From Saprospiraceae bacterium (GTDB lineage Bacteria > Bacteroidota > Bacteroidia > Chitinophagales > Saprospiraceae): a DNA stretch of 60,023 nucleotides. The DNA lies in assembly GCA_028280415.1 (NCBI GenBank), contig JANQLV010000031.1:1-60023 (forward strand). Direction: 5' to 3'. The translations under genes were made by a program, and so were the position numbers. Below the pieces are notes generated by a model. That model worked only from the letters and a program-made list of their open reading frames with translations, was not told the DNA's origin and made no database searches. Position 1 is the stretch's first letter. Each line of letters starts with the position of its first letter. Below are positions 1-60,023 of this stretch, piece by piece.

Positions 1-2
1 TA

Positions 3-242
3 CTTACCCGCAGGAACCTATTGGGAGATATCAGGAATATAAACCCAGTAATTGATGGAGAGGAACTTCGACAAAAAACATTTTCCGGTTTTGATTTGAC
101 AGCAAATATTTATCTAAACTCCGTACAGATGTTTGTTCGTTTATCACAAAACTATACGGATGATTTTGATATACCAGGATTTACCGGTTCACAAGTGACT
201 TTTGGAGTGAATGCAACCGGTAAGCTAATTACTCTAAAGTGA
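3..242 (+). CDS. C-terminal end of a probable outer-membrane beta-barrel protein (5' end outside window)
   Basis: The reading frame is open from the left edge of the window to the stop at 240-242, so only about 79 residues of the C-terminus are present. The visible part alternates polar and hydrophobic residues in strands such as FDLTANIYLN, MFVRLSQNY and VTFGVNATGKLITL, separated by short acidic turns. That is the look of the last strands of an outer-membrane barrel, but no family motif can be recognised in so little sequence. A TTG at 21 is an internal codon, not a start. The gene ends 5 bp from the convergent stop of the next gene. Function is unknown; the barrel assignment is inference. 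Confidence 0.55.
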   Translation, partial: LTRRNLLGDIRNINPVIDGEELRQKTFSGFDLTANIYLNSVQMFVRLSQNYTDDFDIPGFTGSQVTFGVNATGKLITLK

Positions 243-247
243 TTTTA

Positions 248-961
248 TCAGACAGCAATGCAATTTCCTTTTAATAATAATCCATACTCCAACAGATAGG
301 CTGGCATATTGAACCAGGCTTTTGATTCATTAATCACCCAACCGTCGGAGCTTATGACTGTTGCCCCACTTTCAATCAATGCTCTATCGGGATTATAAAC
401 CAACTGTACTTCCCAGGGAAAATTATAAGTCTTTGCAATTTCGAGTAACAAGATTTTAAGGCGACCACTATTCGAAATCGGTTCATCCAATAACCAGAGT
501 ACGGAGTCGACACCAAAGTTTTTTAAGGTTTCGCCAATGAGTTGTATTGCTTCTTCAGTCTTCGCTACTCTTTTATAAGAACCATGTACGCTGGATATAT
601 CCCGATAGCTACCATCCCGGCATCTAAAGAAATAAGCACCGGAAAGAATGCTTTCAAGCAGAATGAGTAAATTAAATCCATCGATAGCAATCTTCCCCTC
701 TTTGATTTGTTCAATACTGATTTGTTTATGTTTTCTGATTTCAATATCCCGTTTTGAGGCACTCATACGCTGAATGGCAATGCGCTGTCTCTTATTTAAT
801 TTATAGCGATTACCCACTATTTGCAGCGCACCATTTGAACCGTATTTTTTACTCAACAAATAACACAGATCATCGACAGCTTCCCGAAATACCGGCCACC
901 ACTTTTCGTTAAACAATTTGTGATCATTAGGATGTTGTCCCCGGTTTCTAATTTTTGTCAT
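248..961 (-). CDS. DUF434-type protein with PIN-like C-terminal domain
   Basis: The 237-residue protein begins with the typical DUF434 opening: RGQHPNDHKLF, then DDLCYLLSKKYG and VGNRYKLNKRQRIAIQRM at about residues 8-65. The second half contains IDGFNLLILLESIL followed by CRDGSYRDISS and an aspartate in WLLDEPISNSGR, which resembles the acidic pattern of PIN-like nuclease folds (DUF5616). The protein is soluble, with no signal peptide. Full length agrees with this conserved family of archaea and Bacteroidota. A nuclease or RNA-processing activity has been suggested by fold only and is not shown here. It is a single-gene unit with a hairpin about 130 bp upstream of its start. Confidence 0.8.
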   Translation of the reverse strand: MTKIRNRGQHPNDHKLFNEKWWPVFREAVDDLCYLLSKKYGSNGALQIVGNRYKLNKRQRIAIQRMSASKRDIEIRKHKQISIEQIKEGKIAIDGFNLLILLESILSGAYFFRCRDGSYRDISSVHGSYKRVAKTEEAIQLIGETLKNFGVDSVLWLLDEPISNSGRLKILLLEIAKTYNFPWEVQLVYNPDRALIESGATVISSDGWVINESKAWFNMPAYLLEYGLLLKGNCIAV

Positions 962-1322
962 AAAGTAAAATTAAAGAATTTGCAGGAAGCTTTTATAAAA
1001 TTATAACAGATAGCTCTCACTCTATTAAAACCTAAAGGAATTTTTAAACCAATTTCACCTTATTTACTATAAAAGTTCTGACATTGCAAAAGCTCATCTG
1101 TTTTTCAGATGAGCTCTCGTTACAATAAAAGACTTAAAAATAAAAGCTATACCCGACAAGTCAGGCTGAGTGCATTTGCGCTCCGGACTTCCTCATCGGA
1201 TATACTATAAATCCTTGCTGGTTTATAAATAATCCTTGAACGGCTTTAGCCTTTATTCAATTCGAATATGCAAACTTCATCGAATAATGCTATAATTCAT
1301 ATTACTAAAAAGTATAGCAAAA
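962..1322. other. intergenic region with a perfect 10-bp hairpin
   Basis: No coding frame is convincing here. The one clear structure is a perfect inverted repeat, AGCTCATCTG at 1091-1100 and its complement at 1106-1115, with a 5-T loop. Read on the minus strand it lies 208 bp after the stop of the S74/T9SS gene and is followed by TTT, so it could act as a weak terminator separating it from the DUF434 gene. The remaining bases are AT-rich and hold nothing recognisable. Confidence 0.5.
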
Positions 1323-3107
1323 CTATTTCTTAATAAACTTAACAGAATTGATGAGTTGGTTTCGTTGATCAAAAGCGGAAATGATATATATACCTGCTTC
1401 AATATTATTCAGGTTGATCCTTTCATTTTCTGTATTTACAGTTTTTATAGTCTTGATTTGCTGACCGGACAAATTAGAAATTATTAATTCCTCTACATTT
1501 TCTAAATTGCTTACATGTAGATAGGTCCCCACAGGGTTCGGAGCAATTGCGATAGGTCTAGCAATACCCGCAGTAGCAGCATTTCCGCTCTGGGAAGTTT
1601 GATTTTTTCTCGTTGATGCTGAAACTAATGTTTCCAGTCTAGTCAATCGCTCTTCCAGACTCTGAATATAAGCATCCTGATCCTCGAGAATTATCTGTTG
1701 TTCTTTCATCGCTTCTACCAATACCGGAATGATCCCCGTGTAGCGAACAGAGAATGATCCTTCTTCCCTACCATAAACCAAATCCGGTAAAACGGTTTTC
1801 AATTCCTGTGCAATAAAACCAATATCTTGTTTATCATTTTTCTTTAACTTATACCTTACACCATTCATGGCAAGGACTTTATCCAGCGCATTATCAATAG
1901 TACGAATATCTTTTTTAAGTCTTCGATCTGAGGATTCAACCACATTACTTGCTCTGATTTCGCCTTCAACGTCTAAATCGAATTCATCACCAAAACCAGG
2001 ATTTGGAATTCTGTTAATCCCTACCCCATCGGCAGAGCCTGATCCCGGGAAAATTGTAACATTTCTACCAGAGCTGATATCAAAATCAAAACCACCGGTA
2101 AGCGTTACGCCACCTCCCATTGTAATTGCTCCAACAGAATTAATATTGTTCCCATTCATGTTCATGTTCGTAGTCGCATTGTGATTTCCAAGATTATCCG
2201 CACCAGTAGGCAAAGTCACTGAATTACCTCCTGAGATTGATAAAGTAGATCCACTAACTGAAAGAGTTTGAGCTGTTCCTGCATCATCCCCATCCCAGAT
2301 ATCTGCGGGGATAGTTCTGGTTTTAACAGCCCCATTTGCATCAGCCACCAATACCGTTAAATCGGTAGTAGAGTTTTGCAAACCGGAGAAGGATACATTA
2401 TTGCTTACTATTAAATCTTTTGATTCGAGACTTTCCTGTACAACAACCTCACCATCCGGGCCAATACTTAGTCTGGTATGGTTATTCAAGGTCATAAAAG
2501 GATCACTGCTTGGTGCCGTCAAAAAGGAAAGGCTTCCATTGCTATCACCAATAATTGCCGTTTTCCCCTGGCCACCTACGCCCTGGAAAACCCCGCCGCC
2601 AATTGTACGCGTACCGGCAAAAGAGATGTATGATCCATCCGTACCATTTTGCATATTATAAGCAATGCCAACACTTGTTCTCACACTATTATCGTCACCA
2701 AGTTTAAAGAGATTTCCTCTCACTGTAAGCCCGCTGAGACCGACTCGCATGGCGTTTGTAGATTCACCTAAAGAATTATAGCTTGTAAAATCCAGCTTTC
2801 CATTAGACGCTATATCTACATCCCAAATATAATTTGCAGCCGGTAGTTCTCCGCCGGATTCATTTCGCTCCAAGCGAAACATAGGAAAGGTAATTAACTT
2901 TCCAGTCAAATCAATTTCTCCATCTTTTGAATTGGAAAATAAATGAAGTTGAGCACTGGGGGCAGTCGGAGCATCAAAACCAATCCCTACAAGCCCGGAC
3001 CGGGAAATGGAAGTGTTCGAACTAGTTGTTGCAGGTGTCCACTGAGCAACTACCATGATTGGAGAAATGAGACCTATCACTATTAATAATAAAAATACTT
3101 TTTTCAT
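1323..3107 (-). CDS. secreted tail-fibre-like protein with S74 chaperone domain and T9SS sorting domain
   Basis: The 594-residue protein has a signal peptide (about 1-21, ending VVAQ), a long Gly/Asn/Ser-rich stalk with short beta repeats, and at about 393-495 an intramolecular chaperone of the endosialidase type (peptidase S74). The hallmarks are SDRRLKKDIRTIDNALDKV, IGFIAQELKTVLPDLV and YTGIIPVLVEAMKEQQ, followed by a leucine-zipper-like coiled coil. In this family the domain trimerises the fibre and usually cuts itself off after the conserved serine. Residues 521-594 (IAPNPVG... GIYIISAF) are a T9SS type A sorting domain, so the protein is exported and probably attached at the surface. The combination suggests a trimeric surface fibre. 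Single-gene transcription unit on the minus strand. Confidence 0.88.
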   Translation of the reverse strand: MKKVFLLLIVIGLISPIMVVAQWTPATTSSNTSISRSGLVGIGFDAPTAPSAQLHLFSNSKDGEIDLTGKLITFPMFRLERNESGGELPAANYIWDVDIASNGKLDFTSYNSLGESTNAMRVGLSGLTVRGNLFKLGDDNSVRTSVGIAYNMQNGTDGSYISFAGTRTIGGGVFQGVGGQGKTAIIGDSNGSLSFLTAPSSDPFMTLNNHTRLSIGPDGEVVVQESLESKDLIVSNNVSFSGLQNSTTDLTVLVADANGAVKTRTIPADIWDGDDAGTAQTLSVSGSTLSISGGNSVTLPTGADNLGNHNATTNMNMNGNNINSVGAITMGGGVTLTGGFDFDISSGRNVTIFPGSGSADGVGINRIPNPGFGDEFDLDVEGEIRASNVVESSDRRLKKDIRTIDNALDKVLAMNGVRYKLKKNDKQDIGFIAQELKTVLPDLVYGREEGSFSVRYTGIIPVLVEAMKEQQIILEDQDAYIQSLEERLTRLETLVSASTRKNQTSQSGNAATAGIARPIAIAPNPVGTYLHVSNLENVEELIISNLSGQQIKTIKTVNTENERINLNNIEAGIYIISAFDQRNQLINSVKFIKK

Positions 3108-3499
3108 AATATTTGAATTTTGCGTTCAACCTACTCTATTCAGGATTTTCGGTAGACTCCTTATCGGTTAAAAATTTATATGCAATCAATATCCTATCAG
3201 CATCTCTGCTGATAGAGTGTTTTTAACTGATCCAATACTTGAAAAGAAAAATCGAGAAATATATTTCTGTCTATGAGCTGTCCTTAGAAAAAGAGGATGT
3301 TATTGCTCATTCCATTAATCCAGAATATTCACTACTGTGACAAAAAGCAATAACTTTTAGGCTAAATAATTATTTTTTAAAAAATCTTTTATGAAGTGTC
3401 ACACCCGCTTATTGAATGGATTAATAGATTATAGCTATCAAATCATCCTGTCTTATGAATTAAAAGGATGAAGATTTTTAAAACTAAAAGACTTAAATA
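3108..3499. other. divergent intergenic region with a terminator-like hairpin
   Basis: This AT-rich gap lies between divergent genes and so must hold both promoters, but no clean TAnnTTTG site was pinned down. A perfect 9-bp inverted repeat, CTATCAGCA at 3194-3202 with its complement at 3207-3215 and a TCTC loop, is followed on the plus strand by GTTTTT. No plus-strand gene lies upstream for it to terminate; on the minus strand it would lie in the leader of the S74 gene. Its role is unclear. Confidence 0.45.
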
Positions 3500-5170
3500 A
3501 TGAAACAGAACACGACACGCGGAGTCATTCCCAAGCAGGTATTCCTTCTACTTTCACTACTGGTTTCTCTAAGCTCACTCAAGGCTCAAACTATCCAGGT
3601 TGCAACGGATGAAAATAATTTCTACTATTTCAGTATTACTGATGTTGATGAATTCGGTAATCCTCAGCCTTATCTCAATCCGCAAGATTTAGTTTATTAT
3701 CACTTTTCGGATGGCCTTAGTTTGCAAAATATTGCAAATTCGGATGATCCTGTTGCAAGCGTAAAGCGACAGTTCAAAGATGTAAACTATGCCCAGGTTA
3801 TTGCTTATATTGCACGTAAGAACGGTCCACTGGAGTTAGCTACCGGGATTGATGTATTTCCCCTTCCTTGTGCTACTTGTCAGGATCCTTTAGCGAGCAT
3901 GCCTAATGATAAATCGATTAAACTCAGCACAAGCTGGACACCTTTTACCGCATCACAGCTTCCCTCCTTCACTCACAACATTACGAGTCCGACATTTCCC
4001 ACACCCGAGGAGGCCTGGTTTTTTCTAAATGTTCATCTGGAGGATGGAGAGGCTGTAAAAATCAATATTCCCGAAGCATTTTCTGTAGAAGGGGTGATCA
4101 TCAATGAACACTGGGCGCCACTCGTCCAGGGCAACCCGCCCAATTATGCAGTAGGACTCGGAAGTGAATTTAAGAGTATTGAATACACTTCATTAGATGA
4201 AGTATTGATTGAAATACTTGAAGGCAGTATTACGGATCAGGCACAACTCAGCCTCCTACTTAAAGGCAATCCGGGGGATTATCTCTATACGCTCCAAACC
4301 TTTCAGAGTACCTTATATTTTGACAAGGATCGAAACAAGTCCGAAAGCTTCAAGCTAAAAGTAAGAGTCGCTGCTAATCCACATGATCCCAATAAGATCA
4401 CAGCAAAAGATATTGCTGTTTGTACCGGTCAGTCAGAAAGTGCCCCTTATACCTACCGAGTAGATTTTCAAAACCTTGGCGAAGGCTTTGCCGAAGATGT
4501 AATTGTTTATGTAGATATTGATGAAACCATAATGGATGCTTTTTCAATCCATGATTTTAATATCAACAGTACACACGATATTAGTTCAATAGATATTAAT
4601 AGTAACCAGATCGCCTTTCATTTAGACAGCATCTATTTACCCGGTCTGGTGCAAGAATATCCCTATGCTCCAACGGTAGAAGATACCAAGGGTAAAATTC
4701 GCTTCAAATTAAAAACCCATCCCTGCATTGAAGCTCCGCCAATTAATAAGTTTTATACTTCTGGCCTCATCAGATTTATATGCTGCTATGATGAATACGG
4801 AGAAAACCCCAGCATACAAGATACGCCTATGGACAGCATAGAGCAAAAATTTAGTGATGCCTGTGGACTTGATCCCTCATGTCTGGTTGATTTCCCTGAT
4901 ACCGGAAACAATGATATACATGGTTCTGGTGAAGGTATTATTTATCCAAACCCTTTTAGCGAAAGTTTATTTATTAACCTTGATCCGGTCTCAGGTCCGG
5001 TTCAAATCCGAATAGAGGATGCAAATGGAATTACCCAAGACAGTAGAAATATAGAGCAGCTTAGCGGCGAAGTAATTGAAATCAATACTCAGGGTTTAGC
5101 CAGTGGCACTTATTTCGTCAGTATTATTATGGAAAACGAAATTAACACATATATGATCGTGAAGCCATGA
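3500..5170 (+). CDS. secreted T9SS protein with DUF7619-like domain, upstream partner of a CHAT protein
   Basis: The protein has 556 residues. A signal peptide is visible at about 12-30 (VFLLLSLLVSLSSLKAQ). The segment at about 290-440 starts ANPHDPNKI and continues with YTYRVDFQNLGEGFAEDVIVYVDID and IAFHLDSIYLPG; this matches the Bacteroidota domain found just before sorting signals (DUF7619, an Ig-like module). The C-terminus from about residue 483 (YPNPFSESLFIN... GLASGTYFVSI) is a T9SS type A sorting domain. Several cysteine pairs (CATC, CCYD) suggest disulfides outside the cell. It ends 52 bp before the CHAT gene on the same strand, so the two are probably co-transcribed and this protein could be a client or companion of that putative protease (inference). 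Confidence 0.82.
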   Translation: MKQNTTRGVIPKQVFLLLSLLVSLSSLKAQTIQVATDENNFYYFSITDVDEFGNPQPYLNPQDLVYYHFSDGLSLQNIANSDDPVASVKRQFKDVNYAQVIAYIARKNGPLELATGIDVFPLPCATCQDPLASMPNDKSIKLSTSWTPFTASQLPSFTHNITSPTFPTPEEAWFFLNVHLEDGEAVKINIPEAFSVEGVIINEHWAPLVQGNPPNYAVGLGSEFKSIEYTSLDEVLIEILEGSITDQAQLSLLLKGNPGDYLYTLQTFQSTLYFDKDRNKSESFKLKVRVAANPHDPNKITAKDIAVCTGQSESAPYTYRVDFQNLGEGFAEDVIVYVDIDETIMDAFSIHDFNINSTHDISSIDINSNQIAFHLDSIYLPGLVQEYPYAPTVEDTKGKIRFKLKTHPCIEAPPINKFYTSGLIRFICCYDEYGENPSIQDTPMDSIEQKFSDACGLDPSCLVDFPDTGNNDIHGSGEGIIYPNPFSESLFINLDPVSGPVQIRIEDANGITQDSRNIEQLSGEVIEINTQGLASGTYFVSIIMENEINTYMIVKP

Positions 5171-5222
5171 AAACTTGATTGACTTGCCGTATATTAGGAG
5201 TCCTTTTTAACCCCGATGTCAA

Positions 5223-8099
5223 ATGAGAAATCTTAAACAACTCCGCTGTATATATTATATATGGATAACAATAGGGCTAATACAATTCGCACCAATTAAT
5301 AGCTTAGCCCAAGATCAAACAGCCCAGGCCGATAGCCTGGGCTTTAGGCTTTTAGAAGAGACCAATGCCTGGCGAGCTAAAAATAATTTATCAAAAGCGA
5401 ATATGACTTGCCTCCAGACCGCTCAAATATTTTTTGATCAGAAAAACTGGAAAGCACTTGAGGATGCCTATGAAGCTTTATACCGCAACTATCGAATTAC
5501 AAATACAAAGCAAGAATTTCAGTCTATCATTGATTACTTTGCTCAGGCCGACAGTTTACTTTCCACTCTGCCTCAGGATACGGCGCTAAATGCCAAAGCC
5601 AGGGTACTGGGGCGAAGCGCATATTTGTATCATCGCCGGGGGGATTATCCAGAAGCATTGAATTATTATGAACGGGCCCTTATTCCTGCCGAGCAAGTAA
5701 ATGATCCGTATTTTCTCCTTCGCCTGTATAGTAGTGCCGCGTCGATACTTTGGGCACTGGCAGATGACCAGCGAGCGCTCCATTATAGAGATAAAGCCAT
5801 CTCTATGGCTTATGCACAAAAGGATACCATTGCTATCGTTTATAATCTGACTGAATCGGGGATCAACTGGAGTACCATAGACCCGCTCAGAGCTGTTCCC
5901 TATTTCAAAAAATCTTTAGCATTGGAACCAAGGAACTCCTTGACCCTGGCTTTGCTTTCCAAAACTTATTTACTGGAGGAAACCAGGGATTATAAAGCAG
6001 CAATGCGCACAGCTCAAAAAGCACTCAAATATGCGAATTGGGATACCGAAAAGTCAGATGCATTACATCAAGTCGGGAGGGTTTATTTTGATTTAAAAAA
6101 ATATGATCGAGCACTGGAATACTATCGACAGGCACTCGAATATGGCAAGCAAGGGTACGGAGAAGGACATCCGGAGTATCTCAAAATATTTAAATATATG
6201 GGCGATGCCTATCGCGCAAAAAAGCAATTCACATCCGCACTCAAAGCCTATAACCAATGTTTAGATAAACTACTGCCTCTTTTTAAACCCAAGTCTCCGG
6301 ATCAGAATCCAAAAGTCGAGCAATTGATAAATTACAGTGTCTGGATTTTAGAATCATTACAAGGTAAAAGCGAAGCCTACAGCCAAAGATTTAAAGAAAA
6401 CAAAAAAATAGAAGATAAACTCAAAGCGCTATCCACTGCCGAGTTAAGTATTCAGTATTTGCAAAAATTAGAGCAAAGTTACGGACAGGACGAATCAAAA
6501 TATCAGATGCGCAATCATTATTATTCGATTAGTGAATCTGCTATTGCCATCGCCTTTGACTTAGCTGATTACACCAATGACAAGCAATACCTTGAAAAGG
6601 CTTTTGCTATTTCTGAAAATAACAAAGCGCTGGTCTTATCGGAAACACTTTTTCGAAAGGAAATAAAACAATTTGCCGGTATTCCAGATAGCTTATTGCA
6701 ATTAGAGAAACAATATCATGAAGAAATTTCTTTTTGGAAGAAAAAGATTTTTAATGCAGAAGAGCAGGAGTTAAGGGATACACAAGATAGTTTGTTTAGT
6801 GCTTCCCGGGAATTAGAAAAATTTGAACAGCGATTAGAGAAAGATTATCCGGATTATGCTTCTGCAAAGTTTGGTCACTTCATTCCTCAGCGCATTAGCG
6901 ATATTCAGGAGGCATTATCCGATAGCAGTTTACTGATAGAATATTTTCTGACCGATTCAAGCATTTGTTTTTTTGCTATCGACAAAAATAGCTTCCAGGC
7001 TTTGCGCCGGCCCAAAGAAGCTGGTTTTGATCAACAATTGGATCGTTTTTTACAAACCATTAATGATTGGAAATTCGTACAGGATTCTTCCGCTGTAGCA
7101 AGCCGGGATTTTTTGCACTCCGCACATTTTTTATACAAAAATCTATTTCATAACTTTTTGGAGCAAAGCCCTCCCCAAAAGCTGATCATCATTCCGGATG
7201 GTAAACTTGGCCTGCTTCCTTTTGGGCTACTATTAACCAAACCATACGAAGGAAAATGGACGGATCGGGACATACCCTTTTTAATAAAACAAGTACCCAT
7301 TAGTTATCAATTCTCAACTAAGTTCCTCAGCAAATCCATCTCTCCCCTTTCTGGAAAATGGGGTGGTTTTGGAGCCGAGTACAATGAAAGTTTTATAGAA
7401 GATGCCAGCAGCCTTTCCCTCAGAGATGAAGGCAGACTGCCCTACGCTGATGATGAGGTACGTATGATTGCCAATTTTACCGGAGGAACGCCCTGGTTGA
7501 ACGAAGAGGCTACCCGGGCCAATTTCCTCAATTATGCTCAGGACTACGGTATCCTACACCTGGCTACTCACGGTATTCTGAATCAAAAAAATCCCTTGCA
7601 GTCTCATCTGCTTTTCTCCAGGTCATTAGCCAGTGAAGAGGTTGCTGTATATGCACATGAGATTTACGCTATGCAATTAAACGCTGGGCTTACCGTGTTA
7701 AGTGCCTGCAATACCGGAGCTGGAACATGGAAAAGAGGTGAAGGTATTATGAGTCTGGCCAGAGCTTTTTCTTTTGCTGGTTGTCCGAGTGTCGTCATGA
7801 GTATGTGGAGTGTATCGGATCAGTCTACGGCCAAGATCATGACCGATTTTTATAAAAACCTGCAAAAAGGACAGTCCAAGGACCTTGCACTCCAGCGCGC
7901 AAAATTGAATTATCTGCAAAGTGCATCAACGGAATATACCAAGCCAATTTATTGGGCAAGCTTTGTTGCCATCGGGGATATGTCAACTATACCCATGACA
8001 GGGCCCGAAAATCATTACTGGTGGAAAAGGGGATTATTCATCACAATTGTCATCTTATTGTTTCTTATATATACTTTTCAAAAAAAGAAATTAGAATAA
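5223..8099 (+). CDS. TPR-CHAT domain protein, putative membrane-anchored caspase-like protease
   Basis: The 958-residue protein has an N-terminal signal-like hydrophobic segment (about 10-29), then tetratricopeptide repeats between about 120 and 350 (for example YHRRGDYPEALNYYERAL, YFDLKKYDRALEYYRQAL), a helical linker, and a C-terminal CHAT domain. The catalytic dyad expected for this clan CD fold is visible: His783 in LHLATHG and Cys829 in LSACNTGAG, followed by GEGIMSLARAFSFAGCPSVVMSMWSVSD. A single membrane segment at about 937-953 precedes a lysine-rich end. CHAT proteins are separase/caspase relatives, often activated by partners and cutting a dedicated target. The gene follows a secreted T9SS protein and lies near an ECF sigma/TPR pair, a common grouping in Saprospiraceae-like genomes (family knowledge). 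The target is unknown. Confidence 0.9.
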   Translation: MRNLKQLRCIYYIWITIGLIQFAPINSLAQDQTAQADSLGFRLLEETNAWRAKNNLSKANMTCLQTAQIFFDQKNWKALEDAYEALYRNYRITNTKQEFQSIIDYFAQADSLLSTLPQDTALNAKARVLGRSAYLYHRRGDYPEALNYYERALIPAEQVNDPYFLLRLYSSAASILWALADDQRALHYRDKAISMAYAQKDTIAIVYNLTESGINWSTIDPLRAVPYFKKSLALEPRNSLTLALLSKTYLLEETRDYKAAMRTAQKALKYANWDTEKSDALHQVGRVYFDLKKYDRALEYYRQALEYGKQGYGEGHPEYLKIFKYMGDAYRAKKQFTSALKAYNQCLDKLLPLFKPKSPDQNPKVEQLINYSVWILESLQGKSEAYSQRFKENKKIEDKLKALSTAELSIQYLQKLEQSYGQDESKYQMRNHYYSISESAIAIAFDLADYTNDKQYLEKAFAISENNKALVLSETLFRKEIKQFAGIPDSLLQLEKQYHEEISFWKKKIFNAEEQELRDTQDSLFSASRELEKFEQRLEKDYPDYASAKFGHFIPQRISDIQEALSDSSLLIEYFLTDSSICFFAIDKNSFQALRRPKEAGFDQQLDRFLQTINDWKFVQDSSAVASRDFLHSAHFLYKNLFHNFLEQSPPQKLIIIPDGKLGLLPFGLLLTKPYEGKWTDRDIPFLIKQVPISYQFSTKFLSKSISPLSGKWGGFGAEYNESFIEDASSLSLRDEGRLPYADDEVRMIANFTGGTPWLNEEATRANFLNYAQDYGILHLATHGILNQKNPLQSHLLFSRSLASEEVAVYAHEIYAMQLNAGLTVLSACNTGAGTWKRGEGIMSLARAFSFAGCPSVVMSMWSVSDQSTAKIMTDFYKNLQKGQSKDLALQRAKLNYLQSASTEYTKPIYWASFVAIGDMSTIPMTGPENHYWWKRGLFITIVILLFLIYTFQKKKLE

Positions 8100-8247
8100 T
8101 TCTGTCAAACTCACTATATTGCAAAAGCTATACGAATTAAAACTAAACCTCTCTTGTCAACACTTAGTTGATATTCGTTAAAACCCCATACTTACAATTG
8201 CCTTAGATTAAGACTATTCTGATTTGTAAATATTATTATTCGGCTTT

Positions 8248-8270
8248 AGGTTAGTTTTTGAAATTAACCT
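8248..8270 (+). other. leader hairpin before the propeller gene
   Basis: AGGTTAGTTT at 8248-8257 pairs with AAATTAACCT at 8261-8270 (ten pairs, one G-U, loop TTG). It lies 40 bp before the start at 8310 and could be a leader structure or a weak end to the CHAT transcript; no T-run follows. Confidence 0.35.
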
Positions 8271-8309
8271 GAGCTAGTTATTTTATTAATCAATTAAAAG
8301 TAGTAAAGC

Positions 8310-9797
8310 ATGAAAAAAAGCAGAATTGTACTTTTTATTTTCATTTTTATTTTTTTGAATGGAACGCCCTCCTGGGCTCAAATTCAGCTAGGGCAGGTTA
8401 TATATGGAGAGACTCCTGGTGACAATTTTGGTTGGATAACGGCTATTTCAGATGATGGAACAGTCGTGGCAGCCGGTGCCCCATATTCCGATGGCAATGC
8501 TTCCAACAGTGGTTATGTAAAAGTATTTAAATGGGATGGAACGGACTGGAATCTGTTAGGCGAAAAGATCGAAGGAAATGATGCTGAAGGTTTCTTTGGT
8601 TTTTATATTTCTTTATCTAATGATGGGAATACACTAGCAGTAGGTACTCCATTTACTGGTGCTGATGATTCTCCCTTTGGCAGAGTCAGTGTTTATAATT
8701 GGGATGGTACGAACTGGAATCAGCTCGGAGAGGATTTAATTGGAGAAGTTCAGGGTGACCTTTTTGGTCGTTCACTCTCCCTGTCAGGGGATGGCTCTAT
8801 TTTGGCGGTAAGTGCAGAAAGAAACCCAGGAGGTCAGGGCGCAGCCGGGCAGGTCAGAATTTTTGGATGGGATGGCAGTAGCTGGAACCAAGTCGGAGAA
8901 AATATCAATGGCGAAGGTATAGTCGATTTATCTGGCAGGTCCCTTGCACTTTCTGATGATGGTAAGCGGCTTATCATCGGAGCAATTTTTAATGAAGATG
9001 TAGGATTTCATGGCGGTCACGCCCGTGTCTTCGAATGGGATGGTACGCAATGGCTACAGCTCGGAATGGACTTAGATGCCGAAGAGGAATTAGATCTTTA
9101 TGGTTCTTTTGTTACGATATCTGCGGATGGGAACACCATTGCAATTTGCGCTCCGATCGGCAATAATTCTACGAATGGTTTTAATTCCGGTTATGTTAAA
9201 GTATTTGACTGGGATGGTACGAACTGGAATCAGTTTGGTCAAACACTCGAAGGGGAAGCTTCACTCGAAAGTTTTGGCTGGTCGATTTCGCTGTCTTCCG
9301 ATGGCAGTCTTATTTCCATAGGTATACCCAATAAAAACAGTAATGGAGAAGACGCCGGTAGAGTCAGTTTTTTTGAACGGGCCGGAAATTCCTGGGTAAA
9401 TATTTGGGATAATATTGATGGCGATGCCGTGGAGGATATTTTGGGGAGGTCACAGGCCATGACACCAGATCATAACTTTATGGTAGTTGGCGCAAACGGT
9501 CATGATGATAATACCGGATTAATCAAAGTTTTTGGTCTTAATCCACTTTCGATCAACACGCTTTTTAACGATGCAATAAGTATTGAGGTTATACCGAATC
9601 CAGCCAGTCAATATCTGAGCTTTCCGAATATTGAAAACGGCGAGGTTACTTTCTTCGATACGAAAGGGCAGCTCATAAAGAGAAAGATGCTCCGCAATCA
9701 AACACTTGATATTTCTGACTTACCGAATAATATGTACTTTGTCTTGATAAAAACGGAGGATAAAGCATTTATCAGTAAAGTGGTGAAGCAGGATTAA
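8310..9797 (+). CDS. secreted beta-propeller (FG-GAP-like) protein with T9SS sorting domain
   Basis: After a signal peptide (about 1-24, ending SWAQ) the 495-residue protein consists of about seven repeats of roughly 55-60 residues. Each contains a version of VKVFKWDGTDWNLLGE followed by GxSxSLSxDGxxLAVG, which is the blade pattern of FG-GAP/integrin-like propellers. From about residue 429 (VIPNPASQYLSF... LPNNMYFVLIK) there is a T9SS type A sorting domain. Such proteins are exported and act in adhesion or binding, with no catalytic residues expected. It is followed by a long hairpin that also closes the convergent sigma-factor unit. The ligand is unknown. Confidence 0.85.
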   Translation: MKKSRIVLFIFIFIFLNGTPSWAQIQLGQVIYGETPGDNFGWITAISDDGTVVAAGAPYSDGNASNSGYVKVFKWDGTDWNLLGEKIEGNDAEGFFGFYISLSNDGNTLAVGTPFTGADDSPFGRVSVYNWDGTNWNQLGEDLIGEVQGDLFGRSLSLSGDGSILAVSAERNPGGQGAAGQVRIFGWDGSSWNQVGENINGEGIVDLSGRSLALSDDGKRLIIGAIFNEDVGFHGGHARVFEWDGTQWLQLGMDLDAEEELDLYGSFVTISADGNTIAICAPIGNNSTNGFNSGYVKVFDWDGTNWNQFGQTLEGEASLESFGWSISLSSDGSLISIGIPNKNSNGEDAGRVSFFERAGNSWVNIWDNIDGDAVEDILGRSQAMTPDHNFMVVGANGHDDNTGLIKVFGLNPLSINTLFNDAISIEVIPNPASQYLSFPNIENGEVTFFDTKGQLIKRKMLRNQTLDISDLPNNMYFVLIKTEDKAFISKVVKQD

Positions 9798-9803
9798 TTA
9801 ATA

Positions 9804-9840
9804 CGCTATTCGAGCTTCGAGAGTTGAAGCTCGAATAGCG
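9804..9840. terminator. bidirectional hairpin between convergent genes
   Basis: A perfect 15-bp stem (9804-9818 with 9826-9840, 7-base loop) lies between the convergent stops at 9797 and 9852. T-runs are poor on the plus side and partial on the minus side, so it may act by stem stability and as an mRNA end protector rather than as a classic intrinsic terminator. Confidence 0.7.
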
Positions 9841-9851
9841 AAAAACGACTC

Positions 9852-10556
9852 TTACTTTTTATCATTTAACTTTTCCAATAGCTTCCTAGCCTCTGCCTGC
9901 TTTCGACTTCCCTTGCTCTCAATCACTTTATTTAGAAAACGTCTGGCCTCGACATCATTACCAAGCAGAATATGACAAAGCGCAGAAAACCAGTTGATTT
10001 CATCCTCGTAGATTTCCGAATTGATTTCACCTGCCCGGGAAAAGGCATCCAGTGCTGCATTATAATTTGCCTCTTTTTGATAGAGCAAGCATAATCCCAT
10101 TTGAAAATAATCCGATGTATTGGCCGCTTGTTCTGCAGCTATCTGCCGAAGGTAAAGCAGAGCTTTTTCGTAGTCCTCGTTTTGATAAGCTTCCGCTGCT
10201 CTCCCGCGCTTAACTTCAACCGCAGCCTCACCTCTCACTTGCCCATCATCAAAAATAAAGGGCTGTTCTAAATAAGTGTTTGCCAACTGTTGTACATTAT
10301 TTTGACTGGAAAAAATATACCAGCCAATTGCCAGTATAAATAAAATAGAAGCTGCAAAAAGCAGAATACTTCTAAGGGGAATTCTATTATCGGATGCAGT
10401 CCCTCTCTTTTCAATCCCTGCTTCCCGAAGCAGGGCCTCATATCTCCTCGTTCTTTCCTGATCGAATTTTTTATTGATCATTGACTGAGTTGCTTTTTCC
10501 CATTCGGTATCGGAAAGCTGATTTTCCTGATAATCGCTTTTTAATTTATCTTTCAT
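9852..10556 (-). CDS. single-pass membrane TPR protein, candidate anti-sigma factor
   Basis: The 234-residue protein has a cytoplasmic N-terminus of about 60 residues rich in charged helices (LSDTEWEKATQSMINKKFDQERTRRYEALL), one membrane segment at about 64-84 (SILLFAASILFILAIGWYIF) and an exported C-terminal half with TPR-like repeats (AAEAYQNEDYEKALLYLRQI, YNAALDAFSRAGEI). It begins 9 bp after the stop of the ECF sigma gene and is co-directional, so the pair is an operon. Topology and position fit an anti-sigma factor, although no zinc-finger or classical ASD motif is visible. The TPR part might sense the envelope. Anti-sigma function is inference. Confidence 0.75.
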   Translation of the reverse strand: MKDKLKSDYQENQLSDTEWEKATQSMINKKFDQERTRRYEALLREAGIEKRGTASDNRIPLRSILLFAASILFILAIGWYIFSSQNNVQQLANTYLEQPFIFDDGQVRGEAAVEVKRGRAAEAYQNEDYEKALLYLRQIAAEQAANTSDYFQMGLCLLYQKEANYNAALDAFSRAGEINSEIYEDEINWFSALCHILLGNDVEARRFLNKVIESKGSRKQAEARKLLEKLNDKK

Positions 10557-10565
10557 TACAAGGCA

Positions 10566-11135
10566 TTAATAAGATTCAAAAAATAACTGTTGTAATTTCT
10601 TTAAACAGCGTTCTTTACGTTTACGCGTATTCGCAGGTGATGAATCATGGAGCAGTTCAGTTAATTGCTTTAGTTCGATTTTATCATAATAAAAACCTTT
10701 GAGTAGTTCCCGGCATTTTTCACCAAGGCGATTCCAGGCTTTATTTAAAATATCAAGCGTTTCCTGATCAACGAATTGATCCTCTCCTATCCCCAGTTCC
10801 GGAACCGTCTCGGTAGCAAATTCTTTTTTTCTGGTTTGAGACTTGATATATCTGGTAACCGCTATCCGGGTGAAATAATTATCCAGATTGCCATAAGTCA
10901 CCTTATTTTCAATTAACATCTGACGCATGCGCAACATGGCCCACATAACGCAATCATAGGCATCTTCCTGTTCCGCCTGATATTTGCGTTTCAGTATTTC
11001 CAGGTTTCTTTTAAAAAAGTTGATGAAAAGCTTTTCGAATAGCAGTTCATTCCCCTGTTGGAGCTGAGTGAGCAATTCATTGAAATCAGCTTCGCTCAAA
11101 TCTAGATTTTTCGTGTTTTTAAACACCATTGACAT
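10566..11135 (-). CDS. RNA polymerase sigma factor, ECF/sigma-70 family
   Basis: This 189-residue protein has a sigma region 2 segment (about 30-105: LFEKLFINFFKRNLEILKRK, DAYDCVMWAMLRMRQML, NLDNYFTRIAVTRYIKSQTRKK) and a region 4 segment (about 130-185: LGEKCRELLKGFYYDKIELK, SPANTRKRKERCLKKLQQLF). No region 1.1 or 3 is present, as in ECF factors. Region 2 is divergent, as usual for the Bacteroidota ECF groups coupled to TPR/CHAT loci. It is transcribed with the membrane TPR gene directly downstream. Candidate targets are the propeller gene and the T9SS-CHAT pair next door, but no shared promoter was identified. Confidence 0.87.
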   Translation of the reverse strand: MSMVFKNTKNLDLSEADFNELLTQLQQGNELLFEKLFINFFKRNLEILKRKYQAEQEDAYDCVMWAMLRMRQMLIENKVTYGNLDNYFTRIAVTRYIKSQTRKKEFATETVPELGIGEDQFVDQETLDILNKAWNRLGEKCRELLKGFYYDKIELKQLTELLHDSSPANTRKRKERCLKKLQQLFFESY

Positions 11136-11273
11136 CTATTGCAATATATTTTATTCCAGTTCGGCCTACACCTTTAAGCTAAAGTAACAAATTCGTACTT
11201 TAATAATCCTTCAAAAAATGGAATGTGACAATCAAAGAGAAAAATCCTCTCTTTTCCAGCGAAAATCAAGTCT

Positions 11274-11380
11274 TGAATAAATACTCCACTCTCTGAATAG
11301 ATATTCCAAGTGCTGAACAAATATTCCTCCTTATTGAATAAATAGTCCGTAGACAAAAGGATTTTTCACCCCCATCTTTG
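11274..11380 (+). promoter_or_regulatory. operator array A: four 16-bp direct repeats before a CATCTTTG -7 element
   Basis: Copies start at 11274 (TGAATAAATACTCCAC), 11294 (TGAATAGATATTCCAA), 11314 (TGAACAAATATTCCTC) and 11335 (TGAATAAATAGTCCGT), i.e. spaced 20, 20 and 21 bp. The -7 element CATCTTTG starts at 11373, exactly 38 bp after the start of the last copy. Transcription would start near 11387, in front of the lipoprotein/barrel pair. The two-turn period and the abutting -33 region suggest an activator binding as a row of protomers on one face of the helix. Confidence 0.85.
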
Positions 11381-11445
11381 CAATGTCTTCTTTAATGAAG
11401 TACAACACAAATATTTCAAAATATCCATTATTAAAAATATTAATC

Positions 11446-11661
11446 ATGTATCAAAAACACCATTCCCTCATAACAACTAAAAGAAGCAGCCTGAAAAATC
11501 TGATCACTTTTTTGGCTCTGGCATTTATCATCATCAACCTTAATGCTTGTGCCAAAGGATACGGTTGCTATACCTCGGAAAAAACAAAATTAGAGGACTC
11601 CTCAGAAACAATAGTAGATACTGGGCAAGACTTATACGCTCCGGAAACAGATTGTAAATAA
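11446..11661 (+). CDS. small lipoprotein of unknown function
   Basis: The frame is open from an ATG at 11383, but that codon lies at the predicted transcription start of array A, so the ATG at 11446 is preferred. This gives 71 residues: a basic N-terminus, a hydrophobic stretch (ITFLALAFIIINLNAC) with a lipobox ending at a cysteine, and a short mature part (KGYGCYTSEKTKLED...) of about 37 residues with acidic character. It is therefore an exported lipid-anchored peptide. The stop lies 27 bp before the barrel gene, so the two form an operon driven by array A. No family is recognised. Confidence 0.65.
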   Translation: MYQKHHSLITTKRSSLKNLITFLALAFIIINLNACAKGYGCYTSEKTKLEDSSETIVDTGQDLYAPETDCK

Positions 11662-11688
11662 TTTAAAAAATATAAACCCTTTTATAAA

Positions 11689-12288
11689 ATGAAAAAGTAT
11701 AATTCCTTCCAATTCCTGATCTGTCTTTGTATTTTTTGTTTTACCAGTCTTAGCCTCTCCGCTCAGTACTATGAAAAAATAGGCTTTGAAAAAGGTGATG
11801 TTGACCTTAGCCTTGGGATCGGTCTGATGCCAACTTTTATTGATAAAAACACCCGGGCGACAATGCCTCCGGTGAGCATGATTCTTACTTATCGCCCTAA
11901 AAAACACCTGGCGGTTTCCTCCTATATCGGATATTCTGCGACTGATTATAAAATGCCAGAAGCTGATAAATCATCCGAGACCTCCGTACCATTAAGTCTA
12001 CGAAACAACTTCTTTGTCACTGGTCTGCGTGGAGAAGGACATTTCATCCGCGACCGCGTAGATTTTTATGGCGGTGGAATGATTGCCTATTGTTTTTCTA
12101 TCAACAATAATGCACAAACGGATCACAATGGCAGAATCGAAAATATAAGAGTAGAATCTTTCTCGGATCAAATCGTTTGGTCAGGCCTGGTTGGAGTAAA
12201 ATATTTGCTAAGTCCAAAAATCGGAATTTACGGAGAAATCTGCTATGGGGTCTCTCTTTTCAACGCCGGTGTAACATTCAAATTATAA
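11689..12288 (+). CDS. small outer-membrane beta-barrel protein
   Basis: The 199-residue protein has a signal peptide (about 1-25, ending LSLSAQ) and then alternating amphipathic strands with short turns: GDVDLSLGIGLMPTFI, VSMILTYRPKKHLAVSSYIGYS, NNFFVTGLRGEGHFI, VDFYGGGMIAYCFSI, IVWSGLVGVKYLLS and IGIYGEICYGVSLFNAGVTFKL. This matches an eight-strand OmpA/PorT-like barrel. The function is not known; its co-transcription with a lipoprotein under the operator array suggests an envelope role. The unit ends in a strong terminator 48 bp downstream. Confidence 0.78.
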   Translation: MKKYNSFQFLICLCIFCFTSLSLSAQYYEKIGFEKGDVDLSLGIGLMPTFIDKNTRATMPPVSMILTYRPKKHLAVSSYIGYSATDYKMPEADKSSETSVPLSLRNNFFVTGLRGEGHFIRDRVDFYGGGMIAYCFSINNNAQTDHNGRIENIRVESFSDQIVWSGLVGVKYLLSPKIGIYGEICYGVSLFNAGVTFKL

Positions 12289-12335
12289 TCCCAGAAAAAT
12301 AGATTTGACAGTATTTGTATTGAGTAAGTATATCG

Positions 12336-12367
12336 TGCGGGCGATCTGTGGATCGCTCGCATTTTTT
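12336..12367 (+). terminator. intrinsic terminator
   Basis: An 11-bp G/C-rich stem (TGCGGGCGATC with GATCGCTCGCA, one G-U pair, loop TGTG) is followed by six T. It closes the lipoprotein/barrel operon. Confidence 0.9.
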
Positions 12368-12405
12368 GTATTCAACAACAAAATGACTTAACGCAGAACT
12401 GCCCT

Positions 12406-12513
12406 TGAACAGATAGTCCACCCTTTTGAACATATACTCCACTCGCTGGATAAATAATCCACCTTTTTGATCAAATATTGAATCGAAAAAACTGCTTTTG
12501 CCCTGCATCTTTG
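12406..12513 (+). promoter_or_regulatory. operator array B: four direct repeats before the HYR giant gene
   Basis: Copies start at 12406 (TGAACAGATAGTCCAC), 12427 (TGAACATATACTCCAC), 12447 (TGGATAAATAATCCAC) and 12468 (TGATCAAATATTGAAT), spaced 21, 20 and 21 bp. CATCTTTG starts at 12506, again 38 bp after the start of the last copy. The predicted transcript begins near 12520 and carries a structured leader of about 170 nt before the gene at 12690. Confidence 0.85.
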
Positions 12514-12539
12514 CATTAAGATAACTTGACACAGTTATG

Positions 12540-12623
12540 TAATCAATTGCTAAAATGTTAGCAATCGATTAAAGTTTAAGGGAGTAATAAGGGTAGCTCT
12601 GGCTACCGTTCTGGTTTACCAGG
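12540..12623 (+). other. structured 5' leader with successive hairpins
   Basis: Inside the predicted leader of the HYR giant are a 14-bp stem with one mismatch (12540-12553 with 12558-12571, loop AATG), a perfect 6-bp stem GGTAGC/GCTACC (12592-12597 with 12602-12607) and CTGG-TTTA-CCAG just after it. A pyrimidine run follows. It could be a cis-regulatory leader, an mRNA stabiliser, or a separate short RNA. No known riboswitch motif is recognised. Confidence 0.5.
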
Positions 12624-12689
12624 GTTGCCCACTTCTCTCTCTTTTTCAAAAAATAAAACCAATTGTGATCATCACTTAAATTCAATTCT

Positions 12690-15600
12690 ATGCTTAGATC
12701 TACCCCTAAATTAACCTCGAAAATTCTCTTGTTGAGTTTATGCCTTTCTTTTTTTTATAACCTATCGCTACAGGCACAACCAGAGCCCACAGTTTTTAAA
12801 ACTGTAGAACAGGATATCAATTTCGATATTCAATTACAAGATGCCGTTCTTGATCCCAGTCCTAATCTTGCTATTACCCGGCAGGAAGTCCGGAGATGTT
12901 TGGGAAATGATTTGGATCAATTACAAGCCGGAAACTTAGGTTTTACGATTTTAATAAGTATCATCGAAAACATCCTGGGTGTAAACATCCCGGATGAGGT
13001 TGATGACTTTTTATCGGAAATTGCTGGATTCGCCACAACTATTTCCCCTCCCGCACAAATTAGTATTGATGTCCCAGTTGTAGCAGAAGGATCGGCAGGG
13101 ATTAGCCTGGATATCGAAATGGATTATGGTGGATATATTGAAATCGGTGATATCGGAACAGCTAATGTAGATATCCAGTATCCATTAACCATTAACGTCA
13201 CTGCTCCCGAAGATGAACATTTTGGTTGTGGAGATAAAATCACTATTTCTACCGATTGCGAATTAGGTGATAATGCCATTATGAATATAACCCCGGGTTT
13301 TTATCAGACTGAACTTGGGCCAATTCTCGGAGACCTGAGCCTTGGTCTGGACATTGGAGCGGACCTATACCTTGGAGACTGTGATGTAGGAATTGGAGAC
13401 GCCAATTTTTGTACAAATATTTTTAGAGTATCAGAACCATTACTGGATATACAAACGGTCAATGTACCGAATATACCGCCATTCATTGTAGTCTGTGAAG
13501 ATGTATTTCGGGATGATGCCAATCTGTTTGATTTGACAGAATGTGCTTCGGGTGATCTCATTTTTGGAGATATCATTGATGATTTAGTGGATGCCGGTCT
13601 TGATTTGGATCCCTTGGGTATTGGAGAATTTTCAGATTGTGAAGTAAGTATTAACTCTCCGGATATTCCTTCTTCTGCCAATATCGATCTCCCTGAGTTT
13701 CAGGGTACTTTTAAAAAAGTAAAGCCCAGTGATCTTAGTTTTAGCTCAAATGGTAAAATAATATCCGTCGCTGGCAGCATCGATGATTTTGCAAAATTAA
13801 GCCTCGATCTGCTCTCTTTCCTGGATTATTTTGGTTTGCCTACCAGTTTTAGTGCCGGTAATGGTGCAAGTATTGATCTGGGGGATATTAATCTGGAATT
13901 ATTTTCAGATCTGAATTTAAACTATATTTTCAATCCGACTTTTAGCGCCGATTTTGACCTGGGTATGCCTATGGAATGGGAAGTCAGAGATCCCTCCGCA
14001 GGTAATACTTTGATTAGTTCCAGTAATGGTCCGGAGCAAATTGTACCGGATGTTGTGATCGGTCATGATATTATCGTTTTTTGGCCTGATGATTTGAATA
14101 CTGAAGTTACCGTAAATGAAACATTCAAAGGTGCAGGAGGCCTTAGAACCATATCTTCCCTGGAGTATGGAAACGGTATATCCTTAAATGTTCTCGAAAT
14201 CGTGCTTCCTCCAATCATTGATTTTACATTGTTCGAAGATGTAGAACTAATTAATACCAACATAGCCAATCCCGGAATTATTGAAAATCATACGATAGAT
14301 TTAACTCCTCAGATTCCTTCTGCAACTAATTCTTTTATCCTAAACCCGGACGATATTCCTCCGGTTGTAGCCCCTGTTGACGCGACTGTTGAACTAGACG
14401 CCAATGGAGCTGGTTCTATTGTAGCTGCCGATGTGGTTGATTTTGCAAATAGTTTTGATTTACCAATCGAAGGAACAGGAGCATTAGAGATCGTTTCTCT
14501 CGAACCCAATACTTTCAGCTGTGAAGATTTAGGACCGGTAAGCGTAACCATTACTGCTATTGATGGAAATTGTAATGAAACAGTAAGTACTACTACCGTA
14601 ACGGTTGAAGATAATCTCGCTCCTACTTTTACAGTTCCTGCTGACATTACCATTAGTTGCGCGCGTGACCTGGAAGACTTAACGATAACCGGAGATGTTA
14701 CAGATGCGGAGGACAATTGCACCGTAACGGATATTTCTTTTTCCGATGTGAGCGATGTAACTACCTGCGGCGGTGGTACAGCAATAAGAACCTGGACCGT
14801 TACAGATCAAAGCGATAACGCAACCGTAAAGGTCCAAACAATAATCGTAACCGAACCACCTGAAATCACGATCACCTGTCCGGCTGACCAGGTTATAACT
14901 TGCTTTGAAGATATCGATGCCAATCCGGATAACCTGACTGTCGATAATCCCTGTGGTTTAAGTTTTGTAGCTTATGTCAAACAACCATTTATTAGCGGAG
15001 GTATCCCTGGTTGTGATGGTACAGTTTACACTTACATTTATAAAATCGTAGACGAATGCGGAAGAAAAGCTTCTTGTGAGCAACAATTCCTAATTCAAAA
15101 TGAAGCACCAAATATAAGTGTACCTGCTGATGAAACAGTTATGTGTTTTGAAGATATTGAAGTATCTGTTAGCGATGTTACCGTGGATGCACAATGCGAA
15201 GGTGATTTTGTGGTCAATGTCCTGCCTCCTGCGATCAATGGTGCGTTTAATTGTCCGGGCACAACTTATACCTACACCTATCGCGTAAAGGATTTTTGTA
15301 ATCGTATCGTGGAGACTGAACGGGTATTCACTATTGGAAATAATGAGGCGCCGAGCATCATTGCACCAGTTGATTATACAGTTTCATGCCAGGGAGCTGT
15401 TAATCCGGATAATGCCATTGTCACTACAGCTTGTGGAAATGGACTGGACTATGAGGTAAATGTCAGCGGACCACAATACATTGGTACTCCGGGTTGTAAC
15501 GGCACACAAATGATTTACACGTATACTGTAAGTGATGCATGTGGGCGAAACGCATCTGACCAACAAATTTTAACTATTCAAAATGAGGGCCCTCAAATCA

Positions 15601-16430
15601 ATTGTCCTACAGATTTACAACTATACGGTTGTGATGGTGGTTCATATATCGATATCATTGATGCCTGGATCGCCAGTGTCACTGCCTTTAGTCCCTGTAG
15701 TGGTTCGCTGGAAGTAAACAATAATTTTAGCCCCCACAATATGAACCACTGCTACTGGAACACTTTTACCCCTGTTACTTTTTCTGCAATAGATGAATGC
15801 GGTCAGCAGGTGACTTGTACCGCCAATATTATCTTATTGGATAATGAAGCTCCTACTTTATATAATCGGGCAGAAGACCAATACCAGATTTGTAATGCAA
15901 ATACCTCTGCTAATTTTCAGGAATGGATCGATAATAATGGAAATGCCCTGGCAGTAGACGACTGTTCAGGAGATAATCTGAATTGGTATACCATCCCGGC
16001 TAATCCTGCTTTCAATTGTAGCCAGGAACAAGTTATCACGGTTACCTTCTGTGTGGAAGATGCCTGTGGAAATACTAATTGTACAACAGCCAGCTTCTAT
16101 GCTTTCCAGGCGGGCAATAATGCCGTAGAAACGGATCAACAAATTGAGGCTATTGAAGTACAGTTTCCCGAACTGGAGGTGTACCAAAATCATCCCAATC
16201 CTTTTATGCAGAGTACCACCATTGAATTCGTACTTCCTGAAGCAGGATTGGTTCATTTGAAAGTATTTGACCTTTCCGGAAAATTAGTTTTCAGTATGGA
16301 AAACGAATACAGTTCGGGCTTGCAACAAATTGACTTGCATCGAAGTGATCTAAAAGCAACCGGTGTTTTGTACTATCAGTTAAATGATGGCAGAACAAGT
16401 ATTACTAAGAAAATGATTTTAACGCATTAA
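12690..16430 (+). CDS. giant secreted protein with HYR-like cysteine-paired repeats and T9SS sorting domain
   Basis: The 1246-residue protein has a signal peptide (about 1-30, ending SLQAQ), an N-terminal region of about 500 residues rich in Asp, Ile and Gly beta segments without a recognised family, and from about 550 to 1130 tandem HYR/Ig-like modules. Each module has a pair of cysteines in a pattern like PADxTVxCxEDI... YTYTYxVxDxCGR, for example at about 727-820 and 821-910. Residues from about 1164 (HPNPFMQSTTIEFVLPEAG... GVLYYQLNDG) form a T9SS type A sorting domain. Such proteins are large cell-surface adhesins or matrix components. Expression is predicted to depend on operator array B. 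Confidence 0.88.
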   Translation: MLRSTPKLTSKILLLSLCLSFFYNLSLQAQPEPTVFKTVEQDINFDIQLQDAVLDPSPNLAITRQEVRRCLGNDLDQLQAGNLGFTILISIIENILGVNIPDEVDDFLSEIAGFATTISPPAQISIDVPVVAEGSAGISLDIEMDYGGYIEIGDIGTANVDIQYPLTINVTAPEDEHFGCGDKITISTDCELGDNAIMNITPGFYQTELGPILGDLSLGLDIGADLYLGDCDVGIGDANFCTNIFRVSEPLLDIQTVNVPNIPPFIVVCEDVFRDDANLFDLTECASGDLIFGDIIDDLVDAGLDLDPLGIGEFSDCEVSINSPDIPSSANIDLPEFQGTFKKVKPSDLSFSSNGKIISVAGSIDDFAKLSLDLLSFLDYFGLPTSFSAGNGASIDLGDINLELFSDLNLNYIFNPTFSADFDLGMPMEWEVRDPSAGNTLISSSNGPEQIVPDVVIGHDIIVFWPDDLNTEVTVNETFKGAGGLRTISSLEYGNGISLNVLEIVLPPIIDFTLFEDVELINTNIANPGIIENHTIDLTPQIPSATNSFILNPDDIPPVVAPVDATVELDANGAGSIVAADVVDFANSFDLPIEGTGALEIVSLEPNTFSCEDLGPVSVTITAIDGNCNETVSTTTVTVEDNLAPTFTVPADITISCARDLEDLTITGDVTDAEDNCTVTDISFSDVSDVTTCGGGTAIRTWTVTDQSDNATVKVQTIIVTEPPEITITCPADQVITCFEDIDANPDNLTVDNPCGLSFVAYVKQPFISGGIPGCDGTVYTYIYKIVDECGRKASCEQQFLIQNEAPNISVPADETVMCFEDIEVSVSDVTVDAQCEGDFVVNVLPPAINGAFNCPGTTYTYTYRVKDFCNRIVETERVFTIGNNEAPSIIAPVDYTVSCQGAVNPDNAIVTTACGNGLDYEVNVSGPQYIGTPGCNGTQMIYTYTVSDACGRNASDQQILTIQNEGPQINCPTDLQLYGCDGGSYIDIIDAWIASVTAFSPCSGSLEVNNNFSPHNMNHCYWNTFTPVTFSAIDECGQQVTCTANIILLDNEAPTLYNRAEDQYQICNANTSANFQEWIDNNGNALAVDDCSGDNLNWYTIPANPAFNCSQEQVITVTFCVEDACGNTNCTTASFYAFQAGNNAVETDQQIEAIEVQFPELEVYQNHPNPFMQSTTIEFVLPEAGLVHLKVFDLSGKLVFSMENEYSSGLQQIDLHRSDLKATGVLYYQLNDGRTSITKKMILTH

Positions 16431-16458
16431 AAGGTATATAAATGTCCAATCAAAACTA

Positions 16459-16537
16459 CTTGCATGAGCTCTTCGTCCGCTTGAAATGGACTAGATAATT
16501 GAATAGCTGGAAATCATGCAAGAGGTTTTGAGCGGAC
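16459..16537 (+). other. interleaved inverted repeats able to form an H-type pseudoknot in the 3' region
   Basis: Stem A pairs CTTGCATGA (16459-16467) with TCATGCAAG (16514-16522), perfect. Stem B pairs GTCCGCTTGAAA (16475-16486) with TTTTGAGCGGAC (16526-16537), 12 bp with two G-U pairs. The order is A-B-A'-B', so the stems cross instead of nesting. The element lies 29 bp after the stop of the HYR giant and 60 bp before its terminator, and would be part of the mRNA 3' end. No known RNA family is recognised. Confidence 0.55.
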
Positions 16538-16599
16538 TCAAAGAACTTATTGTACTATTTTTTTAGTTTTCTACTTATTATTCTGAAATAATATCAAGT

Positions 16600-16637
16600 A
16601 ACCTCACTATTCTACAGTGGGGTTGCTTTTTGTTTTT
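16600..16637 (+). terminator. intrinsic terminator of the HYR giant gene
   Basis: AACCTCACT (16600-16608) pairs with AGTGGGGTT (16616-16624, one G-U pair), 7-base loop, followed by GCTTTTTGTTTTT. Confidence 0.88.
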
Positions 16638-16723
16638 AAAACGCGAATTTCAAACAACGTTTTATCAAATGTTATAATTTGGCTAAATTAGCAACAAAAC
16701 TATATTTTCATTTGAAGCCGGGA

Positions 16724-19700
16724 ATGGTAAAAACTGTATGCTTATTTTTCTATTGTTTACTGACTAGCCAGGTCATAGGACAGAAGAATTTGTCCCTACC
16801 TAAACTAAGCCCTTCTTCGGTACAGAATTTCAGTAATTATAGCTCTTTCCCTTCTCTCTGCTTTGAGGATGCCTGGGAAGATCAAAGCGGCAGGCTCTGG
16901 CTAAAAGTTTGCGGTGCGACACGTATTAGCAGTAATATCCATTTATTTCAATTTGATGGTTATTCCTTTAAACTGATTGAAGGAGCTTTAGCTCAACTGG
17001 ATGGGAATGATCAATTTATCGATCTTTATAAAAACAAAAAGGTCGTCGGCTTTCTGGACGATCCATCCAAAAAACGTTTATTCTTTTATGACCTTTATAA
17101 AGATCAAATGCAATTCTATGAATTAGCGATTCCCGGTAGGATTGCTCATCTAAAAGTATCCGAACGTCAAAATATCTTTTTGACAGTAAGGCTGGAAGAC
17201 AAAATAATTCTATATAAATGGGAATCCGGACAATTAATAGAGGAAGGCCATTTTAGGGATCGCTCTCTAATTGAAAATAAAACCCTGGTCGATCCCATAC
17301 AATATATCCACCACGATGAAAATGTATTTTGGGCAGCATTGGGTGAAGCGGGACATCTTCTCAGATTTGATAAAAAAAACAAAACGCAAAAAAAGATTTT
17401 ACTGGAAGAATTTCTGGAGCAAGAGCAAGTAAGCAGTTTTTACAAAGTCGGTAGTCCTGATCATCTTCCGGTTAAAGCATTGGTACAAAATGAGAATTTT
17501 TATGTAATGTCGAATTTTAAAAAAACTAATAACTTTTTTAAATGGTACCAACAAAAAAACAACTTTAAACCTGTCGAAAACCTGCCTTCAAACTGGAACG
17601 CCCAAAATATCTTTAATGATGAAATTGGGAACGTTTTATTTCTTTTCAAAGATTCCAGTAAAAAATATCAGGCAATATTGCAAGACATTAAAGGGAATCG
17701 TTTTGATTACTCCGCATTTTTCGAAAATATAGAAGAAAACATTTATCAAATCCGAAGTTCGGACTTTAAAAAACAGGTTATATTCTGTACTACCAGAGGT
17801 ATCGTGGCAGCTAAGGTCAAAGCTTCGGAAGCTATTCGAGGCTTTCTGCCTGACAAACACATTAGGGCAATGGCTGAACTACCAGATGGAAGGATACTGG
17901 TAAATACCCAATATAAAAACCAATATATAATCAACCCTTCTAATAATAGCAGTACCCTTTTAAGCCCACCAGACAGTTGCCGTTTTGCATGGACGAGAAT
18001 CAGCCCGGATAGTTCAGAAAACCTCTGGACTGCCACTAATGATCGTATCTATCAATATAATCCGGCTACAAATACTTGTTTCAATTATCCTTGTAAATCT
18101 GATCTTATCCGATTTTTCTCTTTTATAAATCCACAGGAAGTTGCCTTAATAAATTTAAGGCAGGAATTATACTTTCACGATTTATCAACACAAGAAACCA
18201 GGCCATTTCTGGAAGATGGGAAGGTCAAAGCTTTTCCTGGTTTTGTAAATGAAATCATCTACGATCCAAGAGAATTTTTATGGGTGGCTACTTCTAAAGG
18301 GCTTTTTAAGATTAATTTAAAAACGGGATTATCCGAAGACCTGGGAAGTAAAGGACTATTTCAGTCTTCTCGCTTTTTAAGTATGTACCTGGATAAAAGA
18401 GGACGGCTTTGGTTAGGTACGACATTACATGGAGTATACATTTACGATCCGGAAACCGGTATTATCAAAAACCTGAATAATGAAGATGGATTACCGAATA
18501 ATACAATTGCCAGTATCATAGCAGACGAGGACGGGGATTTCTGGGTAGGTACTTACAACGGGATTTCCCTGGTCTCTCCCGAGGGTAAACTGATTACAAA
18601 TATTTATGAAAAAGACGGGCTCACCAACCGGGAGAATAATCGTTATGCAACTCTAAAAACAAAAGACGGCAAATTATGTATAGGTACAATTAAAGGGCTC
18701 AATTACATCGATCCGCAAAAAGTAAAAGAACGATTAATCGGAAAACAGGACCTGAAAATCTATCTGAATAATCTTCGGCATTTCGATCAAAAACTCGGAA
18801 AGGATACTATACTGGAAGGTAGGCTTTCTAATATAGAAATTTTAAACCTTCCTGCATCCCGAAGATTTCTAAGCATCGATTTTTCTCTTTCCAATTATTT
18901 CAAACCAGAAGAAAATCAGTATGCCTATATGCTGGAGGATATTGATAAAGACTGGATAGATTTAGGGAATCAACATTTTCTCAATCTCAATAATTTACCA
19001 GCCGGGGAATATCGTTTATTGGTTAAAGGTAGTGATGGGCGTGGCAACTGGACCTCGCAACCATTAGTTATTCCAATTCGTGCAGAAGCTATCTTTTACA
19101 AGCAAGTCTGGTTTTATCTACTGGTATCCGCTATCTTTTTTGCTGGTGCTTTCCTATGGATTACCAGGTTGAGAAAGGAAGTTAATAAGGCTACCAAAAA
19201 AATCAGAGCAGATAAAAACGTAATCGAACAGCAGGCACAAAGAGAAAAAGCCAGAGCTGAAAAAATGGAACAGCAAGCCAAACAAATTAAAATCCAGGCA
19301 CAAAAGCTAAGTAAATCTCTTGAAGAATTACAAGAAAAAAATGAAGAGATTCTAATTGCTCAGAAACAATTAATCCAGCAGGAGAAACTTGCCTCCCTAG
19401 GACAAATTACCGCTGGCATTGCCCATGAGATCAAAAATCCGCTCAATTTCGTTAATAATTTCGCCGAAGGCTCTATTGATATTCTAAAAGAATTACAAGA
19501 GGAATTAGAAAATAATAAAGCGCAGTTATCAGAGGACAGCTTCAAGCTTATTCTTTCTCTGATTAATGAGTTATCGCAAAATGCTTTCGATATTCAGTCT
19601 AATGGCGTCCGTGTTGACCGAATTATCCGCAGCATGATGGATCATGCGCGTGGTACTAATTCTGAATTGCGCCCAATCGATCTAAGCCAATTACTTGAAG

Positions 19701-20182
19701 ACAATATTAATCTCGCCTATCATGGTTACCGGGCTCTCGAACCGGGGTTTAATGTTTACATTGAACATGAGAATGATACTTCCATAAAAACAATCAATGT
19801 CTATCCCCATGAGCTGGGAAGGGTCTTTCTCAATCTTCTAAATAATGCTTGTTATGCAGTTGCACAAAAGCAAAAAAAATCAGACTCCAGTTATCGACCT
19901 TTGATAAAGGTCAACACCTATAACAAAAAGGATAGTGTAGAAATCCGAATAAAAGATAATGGTCCTGGCATTCCGAATCAACTCAAAGAAAAAATCTTCG
20001 AACCTTTTTTTACCACCAAGAAAACAGGCTTGGGAAATACTGGTCTGGGTCTATCCATTAGCTATGATATTATTGTCAATCGACACGAAGGAAAACTATG
20101 GGTAGTCTCCGAACCGGATCAGTTCACGGAATTTGTTATTATTTTGCCGAAAAAGGATATAGAGCATATAGCCAATCCCTAG
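16724..20182 (+). CDS. beta-propeller sensor histidine kinase (two-component, no receiver)
   Basis: The preferred ATG at 16724 gives 1152 residues and a clean signal peptide (MVKTVCLFFYCLLTSQVIGQ). The upstream TTG at 16679 overlaps a TATAATTTG promoter-like stretch and is less likely. Domains: periplasmic two-component-regulator propeller (about 25-690; blades such as DKRGRLWLGTTLHGVYIYDPE and DEDGDFWVGTYNGISLVSPEG), Y_Y_Y domain (about 705-789), one membrane segment (about 795-812), coiled coil, HisKA with the H-box His901 in GIAHEIKNPLNF, and HATPase with the N-box (LLNNACYA) and DNGPGIP, FEPFFTTK, GLGLS. Unlike typical Bacteroidota HTCS proteins it ends after the kinase core, so it must pass phosphate to a separate receiver, perhaps those encoded at 27.4-30.9 kb. 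Confidence 0.9.
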   Translation: MVKTVCLFFYCLLTSQVIGQKNLSLPKLSPSSVQNFSNYSSFPSLCFEDAWEDQSGRLWLKVCGATRISSNIHLFQFDGYSFKLIEGALAQLDGNDQFIDLYKNKKVVGFLDDPSKKRLFFYDLYKDQMQFYELAIPGRIAHLKVSERQNIFLTVRLEDKIILYKWESGQLIEEGHFRDRSLIENKTLVDPIQYIHHDENVFWAALGEAGHLLRFDKKNKTQKKILLEEFLEQEQVSSFYKVGSPDHLPVKALVQNENFYVMSNFKKTNNFFKWYQQKNNFKPVENLPSNWNAQNIFNDEIGNVLFLFKDSSKKYQAILQDIKGNRFDYSAFFENIEENIYQIRSSDFKKQVIFCTTRGIVAAKVKASEAIRGFLPDKHIRAMAELPDGRILVNTQYKNQYIINPSNNSSTLLSPPDSCRFAWTRISPDSSENLWTATNDRIYQYNPATNTCFNYPCKSDLIRFFSFINPQEVALINLRQELYFHDLSTQETRPFLEDGKVKAFPGFVNEIIYDPREFLWVATSKGLFKINLKTGLSEDLGSKGLFQSSRFLSMYLDKRGRLWLGTTLHGVYIYDPETGIIKNLNNEDGLPNNTIASIIADEDGDFWVGTYNGISLVSPEGKLITNIYEKDGLTNRENNRYATLKTKDGKLCIGTIKGLNYIDPQKVKERLIGKQDLKIYLNNLRHFDQKLGKDTILEGRLSNIEILNLPASRRFLSIDFSLSNYFKPEENQYAYMLEDIDKDWIDLGNQHFLNLNNLPAGEYRLLVKGSDGRGNWTSQPLVIPIRAEAIFYKQVWFYLLVSAIFFAGAFLWITRLRKEVNKATKKIRADKNVIEQQAQREKARAEKMEQQAKQIKIQAQKLSKSLEELQEKNEEILIAQKQLIQQEKLASLGQITAGIAHEIKNPLNFVNNFAEGSIDILKELQEELENNKAQLSEDSFKLILSLINELSQNAFDIQSNGVRVDRIIRSMMDHARGTNSELRPIDLSQLLEDNINLAYHGYRALEPGFNVYIEHENDTSIKTINVYPHELGRVFLNLLNNACYAVAQKQKKSDSSYRPLIKVNTYNKKDSVEIRIKDNGPGIPNQLKEKIFEPFFTTKKTGLGNTGLGLSISYDIIVNRHEGKLWVVSEPDQFTEFVIILPKKDIEHIANP

Positions 20183-20223
20183 CATAGCTCAAACATGGGC
20201 ACAATGTTTTATAATGATCTCTC

Positions 20224-20289
20224 CGAATAAATAATGCACCTTTCAGATCAATTAATGCTAATAACAAAATACGCTAAGTCCTAAATTTG
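20224..20289 (+). promoter_or_regulatory. operator array G: two direct repeats and TAAATTTG -7, no gene directly downstream
   Basis: Copies start at 20224 (CGAATAAATAATGCAC) and 20245 (AGATCAATTAATGCTA), 21 bp apart; a much weaker copy may start near 20205. TAAATTTG starts at 20282, 37 bp after the start of the last copy. The predicted transcript from about 20297 enters DNA with no open frame and may be a noncoding RNA ending near the T-run at 20528. Confidence 0.65.
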
Positions 20290-20915
20290 CATAAAGGAAA
20301 ATTCTAAAATTCAATTCTGATCGAATATTTTTTGATCTGCATTACTGTCATTGAGCTTTCCATAAACAGGGATATTTAAGAATAGCTCAAGACAAGTCAT
20401 TTCCTGGTCAGGGATCATCATTCAAATTGATAATCCACTTAATGTCATAATCCAGTTGACCAGGTGATGAGCATTTTTAAGAGGAAAGAGTCCAATTGAC
20501 GAGGGGGTTCATTGGGTTTTCTTTCCTTTTTTTAATATTGAAGTAATTCGGCAATTTGGAATACAAAGCATCCCAGAGAACTTATCATCGATCCTTTCTA
20601 CTTGTACTAACATGAAACCTTGGAGGCAAAATCGACTTTCGATACTCGATTTTCGAAATTCGAGTAACGAGTGTCGAATTACGAATAAAGTTCCTGGTGA
20701 TCATTGCCCTATTCATTTTGTCAGTACATCTATTTTCTACTTTCCCATTCAACTTACAGCGTTTTGTTTTTCCATAAAAACATCTTTCCATACAAGATTT
20801 CTATTTACCACTCTACCCTATTCCAAAAACTCCACATTCACTCATTCAATCATTCTCCCATTCAAGCATCCAGGCATTCTCCCATTCAAGCATTCAAGCA
20901 TTAAGACATCCAATC

Positions 20916-21024
20916 ATTCCATATAGTCCACCTTCCGAATAAATAATCCACTCCTAAAGAATAATTGATCCACTTATTAGAACAGATGGTGCGATAGGAA
21001 AACCTTTATTCACCCCCATCTTTG
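20916..21024 (+). promoter_or_regulatory. operator array C: four direct repeats before the beta-helix T9SS gene
   Basis: Copies start at 20916 (ATTCCATATAGTCCAC), 20936 (CGAATAAATAATCCAC), 20958 (AGAATAATTGATCCAC) and 20979 (AGAACAGATGGTGCGA), spaced 20, 22 and 21 bp. CATCTTTG starts at 21017, once more 38 bp after the start of the last copy. Transcription is predicted from about 21031, giving a leader of about 52 nt before the start at 21083. Confidence 0.83.
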
Positions 21025-21082
21025 TAGTGTAACTCCATTAAGAATCTTTAATCTTTATTTTAACTATTGTAATCCATTTAAA

Positions 21083-23359
21083 ATGAAACAGGTAAGCGAA
21101 TTTACAAAGATCAAATTTCTCCGACTAAACATCTTATTATTATGCCTCTTTAGTCTGGGGACAACTTATAGCCAAACTGCCACCTGGAACGGAAATTCCG
21201 GAACTCAGTGGGATTTGGCAACTAATTGGACCTTCGCCAATGGTGGCTCCTTGAGCAACAGCGCTACGGTGTATACGATCCCCGCTAATATGACCGGCCC
21301 CAGTACAGTAATAGGTAGTTCCATGACCATCAAAAGGCTGGTACTTGAAAATGATGCCTCTGCAAACATCCCTTCCGGATTTACACTTACCATCGATGGG
21401 GCCAATGACGATGGTTTGGAATCAGATGGAACTTTTACGAATAAAGGAATCATCAATATTTCATCTGTTAGTAGTAACGGGATTCGCAATGAAGGCATCT
21501 TTAATCATAGTGCCGGAACGCTCAATATCAATAATACTAACCGGGATGGTATTATCAATACAGGTGGCGGTACTTTTAACAATAATGCGACCATCAATAT
21601 CGGTAACACCGGAAATATTGGCGATGAGGGGCTGAGTAATTATGTTACCTTCAATAACAATGGAAACGGAGTAATCAATATTCATAATTCTTCGGAGCCT
21701 GGTCTGTACAATGCTAACGGTTTTTTTAGCAATTCCGGGAAAATCAATATAGGCCAGGGCGCTTCCAACGGGGACATTACCTTTGAAGGAATCTGGAATG
21801 AACTCGCCGATTTCACTAATAATGCTACCGGAGTCATCAAAATAGACAATTGCGGACGCGAAGCTATTAAAATAGATGCAGGAATAACGTTTACCAACGA
21901 AGGAGAAATATCAATAGGCACTACAGGTAGCGCTAACAATGTAGCTAATTCGGGTATTGCTGTATCCGGGACATTGGAAAATTTCTCAGGAGGAATGATC
22001 GAAATAGAAAATACCTTTGCCAATAGTATATTAGTTACAAACGGTGCATTTTTTATGAATTTAGGAACCACCAGTATGTCAGATGGTTTCGCAATCAATT
22101 CAGGGGCAGAGGTAGATGGTAATGGTACTTATAAAGTTGGAGGTGATTGGGAAAACAATGGTACGTTTAACGAAGATGATTCTACTGTAGAATTTATCGG
22201 AAGTGCCAATTCTAATATCAGTGGAAGCCAATCAAGCAAGTTTTATAATCTGAAAATCAATAAAACTAGCGGCGAACTTGTTTTAAATAAAAATATAATC
22301 ATAAGAGAGGAATTGGAAATGACATCTGGTAATATAAACCTTGATGAAACTACTCTGAATATTGGAGCCGGAGCTAATATCATTAATGAGTCCGCTTCCA
22401 GTTATATTTACGGAAACGATGCAAATGCGTATATAGAATTCCAGGGTTTGATTTTTCCATTTGTCGTTCCGGGTAACCTGGGTAATCTGGGTGTAGAAAT
22501 TCTTTCCAGCATAAACGCCACGGGATTTATAAATATCAGACGATATCATAAAGCTCAGGTAGTTAACGGGGAAGAAGGCATCCTCAGATACTATGATGTA
22601 ACAACCAATGTCAGTAATCTAAATGCTACGGTACGTTTCCACTATCTGGATCATGAATTAAACGGTTTGTCCGAAGATGATCTGGGGCCTTACCGATTTG
22701 ATGGAGTCGACTGGGAGGAGTATCCGATTACGGATAATAACAGCAGCGCCAACTATATCGAGACCGATGGTATCAACAGTTTTTCAATATGGACCTTAGC
22801 CGAACCAACCGGGGCACTCCCTGTAGAATTTATTGATTTTCATGCAGAGAAAGCAGCAGCATCTACCGTTAATCTCTATTGGCAAACCGCATCTGAGATC
22901 AATAATGAAGGCTTTGAAGTTCAACACAGTACTGATGGTAGAAACTGGAACGAGATTGGTTTCGTAGCAGGAAAGGGAGATATCAACGAAAGAAATAGCT
23001 ATCGCTTTAATCATCAAGAAGCCCTTAATGGTCTGAACTATTACCGTTTAAAACAAATAGATTTTGATGGAAAGTTTTCTTTTTCCAGTATCGCAGTCGT
23101 TGAATTAGAAAAAACCACTGCTGAAATCTCCGTTTACCCTAACCCTACAAGCGATTTTATTAATATACAACTGGATCAGGCGACAACAAATGGAATCCTT
23201 CAAATTTTTAATGAAGCCGGAAGTTTGGTGAGTACAATGGATTTGAGCAGTCAAACAGAAAACTATACGATTTCACTAAAGCAGTTTCCCAAAGGCACTT
23301 ACTTTTTATGGCTTAAAACAGATTATTCGACACAACAGAAAAAAATAATTTTACAATAG
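21083..23359 (+). CDS. secreted beta-helix-like adhesin with T9SS sorting domain
   Basis: The 758-residue protein has a signal peptide (about 15-31, ending TTYSQ). Residues about 32-460 are short Asn/Gly/Thr-rich repeats (NEGIFNHSAGTLNINNTN, INTGGGTFNNNATINIGNTG, NNNGNGVINIHNSS), the look of a right-handed parallel beta-helix. A module starting at about 580 (LPVEFIDFHAEKAAASTVNL, SEINNEGFEVQHSTDGRNW, YRLKQIDFDGKFSFS) is the FnIII-like domain common before Bacteroidota sorting signals. From about residue 686 (VYPNPTSDFINI... FPKGTYFLWL) is a T9SS type A sorting domain. A surface adhesin role is inferred. Expression is predicted from array C; a strong terminator follows. Confidence 0.85.
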   Translation: MKQVSEFTKIKFLRLNILLLCLFSLGTTYSQTATWNGNSGTQWDLATNWTFANGGSLSNSATVYTIPANMTGPSTVIGSSMTIKRLVLENDASANIPSGFTLTIDGANDDGLESDGTFTNKGIINISSVSSNGIRNEGIFNHSAGTLNINNTNRDGIINTGGGTFNNNATINIGNTGNIGDEGLSNYVTFNNNGNGVINIHNSSEPGLYNANGFFSNSGKINIGQGASNGDITFEGIWNELADFTNNATGVIKIDNCGREAIKIDAGITFTNEGEISIGTTGSANNVANSGIAVSGTLENFSGGMIEIENTFANSILVTNGAFFMNLGTTSMSDGFAINSGAEVDGNGTYKVGGDWENNGTFNEDDSTVEFIGSANSNISGSQSSKFYNLKINKTSGELVLNKNIIIREELEMTSGNINLDETTLNIGAGANIINESASSYIYGNDANAYIEFQGLIFPFVVPGNLGNLGVEILSSINATGFINIRRYHKAQVVNGEEGILRYYDVTTNVSNLNATVRFHYLDHELNGLSEDDLGPYRFDGVDWEEYPITDNNSSANYIETDGINSFSIWTLAEPTGALPVEFIDFHAEKAAASTVNLYWQTASEINNEGFEVQHSTDGRNWNEIGFVAGKGDINERNSYRFNHQEALNGLNYYRLKQIDFDGKFSFSSIAVVELEKTTAEISVYPNPTSDFINIQLDQATTNGILQIFNEAGSLVSTMDLSSQTENYTISLKQFPKGTYFLWLKTDYSTQQKKIILQ

Positions 23360-23373
23360 TGAGTATGTTCAGT

Positions 23374-23412
23374 AGAGGCTTGCATGGCGCTCGCCATGGG
23401 CCTCTTCTTTTT
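23374..23412 (+). terminator. intrinsic terminator
   Basis: AGAGGC (23374-23379) pairs with GCCTCT (23400-23405) and, inside it, CATGGC (23383-23388) pairs with GCCATG (23393-23398); TCTTTTTTATT follows. It closes the beta-helix gene. Confidence 0.9.
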
Positions 23413-23592
23413 TATTCAATGCAAACCTCAATTCTTTATATCCGTATAAACCAATCCAAGAGGTTCCGAAAAGGGCTGCAAAATTCCACTATAATAATTT
23501 AACATAAAAACTACATCCAGTTGCGGACTTCACCTACATAATGCATTGGATAAGCTTAACTTTTCTATATTTATACGATCAAAAAACAAGCT

Positions 23593-26500
23593 TTGTATAA
23601 TAGATTATTGCAAGTTGCGGGCTTTCTATTACTCTTTTTACTTTTCTCACTAAAAGTAAGCGGACAATCCATATTCCAATTCCCCAAACTCAAACCTTCT
23701 TATTTTGAGTCTTTCGACCATTTGAAATCATACCCTTCAATGTGTTTTTCCGATGTCTTCCAGGATCGTGAAGGCAGACTATGGTTGAAAACCTGCTCCT
23801 CCGCCCGCCAATCCGGTTTGGTACTTTTCCAATTTGATGGTTATGAATTTAGTCCTGTAAAACAGGATCTCGATTCTTTGGAGGTAAAAACTGATTTTAT
23901 ATCTCTATATCAAGGGCATCAACTAATTGCCTTTGACCCTGCTCCTTCCATGAACAGGCTACTCTTTTATGATCTTTCTTCAAAAAAACTGGAATATCAA
24001 GATGTCGATATTGAAGGGAGCATTTCCATAATTACTGTCGCCAATCATGATCAAATCTTTATATTCAGTGAAGAGGCCCCTTTCTTTTATGTATATCTTT
24101 GGGAGGATAATCAATTACAGCTAGTCAGACAATTTGCTTTCGATCATCAAGCAATCAAGCATAATCATAAAAAAAAGAATTCTCAGGTTTATCATTTTAG
24201 TCAGGAAGAAGTCTGGACTGTTTCTGCGGATCTGGATAATCTTTTGAGACTCGATATTTCCACTGGTGCAGTTGAAGAATATGGCCAGGATCAATTCAGT
24301 TCTGAATACGAATACTCACTTTTGAGGGCCGGTAACTTTTTAAACTGGAGCATTAAAAAAACTTCAACAGCAACCTATCTCATCAGCAAGCAAAATATCT
24401 GGCGATTAGATAAAGAGAATGGAAAATTCGTTCTTTGTCTTGATCTCCCTGACAATTGGTTTGGTAGAGATGTTTTTGAAGATCAGCAAGGAAATGTGAT
24501 TTATCTTTTAGAAACAAAAGATTTGAGTTATCATGCTGTATTAGAAGATAAGTCTGGAAAAAAATATGATTATTCCAGCTTTCTTAAAGAACTGAGCTCA
24601 TCCGTCATAAACAAACTTATCAGCGAAAACTTTAAAGAACAAGTAATCATTTGCAGTAGCAAGGGCATTGCCTTCGCCAAAGCTTCAGCCTCCGAAGCCA
24701 TTCAGAATATCCTTCCCAATTACTCTATCCGAAAAATGGCTGAACTACCCGACCAGCGCATATTAATTACCACTCAGGCTAAAGATCGTTTTATCTATAA
24801 TTTAAAATCCGGAAAACTAACACTTTTTGACAATACTAAATGCTATTTTCACTATTCCACCTTGATTCCCGATCAGGAAGGAAATATCTGGAGCTCAGGT
24901 TTCGATGGACTGATCAAATATGAGCCAGAAACCGGTGCTTGTGAAATCATCGAAAATATTCCCAAAAAACTTGGCTTGTTCACTTTTATGAATGAACATC
25001 AGGTGATCATGATTAATGAGCGAAAGACCATAAATATTTATGATTTCAAATCTGGAATTACCACTCGATTAAGAGAAGGACTCAATGATTTCATTCTACA
25101 GGGCTTTCCTCATGACATTCATTATAGCAAAGACGGATGGTGCTGGATTGCTACCAGTAATGGTTTGTATAAAATTGATATAGATGCCGGAGTATACGAA
25201 GTACTTGGCTTTGAAGCGCCATTTTCTGCTCCCAGGTTTTTGTGCATACACGAAGATCAAAAAGGAAGATTATGGCTGGGAACTCCCCTGGCCGGGGTCA
25301 ATATTTATAATCCTGAAACCAGAGAATTGGAAAAAATCGATAGCGAAAAAGGATTGGCAAATAATACGGTAGTAAGCATTCAGGCAGATAGTAGTGGTGA
25401 CTATTGGTTGGGTACCTACAATGGTGTTTCCATTGTATCCCCGGAAGGTGAACTGATTGCCAATATTTTCGAAGAAGATGGCTTGTCCCATCGGGAAAAT
25501 AATCGATATGCCTATCTCAAAACCAAAAGCGGAAAATTACTCATCGGTACTATCGATGGCTTAAATATTATTGACCCCGAAGCACTTAAGGAAAGAGTTT
25601 TTAAGCCCAAGGATATAACAGTTTATCTAACCGATTTGAGCTATTCTAATTCGGATCAGGAGTTTGGTGAGGCTTTGATTAATTATAATTTGAATCCACT
25701 AAGGACCATTGTATTGCCCGCATCCAATCGGTTTATTAATTTCAAAGTGGCTTGCTCAAATTATTTTAGACCCGAAGTGAATCAATATGCCTATAAGTTC
25801 GAAGGCATTGATGAAGACTGGATTTATGTTGGTAATCAACATAATTTGAGTTTTAATAATCTTCCGACAGGAAAGTATCGGATATTAGTTATTGCCGGAG
25901 ATGATAATGGCAATTGGTCGGAGGAGCCACTCGTTTTAAATATTCGTGCCAAAACCATTTTTTACCAGCAAATATGGTTTTATCTGCTTTGCCTGGGACT
26001 GATTATCGGAGGTGCCTTCCTATGGATCAATCGCTTGAGGAACGAGGTTAAAAAAGCCACCAAAGAAATTCAGGAAGACAAAGAGATCATCGAACAACAG
26101 GCCATTCGAGAAAAGGCAAGAGCCGAAAAAATGCAAGAGCAAGCCCGGCAAATTGAGATACAGGCACAACGCCTAAGTCATTCCCTGGATGAATTACAAA
26201 AGAAAAACGAGGAAATCCTGCGCACTCAAAATCAGTTGATCCAACAAGAAAAATTAGCTTCATTGGGTCAGCTCACTGCCGGTATTGCTCATGAAATTAA
26301 AAATCCGCTTAACTTCATCAACAACTTTGCGGAGGGCTCCGTGGAACTATTACAGGACCTAATTGAAACAACGGAACGAAACAAATCACATCTTCCCACC
26401 GAAGAGCTGGAAGAAATGAAATTACTGATCGAAGATGTATTACAAAATTCAGTAGACATTAAAAATAATGGAAGTCGCCTGGATCTAATCGTGCATAGTA

Positions 26501-27045
26501 TGATGGATCATGCCAGAGGTAGCGGGAACGAAATCCAGCCCGTTAATCTTAATAAATTGATAGACGATAATATCAATTTAGCTCATCACGGATATCGGGC
26601 GCTTGAACCAGGTTTCAGTGTACACCTGGAAAAAGAATTCGATGAAACCATTCCTATGATCAAAGCTTATCCCCAGGAACTGGGCAGGGTTATACTCAAT
26701 CTTCTAAATAATGCTTTTTATGCGATCAGTAAAAAACAAAAAATAACGGATGAAGCATACCGCCCCCATGTACATATAAAAACCGTTTTAGAAAAAGCGG
26801 CAGAGGAAAATGAAAAGACATTCATCAGTGTACATATCAAAGACAATGGGAATGGAATTCCGAAACATATTAAGAAAAAAATCTTTGAGCCCTTTTTTAC
26901 CACCAAACCATCCGGACAGGGAAATACCGGTCTTGGACTTTCTATCGCTTACGACATTATCACCAAACAGCATCGGGGACAATTATTGCTCAGAAGCGAA
27001 CTGGATCAGTTTACTGAGTTTATCATTAAAATTCCGATTAAATAG
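23593..27045 (+). CDS. beta-propeller sensor histidine kinase, paralogue of the kinase at 16.7 kb
   Basis: The 1150-residue protein has the same plan as the kinase at 16724: signal peptide (RLLQVAGFLLLFLLFSLKVSGQ region, about 4-25), propeller blades (DQKGRLWLGTPLAGVNIYNPE, DSSGDYWLGTYNGVSIVSPEG), Y_Y_Y domain at about 700-790, one membrane segment at about 796-813, coiled coil, H-box His900 in GIAHEIKNPLNF, and HATPase with LLNNAFYA, DNGNGIP, FEPFFTTK and GLGLS. No ATG fits the signal peptide, so the start is taken as TTG at 23593. Similarity is highest in the kinase core and drops in the first 350 residues of the sensor, as expected if the two copies see different ligands. No receiver or HTH is attached. 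Confidence 0.88.
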   Translation: MYNRLLQVAGFLLLFLLFSLKVSGQSIFQFPKLKPSYFESFDHLKSYPSMCFSDVFQDREGRLWLKTCSSARQSGLVLFQFDGYEFSPVKQDLDSLEVKTDFISLYQGHQLIAFDPAPSMNRLLFYDLSSKKLEYQDVDIEGSISIITVANHDQIFIFSEEAPFFYVYLWEDNQLQLVRQFAFDHQAIKHNHKKKNSQVYHFSQEEVWTVSADLDNLLRLDISTGAVEEYGQDQFSSEYEYSLLRAGNFLNWSIKKTSTATYLISKQNIWRLDKENGKFVLCLDLPDNWFGRDVFEDQQGNVIYLLETKDLSYHAVLEDKSGKKYDYSSFLKELSSSVINKLISENFKEQVIICSSKGIAFAKASASEAIQNILPNYSIRKMAELPDQRILITTQAKDRFIYNLKSGKLTLFDNTKCYFHYSTLIPDQEGNIWSSGFDGLIKYEPETGACEIIENIPKKLGLFTFMNEHQVIMINERKTINIYDFKSGITTRLREGLNDFILQGFPHDIHYSKDGWCWIATSNGLYKIDIDAGVYEVLGFEAPFSAPRFLCIHEDQKGRLWLGTPLAGVNIYNPETRELEKIDSEKGLANNTVVSIQADSSGDYWLGTYNGVSIVSPEGELIANIFEEDGLSHRENNRYAYLKTKSGKLLIGTIDGLNIIDPEALKERVFKPKDITVYLTDLSYSNSDQEFGEALINYNLNPLRTIVLPASNRFINFKVACSNYFRPEVNQYAYKFEGIDEDWIYVGNQHNLSFNNLPTGKYRILVIAGDDNGNWSEEPLVLNIRAKTIFYQQIWFYLLCLGLIIGGAFLWINRLRNEVKKATKEIQEDKEIIEQQAIREKARAEKMQEQARQIEIQAQRLSHSLDELQKKNEEILRTQNQLIQQEKLASLGQLTAGIAHEIKNPLNFINNFAEGSVELLQDLIETTERNKSHLPTEELEEMKLLIEDVLQNSVDIKNNGSRLDLIVHSMMDHARGSGNEIQPVNLNKLIDDNINLAHHGYRALEPGFSVHLEKEFDETIPMIKAYPQELGRVILNLLNNAFYAISKKQKITDEAYRPHVHIKTVLEKAAEENEKTFISVHIKDNGNGIPKHIKKKIFEPFFTTKPSGQGNTGLGLSIAYDIITKQHRGQLLLRSELDQFTEFIIKIPIK

Positions 27046-27080
27046 AAAACACTATTATCTGATATTCCCTTCCCAGCTCC

Positions 27081-27146
27081 TGAATAAATACTCCACTTTT
27101 TAGAATAAATGATAGGAAGGCTAAGCAATAGCTCTACCTATCTTTG
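27081..27146 (+). promoter_or_regulatory. operator array D: two direct repeats before a short noncoding transcript
   Basis: Copies start at 27081 (TGAATAAATACTCCAC) and 27102 (AGAATAAATGATAGGA), 21 bp apart; TATCTTTG starts at 27139, 37 bp after the start of the second copy. Only about 90 bp separate the promoter from a perfect intrinsic terminator, with no open frame between them. Confidence 0.78.
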
Positions 27147-27152
27147 TAGAGC

Positions 27153-27245
27153 ACTATTCATACAACGAATGTAATCTTTTCATTATTAACTCCTTTAGGT
27201 TTTCAATACCTTAGCTGTACCATTATTGATGGTACAGCTTTTTAA
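27153..27245 (+). ncRNA. candidate small RNA (about 90 nt) under the operator array
   Basis: The predicted transcript runs from a start about 7 nt after TATCTTTG (27139-27146) to the T-run after a perfect 10-bp hairpin. Its single ATG (in GAATGTAATC) is immediately followed by TAA, so no peptide is encoded. The unpaired 5' part contains ACTCCTTTAGG, which could pair with purine-rich ribosome-binding regions. No known RNA family is recognised; the exact ends are inference. Confidence 0.6.
27213..27243 (+). terminator. intrinsic terminator of the candidate small RNA
   Basis: AGCTGTACCA (27213-27222) pairs perfectly with TGGTACAGCT (27230-27239), 7-base loop, followed by TTTT and a second T-run. 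Confidence 0.9.
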
Positions 27246-27256
27246 GTTTTTACAAA

Positions 27257-27322
27257 AGATTATATAATCCACCTCATAGAATAAATAGTACGAAAGGCGC
27301 CCTGTAAATTAGTCTATATTTG
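27257..27322 (+). promoter_or_regulatory. operator array E: two direct repeats before the receiver/kinase/AraC-hybrid operon
   Basis: Copies start at 27257 (AGATTATATAATCCAC) and 27278 (AGAATAAATAGTACGA), 21 bp apart; TATATTTG, a perfect TAnnTTTG, starts at 27315, 37 bp after the start of the second copy. The leader to the ATG at 27383 is about 54 nt. This places the same operator in front of the operon that encodes an AraC-type DNA-binding protein, which suggests autoregulation. Confidence 0.8.
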
Positions 27323-27382
27323 TTAAAAATCAGATTGATGATAAGTATCGAGCTGGCGATCCTAAAAAATTAATTAAAAATT

Positions 27383-27754
27383 ATGAAAATACTGGTAGTC
27401 GATGATGAAAAAAGTGTTCAACGCCTGTATCAACAGCGTTTTAGGAAAGAAGCCCGGGCAGGTAAGGTAGAATTACACTTTGCTTTTTCAGGAGAAGAAG
27501 CACTGCACTTTTTATCCGAAGGTGGTGCAGATGATTTAACGCTCATCCTTTCAGATATCAATATGCCGAAAATGAGCGGATTGGAATTACTCAAGATTGT
27601 GAAAGATCAATATCCTGAACTAAAGGTACTCATTATTACTGCTTATGTTGATAATAATAACCGCAACCAGGCCATTAACCTGGGAGCTAATGACTATCTC
27701 ACTAAACCAATAGATTTCAATGTATTAAAAGAAAAAATTTTCCATATGGTATAA
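27383..27754 (+). CDS. single-domain response regulator (receiver only)
   Basis: The 123-residue protein is a stand-alone REC domain: acidic pocket VVDDE (residues 5-9), phospho-acceptor Asp58 in LILSDINMPKMSG, the conserved Thr in LIITAY (about 84-89) and Lys in YLTKPID (about 107-113). No output domain is attached, so it probably relays phosphate or inhibits a partner by protein contact. It is the first gene of a same-strand operon with a kinase (33 bp gap) and the REC-kinase-REC-AraC hybrid, so it is a natural intermediate between the receiver-less kinases of this region and the hybrid. Confidence 0.93.
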   Translation: MKILVVDDEKSVQRLYQQRFRKEARAGKVELHFAFSGEEALHFLSEGGADDLTLILSDINMPKMSGLELLKIVKDQYPELKVLIITAYVDNNNRNQAINLGANDYLTKPIDFNVLKEKIFHMV

Positions 27755-27787
27755 ATCTAAATTTCCCAATATTAAAATGCGATCAGG

Positions 27788-28891
27788 ATGAAACCATTTT
27801 ACAAAGAGGCTCATAATTATTTGCTCTGGGGGGCGCTCTTCGGTTGCCTTTTCCCAATTATTGCTATGTTGATTGAACTATATGCTTCTTCTGGTCCTGT
27901 CAATATCCAACAAATAATCACTATTCAAAAAGAAACACCTTTATTGTGGATCATTGATACCGCTCCTTTCTTCCTTGGTTTTTTTGCTTTTTTGATTGGC
28001 CGGCAGATCGATCGGCTAAAAGGAAAAAATCAGGAAATTCTCGATGCTCAGGCTCAGTTAGTTTTACAGGAACAAATGGCTTCAATTGGAAAAATGACTG
28101 CCGGTATTGCCCATGAAATCAAAAACCCTTTAAACTTTGTCAGAAACTTTGCCGAGGGTTCGACCGAAATGATCGAAGATCTCGAAGAAGAAATAAAAAA
28201 TAATCAATCTGGTTTTGATCAGGAAACTTTTACCTACTTACTCGAACTACTCGGGGATCTCCGACAAAATGCTGAAGATATCAAACACAATAGTGAAAGA
28301 GTTAACCGCATCGTTTTTACGCTGATGGATCATACTCGCGGTAGTAAAGGCAGTGAACAAGCAACTGATATTAATGTCTTATTAGATGAAAATATCAATC
28401 TGGCCTATCACAGTTATCGGGCTAATTATTCTTCCTTCAATTTGGACATTCAAAAAGATTACGATAGCAGCATTCCCATTATAAAAATGAACAGTCACAG
28501 TCTGGGACGAGTATTACTCAATATCCTCAATAATGCCTGTTATGCCCTGAATCAAAAACAAAGCGATTTGAAAAATGATTTTGACCCCCTTCTTCAGGTA
28601 AAAACGAAAAAAGACCGTGATCAATTAATCATAATCATAGAAGATAATGGCTATGGCATTCCGGAAAACATTCGAAAAAAAATATTTGATCCCTTCTTCA
28701 CTACCAAACCAACCGGTTCCGGAAACTCTGGTTTGGGTTTGTCCATTAGTAAAGATATTATTATGCAGGAATATGAAGGCAGTATAGAAGTTGAAAGCGA
28801 GTCGGGATTATTTACTAAATTTATCATCAAAATCCCTTTGAACCAGTGGATAAAAAATACTTCCTCCCTGCTTACTGCAGAGAAGATTTAA
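27788..28891 (+). CDS. membrane histidine kinase
   Basis: The 367-residue protein has two membrane segments (about 13-32 and 56-74) with a short loop between them, then HisKA with His109 in GIAHEIKNPLNF and HATPase with LLNILNNACYAL, DNGYGIP, FDPFFTTKPTGSGNSGLGLS. There is no sensor domain of note. The kinase core is closely similar to those at 16.7, 23.6 and 34.4 kb (same H-box with following NFAEGS), so these are recent paralogues. Second gene of the operon under array E; probably phosphorylates the receiver protein just upstream and/or the hybrid just downstream. Confidence 0.92.
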   Translation: MKPFYKEAHNYLLWGALFGCLFPIIAMLIELYASSGPVNIQQIITIQKETPLLWIIDTAPFFLGFFAFLIGRQIDRLKGKNQEILDAQAQLVLQEQMASIGKMTAGIAHEIKNPLNFVRNFAEGSTEMIEDLEEEIKNNQSGFDQETFTYLLELLGDLRQNAEDIKHNSERVNRIVFTLMDHTRGSKGSEQATDINVLLDENINLAYHSYRANYSSFNLDIQKDYDSSIPIIKMNSHSLGRVLLNILNNACYALNQKQSDLKNDFDPLLQVKTKKDRDQLIIIIEDNGYGIPENIRKKIFDPFFTTKPTGSGNSGLGLSISKDIIMQEYEGSIEVESESGLFTKFIIKIPLNQWIKNTSSLLTAEKI

Positions 28892-28946
28892 ACGTAGATT
28901 AGGATCGAGCTAATTACACTAATTTTAAATTCATAAGTCCAAGAAT

Positions 28947-30929
28947 ATGCCTACTCAAATCCTTTTTGTCGATGATGAACCACAATTACAAAGACTCATC
29001 AGACAACGCTTTCGAAGTGAATTAAGAGAAGGTACTTATCATTTTCTGTTTGCGGAAAACGGACAGGAGGCACTGGACATGATTGCTCACCATCCGGAAA
29101 TCGATATGGTACTTACCGATATCAATATGCCCGTGATGGATGGGCTCACTTTTTTATCCAGGTTAAGAGCTTCGGGTTCTTTACTCAAAACTATCGTCGT
29201 ATCCGCTTATGGAGATATGAGTAATATCCGAAAAGCAATGAACATGGGAGCATTTGATTTTTTGACAAAGCCGATTGATTTTGTTGATCTGAAAACGACG
29301 ATCGAGAAGACGATTCAGGAAAACCTGCTGCTTCGCCAGGCTCAACAAGCCAAACAATTAGCGGAGAAGAATAAACAGCTCAAAGAACTCGATGAAATAA
29401 AATCTCATTTTTTTACTAATATCTCGCACGAGCTACGTACCCCCTTAACGGTAATTACGGGAATAGCCCAACAACTACAGGAAAATCCAGAGCGATTGAA
29501 AGAAGATAGTATTGAGACAATTCGCAGAAACAGTGACCGCCTATTGGAATTAATTAATCAAATTCTCGATTTGCGCAAGCTGGAATCCGGAAAAATGTCA
29601 TTGCATTTGGTACAGTCAGATATCACCAAATTATGTAATTATATTACTAATTCATTCAGATTTCTCGCCGAGCAAAAAGGGGTACAACTTCATTATTTGT
29701 CCGACGAGGATCAATTATTGATGGATTACGATCCGGAAAAGTTTTCCAGAATTTTAACTAATCTGATTTCCAATGCCATTAAACACACGGACAAAGGAGG
29801 TCATATTTACCTGATGTTATCTCGTCAGGATAAGCTGCTCAAAATAAAAGTTAAAGATACGGGTTGTGGCATTCCTGCGGATCAGGTTCCTTTCATATTC
29901 AATCGATTTTTTCAGGCAAAAGGCAAAGCAACGGGAGGAACAGGAATAGGATTATCTTTAGTAAAAGAGCTGGTTGCCCTGATGGAAGGTGCGATAAGTG
30001 TAGATAGTGAATGGAAAAAAGGATCCATCTTTAGCCTCACTTTGCCGATTAATAATAATGCTCCAATCATTGAAGAAAATGACCACAACAATGTTGAACG
30101 CAGTATACAACTTCATACTGCTTCCCAGGTAAAACCGTCCATTGAACTGCAGGACAATTTCGATGAGAACTTACCCGAACTTTTGATTGTCGAAGATAAT
30201 CAGGATATACTCACCTATCTGACCAGTTGTTTAAAAGACCAATACCGGATTATTAGTGCTGCCGATGGCGAAGCAGGGCTCGAGAAAGCATTGGAGGTAA
30301 TCCCGGATATTATTATCAGTGATGTCATGATGCCTCGTAAAGACGGATTTGAATTGTGTGAAACGTTGAAACAGGATCAAAGGACCAGTCACATCCCTAT
30401 CGTTTTACTCACTGCAAAAGCAGGTGTTGAAAACAGGATCAGGGGCCTGAGCAGAGGTGCGGATGCCTATCTGTCCAAACCTTTCAATGAAGAAGAACTG
30501 GATGCGACTTTACAGCAATTACTAAAACAAAGAACTTTGCTCCGGGAGCGTTATGCTAATCTGGAAGAGGGCGTAGAAAAGGACCAGTCAAAATCGGATT
30601 ATGATTTTGCACCGGAAGATGATTTTATAAAAAAAGCCATTGCGCTCATTGAAGAAAATATCAACGACACCCAATTTACCGTTCCGGTATTTTGCCGTCA
30701 GATGGGGATGAGTTATCCGGTTATTCATCGCAAGCTTGCGGCTTTAGTGGGAAAATCTCCGGCATTATTTATCCGGGCAATTCGTTTATATCAGGCTAAA
30801 AAGCTGCTTCGCCAACCGGAGAAAAACATTACGGAAATCGCTTATGAAGTAGGGTTTACCGATCCGAAATATTTTAGCCGCGCCTTTTCCGAAGAGTTTA
30901 AGGCTCCGCCCAGTACATTCCGCGGATAA
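28947..30929 (+). CDS. soluble hybrid regulator REC-HisKA-HATPase-REC-HTH_AraC
   Basis: The 660-residue protein has no signal peptide or membrane segment. Domains in order: receiver (about 4-120, acceptor Asp58 in VLTDINMPVMDG), coiled coil, HisKA with His161 in NISHELRTPL, HATPase (ISNAIKHT, DTGCGIP, GGTGIGLSLVKEL, to about 370), second receiver (about 410-525, Asp459 in IIISDVMMPRKDG) and an AraC-type double helix-turn-helix (about 560-660: FCRQMGMSYPVIHRKLAALV, ITEIAYEVGFTDPKYFSRAF). It thus resembles the cytoplasmic half of an HTCS with a receiver in place of the sensor, and can be driven by other kinases. It is the best candidate to bind the direct-repeat operators of this region, one of which precedes its own operon. 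Confidence 0.92.
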   Translation: MPTQILFVDDEPQLQRLIRQRFRSELREGTYHFLFAENGQEALDMIAHHPEIDMVLTDINMPVMDGLTFLSRLRASGSLLKTIVVSAYGDMSNIRKAMNMGAFDFLTKPIDFVDLKTTIEKTIQENLLLRQAQQAKQLAEKNKQLKELDEIKSHFFTNISHELRTPLTVITGIAQQLQENPERLKEDSIETIRRNSDRLLELINQILDLRKLESGKMSLHLVQSDITKLCNYITNSFRFLAEQKGVQLHYLSDEDQLLMDYDPEKFSRILTNLISNAIKHTDKGGHIYLMLSRQDKLLKIKVKDTGCGIPADQVPFIFNRFFQAKGKATGGTGIGLSLVKELVALMEGAISVDSEWKKGSIFSLTLPINNNAPIIEENDHNNVERSIQLHTASQVKPSIELQDNFDENLPELLIVEDNQDILTYLTSCLKDQYRIISAADGEAGLEKALEVIPDIIISDVMMPRKDGFELCETLKQDQRTSHIPIVLLTAKAGVENRIRGLSRGADAYLSKPFNEEELDATLQQLLKQRTLLRERYANLEEGVEKDQSKSDYDFAPEDDFIKKAIALIEENINDTQFTVPVFCRQMGMSYPVIHRKLAALVGKSPALFIRAIRLYQAKKLLRQPEKNITEIAYEVGFTDPKYFSRAFSEEFKAPPSTFRG

Positions 30930-31664
30930 TCACTTCGACCGGTCACCGAGAATGCCTCGTTTCTTGAAGGTATCAAGGATTAGATCTCGTTGTGCTTTAT
31001 TGGCTGGAATTCGATGCTTCCCGATCCAAAGCATATTGCCTTCGATCAAACTAATCTTGTGCAGTGGAATAATAAAAGAACGATGCACCCTGAGAAAGCC
31101 ATCCTCTTTTAATTCCTCTAGAATATTTTTCAGGCTTTCGCGAATGACAATCTTTTGATTTCCACCAATATAAATTTTCGCATAATCTTTAAAACCTTCA
31201 ATGTATTCTATATCCTTTATTGCAATTTGAAAAACCTTTTTATCTCCGCGTAACAGAATCGTTTTTTCTAAGGCCAGTTGCTTATCAAGTGGATTACTAC
31301 TTTGCAATAACTGCTTTTTCTCTTCACATTTTTGAATCGCTCTGTAAAAACGTTCAAAAGAAACCGGTTTTAATAAATAGTCTGTAGCATTAAGATCATA
31401 ACTTTTAATTGCATATTTTTCGTAAGCCGTAATATATACGACTTGCGTTTCCTGCGGAATCAACTTTTTTGCTTTTAAACCATTGATTTCTGGCATATTG
31501 ATATCAAAAAAAGCGACATCCACAGGTTCCCTGCTTAAAAAATCAATAGCTTCCAGAACGGATAAAAATGTGTTCTTTAATTCAACTGTTGCAATTTTCG
31601 CACAGTGCTTTTTAATCAGCTCCAAAGCTAAAGGTTCGTCATCTACAGCAATACATTTGATCAT
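30930..31664 (-). CDS. LytTR family response regulator
   Basis: The 244-residue protein has a receiver (about 1-120; VDDEP at 7-11, Asp54 in VAFFDINMPEING, Lys in YLLKPVSF) and a C-terminal LytTR DNA-binding domain (about 140-240; IEYIEGFKDYAKIYIG, FLRVHRSFIIPLHKI, IPANKAQRD). Its start overlaps the stop of the kinase gene by 4 bp, so the two are translationally coupled. Its stop directly abuts the stop of the convergent AraC hybrid with no spacer. LytTR proteins also bind direct repeats about two helical turns apart, so it is the second candidate for the operator arrays. Confidence 0.93.
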   Translation of the reverse strand: MIKCIAVDDEPLALELIKKHCAKIATVELKNTFLSVLEAIDFLSREPVDVAFFDINMPEINGLKAKKLIPQETQVVYITAYEKYAIKSYDLNATDYLLKPVSFERFYRAIQKCEEKKQLLQSSNPLDKQLALEKTILLRGDKKVFQIAIKDIEYIEGFKDYAKIYIGGNQKIVIRESLKNILEELKEDGFLRVHRSFIIPLHKISLIEGNMLWIGKHRIPANKAQRDLILDTFKKRGILGDRSK

Positions 31665-32674
31665 GAATCTAAATTTAAATAAAGTTTAGCGTGATAAATG
31701 TCATCCTTTATCCAAATATCGAGTTCATATTTACCGGGATAAGTCAATTCCAGTATTTTCTTTAAGTTTTTGTTCCCCAAGCCAGATTTCGGCATTTTCT
31801 CTTTTGCAATATGATTGGAAACCAGATACCTAAACCCCGCCTCGAAGGGTTCGAACTCGATATTGATTTTTTGATCCGCTTGTAATAAATTGGAATGCTT
31901 GAAAGCATTTTCTACAAAAGACAAGAGAATAGTTGGGCTCACCAAAAAATCCGCTTCGGGATCGGAAATGCGGGTAATAATTTTACTGTCTGCCTGATCA
32001 ACCCGAAGCTTTTGAAAATCAATATAGGAACGAATGAATTTCAACTCTTCCAAAATTGAGATTTGGAGGGCAGAAGAATTATTAAGCAGGTAGCGCATAA
32101 TAAAGGAAAGCTGTAAAATAGCTTCGGAAATCTTATCCGACTTCATCTCTGCCAAAGCATATAAGGTATTAAAAGCATTGTGTAAAAAATGAGGATTAAT
32201 TTTTGCCTTGATTGCTTCCAGCTCAGCTTTCTTTACCGCCTCTTTTAATATCGCCTGATTCAGCCGATATTCATTATATTGTTCAATCAAGCGGATTCCG
32301 GTAGAAAAGACAATAAATATAATGATGGTTATAGTACCGGAAGACGCAGATTTAAGGATTTTAGCAAGATCAGCCCCTTCTTCAGTGTTCCAGCTATGGA
32401 AGGACCTTATCCCTATCGATAGTAATAAACCAAATATCAGTAATAAAAAAACAGCCCCAAAGAACCGGAGCATCTGCCTTTGTTTAATAATAAATCTCGG
32501 CGTGATAATCAGATAATTAATATAAAAAATTATCCCTATTTGCAATAAAAGCAATATTTGAAGCAAAGCAAATTTACCAAAAGGTAAATAGAGATAATTC
32601 CCTCTTTGAGAAAGGAAAATAAACGTAGAAAATAATAACCAAGAAATAATGTGAATTATAGCCTTTCTTGACAT
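31661..32674 (-). CDS. LytS/YehU-type sensor histidine kinase
   Basis: The 337-residue protein has four hydrophobic segments in the first 130 residues (about 8-22, 36-57, 70-89, 112-127), a helical linker, and a His_kinase domain with His162 in INPHFLHNAFNTLYAL, followed by a HATPase with VENAFKHS and GLGNKNL. This is the usual partner of LytTR regulators in Bacteroidota. The predicted minus-strand promoter contains CATCTTTG at 32696-32689, only about 15 nt before the start codon, without the repeat array. Confidence 0.92.
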   Translation of the reverse strand: MSRKAIIHIISWLLFSTFIFLSQRGNYLYLPFGKFALLQILLLLQIGIIFYINYLIITPRFIIKQRQMLRFFGAVFLLLIFGLLLSIGIRSFHSWNTEEGADLAKILKSASSGTITIIIFIVFSTGIRLIEQYNEYRLNQAILKEAVKKAELEAIKAKINPHFLHNAFNTLYALAEMKSDKISEAILQLSFIMRYLLNNSSALQISILEELKFIRSYIDFQKLRVDQADSKIITRISDPEADFLVSPTILLSFVENAFKHSNLLQADQKINIEFEPFEAGFRYLVSNHIAKEKMPKSGLGNKNLKKILELTYPGKYELDIWIKDDIYHAKLYLNLDS

Positions 32675-32773
32675 ATTTAATAAAATATCAAAGATGAGGT
32701 TATTGTGCCTCCTTTGTACTACTTCGTAAACGCTGTATACAGAAAAGTCACTAAAGCATTAAAATAAAAAAGC

Positions 32774-32792
32774 GCCTTTTAATATAAAAGGC
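32774..32792 (-). terminator. intrinsic terminator of the trypsin-like gene
   Basis: On the minus strand GCCTTTTA pairs with TAAAAGGC (32785-32792 with 32774-32781, 3-base loop), followed by GCTTTTTTATTTT. Confidence 0.8.
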
Positions 32793-32828
32793 ACCGAAAG
32801 CTATTAATTTAATTCCGAATACACTCTT

Positions 32829-33974
32829 TTATTTTACCAAAAACTTTTTATTATGTATAAGACCTTGAGAAAGGTTCAGAATTTTTAAGACATGAATTCC
32901 TGAAGGAAGGTTAGAAACGCTCAGCTCATGACTTTGGCTTCCTACTATATTGGGTTCTGTCTTTCTTAGTTTCCCGGAAATATCGTAGATACTCAAAGCA
33001 TATTCACATTCATTCTGCAGGCCTTCGATATTGATCCGGGTATTGGCATAATAAGTAATTGACAGTTTTTCATTAAAATAGTTAGTGACCGAAGTAGGTA
33101 AATTATCATAATCCATCATGATACTATCAATCCATTCTGTATACTTTGGGATAAGCGTAAATATTCCTGGAAAATCGACGGTAGTCACATCCGAATTCCC
33201 CCCTGAGACTATGCCTACCTGTTTAAAATTACCGTCCATCTCTTCATAGAATAAAGGCCCTCCGCTATCGCCCTGGGCTGCACCCGCCGGCATTTCCCCC
33301 ATAAAGAAACCCGCACAAATATTTCCTCCGGCATTGGCATCATAAGGTGAAGGATCGAAGCTTGAAGCTTCGTACAAATTTGCGCAAGTATCACTGGAGA
33401 TAAAATAACAATCCGCCAGGCGTAAAGTATCCACATTATCCCCTCCCGTTTCAGTTCTGCCCCAACCAAGTACCTTGGCAGGCATCTGATGACTATAGGA
33501 AAGTGTATCCGAAACTTCAGCAAGTGCTATCGGCGCAATAGCCGAAGGGGAACCTAATCTGATTAAAGCAATATCCGGTCCGTTGCCACCAGCAAGTATA
33601 CCCGCATAATCCTCATGTACAATAATTTCTTCAATATCAATCAATTCACTAAATACCTCCAGGCTATTTACATCATTGATAATTGAATTAACAATTACTT
33701 GCTCCACCGTTGGGACATTGGGAAAAGGTAAGTCATTGGTGATACAATGTCCTGCTGTAAGTACCCACATTGAATCAATTAAAGATGCTCCACAACCCGG
33801 GGTCCCATTACTCATAACCAGGGATACCATCCAGGGGAATTCTCCAACTTCGACATTGTTTCCACCTACTACTCTGGCATTCGCTCCCGAATGCTCATCA
33901 TCTTTAGTTTCTTGTGCCTGTATGTTTAAACTGATACAAAATGCCAGTATCAATAAAATAGTAATCTTTTTCAT
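32829..33974 (-). CDS. secreted trypsin-like serine protease (S1) with T9SS sorting domain
   Basis: The 381-residue protein has a signal peptide (about 1-21), a probable activation site before RVVGG (34-38), and the S1 catalytic triad in order: His76 in LTAGHC, Asp134 in GPDIALIRL and Ser237 in AQGDSGGP. Cysteine pairs around the His and Ser loops match trypsin. From about residue 300 (KLSITYYANTRINIEGL... LPSGIHVLKI) is a divergent T9SS type A sorting domain. It is a secreted or surface-attached endopeptidase with possible roles in feeding or in processing surface proteins. A TATCTTTG -7 element is visible on the minus strand at 34065-34058. Confidence 0.9.
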   Translation of the reverse strand: MKKITILLILAFCISLNIQAQETKDDEHSGANARVVGGNNVEVGEFPWMVSLVMSNGTPGCGASLIDSMWVLTAGHCITNDLPFPNVPTVEQVIVNSIINDVNSLEVFSELIDIEEIIVHEDYAGILAGGNGPDIALIRLGSPSAIAPIALAEVSDTLSYSHQMPAKVLGWGRTETGGDNVDTLRLADCYFISSDTCANLYEASSFDPSPYDANAGGNICAGFFMGEMPAGAAQGDSGGPLFYEEMDGNFKQVGIVSGGNSDVTTVDFPGIFTLIPKYTEWIDSIMMDYDNLPTSVTNYFNEKLSITYYANTRINIEGLQNECEYALSIYDISGKLRKTEPNIVGSQSHELSVSNLPSGIHVLKILNLSQGLIHNKKFLVK

Positions 33975-34380
33975 CTTGTTATATTTTTAGGAAATAAAAA
34001 GGCCGTTTTTCAAAACGATCCGCACATTATATACGATTTGGATGATTCGTTCATATTCAAAGATATGATTCGTTTATCTGAGGATGAAATAAAAGAGATG
34101 TTCCCCCGATAATTGGAGATAAAGTAAAGGTTTCTGGCTTTAAGAGGTCTGTTTTGAAGGGTTGAGAAGCTATTATATTATTTCAATATTTGCACTTAAT
34201 CCCATTTCTTCCTTTAATCTCGATCCAAGCTATAAAAGAACAGTAGCCCACTGCGGAATATAGATTCCTCTTGTCTGATCAAATAGTGAGAAAGATCAGG
34301 CATCTTCTCCCCTAACTATGTATAGGAAAGGCTTCTTCACCTTATGGAAATGAAATGTCTTGATATCTGTTTTTCGAATA
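33975..34380. other. intergenic region with promoter of the protease and array H
   Basis: It holds the minus-strand promoter of the protease gene (TATCTTTG, 34065-34058) and the degenerate plus-strand operator array H. No open frame of interest is present. Confidence 0.55.
34237..34320 (+). promoter_or_regulatory. operator array H: degenerate repeats firing towards the 3' end of the TPR kinase
   Basis: Copies: AGAACAGTAGCCCAC (34237, one base deleted), GGAATATAGATTCCTC (34255) and TGATCAAATAGTGAGA (34276), the last two 21 bp apart. TAACTATG (one mismatch to TAnnTTTG) starts at 34313, 37 bp after the start of the last copy. A transcript from about 34328 would run antisense into the 3' end of the kinase gene on the minus strand. 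Weaker than A-E, but the spacing rule holds. Confidence 0.5.
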
Positions 34381-36525
34381 TCAGGTATCCAGCCTTAAAG
34401 GCAATTCAATAATAAATTCGGTGTATACTCCTTCTTCGCTCTCAACATTAATTTTTCCGTCATGCAAAGTAGAAATGATTTCATAACTAATAGATAAACC
34501 CAGGCCGGTGTTTCCTGAGCCAGTTGGTTTAGTTGTAAAAAAAGGATTAAAAATTTTATGTTTCACCTGTTCTGGTATACCCGTTCCATTATCTCTGATC
34601 TCAATGAACAAACGCTCTCCAAGCTGCCGGGTTCTTATAAATATACCGGGTTGATAATCCTCCTGCTCTATGGCCTTTTTTTGATTTATGGCATAACAGG
34701 CATTATTGATGAGGTTCAAAATGACGCGCCCCAGTTCCTGGGTATAGACGTATATCTCAGGCAGATCATTATCAAACTCATAATTAATTTTGGCGAAGAA
34801 ACTTCGATGTGTAGCCCGGTATCCCTGGTAGGCAAAATTGGCATTAATGCGAACCAGTTCGTTGATGTTTTCTTTACTTTGCTTTCCCTCGGATTCCCGG
34901 GTATGGTTCATCATATTATTAATGATTTGATCTACCCGCTTACCACTATTTTGAATATCAACTAGATTGAGTTTAATATCTTTGATATCTTTTAAAACTA
35001 TTTCTTTTTTATGCTCCGAAAGTGGTGCTTGTCCTTCCCCCAGGTTTTCATTGACCTCTTCCAATAATTCAATAGAATCCTCGGCAAAATTTGTAATAAA
35101 GTTGAGTGGGTTTTTGATTTCATGGGCAATACCGGCAGTAAGTTGGCCGAGGGAAGCCAGCTTTTCCTGAACGACTAATTGATCTTGCGCTTTAATAATC
35201 TCTGCATTCATCTGGGTTACTTCCTTATTTTTTTGCTGTACTTCTTTGAGTAAAGCTTCTTTAACTCTTTTGGATCTGTATTGAAAAAAAGCAAAAAAGA
35301 TCATGGTAAGTACTACACCGACAAGTATGAATACTATAAAATTTCGGGAACGCAGAGAAGCTTCGAATCTTAGCTGATTCGTTTCAATAATATTTTCCCG
35401 GCGCAGGGAATCCTGAAATACCTGATTTCGAAAATCCAGCAATTGTAATTGCTTTTTCACATCATCCGACTTAATGCTATCATTAATGATTTTATTTTGC
35501 TCTAAAAAGTCAAGAGCGAACTCGCTCTGGTTAAGCTTTTTGTACAACTGATAAAGTTCGGCTGTACAAGTTTCCTGATTTATCAAATGCGCTCCGGCGC
35601 GAGCGTATTGTAAAGCTTTTTCATAATTCGCAATAGCGCGATTGGTATTTTCCTTTTGTTTTTCAATTTGACCAAAAGCAATATATGCTCCGGTGATTTC
35701 ATCATTTAAGCTCAGTTCCAGAGCAGTAGCAAGCGTTTGATCAAGATAAGCTTCGGCTTCTTGCAAATCACCAATTTTTAAATAAAGTTTCCCCAGACTT
35801 AAAGCGGTTTGACAAGCGTTTGATTTTGAGAAGTGCCGAAAAATGTCCAGAGATTTTTGGTAGTAATACAAAGCTGAATCCAGTTGATTCTCTTTTTGAT
35901 AGACATCTCCCAGATATTTGAGATTTGTTCCAACTCCAATAGTATCATCCGTATATAAGTCTACCGCTTCAAAATATTTTTGCTTGGCCTGAGCTAATTT
36001 GTTTTGACTAAGATAAATAGAGCCATACATTTCATTGATATAATTTTTATCGTATTTAACACCCACAGAATCACCGAAAGCTTCAACGTGTTGAATTATT
36101 TCCAAAGCTTTAGACAACATCCCTCCCTGCTCATAAGAATGCGCAAGGTTTTCGATGATGTTGATATACATAGGATGATCTCCGGCTTCCAGCACCAATT
36201 TTGCCCCCTCGCTAAAATGCATTCTGGCTTCATTCAGATTGCCCCGAATACCATGCGTTACTCCCATTTGATTATTGATATAGCCCTGGCTTCTGAGGTC
36301 ATTATGTTCTTGAGCAAACTCCATCGCTCCGCTAAGCAACTGGTATGCACTGTCCGGATCTGAGAATACAAAAGTTTCCCAGGTGTAATTAGTATAGCCT
36401 ACCACTCTTTCAAAAGAAGATAAAGAATCATTTTGCCATTTCAACAACTCGGGATGCTCTGCTTCCTGAGCAATTATGAAATTCAAAAAAAACAGATACA
36501 GGATTGAAAAGAGTATTGCCTTCAT
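34381..36525 (-). CDS. TPR-containing sensor histidine kinase
   Basis: The 714-residue protein has a signal peptide (about 1-19), periplasmic tetratricopeptide repeats (about 60-345; GMLSKALEIIQHVEAFGD, QLDSALYYYQKSLDIFRHF, NTNRAIANYEKALQYARAGA), one membrane segment (about 397-415), a coiled coil, HisKA with His468 in GIAHEIKNPLNF and HATPase (LINNACYAI, DNGTGIP, FNPFFTTKPTGSGNTGLGLS). TPR sensors of this type are common in Bacteroidota. The kinase core is the fourth member of the paralogous set in this window. No receiver is encoded next to it. Single-gene unit. Confidence 0.92.
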   Translation of the reverse strand: MKAILFSILYLFFLNFIIAQEAEHPELLKWQNDSLSSFERVVGYTNYTWETFVFSDPDSAYQLLSGAMEFAQEHNDLRSQGYINNQMGVTHGIRGNLNEARMHFSEGAKLVLEAGDHPMYINIIENLAHSYEQGGMLSKALEIIQHVEAFGDSVGVKYDKNYINEMYGSIYLSQNKLAQAKQKYFEAVDLYTDDTIGVGTNLKYLGDVYQKENQLDSALYYYQKSLDIFRHFSKSNACQTALSLGKLYLKIGDLQEAEAYLDQTLATALELSLNDEITGAYIAFGQIEKQKENTNRAIANYEKALQYARAGAHLINQETCTAELYQLYKKLNQSEFALDFLEQNKIINDSIKSDDVKKQLQLLDFRNQVFQDSLRRENIIETNQLRFEASLRSRNFIVFILVGVVLTMIFFAFFQYRSKRVKEALLKEVQQKNKEVTQMNAEIIKAQDQLVVQEKLASLGQLTAGIAHEIKNPLNFITNFAEDSIELLEEVNENLGEGQAPLSEHKKEIVLKDIKDIKLNLVDIQNSGKRVDQIINNMMNHTRESEGKQSKENINELVRINANFAYQGYRATHRSFFAKINYEFDNDLPEIYVYTQELGRVILNLINNACYAINQKKAIEQEDYQPGIFIRTRQLGERLFIEIRDNGTGIPEQVKHKIFNPFFTTKPTGSGNTGLGLSISYEIISTLHDGKINVESEEGVYTEFIIELPLRLDT

Positions 36526-36598
36526 ATTCCAGATTTGTAACTAAAATTAATCTTTTTCAAACATTAAGCAAGGCGCATAGCTCAATATCAAAATAAGC

Positions 36599-36635
36599 TG
36601 AACAGATAATCTACCATTTTGAACAAATAATCCAA
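36599..36635 (+). promoter_or_regulatory. operator array F: two good direct repeats without a clear -7 element
   Basis: Copies start at 36599 (TGAACAGATAATCTAC) and 36620 (TGAACAAATAATCCAA), 21 bp apart and on the plus strand. At the expected distance (36657-36658) the sequence CATTGTAT is a poor -7 match. The nearest plus-strand gene is the redoxin lipoprotein at 36840. It may be a decayed promoter or a binding site with another function. The rest of the 36526-36839 gap shows nothing else. Confidence 0.6.
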
Positions 36636-36839
36636 GCGGCACTACTAAAAAACAGACATTGTATTTAAAAGAATTATAACCTCATCATAACATCCTTTCA
36701 GAATTATTTTTAGTGAAACCGGAAAAGCACTAACTTCGCAACTGATTTTCGGATATCCAATAACTATACTCAGGCATGAGGTTTGGTGATATATCCCGAG
36801 AGCAATTTGCATTATAGTTTTAAACCTTAGCATTCGAAG

Positions 36840-38297
36840 ATGAATAACAAAACATTCTATTACATGCTGGCTTTTGTCAGCCTCTTCCTTTTTTCTCTGG
36901 GTGCCTGTACCTCAGATGCTTCTTCATCTGGTCAGGATTCCAGTAATTCTGTTCAAGAAAGTGAGGCCCCTGATATTACCATTCAAGCCAGAAACCTGCC
37001 GGCGGGCAATGTTGTTCTGGTAGGCATCTTCGCCGATCAATTTTACAAGCAGGATTCTACCGTTTTCGATGGCACCAATGCCTTTAAATTCAAACGCGAC
37101 AAAGCTTATCCATCAGGACTGTATTTCGTATTCTTTTCCAATGAGCAACGCTTCACGGTGTTGTTGGATAATGATCAGACCATGAATATTTCTGTAGACG
37201 GGCAGGACATCAATGGAAGCTTGCAGATTGAAGGCAATCTGGACAGCCGCTTGCTTGCTGAAAACAATCGCTTTGAAGATCAGTATAATCAACGTCTGGC
37301 GCCTGTTAACAGTCAACTTCAGCAGTTATCAAAGACCGATCCGCAATACAATGCGGTAATCGCTCAAAGAGATCACATCATGCAGGAAAGAAAGCAGGAG
37401 TTAAATAAGATTATGGATGCTCATCCCAATAGCTTTTTTACTGCTTTTAAAAAAGCCGGGCAGAATCCGGACATTGTAGATGTTCGAAATCCAGATGGGA
37501 CAGTAAACGTTCCGCTGCAAACAGCCCTGTATCGAAAGGCTTTTTGGGATGATGTTGATTTTTCCAACGAAAAACTTCTTCACACTCCCGTTATCAAAAA
37601 TAAACTGGAACGCTATATCAAAAACCTGACCGTACAGCATTCTGACTCCATTGTCGCATCTGCAACTGCGCTGACTGATAAGGTGGTCGACTATCCGGAA
37701 TATCTGAAATACTTTGCCAATTATATTACGCTGGCCTATCAGCCTACGAAAAGTACCCTAATGGATTCAGAAAAAGTCTATGTAAATATGATCCAGCGCT
37801 ATTTTACGAAAGACTTAGCTTTTTGGTCGGACTCCATGGAAATTTACGCCCTGCGCCAAAGAGCCGATGAAATGGCTGCCAGTTTAACCGGGCTAAAAGC
37901 GCCGGATGTTGTATCTACCGGACCGGATGGCAAGCAGTATTCTCTATACGATTCCAAATCAGATTATGTAGTGGTTTATTTATATAATCCCACTTGCGAA
38001 CATTGTATGGAACAAACGCCAGTTTTGCGGGATATGTATCAGCGCAAATCGCGCAAAGAATTTGATGTTTTTGCTATTGCAATTGACACCAATGATGAAG
38101 AATGGAAGGAATACATCCGGAAAAATAATCTTAACTGGACCAATGTTTATGATCCCAGTAATCGGTCTATTTATAAAAAATACTACGTGGATATTACTCC
38201 GGAGGTCTATGTTTTGAATAAAGAACGGATCATTATCGGAAAAAACCTGAATGCCAATCAGATCGAGGGTGTGATTCAACAGGATAAGGAACGATAG
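36840..38297 (+). CDS. lipoprotein thiol-disulfide oxidoreductase-like protein (DUF4369-DUF5106-thioredoxin fold)
   Basis: The 485-residue protein has a lipoprotein signal (LFSLGAC, Cys23), an N-terminal DUF4369-like beta domain (about 45-140), a helical DUF5106-like middle (about 170-350; YRKAFWDDVDFSNEKLLHTP) and a C-terminal redoxin domain (about 355-480) with the CxxC site Cys386-Cys389 in YNPTCEHCMEQTP. The fold is that of TlpA/ResA-like periplasmic thiol oxidoreductases. It probably reduces or isomerises disulfides outside the cytoplasm, sensible in a cell that exports many cysteine-rich repeat proteins. Last gene before the AT-rich accessory region. Confidence 0.88.
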   Translation: MNNKTFYYMLAFVSLFLFSLGACTSDASSSGQDSSNSVQESEAPDITIQARNLPAGNVVLVGIFADQFYKQDSTVFDGTNAFKFKRDKAYPSGLYFVFFSNEQRFTVLLDNDQTMNISVDGQDINGSLQIEGNLDSRLLAENNRFEDQYNQRLAPVNSQLQQLSKTDPQYNAVIAQRDHIMQERKQELNKIMDAHPNSFFTAFKKAGQNPDIVDVRNPDGTVNVPLQTALYRKAFWDDVDFSNEKLLHTPVIKNKLERYIKNLTVQHSDSIVASATALTDKVVDYPEYLKYFANYITLAYQPTKSTLMDSEKVYVNMIQRYFTKDLAFWSDSMEIYALRQRADEMAASLTGLKAPDVVSTGPDGKQYSLYDSKSDYVVVYLYNPTCEHCMEQTPVLRDMYQRKSRKEFDVFAIAIDTNDEEWKEYIRKNNLNWTNVYDPSNRSIYKKYYVDITPEVYVLNKERIIIGKNLNANQIEGVIQQDKER

Positions 38298-38424
38298 TTT
38301 TTAATAAAAAAGAAATGCTTTTACAACAGTATGCAATTTACTTTCCAGTATTGTTGCGGGTATCTGAAGTTCTCAGCAAGCAAGAGCAGATAAAAAGACA
38401 ATCTCAAAAAATGATTATCACTAA

Positions 38425-38931
38425 ATGAAGAAAGAAGATAGTTATAGAAATAATAGAGCAATTGGAGCATTGTTAGATGAATATGAAAAAGCAATTATTG
38501 AATTAAAAGACATAATTAACCCTCTTTCAAAAAAAGAATTAAAGAAAATCGTTGATACAAAAACAACAGATAAAGATTGTATTTCAATTCAATCAATCCT
38601 AACTCATGTTATACGAGCAGGATATAATTACGTAATTGAAATAAGAAAATGGAAGGGAGAGGAACTCAACTTTAAAAAAAGTGAAAATAAGAATTCGATA
38701 GAATCATATGAAAAACAATTGGATAAAATGTTTAACTACAATTTGAAATTATTTGAAGATTATCCAGCAATAAAATTAGAAGAAAGTGATGAAGCAAAAA
38801 AGATAACTGTAAAATGGGGTCAAAAATATGATGTAGAACAATTATTTGAACATGCGATTGTTCATATTTTAAGGCATAGAAGACAAATTGAAAGATTTAT
38901 TATAAAGCTGAAAAAGGAAAAAGCCAGATGA
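38425..38931 (+). CDS. DinB-like four-helix protein (cassette gene)
   Basis: The 168-residue protein is helical with a DinB-type pattern: LLDEYEKAIIELKDIINPLS, then SIQSILTHVIRAGYNYVIEIRKW around residues 50-75 and HAIVHILRHRRQIERFI near the C-terminus, whose histidines are the usual metal ligands of the DinB/YfiT superfamily. Such proteins are metal-dependent enzymes, often thiol transferases, with unknown substrates. The gene is much richer in A and Lys codons than those before it, and marks the start of the accessory region. A terminal palindrome begins at its stop codon. Confidence 0.72.
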   Translation: MKKEDSYRNNRAIGALLDEYEKAIIELKDIINPLSKKELKKIVDTKTTDKDCISIQSILTHVIRAGYNYVIEIRKWKGEELNFKKSENKNSIESYEKQLDKMFNYNLKLFEDYPAIKLEESDEAKKITVKWGQKYDVEQLFEHAIVHILRHRRQIERFIIKLKKEKAR

Positions 38932-38993
38932 GAACAATGTGTAAAATGTTCATAGTGGCTAAACGCCACTACGCCATTTGCACGAGACCGTTC
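38932..38993 (+). repeat. cassette-terminal palindrome 1
   Basis: Nested arms: GAAC (38932) with GTTC (38990), AAATG (38944) with CATTT (38975), TAGTGGC (38953-38959) with GCCACTA (38965-38971), 5-base loop. It starts directly after the stop of the DinB gene. Same architecture as palindrome 12 at 53727, with a compensatory base change in the inner stem. Confidence 0.8.
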
Positions 38994-39136
38994 GGTGCCA
39001 GAATTTAGATTCTACATATATTTGATAGAGTAATTAGTTAAAGTGGTTTTTGTTGAAGTTTTGGGCAAATTAATTGGATTGAAATTCAGAATGATATAGT
39101 ATGATTAGTGTAAGAATTCTAAAACTCATCACTTGA

Positions 39137-39253
39137 AGCAAGCAAGATATTAATACACTTGCAATCCAATATAAAGATTCAAGTATACCATATTTCTTAG
39201 GGTTGGGTTTTCTTATTGGAATTGGAATCCTAATAGCAAACTTTGTTAGCTAG
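39137..39253 (+). pseudogene. decayed C-terminal end of a small membrane protein
   Basis: A 38-codon frame without a start codon, preceded by an in-frame stop, encodes a plausible peptide ending in a membrane helix (PYFLGLGFLIGIGILIANFV). It stops 3 bp before palindrome 2. The position fits the 3' end of a lost cassette gene. No family recognised. Confidence 0.4.
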
Positions 39254-39255
39254 GT

Positions 39256-39324
39256 GAACATGTCAAAGTGCAGAACGTACATGCCGTTTAAACGGCACCA
39301 GACCTTTTATACGAGCCCTTGTTC
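39256..39324 (+). repeat. cassette-terminal palindrome 2
   Basis: Outer arms GAACA (39256) and TGTTC (39320-39324) enclose a 16-bp perfect palindrome TGCCGTTTAAACGGCA at 39282-39297. The right side carries the shared words TTATACGAG-CCCTT seen in other copies. Confidence 0.7.
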
Positions 39325-39338
39325 GCAACAAAAAAAGT

Positions 39339-39471
39339 ATGAATCAAGAAGCCAGATTACAATAAATGTTTAGAGGAAACCAAAACCATTAGTGCAATAA
39401 AGAATCTTGAAAAAGAAGAGTGGGAAAAGTTTGATAACTCTCAAAAATTATGCGATTTTCTTTTTCCATAA
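39339..39471 (+). pseudogene. frameshifted small open frame after palindrome 2
   Basis: An ATG lies 15 bp after palindrome 2. One base later the frame shifts into 41 codons of charged, helix-like sequence (TISAIKNLEKEEWEKFDN) ending at 39471. This looks like a small cassette gene with a single-base frameshift. It could also be a chance frame. Function unknown. Confidence 0.35.
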
Positions 39472-39494
39472 ATCCATACAGGCTTTAAAATTAG

Positions 39495-40721
39495 CTACAT
39501 CTTGATAAACTTTTTACACTTTTGAAAATCACCTGATTGAATGCATATAAAATATAACCCTTTTGGCAAATCAATCAAATTTAATGGAATAGTGGTTTCC
39601 TGATTATATTGCTCGGCCTTAATTAATTGTCCTTGAACATCTTGCACATTGATAGTCATCGCCCCTAATGAAAATGCTGTTTCAATTTCTAATCTTACTG
39701 TGTTTCCAATAGTTGGATTGGGAAATACATTAAAATCTAAGCGCGAATCTGTGACTGTTTTTATACTGCTTATAATAATTGAGTCTGGCGTAAATTCATA
39801 GAATGAACGATTCATTGCAGAACTTCCTGTGATATCATCTCCAAGTCCCATATACCCTTTGTCACCAATGCTAAATCCAATACCTTCATCATAAGCCTTA
39901 ATATCTGGATAATTAGCTTGCTGAACCCACTCTCCACTATAGGGATTATATTCGAAAAAAAGCTGAGCATCATCTAGTCCCATTCCAAAGTATCCCTGAT
40001 TGCCTATTGAAAAGCCCGTTGCTAAAGCAGTAGGGATCATTCGTGGTACATCTTGTATCTGCACCCATGAATTGGTAACAGGATCATAAGAATAAAAATT
40101 ATTTGTTAGAGGGAGGGTATCATTTCCTCCACTCCCCACAAAACCTTTCCCCGCGGCACTAAATGCCACGGCAGCAACTAAAGGAATAGGCATATCTGCT
40201 ATCTGTAGCCAAGTGTCGGTACTTTGGTCATAAGCCCAAAAATCTTTGAGAATTTGTTGACCTTGGTTATCATAAAATTCTCCAGTCCCAACATAAGCTT
40301 TTTGGTCTATTACAAAACTGACTGCAACGCCGCGACCAAGGCCTGGAAATGGTGTTTTCTCTAACCATGTATCTGTTAAATAATCATATTCCCATAGAAT
40401 ATTAGAATAATTACCAGCATTATCATCACCTAAACAAACATAGCCTTTATCACCGATAGCAAAGCTTACCGGACGATTTGAAACCCCTGATCCGGGAAAA
40501 TCACTTTTTTGAGTCCACAGATCTGTCAAAGGGGAATACTCCCAGATTTCAATGCACCAATCAGCACCGATCCCTACATAGCCTTTGCCTCCAACTACAA
40601 AAGCTATCTGGGAATGTGTAAAACAACCTGGATAGTCAGCTTTTTTAACCCATGTTCCTTGGGGAAATAAGGGCTGTAAGCAAAAAAACACAAAACACAG
40701 AAAAGAAACAACCAAACGCAT
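39495..40721 (-). CDS. secreted Kelch-like propeller protein with T9SS sorting domain
   Basis: The 408-residue protein has a signal peptide (about 1-20) and six Kelch-type blades of about 50 residues with GKGYVGIG... IWEYSPLTDLWTQKSDFPG, repeated as GDKGYVCLGDD, DQKAYVGTGE, GKGFVGSGG, GNQGYFGMGLDD and GDKGYMGLGDD. From about residue 336 (VFPNPTIGNTVRLEIE... LPKGLYFICIQ) is a T9SS type A sorting domain. It is transcribed against the surrounding cassette genes and is a close paralogue of the gene at 49030-50262. Surface binding function is likely; ligand unknown. Confidence 0.88.
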   Translation of the reverse strand: MRLVVSFLCFVFFCLQPLFPQGTWVKKADYPGCFTHSQIAFVVGGKGYVGIGADWCIEIWEYSPLTDLWTQKSDFPGSGVSNRPVSFAIGDKGYVCLGDDNAGNYSNILWEYDYLTDTWLEKTPFPGLGRGVAVSFVIDQKAYVGTGEFYDNQGQQILKDFWAYDQSTDTWLQIADMPIPLVAAVAFSAAGKGFVGSGGNDTLPLTNNFYSYDPVTNSWVQIQDVPRMIPTALATGFSIGNQGYFGMGLDDAQLFFEYNPYSGEWVQQANYPDIKAYDEGIGFSIGDKGYMGLGDDITGSSAMNRSFYEFTPDSIIISSIKTVTDSRLDFNVFPNPTIGNTVRLEIETAFSLGAMTINVQDVQGQLIKAEQYNQETTIPLNLIDLPKGLYFICIQSGDFQKCKKFIKM

Positions 40722-41284
40722 AATTAGTATTTTTAAAAAGCTTCCTTTTGGTAATTGGTCTTAATTAAATAAATCCTTTAAATCAGAGAAACGCTGCATC
40801 GATGAAAATTATATGATGAAAGGAGGGTAATGGGATTACATTAAACACAATTAAATTTTGTACGCAATAGAAGAAAAAGTGCAAATGGACAGGTTTTTTC
40901 GAAGCCAAGAGTGCTCGCTAAAATCGTGATGCAATTCAAAAAGAAGCAATAACTAACAATGTAGATCGCGTCCCCATCATAGTCGATCATTTAGCGATAA
41001 GAACTCGTAATAGAGTTAATCCCTAAAAAAGCAGAACTTCGGGATAATCAATTTTCAACCACCTCGGTTTCAGGTCTGGTAATTCGATTACGTAAAAACT
41101 GCTCTCATTTAAATCCTGCAACAGGATGCAGGAATGTTAGCTTCTTTAAACTTTGAAAATAAAATGATTAAATTTAAACCGTACAACAATCGCTATCCGT
41201 CTATCCCAGTGAGCAGAACACTCAAAGTCAAGATTGTCGGCACATCGGATAGCGTAGCGTTAGCATCAATAAAAAACATGAATA
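40722..41284. other. 560-bp gene-free stretch with inverted repeat
   Basis: The upstream region of the Kelch-like gene. CGCTATCCG (41191-41199) and CGGATAGCG (41246-41254) form a perfect 9-bp inverted repeat just before the next cassette gene; ACAATC (41186-41191) and GATTGT (41232-41237) form a crossing pair. The words CTAACAATG and GTTAGC near 40964 and 41126 resemble pieces of cassette palindromes. No credible gene. Confidence 0.45.
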
Positions 41285-41806
41285 ATGGAACAATCAGAGA
41301 TAAAAGAAAATCCAGAATTTCTAGAATATGTTTATAAGCTAAATGAGGGTACTGAACTCACAGAAGCTCTTAAGCTTAGTTTAGAAGGAATCAATGACAT
41401 TGATATCGCTCAATTAAACAGAATTGGTTTGAAAACTTATGAAAAAGGTAAATGGACCATTCACAAAATATTACAGCATCTCATTGATTGGGAAAGAATT
41501 TGGTGTTTTAGGGCTATAATTTTTGCTCGTGGAGAAGGGACCATCCCGGATGCACATGATCAGGAAATAATGGGCAAAAATTCAAATGCAGATGAACTGT
41601 CAATTGAGCAATTGGTGAATGAACTTCGCATTGTACGCCAATCAACAATAATGATGTTTGAATCTTTCAGTAAGAAAATACTTGAAACAAACTGTAAGTT
41701 TTTTGAATACGAAATGCCTCTTTTTGCAATTGGGCTCACGATTACTGCCCATCAAATACATCATTTTAATGTAGTAAAAGAAAGATACATTCCTTTGGAC
41801 AAATAA
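41285..41806 (+). CDS. DinB family protein (cassette gene)
   Basis: The 173-residue protein matches the DinB superfamily: WTIHKILQHLIDWERIWCFRA (about 58-78), a central acidic helix, and TITAHQIHHFNVVKERY (about 151-167). The three histidine positions needed for metal binding (H in LQHL, H in AHQIHH) are present. Family members are bacillithiol-dependent or related transferases; the substrate here is unknown. It is more typical than the DinB-like protein at 38.4 kb, and the two are not close relatives. AT-rich cassette context. Confidence 0.82.
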   Translation: MEQSEIKENPEFLEYVYKLNEGTELTEALKLSLEGINDIDIAQLNRIGLKTYEKGKWTIHKILQHLIDWERIWCFRAIIFARGEGTIPDAHDQEIMGKNSNADELSIEQLVNELRIVRQSTIMMFESFSKKILETNCKFFEYEMPLFAIGLTITAHQIHHFNVVKERYIPLDK

Positions 41807-41889
41807 ATAGCAAATTAACTTTAGGAATACAAGTTTAAAATATAACTTATTGTTTGGCGATTCAATCTCAATAACTTTCCCTCGATTGA

Positions 41890-42012
41890 CTTAAGAGTAA
41901 AACGGATGATTGGATATATTACTTTGATAAAGACAAATTGCTGAAAGATGAAGAATTTAGATTCTTGATCAGTAAGATACCTGAATACAGAATGTACAAA
42001 TATCGAGTTTAA
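41890..42012 (+). pseudogene. decayed gene end before palindrome 3
   Basis: A 40-codon frame without start, preceded by TGA, encodes DWIYYFDKDKLLKDEEFRFL and further charged residues and ends at 42012, about 67 bp before palindrome 3. It has the look of a real C-terminus, but no family can be named. Confidence 0.4.
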
Positions 42013-42078
42013 TGAAATTCCATAAACTATGTCAGATACACAGTTGAAAGAATTGAAAAATTAGAATAAAGACTGATG

Positions 42079-42146
42079 CCAACAAAGTATACAACAGTTA
42101 TGCGCTCTATGCGGTCGCAGGCCGTATATACGAGACCCTTAGCTGC
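42079..42146 (+). repeat. cassette-terminal palindrome 3
   Basis: GCCAACAAAGTATAC on the left and GTATATACGAGACCCTTAGC on the right share GTATAC/GTATA pairing around a G/C-rich centre; the right side has the TACGAGACCCTTAGC word shared with other copies. The AraC gene starts 19 bp later. Confidence 0.6.
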
Positions 42147-42164
42147 TATAAACAAAAAACAAAG

Positions 42165-43013
42165 ATGATAAATACGTATAGTTTAGCTCCGATTCCACAA
42201 TTAAGAGGTTTCATTAAAAATATTTGGATAGTAGAAAATGGCCGTTCAAATATTGTAGAGAAAATGATTCCTTTTGGATGTATGGATTTGGTATATGTGG
42301 AAAATGAACAGGTTTCTTATCAAAATAAAAAGGAGATTCAATTTATCAAGAACGATCTTTTCATAACGGGGCAAGTAACTCAACCTTATGATCTAGGCTA
42401 TAGTGCAAACGCCCAAATAATAGGATTTGGTTTTTATCCTCATACTGCTCATTTTTTTATTCAAGATTCTGTATTTCAATTCACAAATAATGTTTGTCGT
42501 ATTGAAGCTCTTTTTTCTTGTCCGGATATTTTGGAAAGGTTGAGAGAACAAACCAGTATCAAAAATAAAGTTTACTTTTTAGAGCAATTAATTTTAAGTA
42601 GAATTAGAAAGGTAAAGTACAAGGATAAAAAGCACAAATATTTGACTTTTCTTCTAAAAAACATGTATCAAAACAAAGGGCAATTTGATATATCCAGGTC
42701 GCAAAATGACTTAAAAATTTCGGAGCGTTATATCCAATCATTGTTCAAAGAATATGTAGGTATTAGCCCTTTGCTCTACTCAAAAGTTATTCGGTTCCTA
42801 AACGCTATAGATATTTATCAGAAAAATAAAATTCCACTTGCCGAACTCGCATACAATTTAGGATACTACGACCAGTCCCACTTTATCAGAGATTTCAAAC
42901 GATTTACCGGACTTTCGCCAAAAAAATATTTCAACACATTGCCATACTTAGTTGAGCAATTTACCACAAATGAGCAATGTTCGCTTTTGTACAATTCTAT
43001 TATAGAAAAATAA
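42165..43013 (+). CDS. AraC family transcriptional regulator
   Basis: The 282-residue protein has a DUF6597-type N-terminal domain (about 5-120; FIKNIWIVENG, IPFGCMDLVYVEN, FITGQVTQPYDL, IIGFGFYPHTAHFF) and a C-terminal AraC double helix-turn-helix (about 180-270; LKISERYIQSLFKEYVGISP, IPLAELAYNLGYYDQSHFIR, FTGLSPKKYF). In this family the N-terminal part is thought to sense a small molecule or dimerise. It starts a run of three close same-strand genes and may regulate the two small exported proteins that follow (inference). Confidence 0.88.
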   Translation: MINTYSLAPIPQLRGFIKNIWIVENGRSNIVEKMIPFGCMDLVYVENEQVSYQNKKEIQFIKNDLFITGQVTQPYDLGYSANAQIIGFGFYPHTAHFFIQDSVFQFTNNVCRIEALFSCPDILERLREQTSIKNKVYFLEQLILSRIRKVKYKDKKHKYLTFLLKNMYQNKGQFDISRSQNDLKISERYIQSLFKEYVGISPLLYSKVIRFLNAIDIYQKNKIPLAELAYNLGYYDQSHFIRDFKRFTGLSPKKYFNTLPYLVEQFTTNEQCSLLYNSIIEK

Positions 43014-43049
43014 GCCATCTTTAGCAATTTGTTAATGAAATCATTGATT

Positions 43050-43475
43050 ATGAAAAAGACAATTTTTTCAATCTACTTAATCTTTATTGGTATAGTAAGT
43101 CTACAAGCTCAAGAATCTAATTTTGAACTCATTGAAAAGACATTAAGCTATTATTTAGAAGGTGGTACTACTAATAACTTCGAAATGTTGAAAAAGGCAT
43201 TTCATCCAACAGCTACAATGAAGTTTGTAGGGGATAAATATACAGAGGTGAATGCTATTGAATTTTTTAAAAAAGGAATGAAACCAGGGCCAAAACAAAA
43301 TAGAAAAACGCGTATTGTCTCCATTAATGTTTCCGGGAATGCTGCAAATGCTCAGTTAGAAATTGAGTACCCTACTTTTATGTTTATTGATTATATGAAT
43401 ATGCTGAAAATAAACGGGGAGTGGAAAATAGTAAGTAAAATTTTCTATAAAAAAATTAAAAATGAAAGTAAATAA
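43050..43475 (+). CDS. exported NTF2/SnoaL-like (lumazine-binding-like) protein
   Basis: With the ATG at 43050 the product has 141 residues and a clean signal peptide (MKKTIFSIYLIFIGIVSLQAQ); upstream in-frame starts at 43029 and 43035 would add residues in front of it. The mature part (FELIEKTLSYYLEGGTTNNFEMLKKAFHPTATM... LKINGEWKIVSKIF) matches the nuclear-transport-factor-2-like proteins annotated as putative lumazine-binding. No catalytic residue is evident. Its end overlaps the next start by 14 bp, so the two are coupled. Confidence 0.8.
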   Translation: MKKTIFSIYLIFIGIVSLQAQESNFELIEKTLSYYLEGGTTNNFEMLKKAFHPTATMKFVGDKYTEVNAIEFFKKGMKPGPKQNRKTRIVSINVSGNAANAQLEIEYPTFMFIDYMNMLKINGEWKIVSKIFYKKIKNESK

Positions 43476-43908
43476 ATTAATTTATATAGCTTCTATTTTT
43501 CTTTTAGGCTGTCAATTGCAGAAAGGAGACAAGATTAATAATTCTAAAGACTATGTCGCAATACAAAATCCAGAAGGCACTTCTTGGCAGATGGACTATT
43601 CAATGGAAGTTCATGAAGACACTACAATACGTCATGTTCCAAAACATTGGTTAAGAATAAAGACATTTACAAAAAACCGGTTTGTATTTACGGGATATGA
43701 TTTTGAAAAAAAGGAAATAGCAGGAATGGGAGGCGGTACTTATTCACTTCAAGATTCTAATTATATAGAAAATATTGAATTCCATCATAGGTCAGATTTT
43801 AATGGAACCGAGTTTACAGGTAAACTGTATTTTGATAGTTTATATTTATATCAAACTGGAAAGGTAGGAGAGCTTACTTTAAAAGAGAGATGGCATAGAA
43901 TAGATTAA
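43462..43908 (+). CDS. small lipoprotein, possibly lipocalin-like
   Basis: The 148-residue product begins with a lipoprotein signal (LIYIASIFLLGC, Cys17). The mature part is beta-rich (GTSWQMDYSMEV, WLRIKTFTKNRFVFTGYDF, GGTYSLQDSNYIENIEF, GTEFTGKLYFDSLYLYQTG) and resembles the one-domain lipocalin-like proteins DUF4488 and relatives. It overlaps the preceding gene by 14 bp and is followed by palindrome 4. Ligand unknown. Confidence 0.68.
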   Translation: MKVNKLIYIASIFLLGCQLQKGDKINNSKDYVAIQNPEGTSWQMDYSMEVHEDTTIRHVPKHWLRIKTFTKNRFVFTGYDFEKKEIAGMGGGTYSLQDSNYIENIEFHHRSDFNGTEFTGKLYFDSLYLYQTGKVGELTLKERWHRID

Positions 43909-43927
43909 ACAATACGGCAGCGAATAA

Positions 43928-43985
43928 GGGCTAAAACGGCAATATGGCTTATGTGCCCATACTGCGTTTAACCAGAGCCTTGTGC
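43928..43985 (+). repeat. cassette-terminal palindrome 4
   Basis: The left arm at 43929-43947 (GGCTAAAACGGCAATATGG) pairs with 43957-43973 (CCATACTGCGTTTAACC) with two extra-helical bases on the left and mismatches; GCCTTGTGC follows on the right. Same class as palindromes 5 and 8. The Crp gene begins 22 bp later. Confidence 0.8.
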
Positions 43986-44007
43986 TTCATGAAAAAATCA
44001 AAAGCAA

Positions 44008-44568
44008 ATGATTAAATCAGAAAAATATATAACGGCTAATGATTTAATTCAATGGAATATTGACCTTGAGCTTGGTCTTAGTAATCGTTCAATAAAGAAA
44101 GGCAAGTTGTTTCTTGAAGAAGGTCAACGATGTGATTACTTCTACTTCATTTTAAAAGGATTTGTCCGTCTCTATTATATTGACTTAAATGGTAATGAGA
44201 TAACTCATTGGTTTTCGCCAGAAAATTCGATGATTACCTCTCCTTTTAGTTTTTTTAAAAAGGAAAAGAACATCTTGTATTTTGAAGCATTAGAGGACAC
44301 GGAACTAATTTTAATTACTTCAGAACAACTTAATGCTATCATTGCTCAATTCAAATCGACAGAAAAAGCTGTTAGAAGTTTGTATGCGGAGTTTGCTATG
44401 ATCTTAAGTAGAAGGATAATGAGTATTCATACTCAAACTGCAGAAGAAAGATATTTAACATTAATTGACGAATACCCCTATTTATTTCAAAAAGCAAAAC
44501 TTGCTCATATAGCCTCATTTTTAGGAATTACACCACAAAGCCTTAGCAGAATCAGAAAAAATCTCTGA
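44008..44568 (+). CDS. Crp/Fnr family transcriptional regulator
   Basis: The 186-residue protein has a cyclic-nucleotide-binding fold (about 20-120; KKGKLFLEEGQRCDYFYFILKG, FVRLYYIDLNGNEITHWFSPE) and a short C-terminal winged helix (about 145-186; LAHIASFLGITPQSLSRIRK). No cysteine cluster for an iron-sulfur site is seen. It is co-directional with, and 87 bp ahead of, the SDR and ALDH3 genes and probably controls them: Crp-type regulators next to short-chain dehydrogenases are frequent in Bacteroidota (context inference). Confidence 0.9.
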   Translation: MIKSEKYITANDLIQWNIDLELGLSNRSIKKGKLFLEEGQRCDYFYFILKGFVRLYYIDLNGNEITHWFSPENSMITSPFSFFKKEKNILYFEALEDTELILITSEQLNAIIAQFKSTEKAVRSLYAEFAMILSRRIMSIHTQTAEERYLTLIDEYPYLFQKAKLAHIASFLGITPQSLSRIRKNL

Positions 44569-44655
44569 ATCTGATTTTCTTACCATAGGGTAATTTTTCT
44601 CACCCAGACTGCCCATAAATTTGTGATATATTAATTAACAATTAAAATTATCACA

Positions 44656-45435
44656 ATGAAAAAAGTAGCATTAATCACAGGAGCGGCAAGTGGAATTGGA
44701 AAAGAATTTTCTAAAATCCATGCTGAAAAAGGTGGTGATATTGTAGCTGTGGATATCAACGCTGAAGGGCTAAAAACGCTTAAGAGCGAGTTAGAAAGTG
44801 AATATGGTATCGAAGTATATACCATAGTGAAAAACCTTACTCAATTGACAGCCCCACAAGAAATTCACGATGAAGTTTTAAGCCACAATATTGAGGTTGA
44901 TTACCTAATCAACAATGCGGGCTTCGGAGGAATAGGTGCATTTCACGAAAGAGATTGGGCTAAAGATTTGGCAATGATTCAAGTAAATGTGATCGCCTTA
45001 ACCGCTCTGACACGACAATTCTTGCCAGATTTTGTCGCTCGTGATTCTGGTAGGATTTTAAATGTATCTTCAACCGTTAGCTTAGTACCTGGTCCATTAC
45101 AAGCCGTTTATTTTGCTACCAAAGCTTATGTAACCTCTTTTAGCAATGCCCTCTCTGGAGAGTTAAGCGAGACAGGAGTTTCCATGACAGCATTATTACC
45201 AGGAGCAACAAAAACAGCTTTTGGAGACCATTCAGGTATGAATAAAACAGAGATTTACAAGAAACCAGCAAGTGCAAGAGATGTTGCATTAGCAGGATAC
45301 AATGCTATGGAAGAAGGAAAAATTGAAGTAATTGCAGGACTCCCCTGGGAACAGAGAGTGGAACTTGCATTCATTCCATTCATGTCTAAGAAAGCATTAA
45401 TCCAAAGAATGAAAAAACAATCTGTAGCCCAATAA
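44656..45435 (+). CDS. short-chain dehydrogenase/reductase (SDR) family oxidoreductase
   Basis: The 259-residue protein shows the classical SDR features: cofactor loop TGAASGIG (about 8-15), NNAGFGG near 90, active-site Tyr152 and Lys156 in YFATKAYV with the preceding serine in NVSSTVS, and LPGATKTAF after it. It uses NAD(P)H to reduce or oxidise a carbonyl/alcohol substrate in the cytoplasm. The ALDH3 gene follows by 35 bp, so the pair could convert an alcohol or aldehyde to an acid. The substrate is not deducible. Confidence 0.92.
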   Translation: MKKVALITGAASGIGKEFSKIHAEKGGDIVAVDINAEGLKTLKSELESEYGIEVYTIVKNLTQLTAPQEIHDEVLSHNIEVDYLINNAGFGGIGAFHERDWAKDLAMIQVNVIALTALTRQFLPDFVARDSGRILNVSSTVSLVPGPLQAVYFATKAYVTSFSNALSGELSETGVSMTALLPGATKTAFGDHSGMNKTEIYKKPASARDVALAGYNAMEEGKIEVIAGLPWEQRVELAFIPFMSKKALIQRMKKQSVAQ

Positions 45436-45470
45436 TCATCCATTTATAAACCACTTAAAAATTAAATATC

Positions 45471-46865
45471 ATGAATCAAGCAATAGAAAGCCCGGCTTTT
45501 GAGGCAGAAGTACAACAATTGGTAAAAAACCAACGAGCCTACTTCATGAGCAATGCTACTAGACCAGTTGAATTCAGATTGAAACAGCTCAAAAAACTGA
45601 AAGCATTATTGCTGCAATATGAAGAAGAAATGCACGAAGCGATTTTCAACGACTTTGGTAAATCCAAGTATGAAAATCAATTGACTGAATTTTTCCCGCT
45701 GATTGATGAAATCAATATTGCAATAAAAAACCTCAAGAAATGGATGCAGCATAAAAGTGTAAAAACTAATTTGCTCAACTTCCCTGCAAAGAGTTATTTG
45801 GTACCGGAACCTCTTGGAGTCACTTTAGTCATTGGTGCATGGAACTTTCCTTATAATCTTTCACTGACCCCACTTGTGGGTTCTATGGCAGCAGGCAATA
45901 CGACTATCTTAAAACCAAGTGAGTTACCTGTAGAGACCAGTAAGATAATGGCTAAGATTATCAATGAGAATTTCGACCCTAATTATTTACATGTAGTAGA
46001 AGGGGCTATTCCGGAAACCACCGCTTTATTAAAGCAACGGTATGATAAGATTTTCTTTACAGGAAGCCCAATGGTAGGAAAAATCGTTAATCGTGCAGCA
46101 GCAGAACATTTAACGAATGTTACTTTGGAACTAGGAGGAAAAAACCCAGTTATTTTCAATAAAGATGCTGCAATGAAAACAGGCGTGAAACGAATGATTT
46201 GGTCAAAATTCGTTAACTCTGGTCAGCTTTGTATCGCTCCTGATTATGCCCTTGTACATAAAGACGTGAAACAGAAGTTTCTTGAATTAGCCGTAAAGGA
46301 GATTGAGAAAGCTAACTTCTCAGCAGAGAACAACAACTTTGTACAAATCATCAACCACAGAAACTTTGACCGTGTGGTAGGCTTGATTGACCCTGAAAAG
46401 GTTTACTATGGTGGTACTTACGACCGAAAGGACCGCAGAATTAATCCGACTATTTTAGACAATGTAACACTTGACGATGCGGTTATGCAGGAAGAAATTT
46501 TTGGACCTATTCTACCTGTAATTGAGTTTGAAACAATTGATGAAGCTTTTGAAATCATCAAGAGAATTGAAAAGCCATTAGCGGCTTATTTGTTCTCTGA
46601 TAGTTCAGCAGTTAAAGAAAGGTTTTTGCATGAAATTCCTTTTGGAAGTGGTGCCATCAACGATTGTGTTATGCAAGTTACCAACCCCAATATCCCATTC
46701 GGTGGGGTTGGGAATAGTGGGATGGGACGTTACCACGGAAAATACAGTTTTGAATGTTTTTCACATTTCAAAGGGGTGTTGGATAAGCCGACTGTTATCG
46801 AGACGAATTTGAAATACTACGGATATAATGAGAAACAATTGAAGATTATTAAAGCATTGAGTTAA
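45471..46865 (+). CDS. aldehyde dehydrogenase, class 3-like
   Basis: The 464-residue protein is a full-length class 3 (fatty/aromatic aldehyde type) NAD(P)-dependent aldehyde dehydrogenase: LGVTLVIGAWNFPYNL near 110, GNTTILKPSELP, IFFTGSPMVGK, the catalytic glutamate in LELGGKNP and the nucleophile Cys254 in NSGQLCIAPDY, then EEIFGPILPV and NPNIPFGGVGNSGMG. It oxidises aldehydes to carboxylic acids. It follows the SDR gene in an apparent operon and ends just before palindrome 5. Its last 173 bp and the palindrome are duplicated 2 kb downstream. Confidence 0.94.
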   Translation: MNQAIESPAFEAEVQQLVKNQRAYFMSNATRPVEFRLKQLKKLKALLLQYEEEMHEAIFNDFGKSKYENQLTEFFPLIDEINIAIKNLKKWMQHKSVKTNLLNFPAKSYLVPEPLGVTLVIGAWNFPYNLSLTPLVGSMAAGNTTILKPSELPVETSKIMAKIINENFDPNYLHVVEGAIPETTALLKQRYDKIFFTGSPMVGKIVNRAAAEHLTNVTLELGGKNPVIFNKDAAMKTGVKRMIWSKFVNSGQLCIAPDYALVHKDVKQKFLELAVKEIEKANFSAENNNFVQIINHRNFDRVVGLIDPEKVYYGGTYDRKDRRINPTILDNVTLDDAVMQEEIFGPILPVIEFETIDEAFEIIKRIEKPLAAYLFSDSSAVKERFLHEIPFGSGAINDCVMQVTNPNIPFGGVGNSGMGRYHGKYSFECFSHFKGVLDKPTVIETNLKYYGYNEKQLKIIKALS

Positions 46866-46881
46866 TTTGTAAATTTAACAC

Positions 46882-46954
46882 GATGCACCGCAAAGGCTAA
46901 AACGGCAATATGGCTTATGTACCCATATTGCGTTTAGCCAGAGCCTTGTGCATC
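46882..46954 (+). repeat. cassette-terminal palindrome 5 (best formed)
   Basis: Outer arms GATGCAC (46882-46888) and GTGCATC (46948-46954) are perfect. The inner left arm 46895-46913 (GGCTAAAACGGCAATATGG) pairs along its whole length with 46923-46939 (CCATATTGCGTTTAGCC) except for two single extra bases on the left, an A and a G; the loop has 9 bases. The DUF1428 gene starts 34 bp later. Extra-helical bases on one arm are a feature of integron attC hairpins. Confidence 0.85.
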
Positions 46955-46987
46955 ATAAAAAAAATCAAAAGCTAAAAACAGAAAAAT

Positions 46988-47389
46988 ATGAGTGATAAAT
47001 TAAGAGAATACATCGATGGTTTTGTATTTCCTATTCCAAGAATTCACCTAAGCGAATACAAGAATGTGGCAGAGAAGGTAGCAGCAATCTGGAGAGAATA
47101 TGGCGCACTTGCTTATTATGAATATGTTGGGGAGGATTTGAATTTAGAAGGTACACGCTCATTCATTGAAGTAGTAGATGTAAAGGATGATGAGGTAATT
47201 GTATTTGGATGGGTCGTATTTCCTTCGAAAGAGACTCGCGATTTAGCAAATGAACAGGTTCCAAAGGATTCAAGAATGTCAGACCTGGTTGCCCCATTGA
47301 CCCAATCTACAAGATTGATTTTTGATGCCACTCGAATGGTTTATGGAGGATTTCAACTTCTTGTTCAGTCTAATGATCCAGGCCGTTGA
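46988..47389 (+). CDS. DUF1428 family protein (cassette gene)
   Basis: The 133-residue protein fits DUF1428 from end to end: YIDGFVFPIPRIHLSEYKNVAEKVAAIW, GALAYYEYVGEDL, EVIVFGWVVFPSKETRDLANEQV and RMVYGGFQLLV. The family has a dimeric alpha-beta barrel (ABM-like) fold and no known reaction. It is soluble, alone in its cassette, with palindrome 5 before and palindrome 6 after it. Members are often found in mobile cassettes, which fits the context. Confidence 0.9.
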   Translation: MSDKLREYIDGFVFPIPRIHLSEYKNVAEKVAAIWREYGALAYYEYVGEDLNLEGTRSFIEVVDVKDDEVIVFGWVVFPSKETRDLANEQVPKDSRMSDLVAPLTQSTRLIFDATRMVYGGFQLLVQSNDPGR

Positions 47390-47412
47390 AACGCGTTTAT
47401 TCAAAAAAGCCG

Positions 47413-47484
47413 TTGTACAATAATGTGTATGATGTTCATGTTGCTAAACGCAGCTACGCCATATATCCTTGACCCTTAGCACCA
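47413..47484 (+). repeat. cassette-terminal palindrome 6
   Basis: The centre GTTGCT-aaacgc-AGCTAC resembles palindromes 1 and 12 (CTAAACG, TACGCCAT words), with imperfect outer arms ending in GACCCTTAGC. The DUF2200 gene starts 29 bp later. Confidence 0.65.
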
Positions 47485-47512
47485 GTTATTTCAAGATTAA
47501 ACTCTGATAAAA

Positions 47513-47899
47513 ATGAAAGTTACGGCTGAAAAAAATGAAAAAATTGCCAAAATGACATTTGCGTCTATTTATCCTCTTTACGTGAATAAAGTGGAGAAGA
47601 AAGGGAGAAGCAAAGATGAACTTCACAAAGTAATAGAATGGTTAACTGGATTTGATGAAAATAGATTGCAAGAGCTTATTGAAGGGAAGGTAACATTTGA
47701 AACATTTTTTCAAAAAGCAGAATTACATCCAAATGCACCCCTTATTAAAGGAGTAATTTGTGGTTATCGAATTGAAGAAATAGAAGATGAATTTGAATTG
47801 TATAGACAATGTAGATACCTTGATAAGTTGGTTGATGAATTAGCAAGAGGTCGTAAAATGGAGAAAATTTTACGAGAAGATAAATCAAGCAGCAAATGA
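47513..47899 (+). CDS. DUF2200 family protein (cassette gene)
   Basis: The 128-residue protein fits DUF2200: KIAKMTFASIYPLYVNKVEKKGRS, LHKVIEWLTGFD, FETFFQKAELHPNAPLIKGV, ICGYRIEEIEDE and YLDKLVDELARGRKMEKIL. It is a small soluble protein of unknown role, widespread in bacteria and often on mobile cassettes. It stands alone between two palindromes. Confidence 0.9.
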   Translation: MKVTAEKNEKIAKMTFASIYPLYVNKVEKKGRSKDELHKVIEWLTGFDENRLQELIEGKVTFETFFQKAELHPNAPLIKGVICGYRIEEIEDEFELYRQCRYLDKLVDELARGRKMEKILREDKSSSK

Positions 47900-47984
47900 T
47901 TTTAGCAATTATATTATGCAGGATTATAACATTAAATATAGTGAAAGAGAAAACTGTTGCTACCATGGTATAAAACAACAATTA

Positions 47985-48030
47985 CCAGCAAAAGACGACA
48001 ACAGCATTTATACGAGGCCCTTATGAGCCA
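47985..48030 (+). repeat. partial cassette palindrome 7
   Basis: Only the right-hand words are well kept: CATTTATACGAGGCCCTTATG. It lies about 85 bp after the DUF2200 stop. The left arm seems degenerate. Confidence 0.45.
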
Positions 48031-48167
48031 TTACAGAACAGTTGAGAACAAAACCGATAGATTATAGCTTATAAAAGTATAAGAAAATAATCTTAATGGT
48101 TAGATGTAACAGCATAAGTCGAAAATAAACACTATCTTAGAATTCAATCAGGAATAAACTTTATAAA

Positions 48168-48350
48168 ATGAAAACTAAAGTTAAATGGTATAACGACCCA
48201 CAGATGGTTGGCACTTTGCTCCTTTTTTGGCCACCTGTTGGAATTTATGGACTTTACAAAAGTGAGACTATAAAACCAAAATGGAAAATAGTAGCCTACG
48301 GAACTCTAGCCCTGGTTTGTATGCTGCTGGCAACGTTTTTCCTAATCTAA
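48168..48350 (+). CDS. small membrane protein (cassette gene)
   Basis: The 60-residue product has two hydrophobic helices (about 14-29 MVGTLLLFWPPVGIYGLY region and 41-59 IVAYGTLALVCMLLATFFLI) joined by a basic turn (KPKWK), with a charged N-terminus (KTKVKWYNDP). Small two-helix proteins starting with a KWYxxP motif are common in Firmicutes and Bacteroidota cassettes. Size and lack of a known function keep the confidence moderate. Confidence 0.6.
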   Translation: MKTKVKWYNDPQMVGTLLLFWPPVGIYGLYKSETIKPKWKIVAYGTLALVCMLLATFFLI

Positions 48351-48727
48351 ATTCTTTTTGAGCTTACTTGTTTTGGATCGAGTTTGCCTGTAAGTGGATT
48401 TTTGAGCACTGCTTTCCCAAAATATATCTTCCACAAATATTATTTTTAGTTCTCTGTCAGAAGTAAACAAGGGACTCACAACGCTGTACAAAATTAGAGC
48501 TTGTTTAACTTTAGAAAAGCGCTTAATTGCTAGTGCGGACGTACCTATAAACATCCTTATTATTGATGTATAGTAAAATCCTGCGACTCCATTAACCTCA
48601 ATCGAATGTTATTAAAAAAATAAGAAAAAGTTCATTTTTGATGCATGCATACAGAATTGGATAAATGAAGTTTTCAGAACACTAAATCCGTTAAAACAAT
48701 GGGTAAGTTTTTTATTATATATGATAA
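48351..48727. other. gene-free stretch between small membrane gene and ALDH remnant
   Basis: No credible gene. A 70-codon minus-strand frame lacks a recognisable family and has no start context. The next stretch is the duplicated ALDH tail. Confidence 0.4.
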
Positions 48728-48900
48728 TCCCATTCGGTAAGGTTGGGAATAGTGGGATGGGACGTTACCACGAAAAATACAGTTTTGAATGTTTTTCACA
48801 CTTCAAAGGGATGTTGGATAAGCCGACTGTTATCGAGACGAATTTGAAGTACTACGGATATAATGAGAAACAATTGAAGATTATTAAAGCATTGAGTTAA
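48728..48900 (+). pseudogene. duplicated 3' end of the aldehyde dehydrogenase gene
   Basis: These 173 bp repeat 46693-46865, the last 57 codons and stop of the ALDH3 gene, at an offset of 2035 bp. Six substitutions are seen within the coding part. There is no start codon or promoter, so it is a gene fragment. The copied block continues through the intercassette DNA to 48979. Confidence 0.92.
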
Positions 48901-48916
48901 TTTGTAAATTTAACAC

Positions 48917-48979
48917 GATGCACCGCAAAGGCTAAAATGGCAATATGGCTTATGTGCCCATACTGCGTTTAGCCAGAGC
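48917..48979 (+). repeat. cassette palindrome 8 (truncated copy of palindrome 5)
   Basis: Identical in layout to palindrome 5 with three substitutions. The match to the first copy ends at 48979 inside the right-hand side, after GCCAGAGC, so the outer right arm GTGCATC is missing. The whole duplicated block 46693-46944 / 48728-48979 differs at 9 of 252 positions. Confidence 0.85.
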
Positions 48980-49029
48980 GTTTGGTGATATTAAAATGAT
49001 AAAACCCTGACCGTAATAAATTATTAAAT

Positions 49030-50262
49030 TTATGTTTTAATCATTTTTTTGCACCATTGATTGTTCTTTGATTGAACGCTAATGAAATATACACCTTTGG
49101 GTAAATCAGCTACTGAAAAAGAGAGTGAAGCCGTTCCGTTTGGTTGTATGGTATTGAGCAAATGACCTTGAGCATCATAAACATTAATCATCAGAGTATT
49201 TATTATTCGTAAAGGAATCCCTTCCATTTTCAATGTCAATAGATTATCATGAGTAATAGGATTGGGGGACATACAAATTTTCAACTCTGAAATAATAGTT
49301 GATTCTACGTTACTAATAATGATTGAATCCGGGGTATATTCATAGAAGGACCTATTTATCGGCGTCTCAAAGGTTATATCATCACCAAGTCCCATATACC
49401 CTTTATTACCAATACTGAATCCAATACCTTCATCCCAAGCCTTAAAATCTGGATAATCCGCTTTCTGAATCCACTCATCATTAAATGGGTTGTATTCAAA
49501 AAATAACTGAGAATCGTCAAGTCCCATTCCAAAATATCCCTGGTTACCTATTGAAAAAGCTGTGGCTAATACAGTAGGTTCACGGGGAACGCTTTGAACT
49601 TGAGTCCATGAATCTTCTTGTGGATCATAAGAATAAAATTCATTTATTTCTGGTGTAACTTGATTCCCTCCACTTCCAACAAATCCTTTTCCAGCCGCAC
49701 TAAAAGCTACTGCAGCTGCCAAAGGGATCGGGATATCTGCAATTTGGGTCCATAAATCTTCTTGTGGATCGTATTTCCAAAAATCACTTAAGATGTGTTG
49801 TCCCTGGATATCATAATATACCCCCGCCCCTATGTATGCTTTTCCATCTATAACAAAACTAACTGCAACTCCACGACCTTGACCCGGAAAAGGGGTCTTT
49901 TCCTGCCAGGTATCCGTTGTATGGTTGTACTGCCATAATGAATTTGAATAAGTCCCGAAATCATCTGCCCCAATGGCTACATATCCTTTATCGCCAATTG
50001 CAAAACTAACAGGCCGCTCTGTTCTTCCCAAGCCTGGAAAGTTCCCCTTTTCAGTCCAGGTATCTGTTTCCGGATTGTACTCCCAAATATCATCACAGGA
50101 GTCCGACCCCAGTCCAACATAGCCTTTTCCTCCCACGGAAAATGCAATTTGAGAATGAGTAAAACATCCAGGATAATCTGCTTTTTTAACCCAAATACCC
50201 TGGGCAATAAGTATGTTGAACGAAAGAGTTAATGAAAACAGTGAAATAATTACTCGATTCAT
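49030..50262 (-). CDS. secreted Kelch-like propeller protein with T9SS sorting domain, paralogue of 39.5 kb gene
   Basis: The 410-residue protein has a signal peptide (about 1-20) and the same six Kelch blades as the gene at 39495-40721, with long identical blocks (IWVKKADYPGCFTHSQIAF, AVAFSAAGKGFVGSGG, FSIGNQGYFGMGLDDSQLFF). The T9SS type A sorting domain from about 335 (MSPNPITHDNLLTLKME... LPKGVYFISVQ) is much more divergent than the propeller. Both copies lie on the minus strand at palindrome borders, so they look like a duplication. Probably a surface-bound or secreted binding protein. Confidence 0.88.
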   Translation of the reverse strand: MNRVIISLFSLTLSFNILIAQGIWVKKADYPGCFTHSQIAFSVGGKGYVGLGSDSCDDIWEYNPETDTWTEKGNFPGLGRTERPVSFAIGDKGYVAIGADDFGTYSNSLWQYNHTTDTWQEKTPFPGQGRGVAVSFVIDGKAYIGAGVYYDIQGQHILSDFWKYDPQEDLWTQIADIPIPLAAAVAFSAAGKGFVGSGGNQVTPEINEFYSYDPQEDSWTQVQSVPREPTVLATAFSIGNQGYFGMGLDDSQLFFEYNPFNDEWIQKADYPDFKAWDEGIGFSIGNKGYMGLGDDITFETPINRSFYEYTPDSIIISNVESTIISELKICMSPNPITHDNLLTLKMEGIPLRIINTLMINVYDAQGHLLNTIQPNGTASLSFSVADLPKGVYFISVQSKNNQWCKKMIKT

Positions 50263-50636
50263 CAGTAAGTATTAATTTAAGTCCATATATTATGTTAATC
50301 CCACTAGAATATAAAATGCTGCATCATTTTATAAATTAAATATTTCAGTAAGAAAATTTGTTATAATTGCCCCTTCTAGGTTTTATTCGGTTTGTATAAA
50401 GAAAAAAAGAACAAAGTGCAAAACGCACATACATCGTTTGCACCAATCATTAGCTATCATCTTGACACTCCAGTAACTAATAGGTAGTTCAGTCTTCGAA
50501 GCTCAATACTATTCTCTGCAAAAACCTCAAGTTCAACAGTAAATTGGATAAATTTCAGGTATTTTCATTAGAATACTTCAATTAAAAATCATTAGATTTA
50601 TGTGTAGATTTTGAATCTCTCAAAATATAATAGCTT
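50263..50636. other. divergent intergenic region with stem-loop 9
   Basis: It holds the divergent promoters of the Kelch-like and T9SS genes and a hairpin, GTGCAAAACG (50416-50425) with CGTTTGCAC (50435-50443), one bulged A, flanked by ACAAA and CAATCATTAGC. The words match those in palindrome 10 (CACCAATCATT), so it is probably another, shorter cassette border. Confidence 0.55.
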
Positions 50637-52466
50637 ATGAAAAACAATTTTTTTTTAACACTATCTATCCTTATCCTCTTTTTAATTATTTCGTATTCTA
50701 ACCTGTATGCCCAATGTGAAATATCTACTGCTCAAATTGACCTCGAAAGTGATAATGTAATTACGAGCTTTCATACAAGTGGTGATTTTTGGTGGGATGG
50801 CTCACAAGGTAAATATTTATTTCCCAAACCACCGGGAGGCAATACAGAGATTGCTGTTTCTGCTATAAAAGTAGGTGGTCTTTGGGTAGGAGGTTTTGAC
50901 TCCGAGGGTAATATACGAGTAGCTGCTCAAACAGACGGCCGCTCCGAAGGTCTCACTGATTATTGGCCAGGGCCGGGAATCAGTGATGAGGACTGTCTCA
51001 ACTATGATCGTTTTTGGAAAATCACTGATGATGAAATCAATGCACACAAAGAAGATTTTCTGGATAATGGCGTGATAGATAATCCTATACCAATGTCTAT
51101 TCTGGCTTGGCCAGCATATGGCAATCCTAATTCATTGGCAGTTAATGGTTTTGAAATTCCTATCGGTTTTTTTGACTTTGAAGATGCGCCCTTCGAAGAT
51201 GAAAATTTTGATGGTCTTTACAACCCGGCTGATGGTGATGTCCCACATATTAATTGTGCAAGTCAGGCGGTTTGGTGGACGTTCAACGATTTTTCAGGCA
51301 TGCATACACAGTCTGGTGGAGCGCCAGTAGGTATACAGGCCACTATGCTTGCTTATACTTATGAGGATAGCGGGAATGAAAATATTGAAAATACTACTTT
51401 TTATGAGATGCGGATTCGCAATCGATCTACAGAACTAATAGATAGTGCTTATATTGGATTGTGGATTGATTTCGATTTGGGATGTCCTTTTGATGATCTT
51501 ATTGGCTTCGACACCTTAAACGATATTGCTTATGCGTATAATGAAGATGCCATAGATGGTATTTCTGACTGCTCAGATTGTAATGGTTTCAATACCTACT
51601 GTGAAGAAGTGCCAATGATAGGTCTTCAGATATTACGTGGTCCCATAGGGGGTAAAATGTTTATCAATGGTTTAGATTCTTCAGACGGTATAAGGAATCC
51701 TCACATAGGAGAAACACCTGATACTCTCGTTCAATTAGGTACTAGCTCTTTCATTTATTACAATAATGGAACAAATAGTCCTTTTCCCGATTTGCCAATA
51801 CCTTCTAATGGTTCTCCACAGGATTTTTATAATCTAATGACTGGTAGCTGGCCAGATGGTACTCGAATAACCCAGGGAGGTAGTGGTTATAATCCAGGAA
51901 GCACCAATTATACCAATTATGTATTTCCAGGTAATCCAGATGAACCAAACGGATGGTCTATGTGTAATGAAAACTTTGTAGGTAGTGACCGAAAAATGGT
52001 ATTAGGATTCGGTCCGGTTATGATGTTACCACAAACATTTAATCAAATATTCTTCTCAGTAATAGCTACTAAAAATATTACCTATCCCTGCCCTAGCCTT
52101 GCCCCTCTGATCGAAGTAGCAAATGATGCTGAATTTTATGCAGGGCAAGGTTTACCATCTAATGTTGATGGTTGCTCATTTTTTACTAGTACAGAGATTG
52201 TCAATACTCGACCAAATGATGAGGTAGTCTTTCAACCTAACCCCATATCTATGAATCAACAGGGCCAACTTATTTTGAAGAATGATCAGGAATCGATTGA
52301 AACAGTAGATTTTTTTTCATATACGGGAAAACATATTACATCTATAAAGAACATTAATGCTAATAGTATTCAAATAAATTCCGCATTGATTGGTCCTGGC
52401 ATGTATTTTTACCTATTAAAAACAAATCAATCTAAACTTTATAGCGGAAAATTTATAGTGCAATAA
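50637..52466 (+). CDS. large secreted protein of a Bacteroidota T9SS family
   Basis: The 609-residue protein has a signal peptide (about 1-25, ending LYAQ) and a body with the pattern FHTSGDFWWDG... IKVGGLWVGGFDSEGNIRVAAQT... DYWPGPG... DCLNYDRFWKIT, known from a family of large secreted Bacteroidota proteins with unknown function. DENFDGLYNPADGDVPHI resembles a calcium-binding loop. The C-terminus from about 528 (VVFQPNPISMNQQGQLILKN... IGPGMYFYLLKT) is a T9SS type A sorting domain. Followed after 42 bp by palindrome 10. Confidence 0.82.
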   Translation: MKNNFFLTLSILILFLIISYSNLYAQCEISTAQIDLESDNVITSFHTSGDFWWDGSQGKYLFPKPPGGNTEIAVSAIKVGGLWVGGFDSEGNIRVAAQTDGRSEGLTDYWPGPGISDEDCLNYDRFWKITDDEINAHKEDFLDNGVIDNPIPMSILAWPAYGNPNSLAVNGFEIPIGFFDFEDAPFEDENFDGLYNPADGDVPHINCASQAVWWTFNDFSGMHTQSGGAPVGIQATMLAYTYEDSGNENIENTTFYEMRIRNRSTELIDSAYIGLWIDFDLGCPFDDLIGFDTLNDIAYAYNEDAIDGISDCSDCNGFNTYCEEVPMIGLQILRGPIGGKMFINGLDSSDGIRNPHIGETPDTLVQLGTSSFIYYNNGTNSPFPDLPIPSNGSPQDFYNLMTGSWPDGTRITQGGSGYNPGSTNYTNYVFPGNPDEPNGWSMCNENFVGSDRKMVLGFGPVMMLPQTFNQIFFSVIATKNITYPCPSLAPLIEVANDAEFYAGQGLPSNVDGCSFFTSTEIVNTRPNDEVVFQPNPISMNQQGQLILKNDQESIETVDFFSYTGKHITSIKNINANSIQINSALIGPGMYFYLLKTNQSKLYSGKFIVQ

Positions 52467-52507
52467 ATCATATTGACCGTATAATCTTACTATAAATCAA
52501 AATTCGA

Positions 52508-52578
52508 CAGCTAACAAAGCGCAGAAGGTACATAGTCGCTAATTGCGCCTAAGTCGTCTGCACCAATCATTCGCTGCA
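52508..52578 (+). repeat. cassette-terminal palindrome 10
   Basis: Outer CAGC (52508) and GCTG (52573 region), inner GCAGA (52521) and TCTGC (52557 region), enclosing a G/C-rich centre. CAGCTAACAAAG on the left is shared with palindrome 15. Confidence 0.6.
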
Positions 52579-52647
52579 AGCAGAAAAAAGAAAAACTCAT
52601 ACTTTCAAAACATCGAATGAAATTAAAGATGTAATGCCAAACAAAAT

Positions 52648-53226
52648 ATGAAGGCAAAAGAAACTTACTTAAAAGGGAAATCTGTTTTTACAATTTCATT
52701 GATAGTAATTGGAATAACAATATTAACAGTTTATCTATCGGGAATAAATTACAATCGAACAATAACTTCAAATCTATATTTATCTCTCGGAGTAATCGGA
52801 ATTTGCCTTTTTATTTTTATGACTTATGGGCTTTACAAAGGAATAGGATTAATTGACAATTTTCCTAAATACAAAGACTTCAAATCGGGAGATATAATTT
52901 CTTCATCAGGAGAATTGCCAGATATGCCAAGTGTGGATATTGGAGAAGGAATTGGAGGAATATTCATATCAATATTATTGTGGATAGCGATGTCAATCTT
53001 TTTTATTATTGTTCTCATAATGATTGAAGCAATTTTTTGGTTTTCACTATTCGTAATTTTGACGATGTTATATTGGGTGTTTTTTAGAGCATTAAGATTA
53101 GTTTTCAGCAAATCAAATGAGACAAAAGGAGTTTTAGAAACATCAATGATTTACTCTATGGGATATACAATTTTATTTACAGGGTGGATTTTTGGAATAA
53201 CGTATTTAGTAGAAATTTTGAAATAA
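52648..53226 (+). CDS. polytopic membrane protein of unknown function
   Basis: The 192-residue protein has about five hydrophobic helices (about 13-31, 43-62, 98-118, 120-145, 167-188), with a loop at 65-95 containing GELPDMPSVDIGEGIGG. The first ATG follows palindrome 10 by about 70 bp. No family recognised. It is followed at 53232-53260 by GGCTACAAGAAATGCAC, a possible remnant of a further palindrome, and then by another small membrane protein gene. Confidence 0.65.
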   Translation: MKAKETYLKGKSVFTISLIVIGITILTVYLSGINYNRTITSNLYLSLGVIGICLFIFMTYGLYKGIGLIDNFPKYKDFKSGDIISSSGELPDMPSVDIGEGIGGIFISILLWIAMSIFFIIVLIMIEAIFWFSLFVILTMLYWVFFRALRLVFSKSNETKGVLETSMIYSMGYTILFTGWIFGITYLVEILK

Positions 53227-53284
53227 AAAAGAAGTTGGCTACAAGAAATGCACAAGACAGCCATGCTTCACTAAAGAATGAAAT

Positions 53285-53656
53285 ATGAAAGACCCTTCAA
53301 TATTAGATTCAGAAAATACCGAGATTAATAATGAGCAGAAATTAAAAAATGATAGAATAAAGTATTTAAAGATTATAATTGTTTTGATAATTATCAATAC
53401 GATACTTTTTGGAATAATAGTGAAGAACCCAAAAAGTATAACGGATAATTTATTAACTGCTTTAAATGCTAATCTAATTGGATTTAATGTTCTTGGATTT
53501 TTAATAGGGGCAATAGTTGCCTTATTTCCGTATAAAGAACTGAGTTATAAAAAGAAATATTTGAGGTCATCACTTTTAACAATAATGATTTTACAAATTT
53601 TAATGGCAGTAGGTATAATTTCTTTAGGATTCATGACTCTTGTAGGTTGGTATTAA
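53285..53656 (+). CDS. small membrane protein of unknown function
   Basis: The 123-residue product starts with an acidic/asparagine-rich segment (about 1-25) and has three hydrophobic helices (about 27-46, 66-84, 98-120). No motif is recognised. It lies in its own cassette: the preceding stop is 58 bp upstream and palindrome 12 starts 70 bp after its stop. The AT-rich composition matches its neighbours. Confidence 0.62.
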   Translation: MKDPSILDSENTEINNEQKLKNDRIKYLKIIIVLIIINTILFGIIVKNPKSITDNLLTALNANLIGFNVLGFLIGAIVALFPYKELSYKKKYLRSSLLTIMILQILMAVGIISLGFMTLVGWY

Positions 53657-53726
53657 AAATTTCATGTAAAGAAATGATTTCTCAGAATAGTAGAGGTTTT
53701 AATACCAGAAAAATAAAGCCAGCAGC

Positions 53727-53787
53727 GAACAAAGCCAAAATGTTCATAGCGGCTATGCGCCGCTACGCCATTTAGCGAGACCGGTTC
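53727..53787 (+). repeat. cassette-terminal palindrome 12
   Basis: Arms GAAC (53727) / GTTC (53784), AAATG (53738) / CATTT (53769), TAGCGGC (53747-53753) / GCCGCTA (53759-53765), 5-base loop. All spacers in the inner part equal those in palindrome 1; the inner stem differs from it by a compensated T-A to C-G change. The next ORF starts 21 bp later. Confidence 0.85.
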
Positions 53788-53808
53788 TCGCCAACCAAAA
53801 AAGAAAAA

Positions 53809-54165
53809 ATGAAGCGATCATTTATTATTTTATCAATTCTAATTTCAGGATGTAGTTACCCTACGACAACATTTTGGGTGAAGAACAATACCGATAAAGA
53901 AGTGTATTTTACAGCAGGTGCAGTCCATTTGCCAAGTCGTTCGATTCTAACATTACCATTTTCTGTACCTCCAAATGATTCAGTTTTGGTAAGGAGAATA
54001 GGATTAAGAGATGGTGGAGATGTTACAAATGTGTTTGGTAATATATCTTTTATGACAATTGATAGTATCGAAATTAAAGACCCAATGAATCCTGAAAATT
54101 GGGAAAAAAGTAAAGACAAATACGGAAAATCGAAATTCATTTTTAAAGTCAAATCAGAAAATTAA
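53809..54165 (+). CDS. small lipoprotein of unknown function
   Basis: The 118-residue product has a lipoprotein signal (FIILSILISGC, Cys15) and a beta-rich mature part (TTFWVKNNTDKEVYFTAGAV, PPNDSVLVRRIGLRDGG, IDSIEIKDP), similar in outline to small immunoglobulin-like lipoproteins. The stop overlaps the next start in TAATG, so it is translationally coupled to the following exported protein. No family recognised. Confidence 0.68.
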   Translation: MKRSFIILSILISGCSYPTTTFWVKNNTDKEVYFTAGAVHLPSRSILTLPFSVPPNDSVLVRRIGLRDGGDVTNVFGNISFMTIDSIEIKDPMNPENWEKSKDKYGKSKFIFKVKSEN

Positions 54166-55055
54166 TGAAAAATATAATCGCTATAGTTTTGTTGATTCTT
54201 CCTTTTACTCTTTTTTGTCAAGAATCATTCGAGAATGGAATTCTTGACAGATTAAGTGGATTAAAGGTTGAAGATAAATCACATTTCAACTTAGGGGAAT
54301 ATACTATTTTTACAGATGAAGTGAAATGGGAATTTACCTCCAGGAACATAAAAAAGTTGAAGAAAAAATACAAAGTCAAAAAAGTAAAAGAAGAAGCTTC
54401 TACCTATAATATCCCTCACAATAATAAAATCATTACTAAGATATTTCCGCTGAAAAATGGAAATAAGGAGATCACAACTCTGTATTTTATTGAAAGTGGA
54501 GCATCAGAAATCGATATTTTTGGATTTTACAGCATCAATTTTCGAGATTCTACAGAAGAGCAAAACTTCATAAAATTATATCTCGAGAATAAGATTCCTG
54601 AATCAATTTTCATGGAATATTCCGTTTCCAAAGTTGATTTTGCAGGAAGAGAATTGGAGTTAAATAACTCATGTAGATGGATGAATGTGAATAGCGTCCA
54701 ATGTCCCTACTTCGGGCAAATGAATTGGTCGTTGCACCAAAACTTAGAAAATGCTAAAAAGCAAACAAAAATTCAATACGAGATAACAAAAGGTAAGGGT
54801 GTAGTAGAGTTGATCTCAAAAGAAGATGTTCCTATTATTTTTGAAGGAAAAGAGACTATTGCCAAGCGTACGAAATACAAAGCGAAAATCCCAAAATTAC
54901 TAATGGGAGGAAGTAATGAATTGATAATTTACTATGTCTCAGAAGAAATACGTGGAAGATATATTAGTTGTGTTTTAAGCCATTATACAAGTGATAAAAT
55001 GACAGAAAATGGAGTTCCAGCATTATTAGAAAAAGTAATGAAATTGAAGAAATAA
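54165..55055 (+). CDS. exported protein of unknown function
   Basis: The 296-residue product has a signal peptide (about 1-19, MKNIIAIVLLILPFTLFCQ) and a lysine-rich beta/alpha mature domain without known motifs; a cysteine pair (CRW, QCPYFGQMNW) may form a disulfide. The coupling to the upstream lipoprotein suggests that the two act together in the periplasm or at the outer membrane. Palindrome 13 follows directly. Confidence 0.65.
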   Translation: MKNIIAIVLLILPFTLFCQESFENGILDRLSGLKVEDKSHFNLGEYTIFTDEVKWEFTSRNIKKLKKKYKVKKVKEEASTYNIPHNNKIITKIFPLKNGNKEITTLYFIESGASEIDIFGFYSINFRDSTEEQNFIKLYLENKIPESIFMEYSVSKVDFAGRELELNNSCRWMNVNSVQCPYFGQMNWSLHQNLENAKKQTKIQYEITKGKGVVELISKEDVPIIFEGKETIAKRTKYKAKIPKLLMGGSNELIIYYVSEEIRGRYISCVLSHYTSDKMTENGVPALLEKVMKLKK

Positions 55056-55060
55056 AAAGA

Positions 55061-55152
55061 AGGCTGGCGAGAACAATGTATAGCTGTCAATGTTCGTTAA
55101 ACGCTTCACACTGCAGCTACACTGTGTGTAAACAATTATGACGCGTCCCGAA
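55061..55152 (+). repeat. cassette-terminal palindrome 13
   Basis: It starts 6 bp after the stop with GGCTGGCGAGAACAATG. Inner pairs include TAGCTG (55081-55086) with CAGCTA (55114-55119) and CACAC with GTGTG. GTTAAACGC matches the GCTAAACG word of other copies. GGCTGGCG recurs at 57128 after the next pair of genes. Confidence 0.62.
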
Positions 55153-55330
55153 TAAAAAGCCAAATAGTTTTAACTTTATAAACAAAAACTTAAAAACTGC
55201 CGTCAAAAAATACTGAATTTTCACATTTCATACCACGCTCATCCCTTTTTCGTACCAATATCATACCGCAAATCAACAGGTAGCATCTTAAATTTGTCCT
55301 CGATTTATTAAACATATATTTTTTACAAAA

Positions 55331-56062
55331 ATGAAAATGTCAAAAATTATAGTAATACTATTATTTGCTTGTAAGGGTTTCTTGTTTGCACAGGTAGAAA
55401 AAGACACGTTAGATGAGAAGTCCATTTTTGCACCATTACCAAATGATGCGCTCACAGCAAAGGAAAGTTGGGACATCCATAGAACCGCTTTTATAAAGAA
55501 GCTAGAAAAGGAAGGTGCTACTGCAAAAGAAATAAAAAAACGACTAGTAAGCTATGAAAAAGAAAAAGCGGAATACATCGCCCAAGTGATAGAAAATTTA
55601 CGCTTAGCCGAGATTAAACGTCATAAAGGTGCAGAACTTCGAGAAAAAGGTGCAGAGCTTCGTGAAAAAGGTGCAGAAATTCGGAGACGAGCCGATGCCT
55701 GGCGAAAAAACTATGAACTACTAATCACCAAAAACATAACACTTTCAGAAGATAAGGATAAGATCGAACCCATTTCTTTTGAGTTAGATTCTGAAACAAC
55801 AATCAGTTTTGGTGTCAGAGCGCACATTAGTTTAGGTACTGTTCAATTGCTATTGTACAACCCTGATGGCAAAATAGAGGCAGAACTAAATTTAGAATAT
55901 GACCCCCAAAATGCTTCAAAAGACGGTGATATGAACTTCTCTTCTGGTTCACTCGATAAGATAATAGCAGGTGCAAAAGCGGGGAGGTGGCAAGTGATAA
56001 TTATTCCAGAAAACGCCACAGGCTCAATCGCATTTTCGGTTAGTTTAAAGAAAAATCAATAG
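55331..56062 (+). CDS. exported coiled-coil protein, partner of the LuxR-type membrane regulator
   Basis: The 243-residue product has a signal peptide (about 1-20, ending LFAQ), a long charged helix (about 45-135) containing three copies of a 7-residue unit (GAELREK, GAELREK, GAEIRRR) and a beta domain (about 150-240; ISFGVRAHISLGTVQLLLYNPDG, GRWQVIIIPENATGSIAFSV) that resembles a pre-peptidase-like jelly roll. It ends 3 bp before the LuxR-type regulator gene, so the two are one operon and this protein probably acts as its periplasmic ligand or modulator (inference). Confidence 0.72.
   Translation: MKMSKIIVILLFACKGFLFAQVEKDTLDEKSIFAPLPNDALTAKESWDIHRTAFIKKLEKEGATAKEIKKRLVSYEKEKAEYIAQVIENLRLAEIKRHKGAELREKGAELREKGAEIRRRADAWRKNYELLITKNITLSEDKDKIEPISFELDSETTISFGVRAHISLGTVQLLLYNPDGKIEAELNLEYDPQNASKDGDMNFSSGSLDKIIAGAKAGRWQVIIIPENATGSIAFSVSLKKNQ
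55625..55687 (+). repeat. three tandem 21-bp repeats inside the coiled coil
   Basis: Units start at 55625, 55646 and 55667 (AAAGGTGCAGARCTTCG core). They encode the heptad-like GAELREK units, so copy number changes of one unit keep the frame and alter coil length. Confidence 0.85.
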
Positions 56063-56065
56063 TAG

Positions 56066-57082
56066 ATGCGTCGTTTTAAAAGAAACTTTTTTGTTGTTTT
56101 TATACTGGTTTCGGGCTTTCAATCAAGCACAATGGCTACAGATGCAGGAAGCATATCTGGTCAATTGATTTTAGACGAGTCTTGGGAACGAGAAATTTAC
56201 ATTTCGTTGATAGAAGATTTTAATGATGAATATACCATCTCTAATCGTTTTATAGTTTCTAGTGCAGTCATTGACGCCAAAGGATTCTTCAACCTTAAAC
56301 TAAATAAGATACCACAAAAATGGTCATTGTTACGGCTTCACCTGGTAAAAAAAGGGATAACGCCCAATTCTTTGACAATAGGTGGTGTTTATGAAAATTT
56401 TATGTTTTTAATCGCCAAAAGAGATTCCGAAATCAAAATCAAAAACTTTGACGATTTACCTATTTTCAGTAATGTTATCATTGAAGGGGCAGACCATATG
56501 CAGACATTTCTGTATGCAAAAAAGTTAGTAGCATATCCAAATTCCCTTGACTATGACAATGCAATAATAGAAAAGGAATTTATTGTAGATGCGGTCAATG
56601 AAAAGTTGAAGATGATGGCAGATACCTCTACGCATCCTTTGATTTCGCTCTATGCGCTTCATCAGACCGATTTTCAAAGTGATATTGCCAGGAACCGAAA
56701 CTTCTATGACAAATACCTTGAAAAATGGAAGGCCCAAGACAATGTATACTTTAATGCCTTTCGGCGAAATTTCCCTCAAACAGAATCAGCTTCCAAAGAC
56801 AAAGCCACTACAAGTAAACTACTTTGGTGGATAGGTTTGGGGCTATTGGCAATTGCACTCGTTTTTATTTTCGTTTTAAAACGAAACAAAGCAAAAAGTT
56901 TTAGCTCATTGAGTGTCAAAGAACGGGAAGTTTTTGAACTGCTTCAACAAGGAATGAGCAATAAAGAAATTTCCGCTCAATGCAATATTGAATTGACGAC
57001 CGTAAAATCGCACGTAAGCAGTATTTATTCCAAACTTAAAATCAAGTCTCGGAAAGAGGCTATGAATTTTAAAATCAAATAA
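56066..57082 (+). CDS. membrane-anchored LuxR-type one-component regulator
   Basis: The 338-residue protein has a signal-like N-terminus (about 7-25), an exported beta domain resembling DUF4369 (about 30-135; GSISGQLILDESWEREIYISL, VIDAKGFFNLKLNKIP), a helical segment, one membrane helix (about 253-271, LLWWIGLGLLAIALVFIFVL) and a cytoplasmic C-terminal LuxR/NarL helix-turn-helix (about 280-338; LSVKEREVFELLQQGMSNKE, LTTVKSHVSSIYSKLKIKSR). It can carry an external signal straight to DNA without phosphorylation. The exported coiled-coil protein directly upstream is the obvious signal partner. Bacteroidota have related TM-LuxR proteins, usually of unknown targets. Confidence 0.85.
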   Translation: MRRFKRNFFVVFILVSGFQSSTMATDAGSISGQLILDESWEREIYISLIEDFNDEYTISNRFIVSSAVIDAKGFFNLKLNKIPQKWSLLRLHLVKKGITPNSLTIGGVYENFMFLIAKRDSEIKIKNFDDLPIFSNVIIEGADHMQTFLYAKKLVAYPNSLDYDNAIIEKEFIVDAVNEKLKMMADTSTHPLISLYALHQTDFQSDIARNRNFYDKYLEKWKAQDNVYFNAFRRNFPQTESASKDKATTSKLLWWIGLGLLAIALVFIFVLKRNKAKSFSSLSVKEREVFELLQQGMSNKEISAQCNIELTTVKSHVSSIYSKLKIKSRKEAMNFKIK

Positions 57083-57191
57083 TAAAAATTAAAAAACACT
57101 CTTAAAAATCTACTAAAATTTATAGTAGGCTGGCGTAGCTTTTTCTCAAATCAAAAGAATTATAAAATCAAAAAGAATAAAAACCATCATC

Positions 57192-57358
57192 ATAAAAAGA
57201 TATTTTTTTACACTTAGCACCTTAGCCATTCTAGCATCTTACTTAACGAAAAACAAGATTGTGTCATTTCGCAGTACGCAAATGAAAACGGGAAAGATGT
57301 TTATGGTATTTATTTAGAGGTTAGCTGCAAGATGAAAACACCACCACATTTAAAATAA
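57192..57358 (+). pseudogene. frameshifted small exported protein gene
   Basis: One frame reads a hydrophobic signal-like segment (KRYFFTLSTLAILAS), and another frame, from about 57254, reads QYANENGKDVYGIYLEVSCK to a stop at 57358. Joined by a frameshift they would make a small lipoprotein or secreted peptide. No start codon is intact. The gene directly after starts 5 bp later. A remnant palindrome word (GGCTGGCGTAGC, 57128) lies upstream. Confidence 0.38.
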
Positions 57359-57363
57359 ATAAG

Positions 57364-58557
57364 ATGAAATATATTAAGTTAATTGCAATCGCTTTGCTAA
57401 TTTTTGGATGCAAAGAAAACAATCAGAAAATCAATAAATCGAAGGAACTGATCATTGTCGAACAAGATTATGATAAAGCATTAAGCTTAGCTTCTCAAGA
57501 AGACAAATTATTGTTCATTGACTTTTATACAACGTGGTGTGCCCCATGTAAAAAATTGGATAAGTTGGTTTTTCAAAATGACTCCATAAAAAATTTGCTC
57601 GGAAAAGACTTTGTGTTGTTAAAGTATGATGCCGAAAAAGATACTATTTTTCATTTATCCAAAAAACATCATGTTAGAAGTTATCCAACAGGACTTATCT
57701 TAAATAAGGAAGGGTTTGTATTGAACCGAAAATATGGATTTCCCGGTCAAGATTCTTTGTCATTACAAAAAAACGTAATTGAATTTACTGACGAAAGCAT
57801 TGCCTTAAACCAAGAAAACAAATTACTGAAAGGGTATTCCAACGAAATTAACCCTTTAAAATATCCAGATTTTTATAATGAATACATCAATCGAACCAAC
57901 ACAAAAATTAATAATTCTGAATTAAGCGATTATTTAACCCATACGCAGGATAAATTTTCTGAAGAATATTTTTCAACCTTAATATACTTTGGTCATTATG
58001 CGCCAGCCAGTATTGGTGATATGGTATTAGAGCGCAAACAAAAATATATTGACCTTTATGGTAAAAAAAATGTTGAAACTTTATTATACTTTCTGACTTC
58101 TGCAAAGTTCAATGTTGCTATTTCGGAAATTAACCAAGAAAAATATGATGAAGCAGTTAAATTTACAAAAAACGCTTTAAGTGAAGGATGGGTTAATGAC
58201 ATTCTACCTGAATACGAAAAAGATTATTTAAAAGCTCAAAACAAATGGGATGAAGTTTTTAAAATCAATGAAAAGCTAAAAGATGAAGGTGCGTTTGACA
58301 ATGGTTATGTTAACCATTTCAGTTGGGAAGTTTATGAAAAATGCAACAATCAAGATGTTATAAAAAAGTGTATTGAATGGATGAAAGAAGTAACTAAGCA
58401 AGAGCCAAATTATGCTTATTTAGATACATATGCTCACCTTTTGTACAAATCGGGAAACAAAATCGAAACAAAGAGAATCTCTAAATTGGCAATAGAAGCA
58501 GCTAAGAAAGAAAACAAAAGCACTGAAGCACTTGAGGAATTATTAAAGACATTATGA
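57364..58557 (+). CDS. thioredoxin-fold lipoprotein with helical C-terminal part
   Basis: The 397-residue product has a lipoprotein signal (AIALLIFGC, Cys16), a thioredoxin-like domain at about 33-145 with the active site WCAPC (Cys59, Cys62) in FIDFYTTWCAPCKKLDKLVF, and the cis-proline region VRSYPTGL. The C-terminal 240 residues are helical with TPR-like pairs (YDEAVKFTKNALSEGW, YLDTYAHLLYKSGN). It likely acts as a periplasmic thiol-disulfide oxidoreductase with a protein-binding tail. Palindrome 15 follows its stop. Confidence 0.88.
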   Translation: MKYIKLIAIALLIFGCKENNQKINKSKELIIVEQDYDKALSLASQEDKLLFIDFYTTWCAPCKKLDKLVFQNDSIKNLLGKDFVLLKYDAEKDTIFHLSKKHHVRSYPTGLILNKEGFVLNRKYGFPGQDSLSLQKNVIEFTDESIALNQENKLLKGYSNEINPLKYPDFYNEYINRTNTKINNSELSDYLTHTQDKFSEEYFSTLIYFGHYAPASIGDMVLERKQKYIDLYGKKNVETLLYFLTSAKFNVAISEINQEKYDEAVKFTKNALSEGWVNDILPEYEKDYLKAQNKWDEVFKINEKLKDEGAFDNGYVNHFSWEVYEKCNNQDVIKKCIEWMKEVTKQEPNYAYLDTYAHLLYKSGNKIETKRISKLAIEAAKKENKSTEALEELLKTL

Positions 58558-58570
58558 ATAAAAATCCTAC

Positions 58571-58622
58571 AGCTAACAATGTGTTCTATGAAAAGAAAAT
58601 ATCCTTTCGGGCGCATTGTTCT
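58571..58622 (+). repeat. cassette-terminal palindrome 15
   Basis: AACAATG (58575-58581) pairs with CATTGTT (58614-58620); within it GAAAAG and CTTTC can pair. AGCTAACAATGTG is shared with other copies. Confidence 0.68.
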
Positions 58623-58689
58623 TTCTTACTCTAATTACAAAGACAACAGTATGTCGATGGGCCCATATAACATTATAAATAATGTAGAT

Positions 58690-59538
58690 TTAATTACTTA
58701 CTTGTACATCAAAAAATTCAAATGCGGCAACATTACGGACACCATCATTCGCTCCTAATGAGAGGCGATAATCTCCTGATACTAAAGTTTGTGGGATTTC
58801 GAATTCAAAATCAAAATCATAATTTGTATCTACATTGACGTCAAATACAAAAGCCTTATCAGTGGCAAATGTATTTCCAGTGGACAAATCAGTGTAGGCA
58901 AGATAAAGTACTCCATTTCCTCCATCACTTAATGATCTATTATCCGTTACCTGTCCGACAAATCGAATGCTCTCCCCTTTTTTAATAGCCATGTTACGGA
59001 TTACTGGCTCTTGTATATTTATTTGAGGAGCTATACTATCAAGAGGATTGTAAATCTTCATTGAATGGAAATTAGCAAATGGGCTATCATTTCCAGCCTC
59101 ATCAATTACTTGAAGGTGAAAGTGATAATTACCTGCAGTAACGTTTTCAGGCACTTTATCTGTCCAAATAATTGGGGCCAAATCACCTGAAAGACTGTGA
59201 ATGTCCAAAACAGTCCAATCAGTCGTCAGATTGTTTACATTAGGGACGGTAACTGAAGGTGCACTACCTCCTCCATGTCCATGACAATCAAAATTATTAT
59301 GTATATCGACTTTGTATTGAGAAAGTGCCTGATCGTCATTGAATATAACATCAAAAGTAAACTCTTCACCACCTCTAAGATTAAATACCACTGGTTCTAT
59401 GGCTCCACAAATACTATCTTCCTTTGGAGTTGGTATATACTCTACTACCTCCATAGTTGGTGCTGAAATATCAGGATCCTCATTTACGCAACCAATAAGA
59501 AATACCAAAGAAATAAGTTGAAATACTCTAGTTGTCAT
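58690..59538 (-). CDS. DUF4625-like His-containing lipoprotein, probably metal related
   Basis: The preferred ATG at 59538 gives 282 residues with a lipoprotein signal (VFQLISLVFLIGC); the frame is open further upstream, but that part overlaps the operator and promoter and has no signal. The mature protein has two Ig-like DUF4625 modules (about 40-145 and 165-280), each with the pattern GGxxxFxVxFxDDxxLSQYKVDIHxNFDxHGH... NYHFHLQVIDEAGN. The HxxFDCHGHGGG loop is a likely metal site. DUF4625 proteins are often found with TonB receptors and metal-responsive genes; a zinc or iron role is inferred, supported by the operator below. Confidence 0.78.
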   Translation of the reverse strand: MTTRVFQLISLVFLIGCVNEDPDISAPTMEVVEYIPTPKEDSICGAIEPVVFNLRGGEEFTFDVIFNDDQALSQYKVDIHNNFDCHGHGGGSAPSVTVPNVNNLTTDWTVLDIHSLSGDLAPIIWTDKVPENVTAGNYHFHLQVIDEAGNDSPFANFHSMKIYNPLDSIAPQINIQEPVIRNMAIKKGESIRFVGQVTDNRSLSDGGNGVLYLAYTDLSTGNTFATDKAFVFDVNVDTNYDFDFEFEIPQTLVSGDYRLSLGANDGVRNVAAFEFFDVQVSN

Positions 59539-59590
59539 ATAAGTCAAATTCAAATTAATAATAATCTTATCTTGTTCATGTTTGAAAGTA

Positions 59591-59633
59591 CAAATATAGA
59601 CAATTTTTCTTAAATGCAACTCAGTTGCATTTA
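59591..59633 (-). promoter_or_regulatory. promoter with a perfect 23-bp operator palindrome (Fur/Zur-like)
   Basis: On the minus strand the -7 element TATATTTG lies at 59598-59591. A perfect palindrome, arm TAAATGCAACT at 59611-59621, one central C, and the complementary arm at 59623-59633, covers the -33 region. This is the typical position of a repressor site. Arm sequence and length suit a Fur-family dimer, and the downstream gene is likely metal related; identity of the repressor is inference. Confidence 0.75.
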
Positions 59634-59697
59634 CATATTTAATGACATCTGTGTTATGGAAGAAATTAATAAAAGCATAATACCAGTATGTAGCAGT

Positions 59698-59752
59698 GGT
59701 TATAAGGTCCATACTCCCTATCGGTCGTACATCGTATAGTTAGTTCCTTAGC
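59698..59752 (+). repeat. possible cassette palindrome 16
   Basis: GTTATAAGGTCC on the left and TTAGTTCCTTAGC on the right can partly pair around a centre with CGGTCG and TACATCGTATA. It precedes the truncated glyoxalase-family frame by about 60 bp. Weaker than the others. Confidence 0.4.
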
Positions 59753-59812
59753 GGCGAACAGGAAAGAAAATCACTTAGGAACTATCAATTTTAGAAAAGG
59801 AATTTTAAAATC

Positions 59813-59932
59813 ATGAAAGTCGATCCAATAATTGCAGTTAAAGATGTTGAGAAGAGTTCAAAATGGTATCAGTCTGTATTTGAATGTAGAAGCATGCATG
59901 GCGGGAACGAATTTGACATATTAGTAATTTAA
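59813..59932 (+). pseudogene. truncated VOC/glyoxalase family gene
   Basis: Thirty-nine codons match the start of a vicinal-oxygen-chelate (glyoxalase/bleomycin-resistance type) protein: DPIIAVKDVEKSSKWYQSVF, then NEFDILV and a stop. A full VOC module has more than 110 residues and the second half, including its metal ligands, is not found in any frame up to the window edge. It is therefore a truncated gene. Confidence 0.72.
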
Positions 59933-60023
59933 GTTGCGATTCATTCTTGAAGAGAGAAAATGCGTCTAATTTTGTTGCGAAATCAAAGATTTCTATCAAA
60001 ATTCTCCTTATTTCCTCTCATGT

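Follow-up and report, generated by a model that had tools for sequence, protein, structure and literature searches.

In class II activation of the AraC araI1-I2 type, direct half-sites lie two helical turns apart with the proximal one at the -35 region. LytTR regulators also bind direct repeats, whose period is near 21 bp (about two turns). The operators described in 2013 for hybrid two-component regulators (HTCSs) of Bacteroides thetaiotaomicron are direct repeats of two conserved sites with an average period of 21 bp; the HTCS_Man operator consists of 16-bp sites with a 5-bp spacer, and motifs were predicted for 16 of the 36 hybrid two-component regulators of one Bacteroides genome (PMC3878776). 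Bacteroidota promoters carry TAnnTTTG at -7 and TTTG around -33 (PMC7366714). A paper concerning a Vibrio regulator (PMC12125979) was set aside as a comparison. Here we analyze a 60,023-nt stretch (contig JANQLV010000031.1, positions 1 to 60,023; hereafter the window) of a 7.1-Mb Saprospiraceae genome, in which tandem repeats of this kind surround the gene for an AraC-type hybrid, P0001.

Results

The window had been reported in a first-pass annotation to carry arrays of a repeated 16-bp word, and this was confirmed by counting: with up to three mismatches, the window contains 21 copies, whereas 100 shuffled versions held 6.4 on average and never more than 12. In the whole genome, 63 matches with up to two mismatches were found versus 27 for a reversed-pattern control; 12 of the 63 lie in the window and 51 elsewhere, and all eight matches with zero or one mismatch are inside the window. 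When 22 of the 51 outside matches were scanned for partner copies, only weak partners were detected (best pair score, 17.5), and one outside match (L013) had no adjoining copy in the stretch inspected. The pattern used in an exact-pattern search fitted none of the window's own arrays.

A search model trained solely on 13 sites from relatives, and hence out-of-sample, placed its top nine matches in the 7.1-Mb genome (E ≤6e-4) all within the window, where they cover all eight sites; seven of the eight reach E ≤2e-6 over the full array-to-promoter length. The tenth match also lies in the window (E 0.09), and the best match elsewhere (E 0.11) is at chance level. With an array-only matrix from relatives, all eight sites scored 27.0-35.4, the best non-array place scored 13.2, and the random maximum was 18.7. 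A dispersed genome-wide regulon was not supported, as no array-like match above chance was found off this contig among the best 150 of 3738 first-look candidates. Scoring was restricted to the top-ranked first-look candidates (150 per genome in two genome searches, 33 in a 150-genome survey, and 12 in the R2 search of relatives), so weak sites may be missed. The arrays look like a local regulon of ~26 kb.

All eight arrays lie on the plus strand between genes taken as real, in a region (9852-40721) with an intergenic share of 13%. Searches of the window found no known RNA family behind the arrays at Rfam gathering scores (the sole hit lies elsewhere) and no tRNA, and matches to E. coli-type promoters were no commoner than in shuffles.

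Table 1. Arrays, promoter elements, and genes of the locus (positions in the window)
Feature	Position	Strand	Remark
Array A1, four copies (11274, 11294, 11314, 11335)	11274..11350	+	
-7 element of A1, CATCTTTG	11373..11380	+	38 bp past last-copy start 11335
Small lipoprotein-like ORF, likely first A1 target	11446..11661	+	Internal ATG at 11446 checked; start and lipoprotein nature predicted
Outer-membrane beta-barrel-like protein	11689..12288	+	OMP_b-brl_2 match at E 1.3e-4, short of the curated threshold
Array A2, four copies (12406, 12427, 12447, 12468)	12406..12483	+	
-7 element of A2, CATCTTTG	12506..12513	+	38 bp past last-copy start 12468
Surface protein of 1246 aa with an HYR_4C domain and a C-terminal T9SS sorting tail; putative A2 target	12690..16430	+	Pfam
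Reg_prop/Y_Y_Y sensor histidine kinase; neither REC nor AraC domain present	16679..20182	+	Pfam
Array A3, two copies (20224, 20245)	20224..20260	+	
-7 element of A3, TAAATTTG	20282..20289	+	37 bp past last-copy start 20245
Array A4, four copies (20916 degenerate, 20936, 20958, 20979)	20916..20994	+	Three copies under stricter self-similarity rule
-7 element of A4, CATCTTTG	21017..21024	+	38 bp past last-copy start 20979
758-aa T9SS-sorted surface protein; putative A4 target	21083..23359	+	Por_Secre_tail E 1.5e-13
Second Reg_prop/Y_Y_Y sensor histidine kinase	23593..27045	+	Paralog of 16679-20182
Array A5, two copies (27081, 27102)	27081..27117	+	
-7 element of A5, TATCTTTG	27139..27146	+	37 bp past last-copy start 27102
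Strong terminator-like hairpin	27213..27239	+	~100 nt past A5; z -3.7
Array A6, two copies (27257, 27278)	27257..27293	+	
-7 element of A6, TATATTTG	27315..27322	+	37 bp past last-copy start 27278
Stand-alone response-regulator receiver	27383..27754	+	
Histidine kinase (HisKA-HATPase)	27788..28891	+	
P0001, REC-HisKA-HATPase-REC-AraC hybrid	28947..30929	+	Proposed reader of all arrays
P0002, LytTR response regulator	30930..31664	-	Disfavoured as reader
His_kinase-family sensor	31661..32674	-	Adjoins LytTR regulator
Array A7, two copies (34255, 34276)	34255..34291	+	
Imperfect -7 element of A7, TAACTATG	34313..34320	+	One mismatch, 37 bp past 34276; read by eye, no strict match
TPR-histidine kinase	34381..36525	-	Paralog of the locus's other kinases
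Array A8, two copies (36599, 36620)	36599..36635	+	Divergent gap above 34381-36525 kinase
Thioredoxin-fold (AhpC/TSA) protein	36840..38297	+	Downstream of A8

The beta-barrel-like gene probably shares a transcript with the lipoprotein-like ORF preceding it, and the A5 transcript, if it ends at the hairpin, is possibly a short RNA or an attenuated leader. No convincing gene was found downstream of A3 before 21083, or downstream of A7, which is directed at the TPR-histidine kinase gene on the minus strand and enters it at the 3' end; A3, A5, and A7 are the arrays that might account for the several noncoding transcripts proposed in the first-pass annotation. For A8, no -7 element was found at the fixed distance from its last copy. 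Since A8 lacks this element and A7 is antisense to a kinase gene, some of the arrays are not obvious promoters. Among the window's Pfam matches, for which the main genes were searched, there was no susC/susD pair.

Arrays in front of genes are kept in two relatives, one genome of the same genus and one of another genus (G016 and G126, the latter 81% complete). Strong multi-array clusters were present in three of 150 family genomes (G000, G016, and G126), and the three proteins closest to P0001 (100, 70, and 60% identity) are encoded in these same genomes. The G016 locus retains the receiver, the kinase, the hybrid, the Y_Y_Y kinase, and the TPR kinase. Its arrays occur on both strands, directed at genes in both orientations; the plus-strand-only placement noted in the first-pass annotation is thus a local feature of the window. 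In two further genomes of the same genus (G123 and G245), no R2 match was found at E 0.001 among the best 12 candidates scored per genome.

Other genomes of the family often have similar arrays a short way behind a gene for an AraC hybrid. Among the weaker array matches in the family, an AraC-hybrid domain was encoded within 1.5 kb at 15 of 38 loci (12 of 34 distinct places), compared with none of 41 control loci, all from the window's own genome; two weaker matches (G085 C7 and G084 C40) are outside this count. In stretches from six genomes (G023, G058, G027, G045, G037, and G014), repeats with a 20-22 bp period and a -7 element at 36-39 bp were found at nine places, compared with one to five in 11 control settings. 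Arrays were accepted in G027, G045, and G037, and G014 contributed a single accepted one. The idea that arrays accompany every full-length P0001 relative was rejected, with none accepted in the stretches inspected of G023 C21, G058 C74, G014 C56, or G014 C188.

The geometry of the arrays is nearly invariant. In the 21 arrays of the three genomes, the proximal pair of copies was 21 bp apart in all by the matrix aligned at 21 and in 20 by array-only scoring (L094 was best at 20), and the other copy-to-copy steps were 20-22 bp. A TAnnTTTG or CAnnTTTG box is located 37-38 bp after the start of the last copy in 19 of these arrays, and five of the 19 boxes, including those of all three four-copy arrays of the window, are the CATCTTTG variant. 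Within the window, a strict [TC]AnnTTTG box occupies this position at six of eight sites and, with A7's one-mismatch box, at the seven of eight originally claimed. In the G016 and G126 stretches, 12 of 12 best pairs, identified by array letters alone, have a -7 box at 37-38 bp, a count not wholly selection-free because these stretches were picked by model R1, which includes promoter letters. No TTTG stands out around -33 in alignments inspected by eye; the position is filled by the last copy's end, which in many arrays resembles GNGAAAG. These features agree with the earlier description of direct half-sites of the AraC kind, two turns apart and immediately next to the -33 region in promoters of the Bacteroidota type. 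The accompanying rule that four-copy arrays use 38 bp and shorter ones 37 bp fits the window distances (A1, A2, and A4, 38; A3, A5, and A6, 37) and breaks down in relatives: both four-copy arrays of G126 have 37 bp, and a two-copy array of G016 (L090 10015) and the G126 C178 array have 38 bp.

Multi-copy repeats clustered in one 26-kb stretch might represent a mobile or structural element instead of operators. However, the -7 phase is preserved across three genomes, the G016 arrays face genes in both orientations, and the candidates scored in the rest of the genome included no such array, so that this explanation is strongly disfavoured and has a negligible probability. It is also conceivable that the hybrid represses, or both represses and activates, its targets, with the proximal copy keeping sigma off the promoter until phosphorylation occurs. 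Protein bound at the last copy, which lies against the -33 region, could shut out sigma, and at least one Bacteroides HTCS is a repressor (PMC11253607). We consider this unlikely, as the combination of no clear -33 box and a fixed 37-38 bp distance suits an activator-dependent promoter better.

By the matrix, 16 of the 21 arrays have two copies, five have four, and none has three. A self-similarity count on 52 arrays, which include three seemingly chance matches (G318, G150, and G154), gave one copy in 12, two in 30, three in one (A4), four in eight, and five in one at threshold 9, at which the false-positive rate is 6.7% per step; at threshold 10 it gave one in 29, two in 21, and four in two, and at threshold 8 it returned noise (1 to 13 copies). 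This rule undercounts, assigning a single copy to G126_b, G126_c, G104, and G134a, which have four by matrix or eye. Since the copy count varies with the rule, the pairing of copies is only suggestive. The proximal copy also differs from the others: it carries TGNGA in 11 of 13 relatives' arrays and two of eight window arrays and ends in TCCAC in none of the 21, whereas the penultimate copy ends in TCCAC in nine of 13 relatives' arrays and four of eight window arrays.

P0001 combines two Response_reg domains, HisKA, HATPase_c, and HTH_18 in one chain (Pfam). Because its first receiver (residues 5-119) and HisKA (from residue 152) leave no room, P0001 lacks an N-terminal periplasmic sensor; neither such a sensor nor a membrane segment was found, the highest 19-residue hydropathy (1.53) falling within the HATPase part. 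The second receiver carries a SHIP. From the sequence comparisons, the arrays are very probably tandem operators of P0001, through which it would activate the genes of its neighborhood.

The single regulator proposed in the first-pass annotation remains plausible, with arrays preceding both surface-protein genes and the signalling operon that it would activate, whereas the LytTR regulator offered there as a binder is not supported. The LytTR gene lies within the array cluster, and the array period fits that of LytTR sites. In G016, however, the LytTR ortholog (69% identity) is on contig C81, for which neither array model listed a match, while C110 carries both the arrays and the AraC hybrid; arrays are present in G126 as well, yet its best LytTR match, in a genome 81% complete, is only 37% identical; and the array-only matrix found no array in front of the window's LytTR-kinase pair. 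Together with the operator-helix association described below, these results make binding by P0002 improbable. Another AraC-type or unrelated protein encoded elsewhere could read the arrays, with the local hybrid a mere neighbor, given that the genome encodes at least two other AraC hybrids (three matches at E 1e-100 among the best eight of 163 candidates). This, too, is quite improbable: among the candidates scored, above-chance arrays were found on this contig alone, the relatives' arrays share a contig with the P0001 ortholog (all in G016, one of six in G126), and similar arrays elsewhere in the family often closely follow AraC hybrid genes.

The first HTH helix (HTH1) matched the operator type in 15 of 18 pairs of AraC hybrid and operator, with types assigned by eye and three pairs outside both types. 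All seven hybrids with GAAYARATA-type operators have an MSY[PS]V helix, and all eight with ACAATA-type operators have MSR; L087 has an MSR helix yet a GAACGCACA operator, and counting it as GAAY-type would make that match seven of eight. As the kinase-core tree requires two changes of operator type, the association reflects only about two independent events. It provides indirect support for binding by the AraC domain of the hybrid.

Discussion

In the scheme that we infer for binding, dimer stoichiometry, activation, and phosphorelay order, each 16-bp copy would be the footprint of one AraC DNA-binding domain, with the first HTH contacting the GAAYAAATA part and the second contacting the TCCAC part, which lies a turn further along. 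A pair of copies with the 21-bp spacing would bind one regulator dimer, and four copies two dimers. The promoter-side pair would be positioned so that the last copy ends at the would-be -33 box, 37-38 bp before TAnnTTTG or CAnnTTTG, and a promoter without a clear -33 box would rely on the bound regulator touching sigma, as in class II activation. Signals may pass through the paralogous kinases of the locus and the stand-alone receiver to P0001, which would then switch on its own operon and the neighboring surface-protein genes.

More tentatively, the AraC-hybrid operator in Saprospiraceae may be a quantised promoter module with dimer-paired copies (rarely odd), a distinct proximal site, typically TGNGAAAG, and an exchangeable HTH1. 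The second half of the proximal copy might depart from TCCAC for joint occupation with sigma at 37-38 bp, and HTH1, exchanged against an HTH2-TCCAC scaffold that hardly varies, might set operator specificity and provide a readable regulator-operator code across many paralogous systems. We regard these propositions, taken jointly, as possible but doubtful. The site, the promoter-distance rule, and the helix-operator association recur in other family genomes; if the rules hold, they could be used to predict the regulons of this kind of regulator from the sequences of environmental genomes, and the pairing of copies yields a testable prediction on DNA stoichiometry.

Like araI1-I2, the arrays have direct half-sites spaced by two helical turns, with the promoter-side half-site next to the -33 region; unlike it, they have a Bacteroidota promoter and up to four copies. 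They share direct repeats and a period of about two turns with LytTR sites, but the distribution of LytTR genes and arrays in the two relatives does not fit such control. The regulon had initially been termed undescribed. No paper on hybrid-regulator sites in Saprospiraceae and no description of four-copy HTCS arrays was found in the open-licence PMC literature (main texts), but the site architecture has been known for Bacteroides HTCSs since 2013 (PMC3878776). The arrays share two features with Bacteroides-type HTCS operators, a direct repeat of two sites ~21 bp apart and a place ahead of genes associated with a hybrid of the AraC type, and resemble those of B. thetaiotaomicron in site and spacer dimensions, proximity to the regulator gene, and the AraC-type HTH (PMC3878776). 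They differ from the two-site motifs described there (PMC3878776) in that the copies number two or four, the copy nearest the promoter is altered, and the distance to the -7 box is fixed, and their likely targets include T9SS-sorted surface proteins and signalling genes. P0001 has HisKA-HATPase-REC-AraC in one chain like a canonical HTCS protein, and its SHIP resembles the S/CHIP part, to which the comparison applies, of the S/CHIP-DK motif (PMC11253607); unlike a canonical HTCS, it begins with a receiver and lacks a periplasmic sensor, and separate paralogous kinases of the locus are the sensors. The architecture is thus of the known HTCS kind, and what is new is the occurrence of mostly two or four copies, the loss of TCCAC from the proximal copy, and a sensor-less hybrid with separate paralogous kinases.

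Distribution of the putative operator arrays

The 16-bp word described as repeated in the first-pass annotation occurs in the window far more often than expected by chance, and all eight of the sites it listed (A1-A8, direct-repeat arrays between genes) are present. The window, 60,023 bases long, is a complete contig, one of the 81 that make up a 7.1-Mb genome. Where the closest matches of its hybrid regulator are named, most come from Saprospiraceae and unnamed Bacteroidetes, and the genome is accordingly taken to belong to that group. We searched this genome, scoring its best 150 first-look candidates here and in the second search below, with a sequence-only model (R1) trained on the eight window sites; these were recovered with E values of 1.7e-9 or better, and the top match outside the window had an E value of 0.009. 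Since the search was circular, the model having been trained on the sites being sought, R1 was run on 150 family genomes. Besides the window's genome, strong array clusters were detected in G016, a genome of the same genus (ten matches, all on contig C110), and in G126, from a different genus (six matches spread over four contigs). A second model (R2) was trained on 13 sites from these two genomes and then searched against the window's genome. Its top nine matches (E 6e-4 or better) all fell within the window and covered all eight sites, seven of which reached 2e-6 or better, while A8 was found at 6e-4 with its promoter part not included. The tenth window match had an E value of 0.09 and the top match elsewhere in the genome 0.11.

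Array geometry and promoter register

A two-copy matrix without promoter letters, built from 12 of the relatives' sites and scanned over the window, gave scores of 27.0 to 35.4 for the eight window pairs and 13.2 for the top non-array place; in 40 random 60-kb sequences its maximum averaged 12.3, with a highest value of 18.7. When the reverse matrix, built from the window, was applied to seven G016 and G126 stretches, 12 pairs ranked first. The -7 promoter element [TC]AnnTTTG (background frequency 0.00085 per position) lay 37 or 38 bp after the start of the last copy in all 12, in stretches that had been picked by R1, whose model contains promoter letters. No -7 element accompanied the pair ranked 13th, which lies on the minus strand of L091 near 2090. 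Over 21 arrays the element stood at 37-38 bp in 19, the exceptions being A7 (one mismatch) and A8.

The proximal pair was spaced by 21 bp in 21/21 arrays in one scoring and 20/21 in another, and the steps between upstream copies were 20 to 22 bp. The penultimate copy ended in TCCAC in nine of the 13 relatives' arrays and four of the eight window arrays, and the last copy in none of the 21; the last copy ended in TGNGA in 11/13 and 2/8, respectively. Sixteen of these arrays had two copies and five had four. A second count over 52 arrays, which varies with the threshold, gave at the middle threshold two copies in 30 arrays, four in eight, one in 12, and three and five in a single array each. The exact geometry pattern had 28 matches in 17 of 398 family genomes, none of them in the window's own genome, against four matches for the reversed control. 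The full [TC]AnnTTTG was present in 23 of the 28, versus 102 of the 1003 TTTG in the window. Nine matches belonged to G016 and G126, and eight of the remaining 19 had an AraC-domain match in their locus. The alternating copies at locus L255 (see table) look as if bound by two regulators or a heterodimer.

Regulator dimers would act on the arrays by class II activation, and the proximal copy would be shared between regulator and sigma.

Candidate reader of the arrays

The closest matches of the AraC hybrid regulator P0001 among the 150 family genomes were in G016 (70%) and G126 (60%), the two other array-cluster genomes. Full-length relatives in G027, G045 and G037 (52-53%) had the same layout and a different operator (ACAATA type); no acceptable array was found for those in G023 and G058 (53-54%) over the stretches examined. 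In G016 the ortholog of the LytTR regulator lies on a contig other than the array contig, and the regulator's top match in G126, which is 81% complete, was 37%. Among weaker array matches in other family genomes, an AraC-hybrid domain lay within 1.5 kb in 15/38 loci (12/34 distinct places), compared with 0/41 control loci, all from the window's own genome. In other family genomes, arrays also lay shortly after the end of hybrid genes that encodes the AraC domain (L065, L066, L075, L226-L231, L256, L262, L263, L266, L267, L270), where they presumably drive the next gene.

We paired 18 hybrids with an adjoining or nearby array, assigning operator type by eye. The first helix-turn-helix (HTH1) read MSY[PS]V in 7/7 hybrids with GAAYARATA-type operators, and MSR followed by other residues in 8/8 with ACAATA-type operators. 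Three fell outside the two types: L076 (operator GAAGAGATA, HTH1 MSQTQ), L235 (GGCTGAAAA, MSQRQ) and L087 (GAACGCACA, MSRPQ), the last being a partial exception because its MSR helix goes with an operator starting GAAC. The second helix-turn-helix (mostly DPK[YF]FSR) varied little, as did the TCCAC part of the operator. When a tree was built from the kinase and receiver parts, operator type had to change twice on it, one change sufficing in 0/200 bootstrap trees. P0001 and its two close relatives grouped with ACAATA-type proteins on this tree, yet have their operator and helix in common with other proteins. Few independent events lie behind the helix-operator association.

Genes downstream and neighbouring features

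Paralogy and neighbourhood suggest that the four kinases probably feed the same receiver. The A5 promoter and its terminator may represent a regulator-controlled small RNA or an attenuated leader, and A7 possibly an antisense transcript or a decayed site. Pfam gave no match in the repeat tail of any of the four array-preceded G016 proteins; the spacing of the tail gives a dockerin-like impression.

Arrays, associated genes and other features
Feature	Location	Description
A1		upstream of small lipoprotein-like ORF and outer-membrane barrel
A2, A4		upstream of T9SS-sorted surface proteins
A5 promoter	window 27139-27247	strong terminator hairpin within ~100 nt, between Y_Y_Y kinase stop codon and A6
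A6		upstream of receiver-kinase-hybrid operon
A7	window 34255-34320	aims into 3' end of minus-strand kinase gene 34381-36525
A8		divergent gap, kinase on one side, thioredoxin-fold protein on the other
P0001	window 28947-30929	REC-HisKA-HATPase-REC-AraC
Kinases	window 16679, 23593, 27788, 34381	catalytic parts close paralogs
G016 arrays	both strands	upstream of large, probably secreted proteins, O-methyltransferase, glycosyltransferase, Y_Y_Y kinase, receiver-kinase-hybrid operon
G126 arrays		upstream of hybrid-adjacent kinase, TonB-dependent receptor, others
G126 variant array (ACAATA type)		upstream of transporter and periplasmic binding protein
Array-preceded G016 proteins	L089 7530-9206, 10825-14235; L090 10111-14580, 14812-19617	common C-terminal tail, NATDRSxTWNDRN and NA[ST]DRSxTWNxRN-like repeats
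L255 array	G199:C167, near 5930-5990	four copies by eye, two types alternating: GTCCGnnCT.TCCAC and GGCTGAAAA.TCCAC
Rfam DUF805b cis-regulatory RNA match	window 3128-3162 (-)	directly above S74-peptidase/T9SS gene 1323-3107
Kelch-repeat proteins	window 39495-40721 and 49030-50262 (-)	two similar T9SS-sorted proteins, outside array region, without arrays
TPR-CHAT protein	window 5223-8099	flanked by T9SS-sorted surface proteins

Comparison with known systems

For Bacteroides AraC-type hybrid two-component systems, a 2013 study (PMC3878776) predicted 16-bp sites arranged as direct repeats, spaced by 5 bp and with a period averaging 21 bp, and Bacteroidota promoters carry TAnnTTTG at -7 and TTTG near -33 (PMC7366714); this kind of site is therefore known. 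In the literature searched, no description was found of the variant with paired arrays, fixed register and a sensor-less hybrid in Saprospiraceae. Its arrays are paired and multi-copy, with a distinct proximal copy and a fixed promoter register, and its system combines a sensor-less hybrid, separate kinases and probable surface-protein targets in a Saprospiraceae host.
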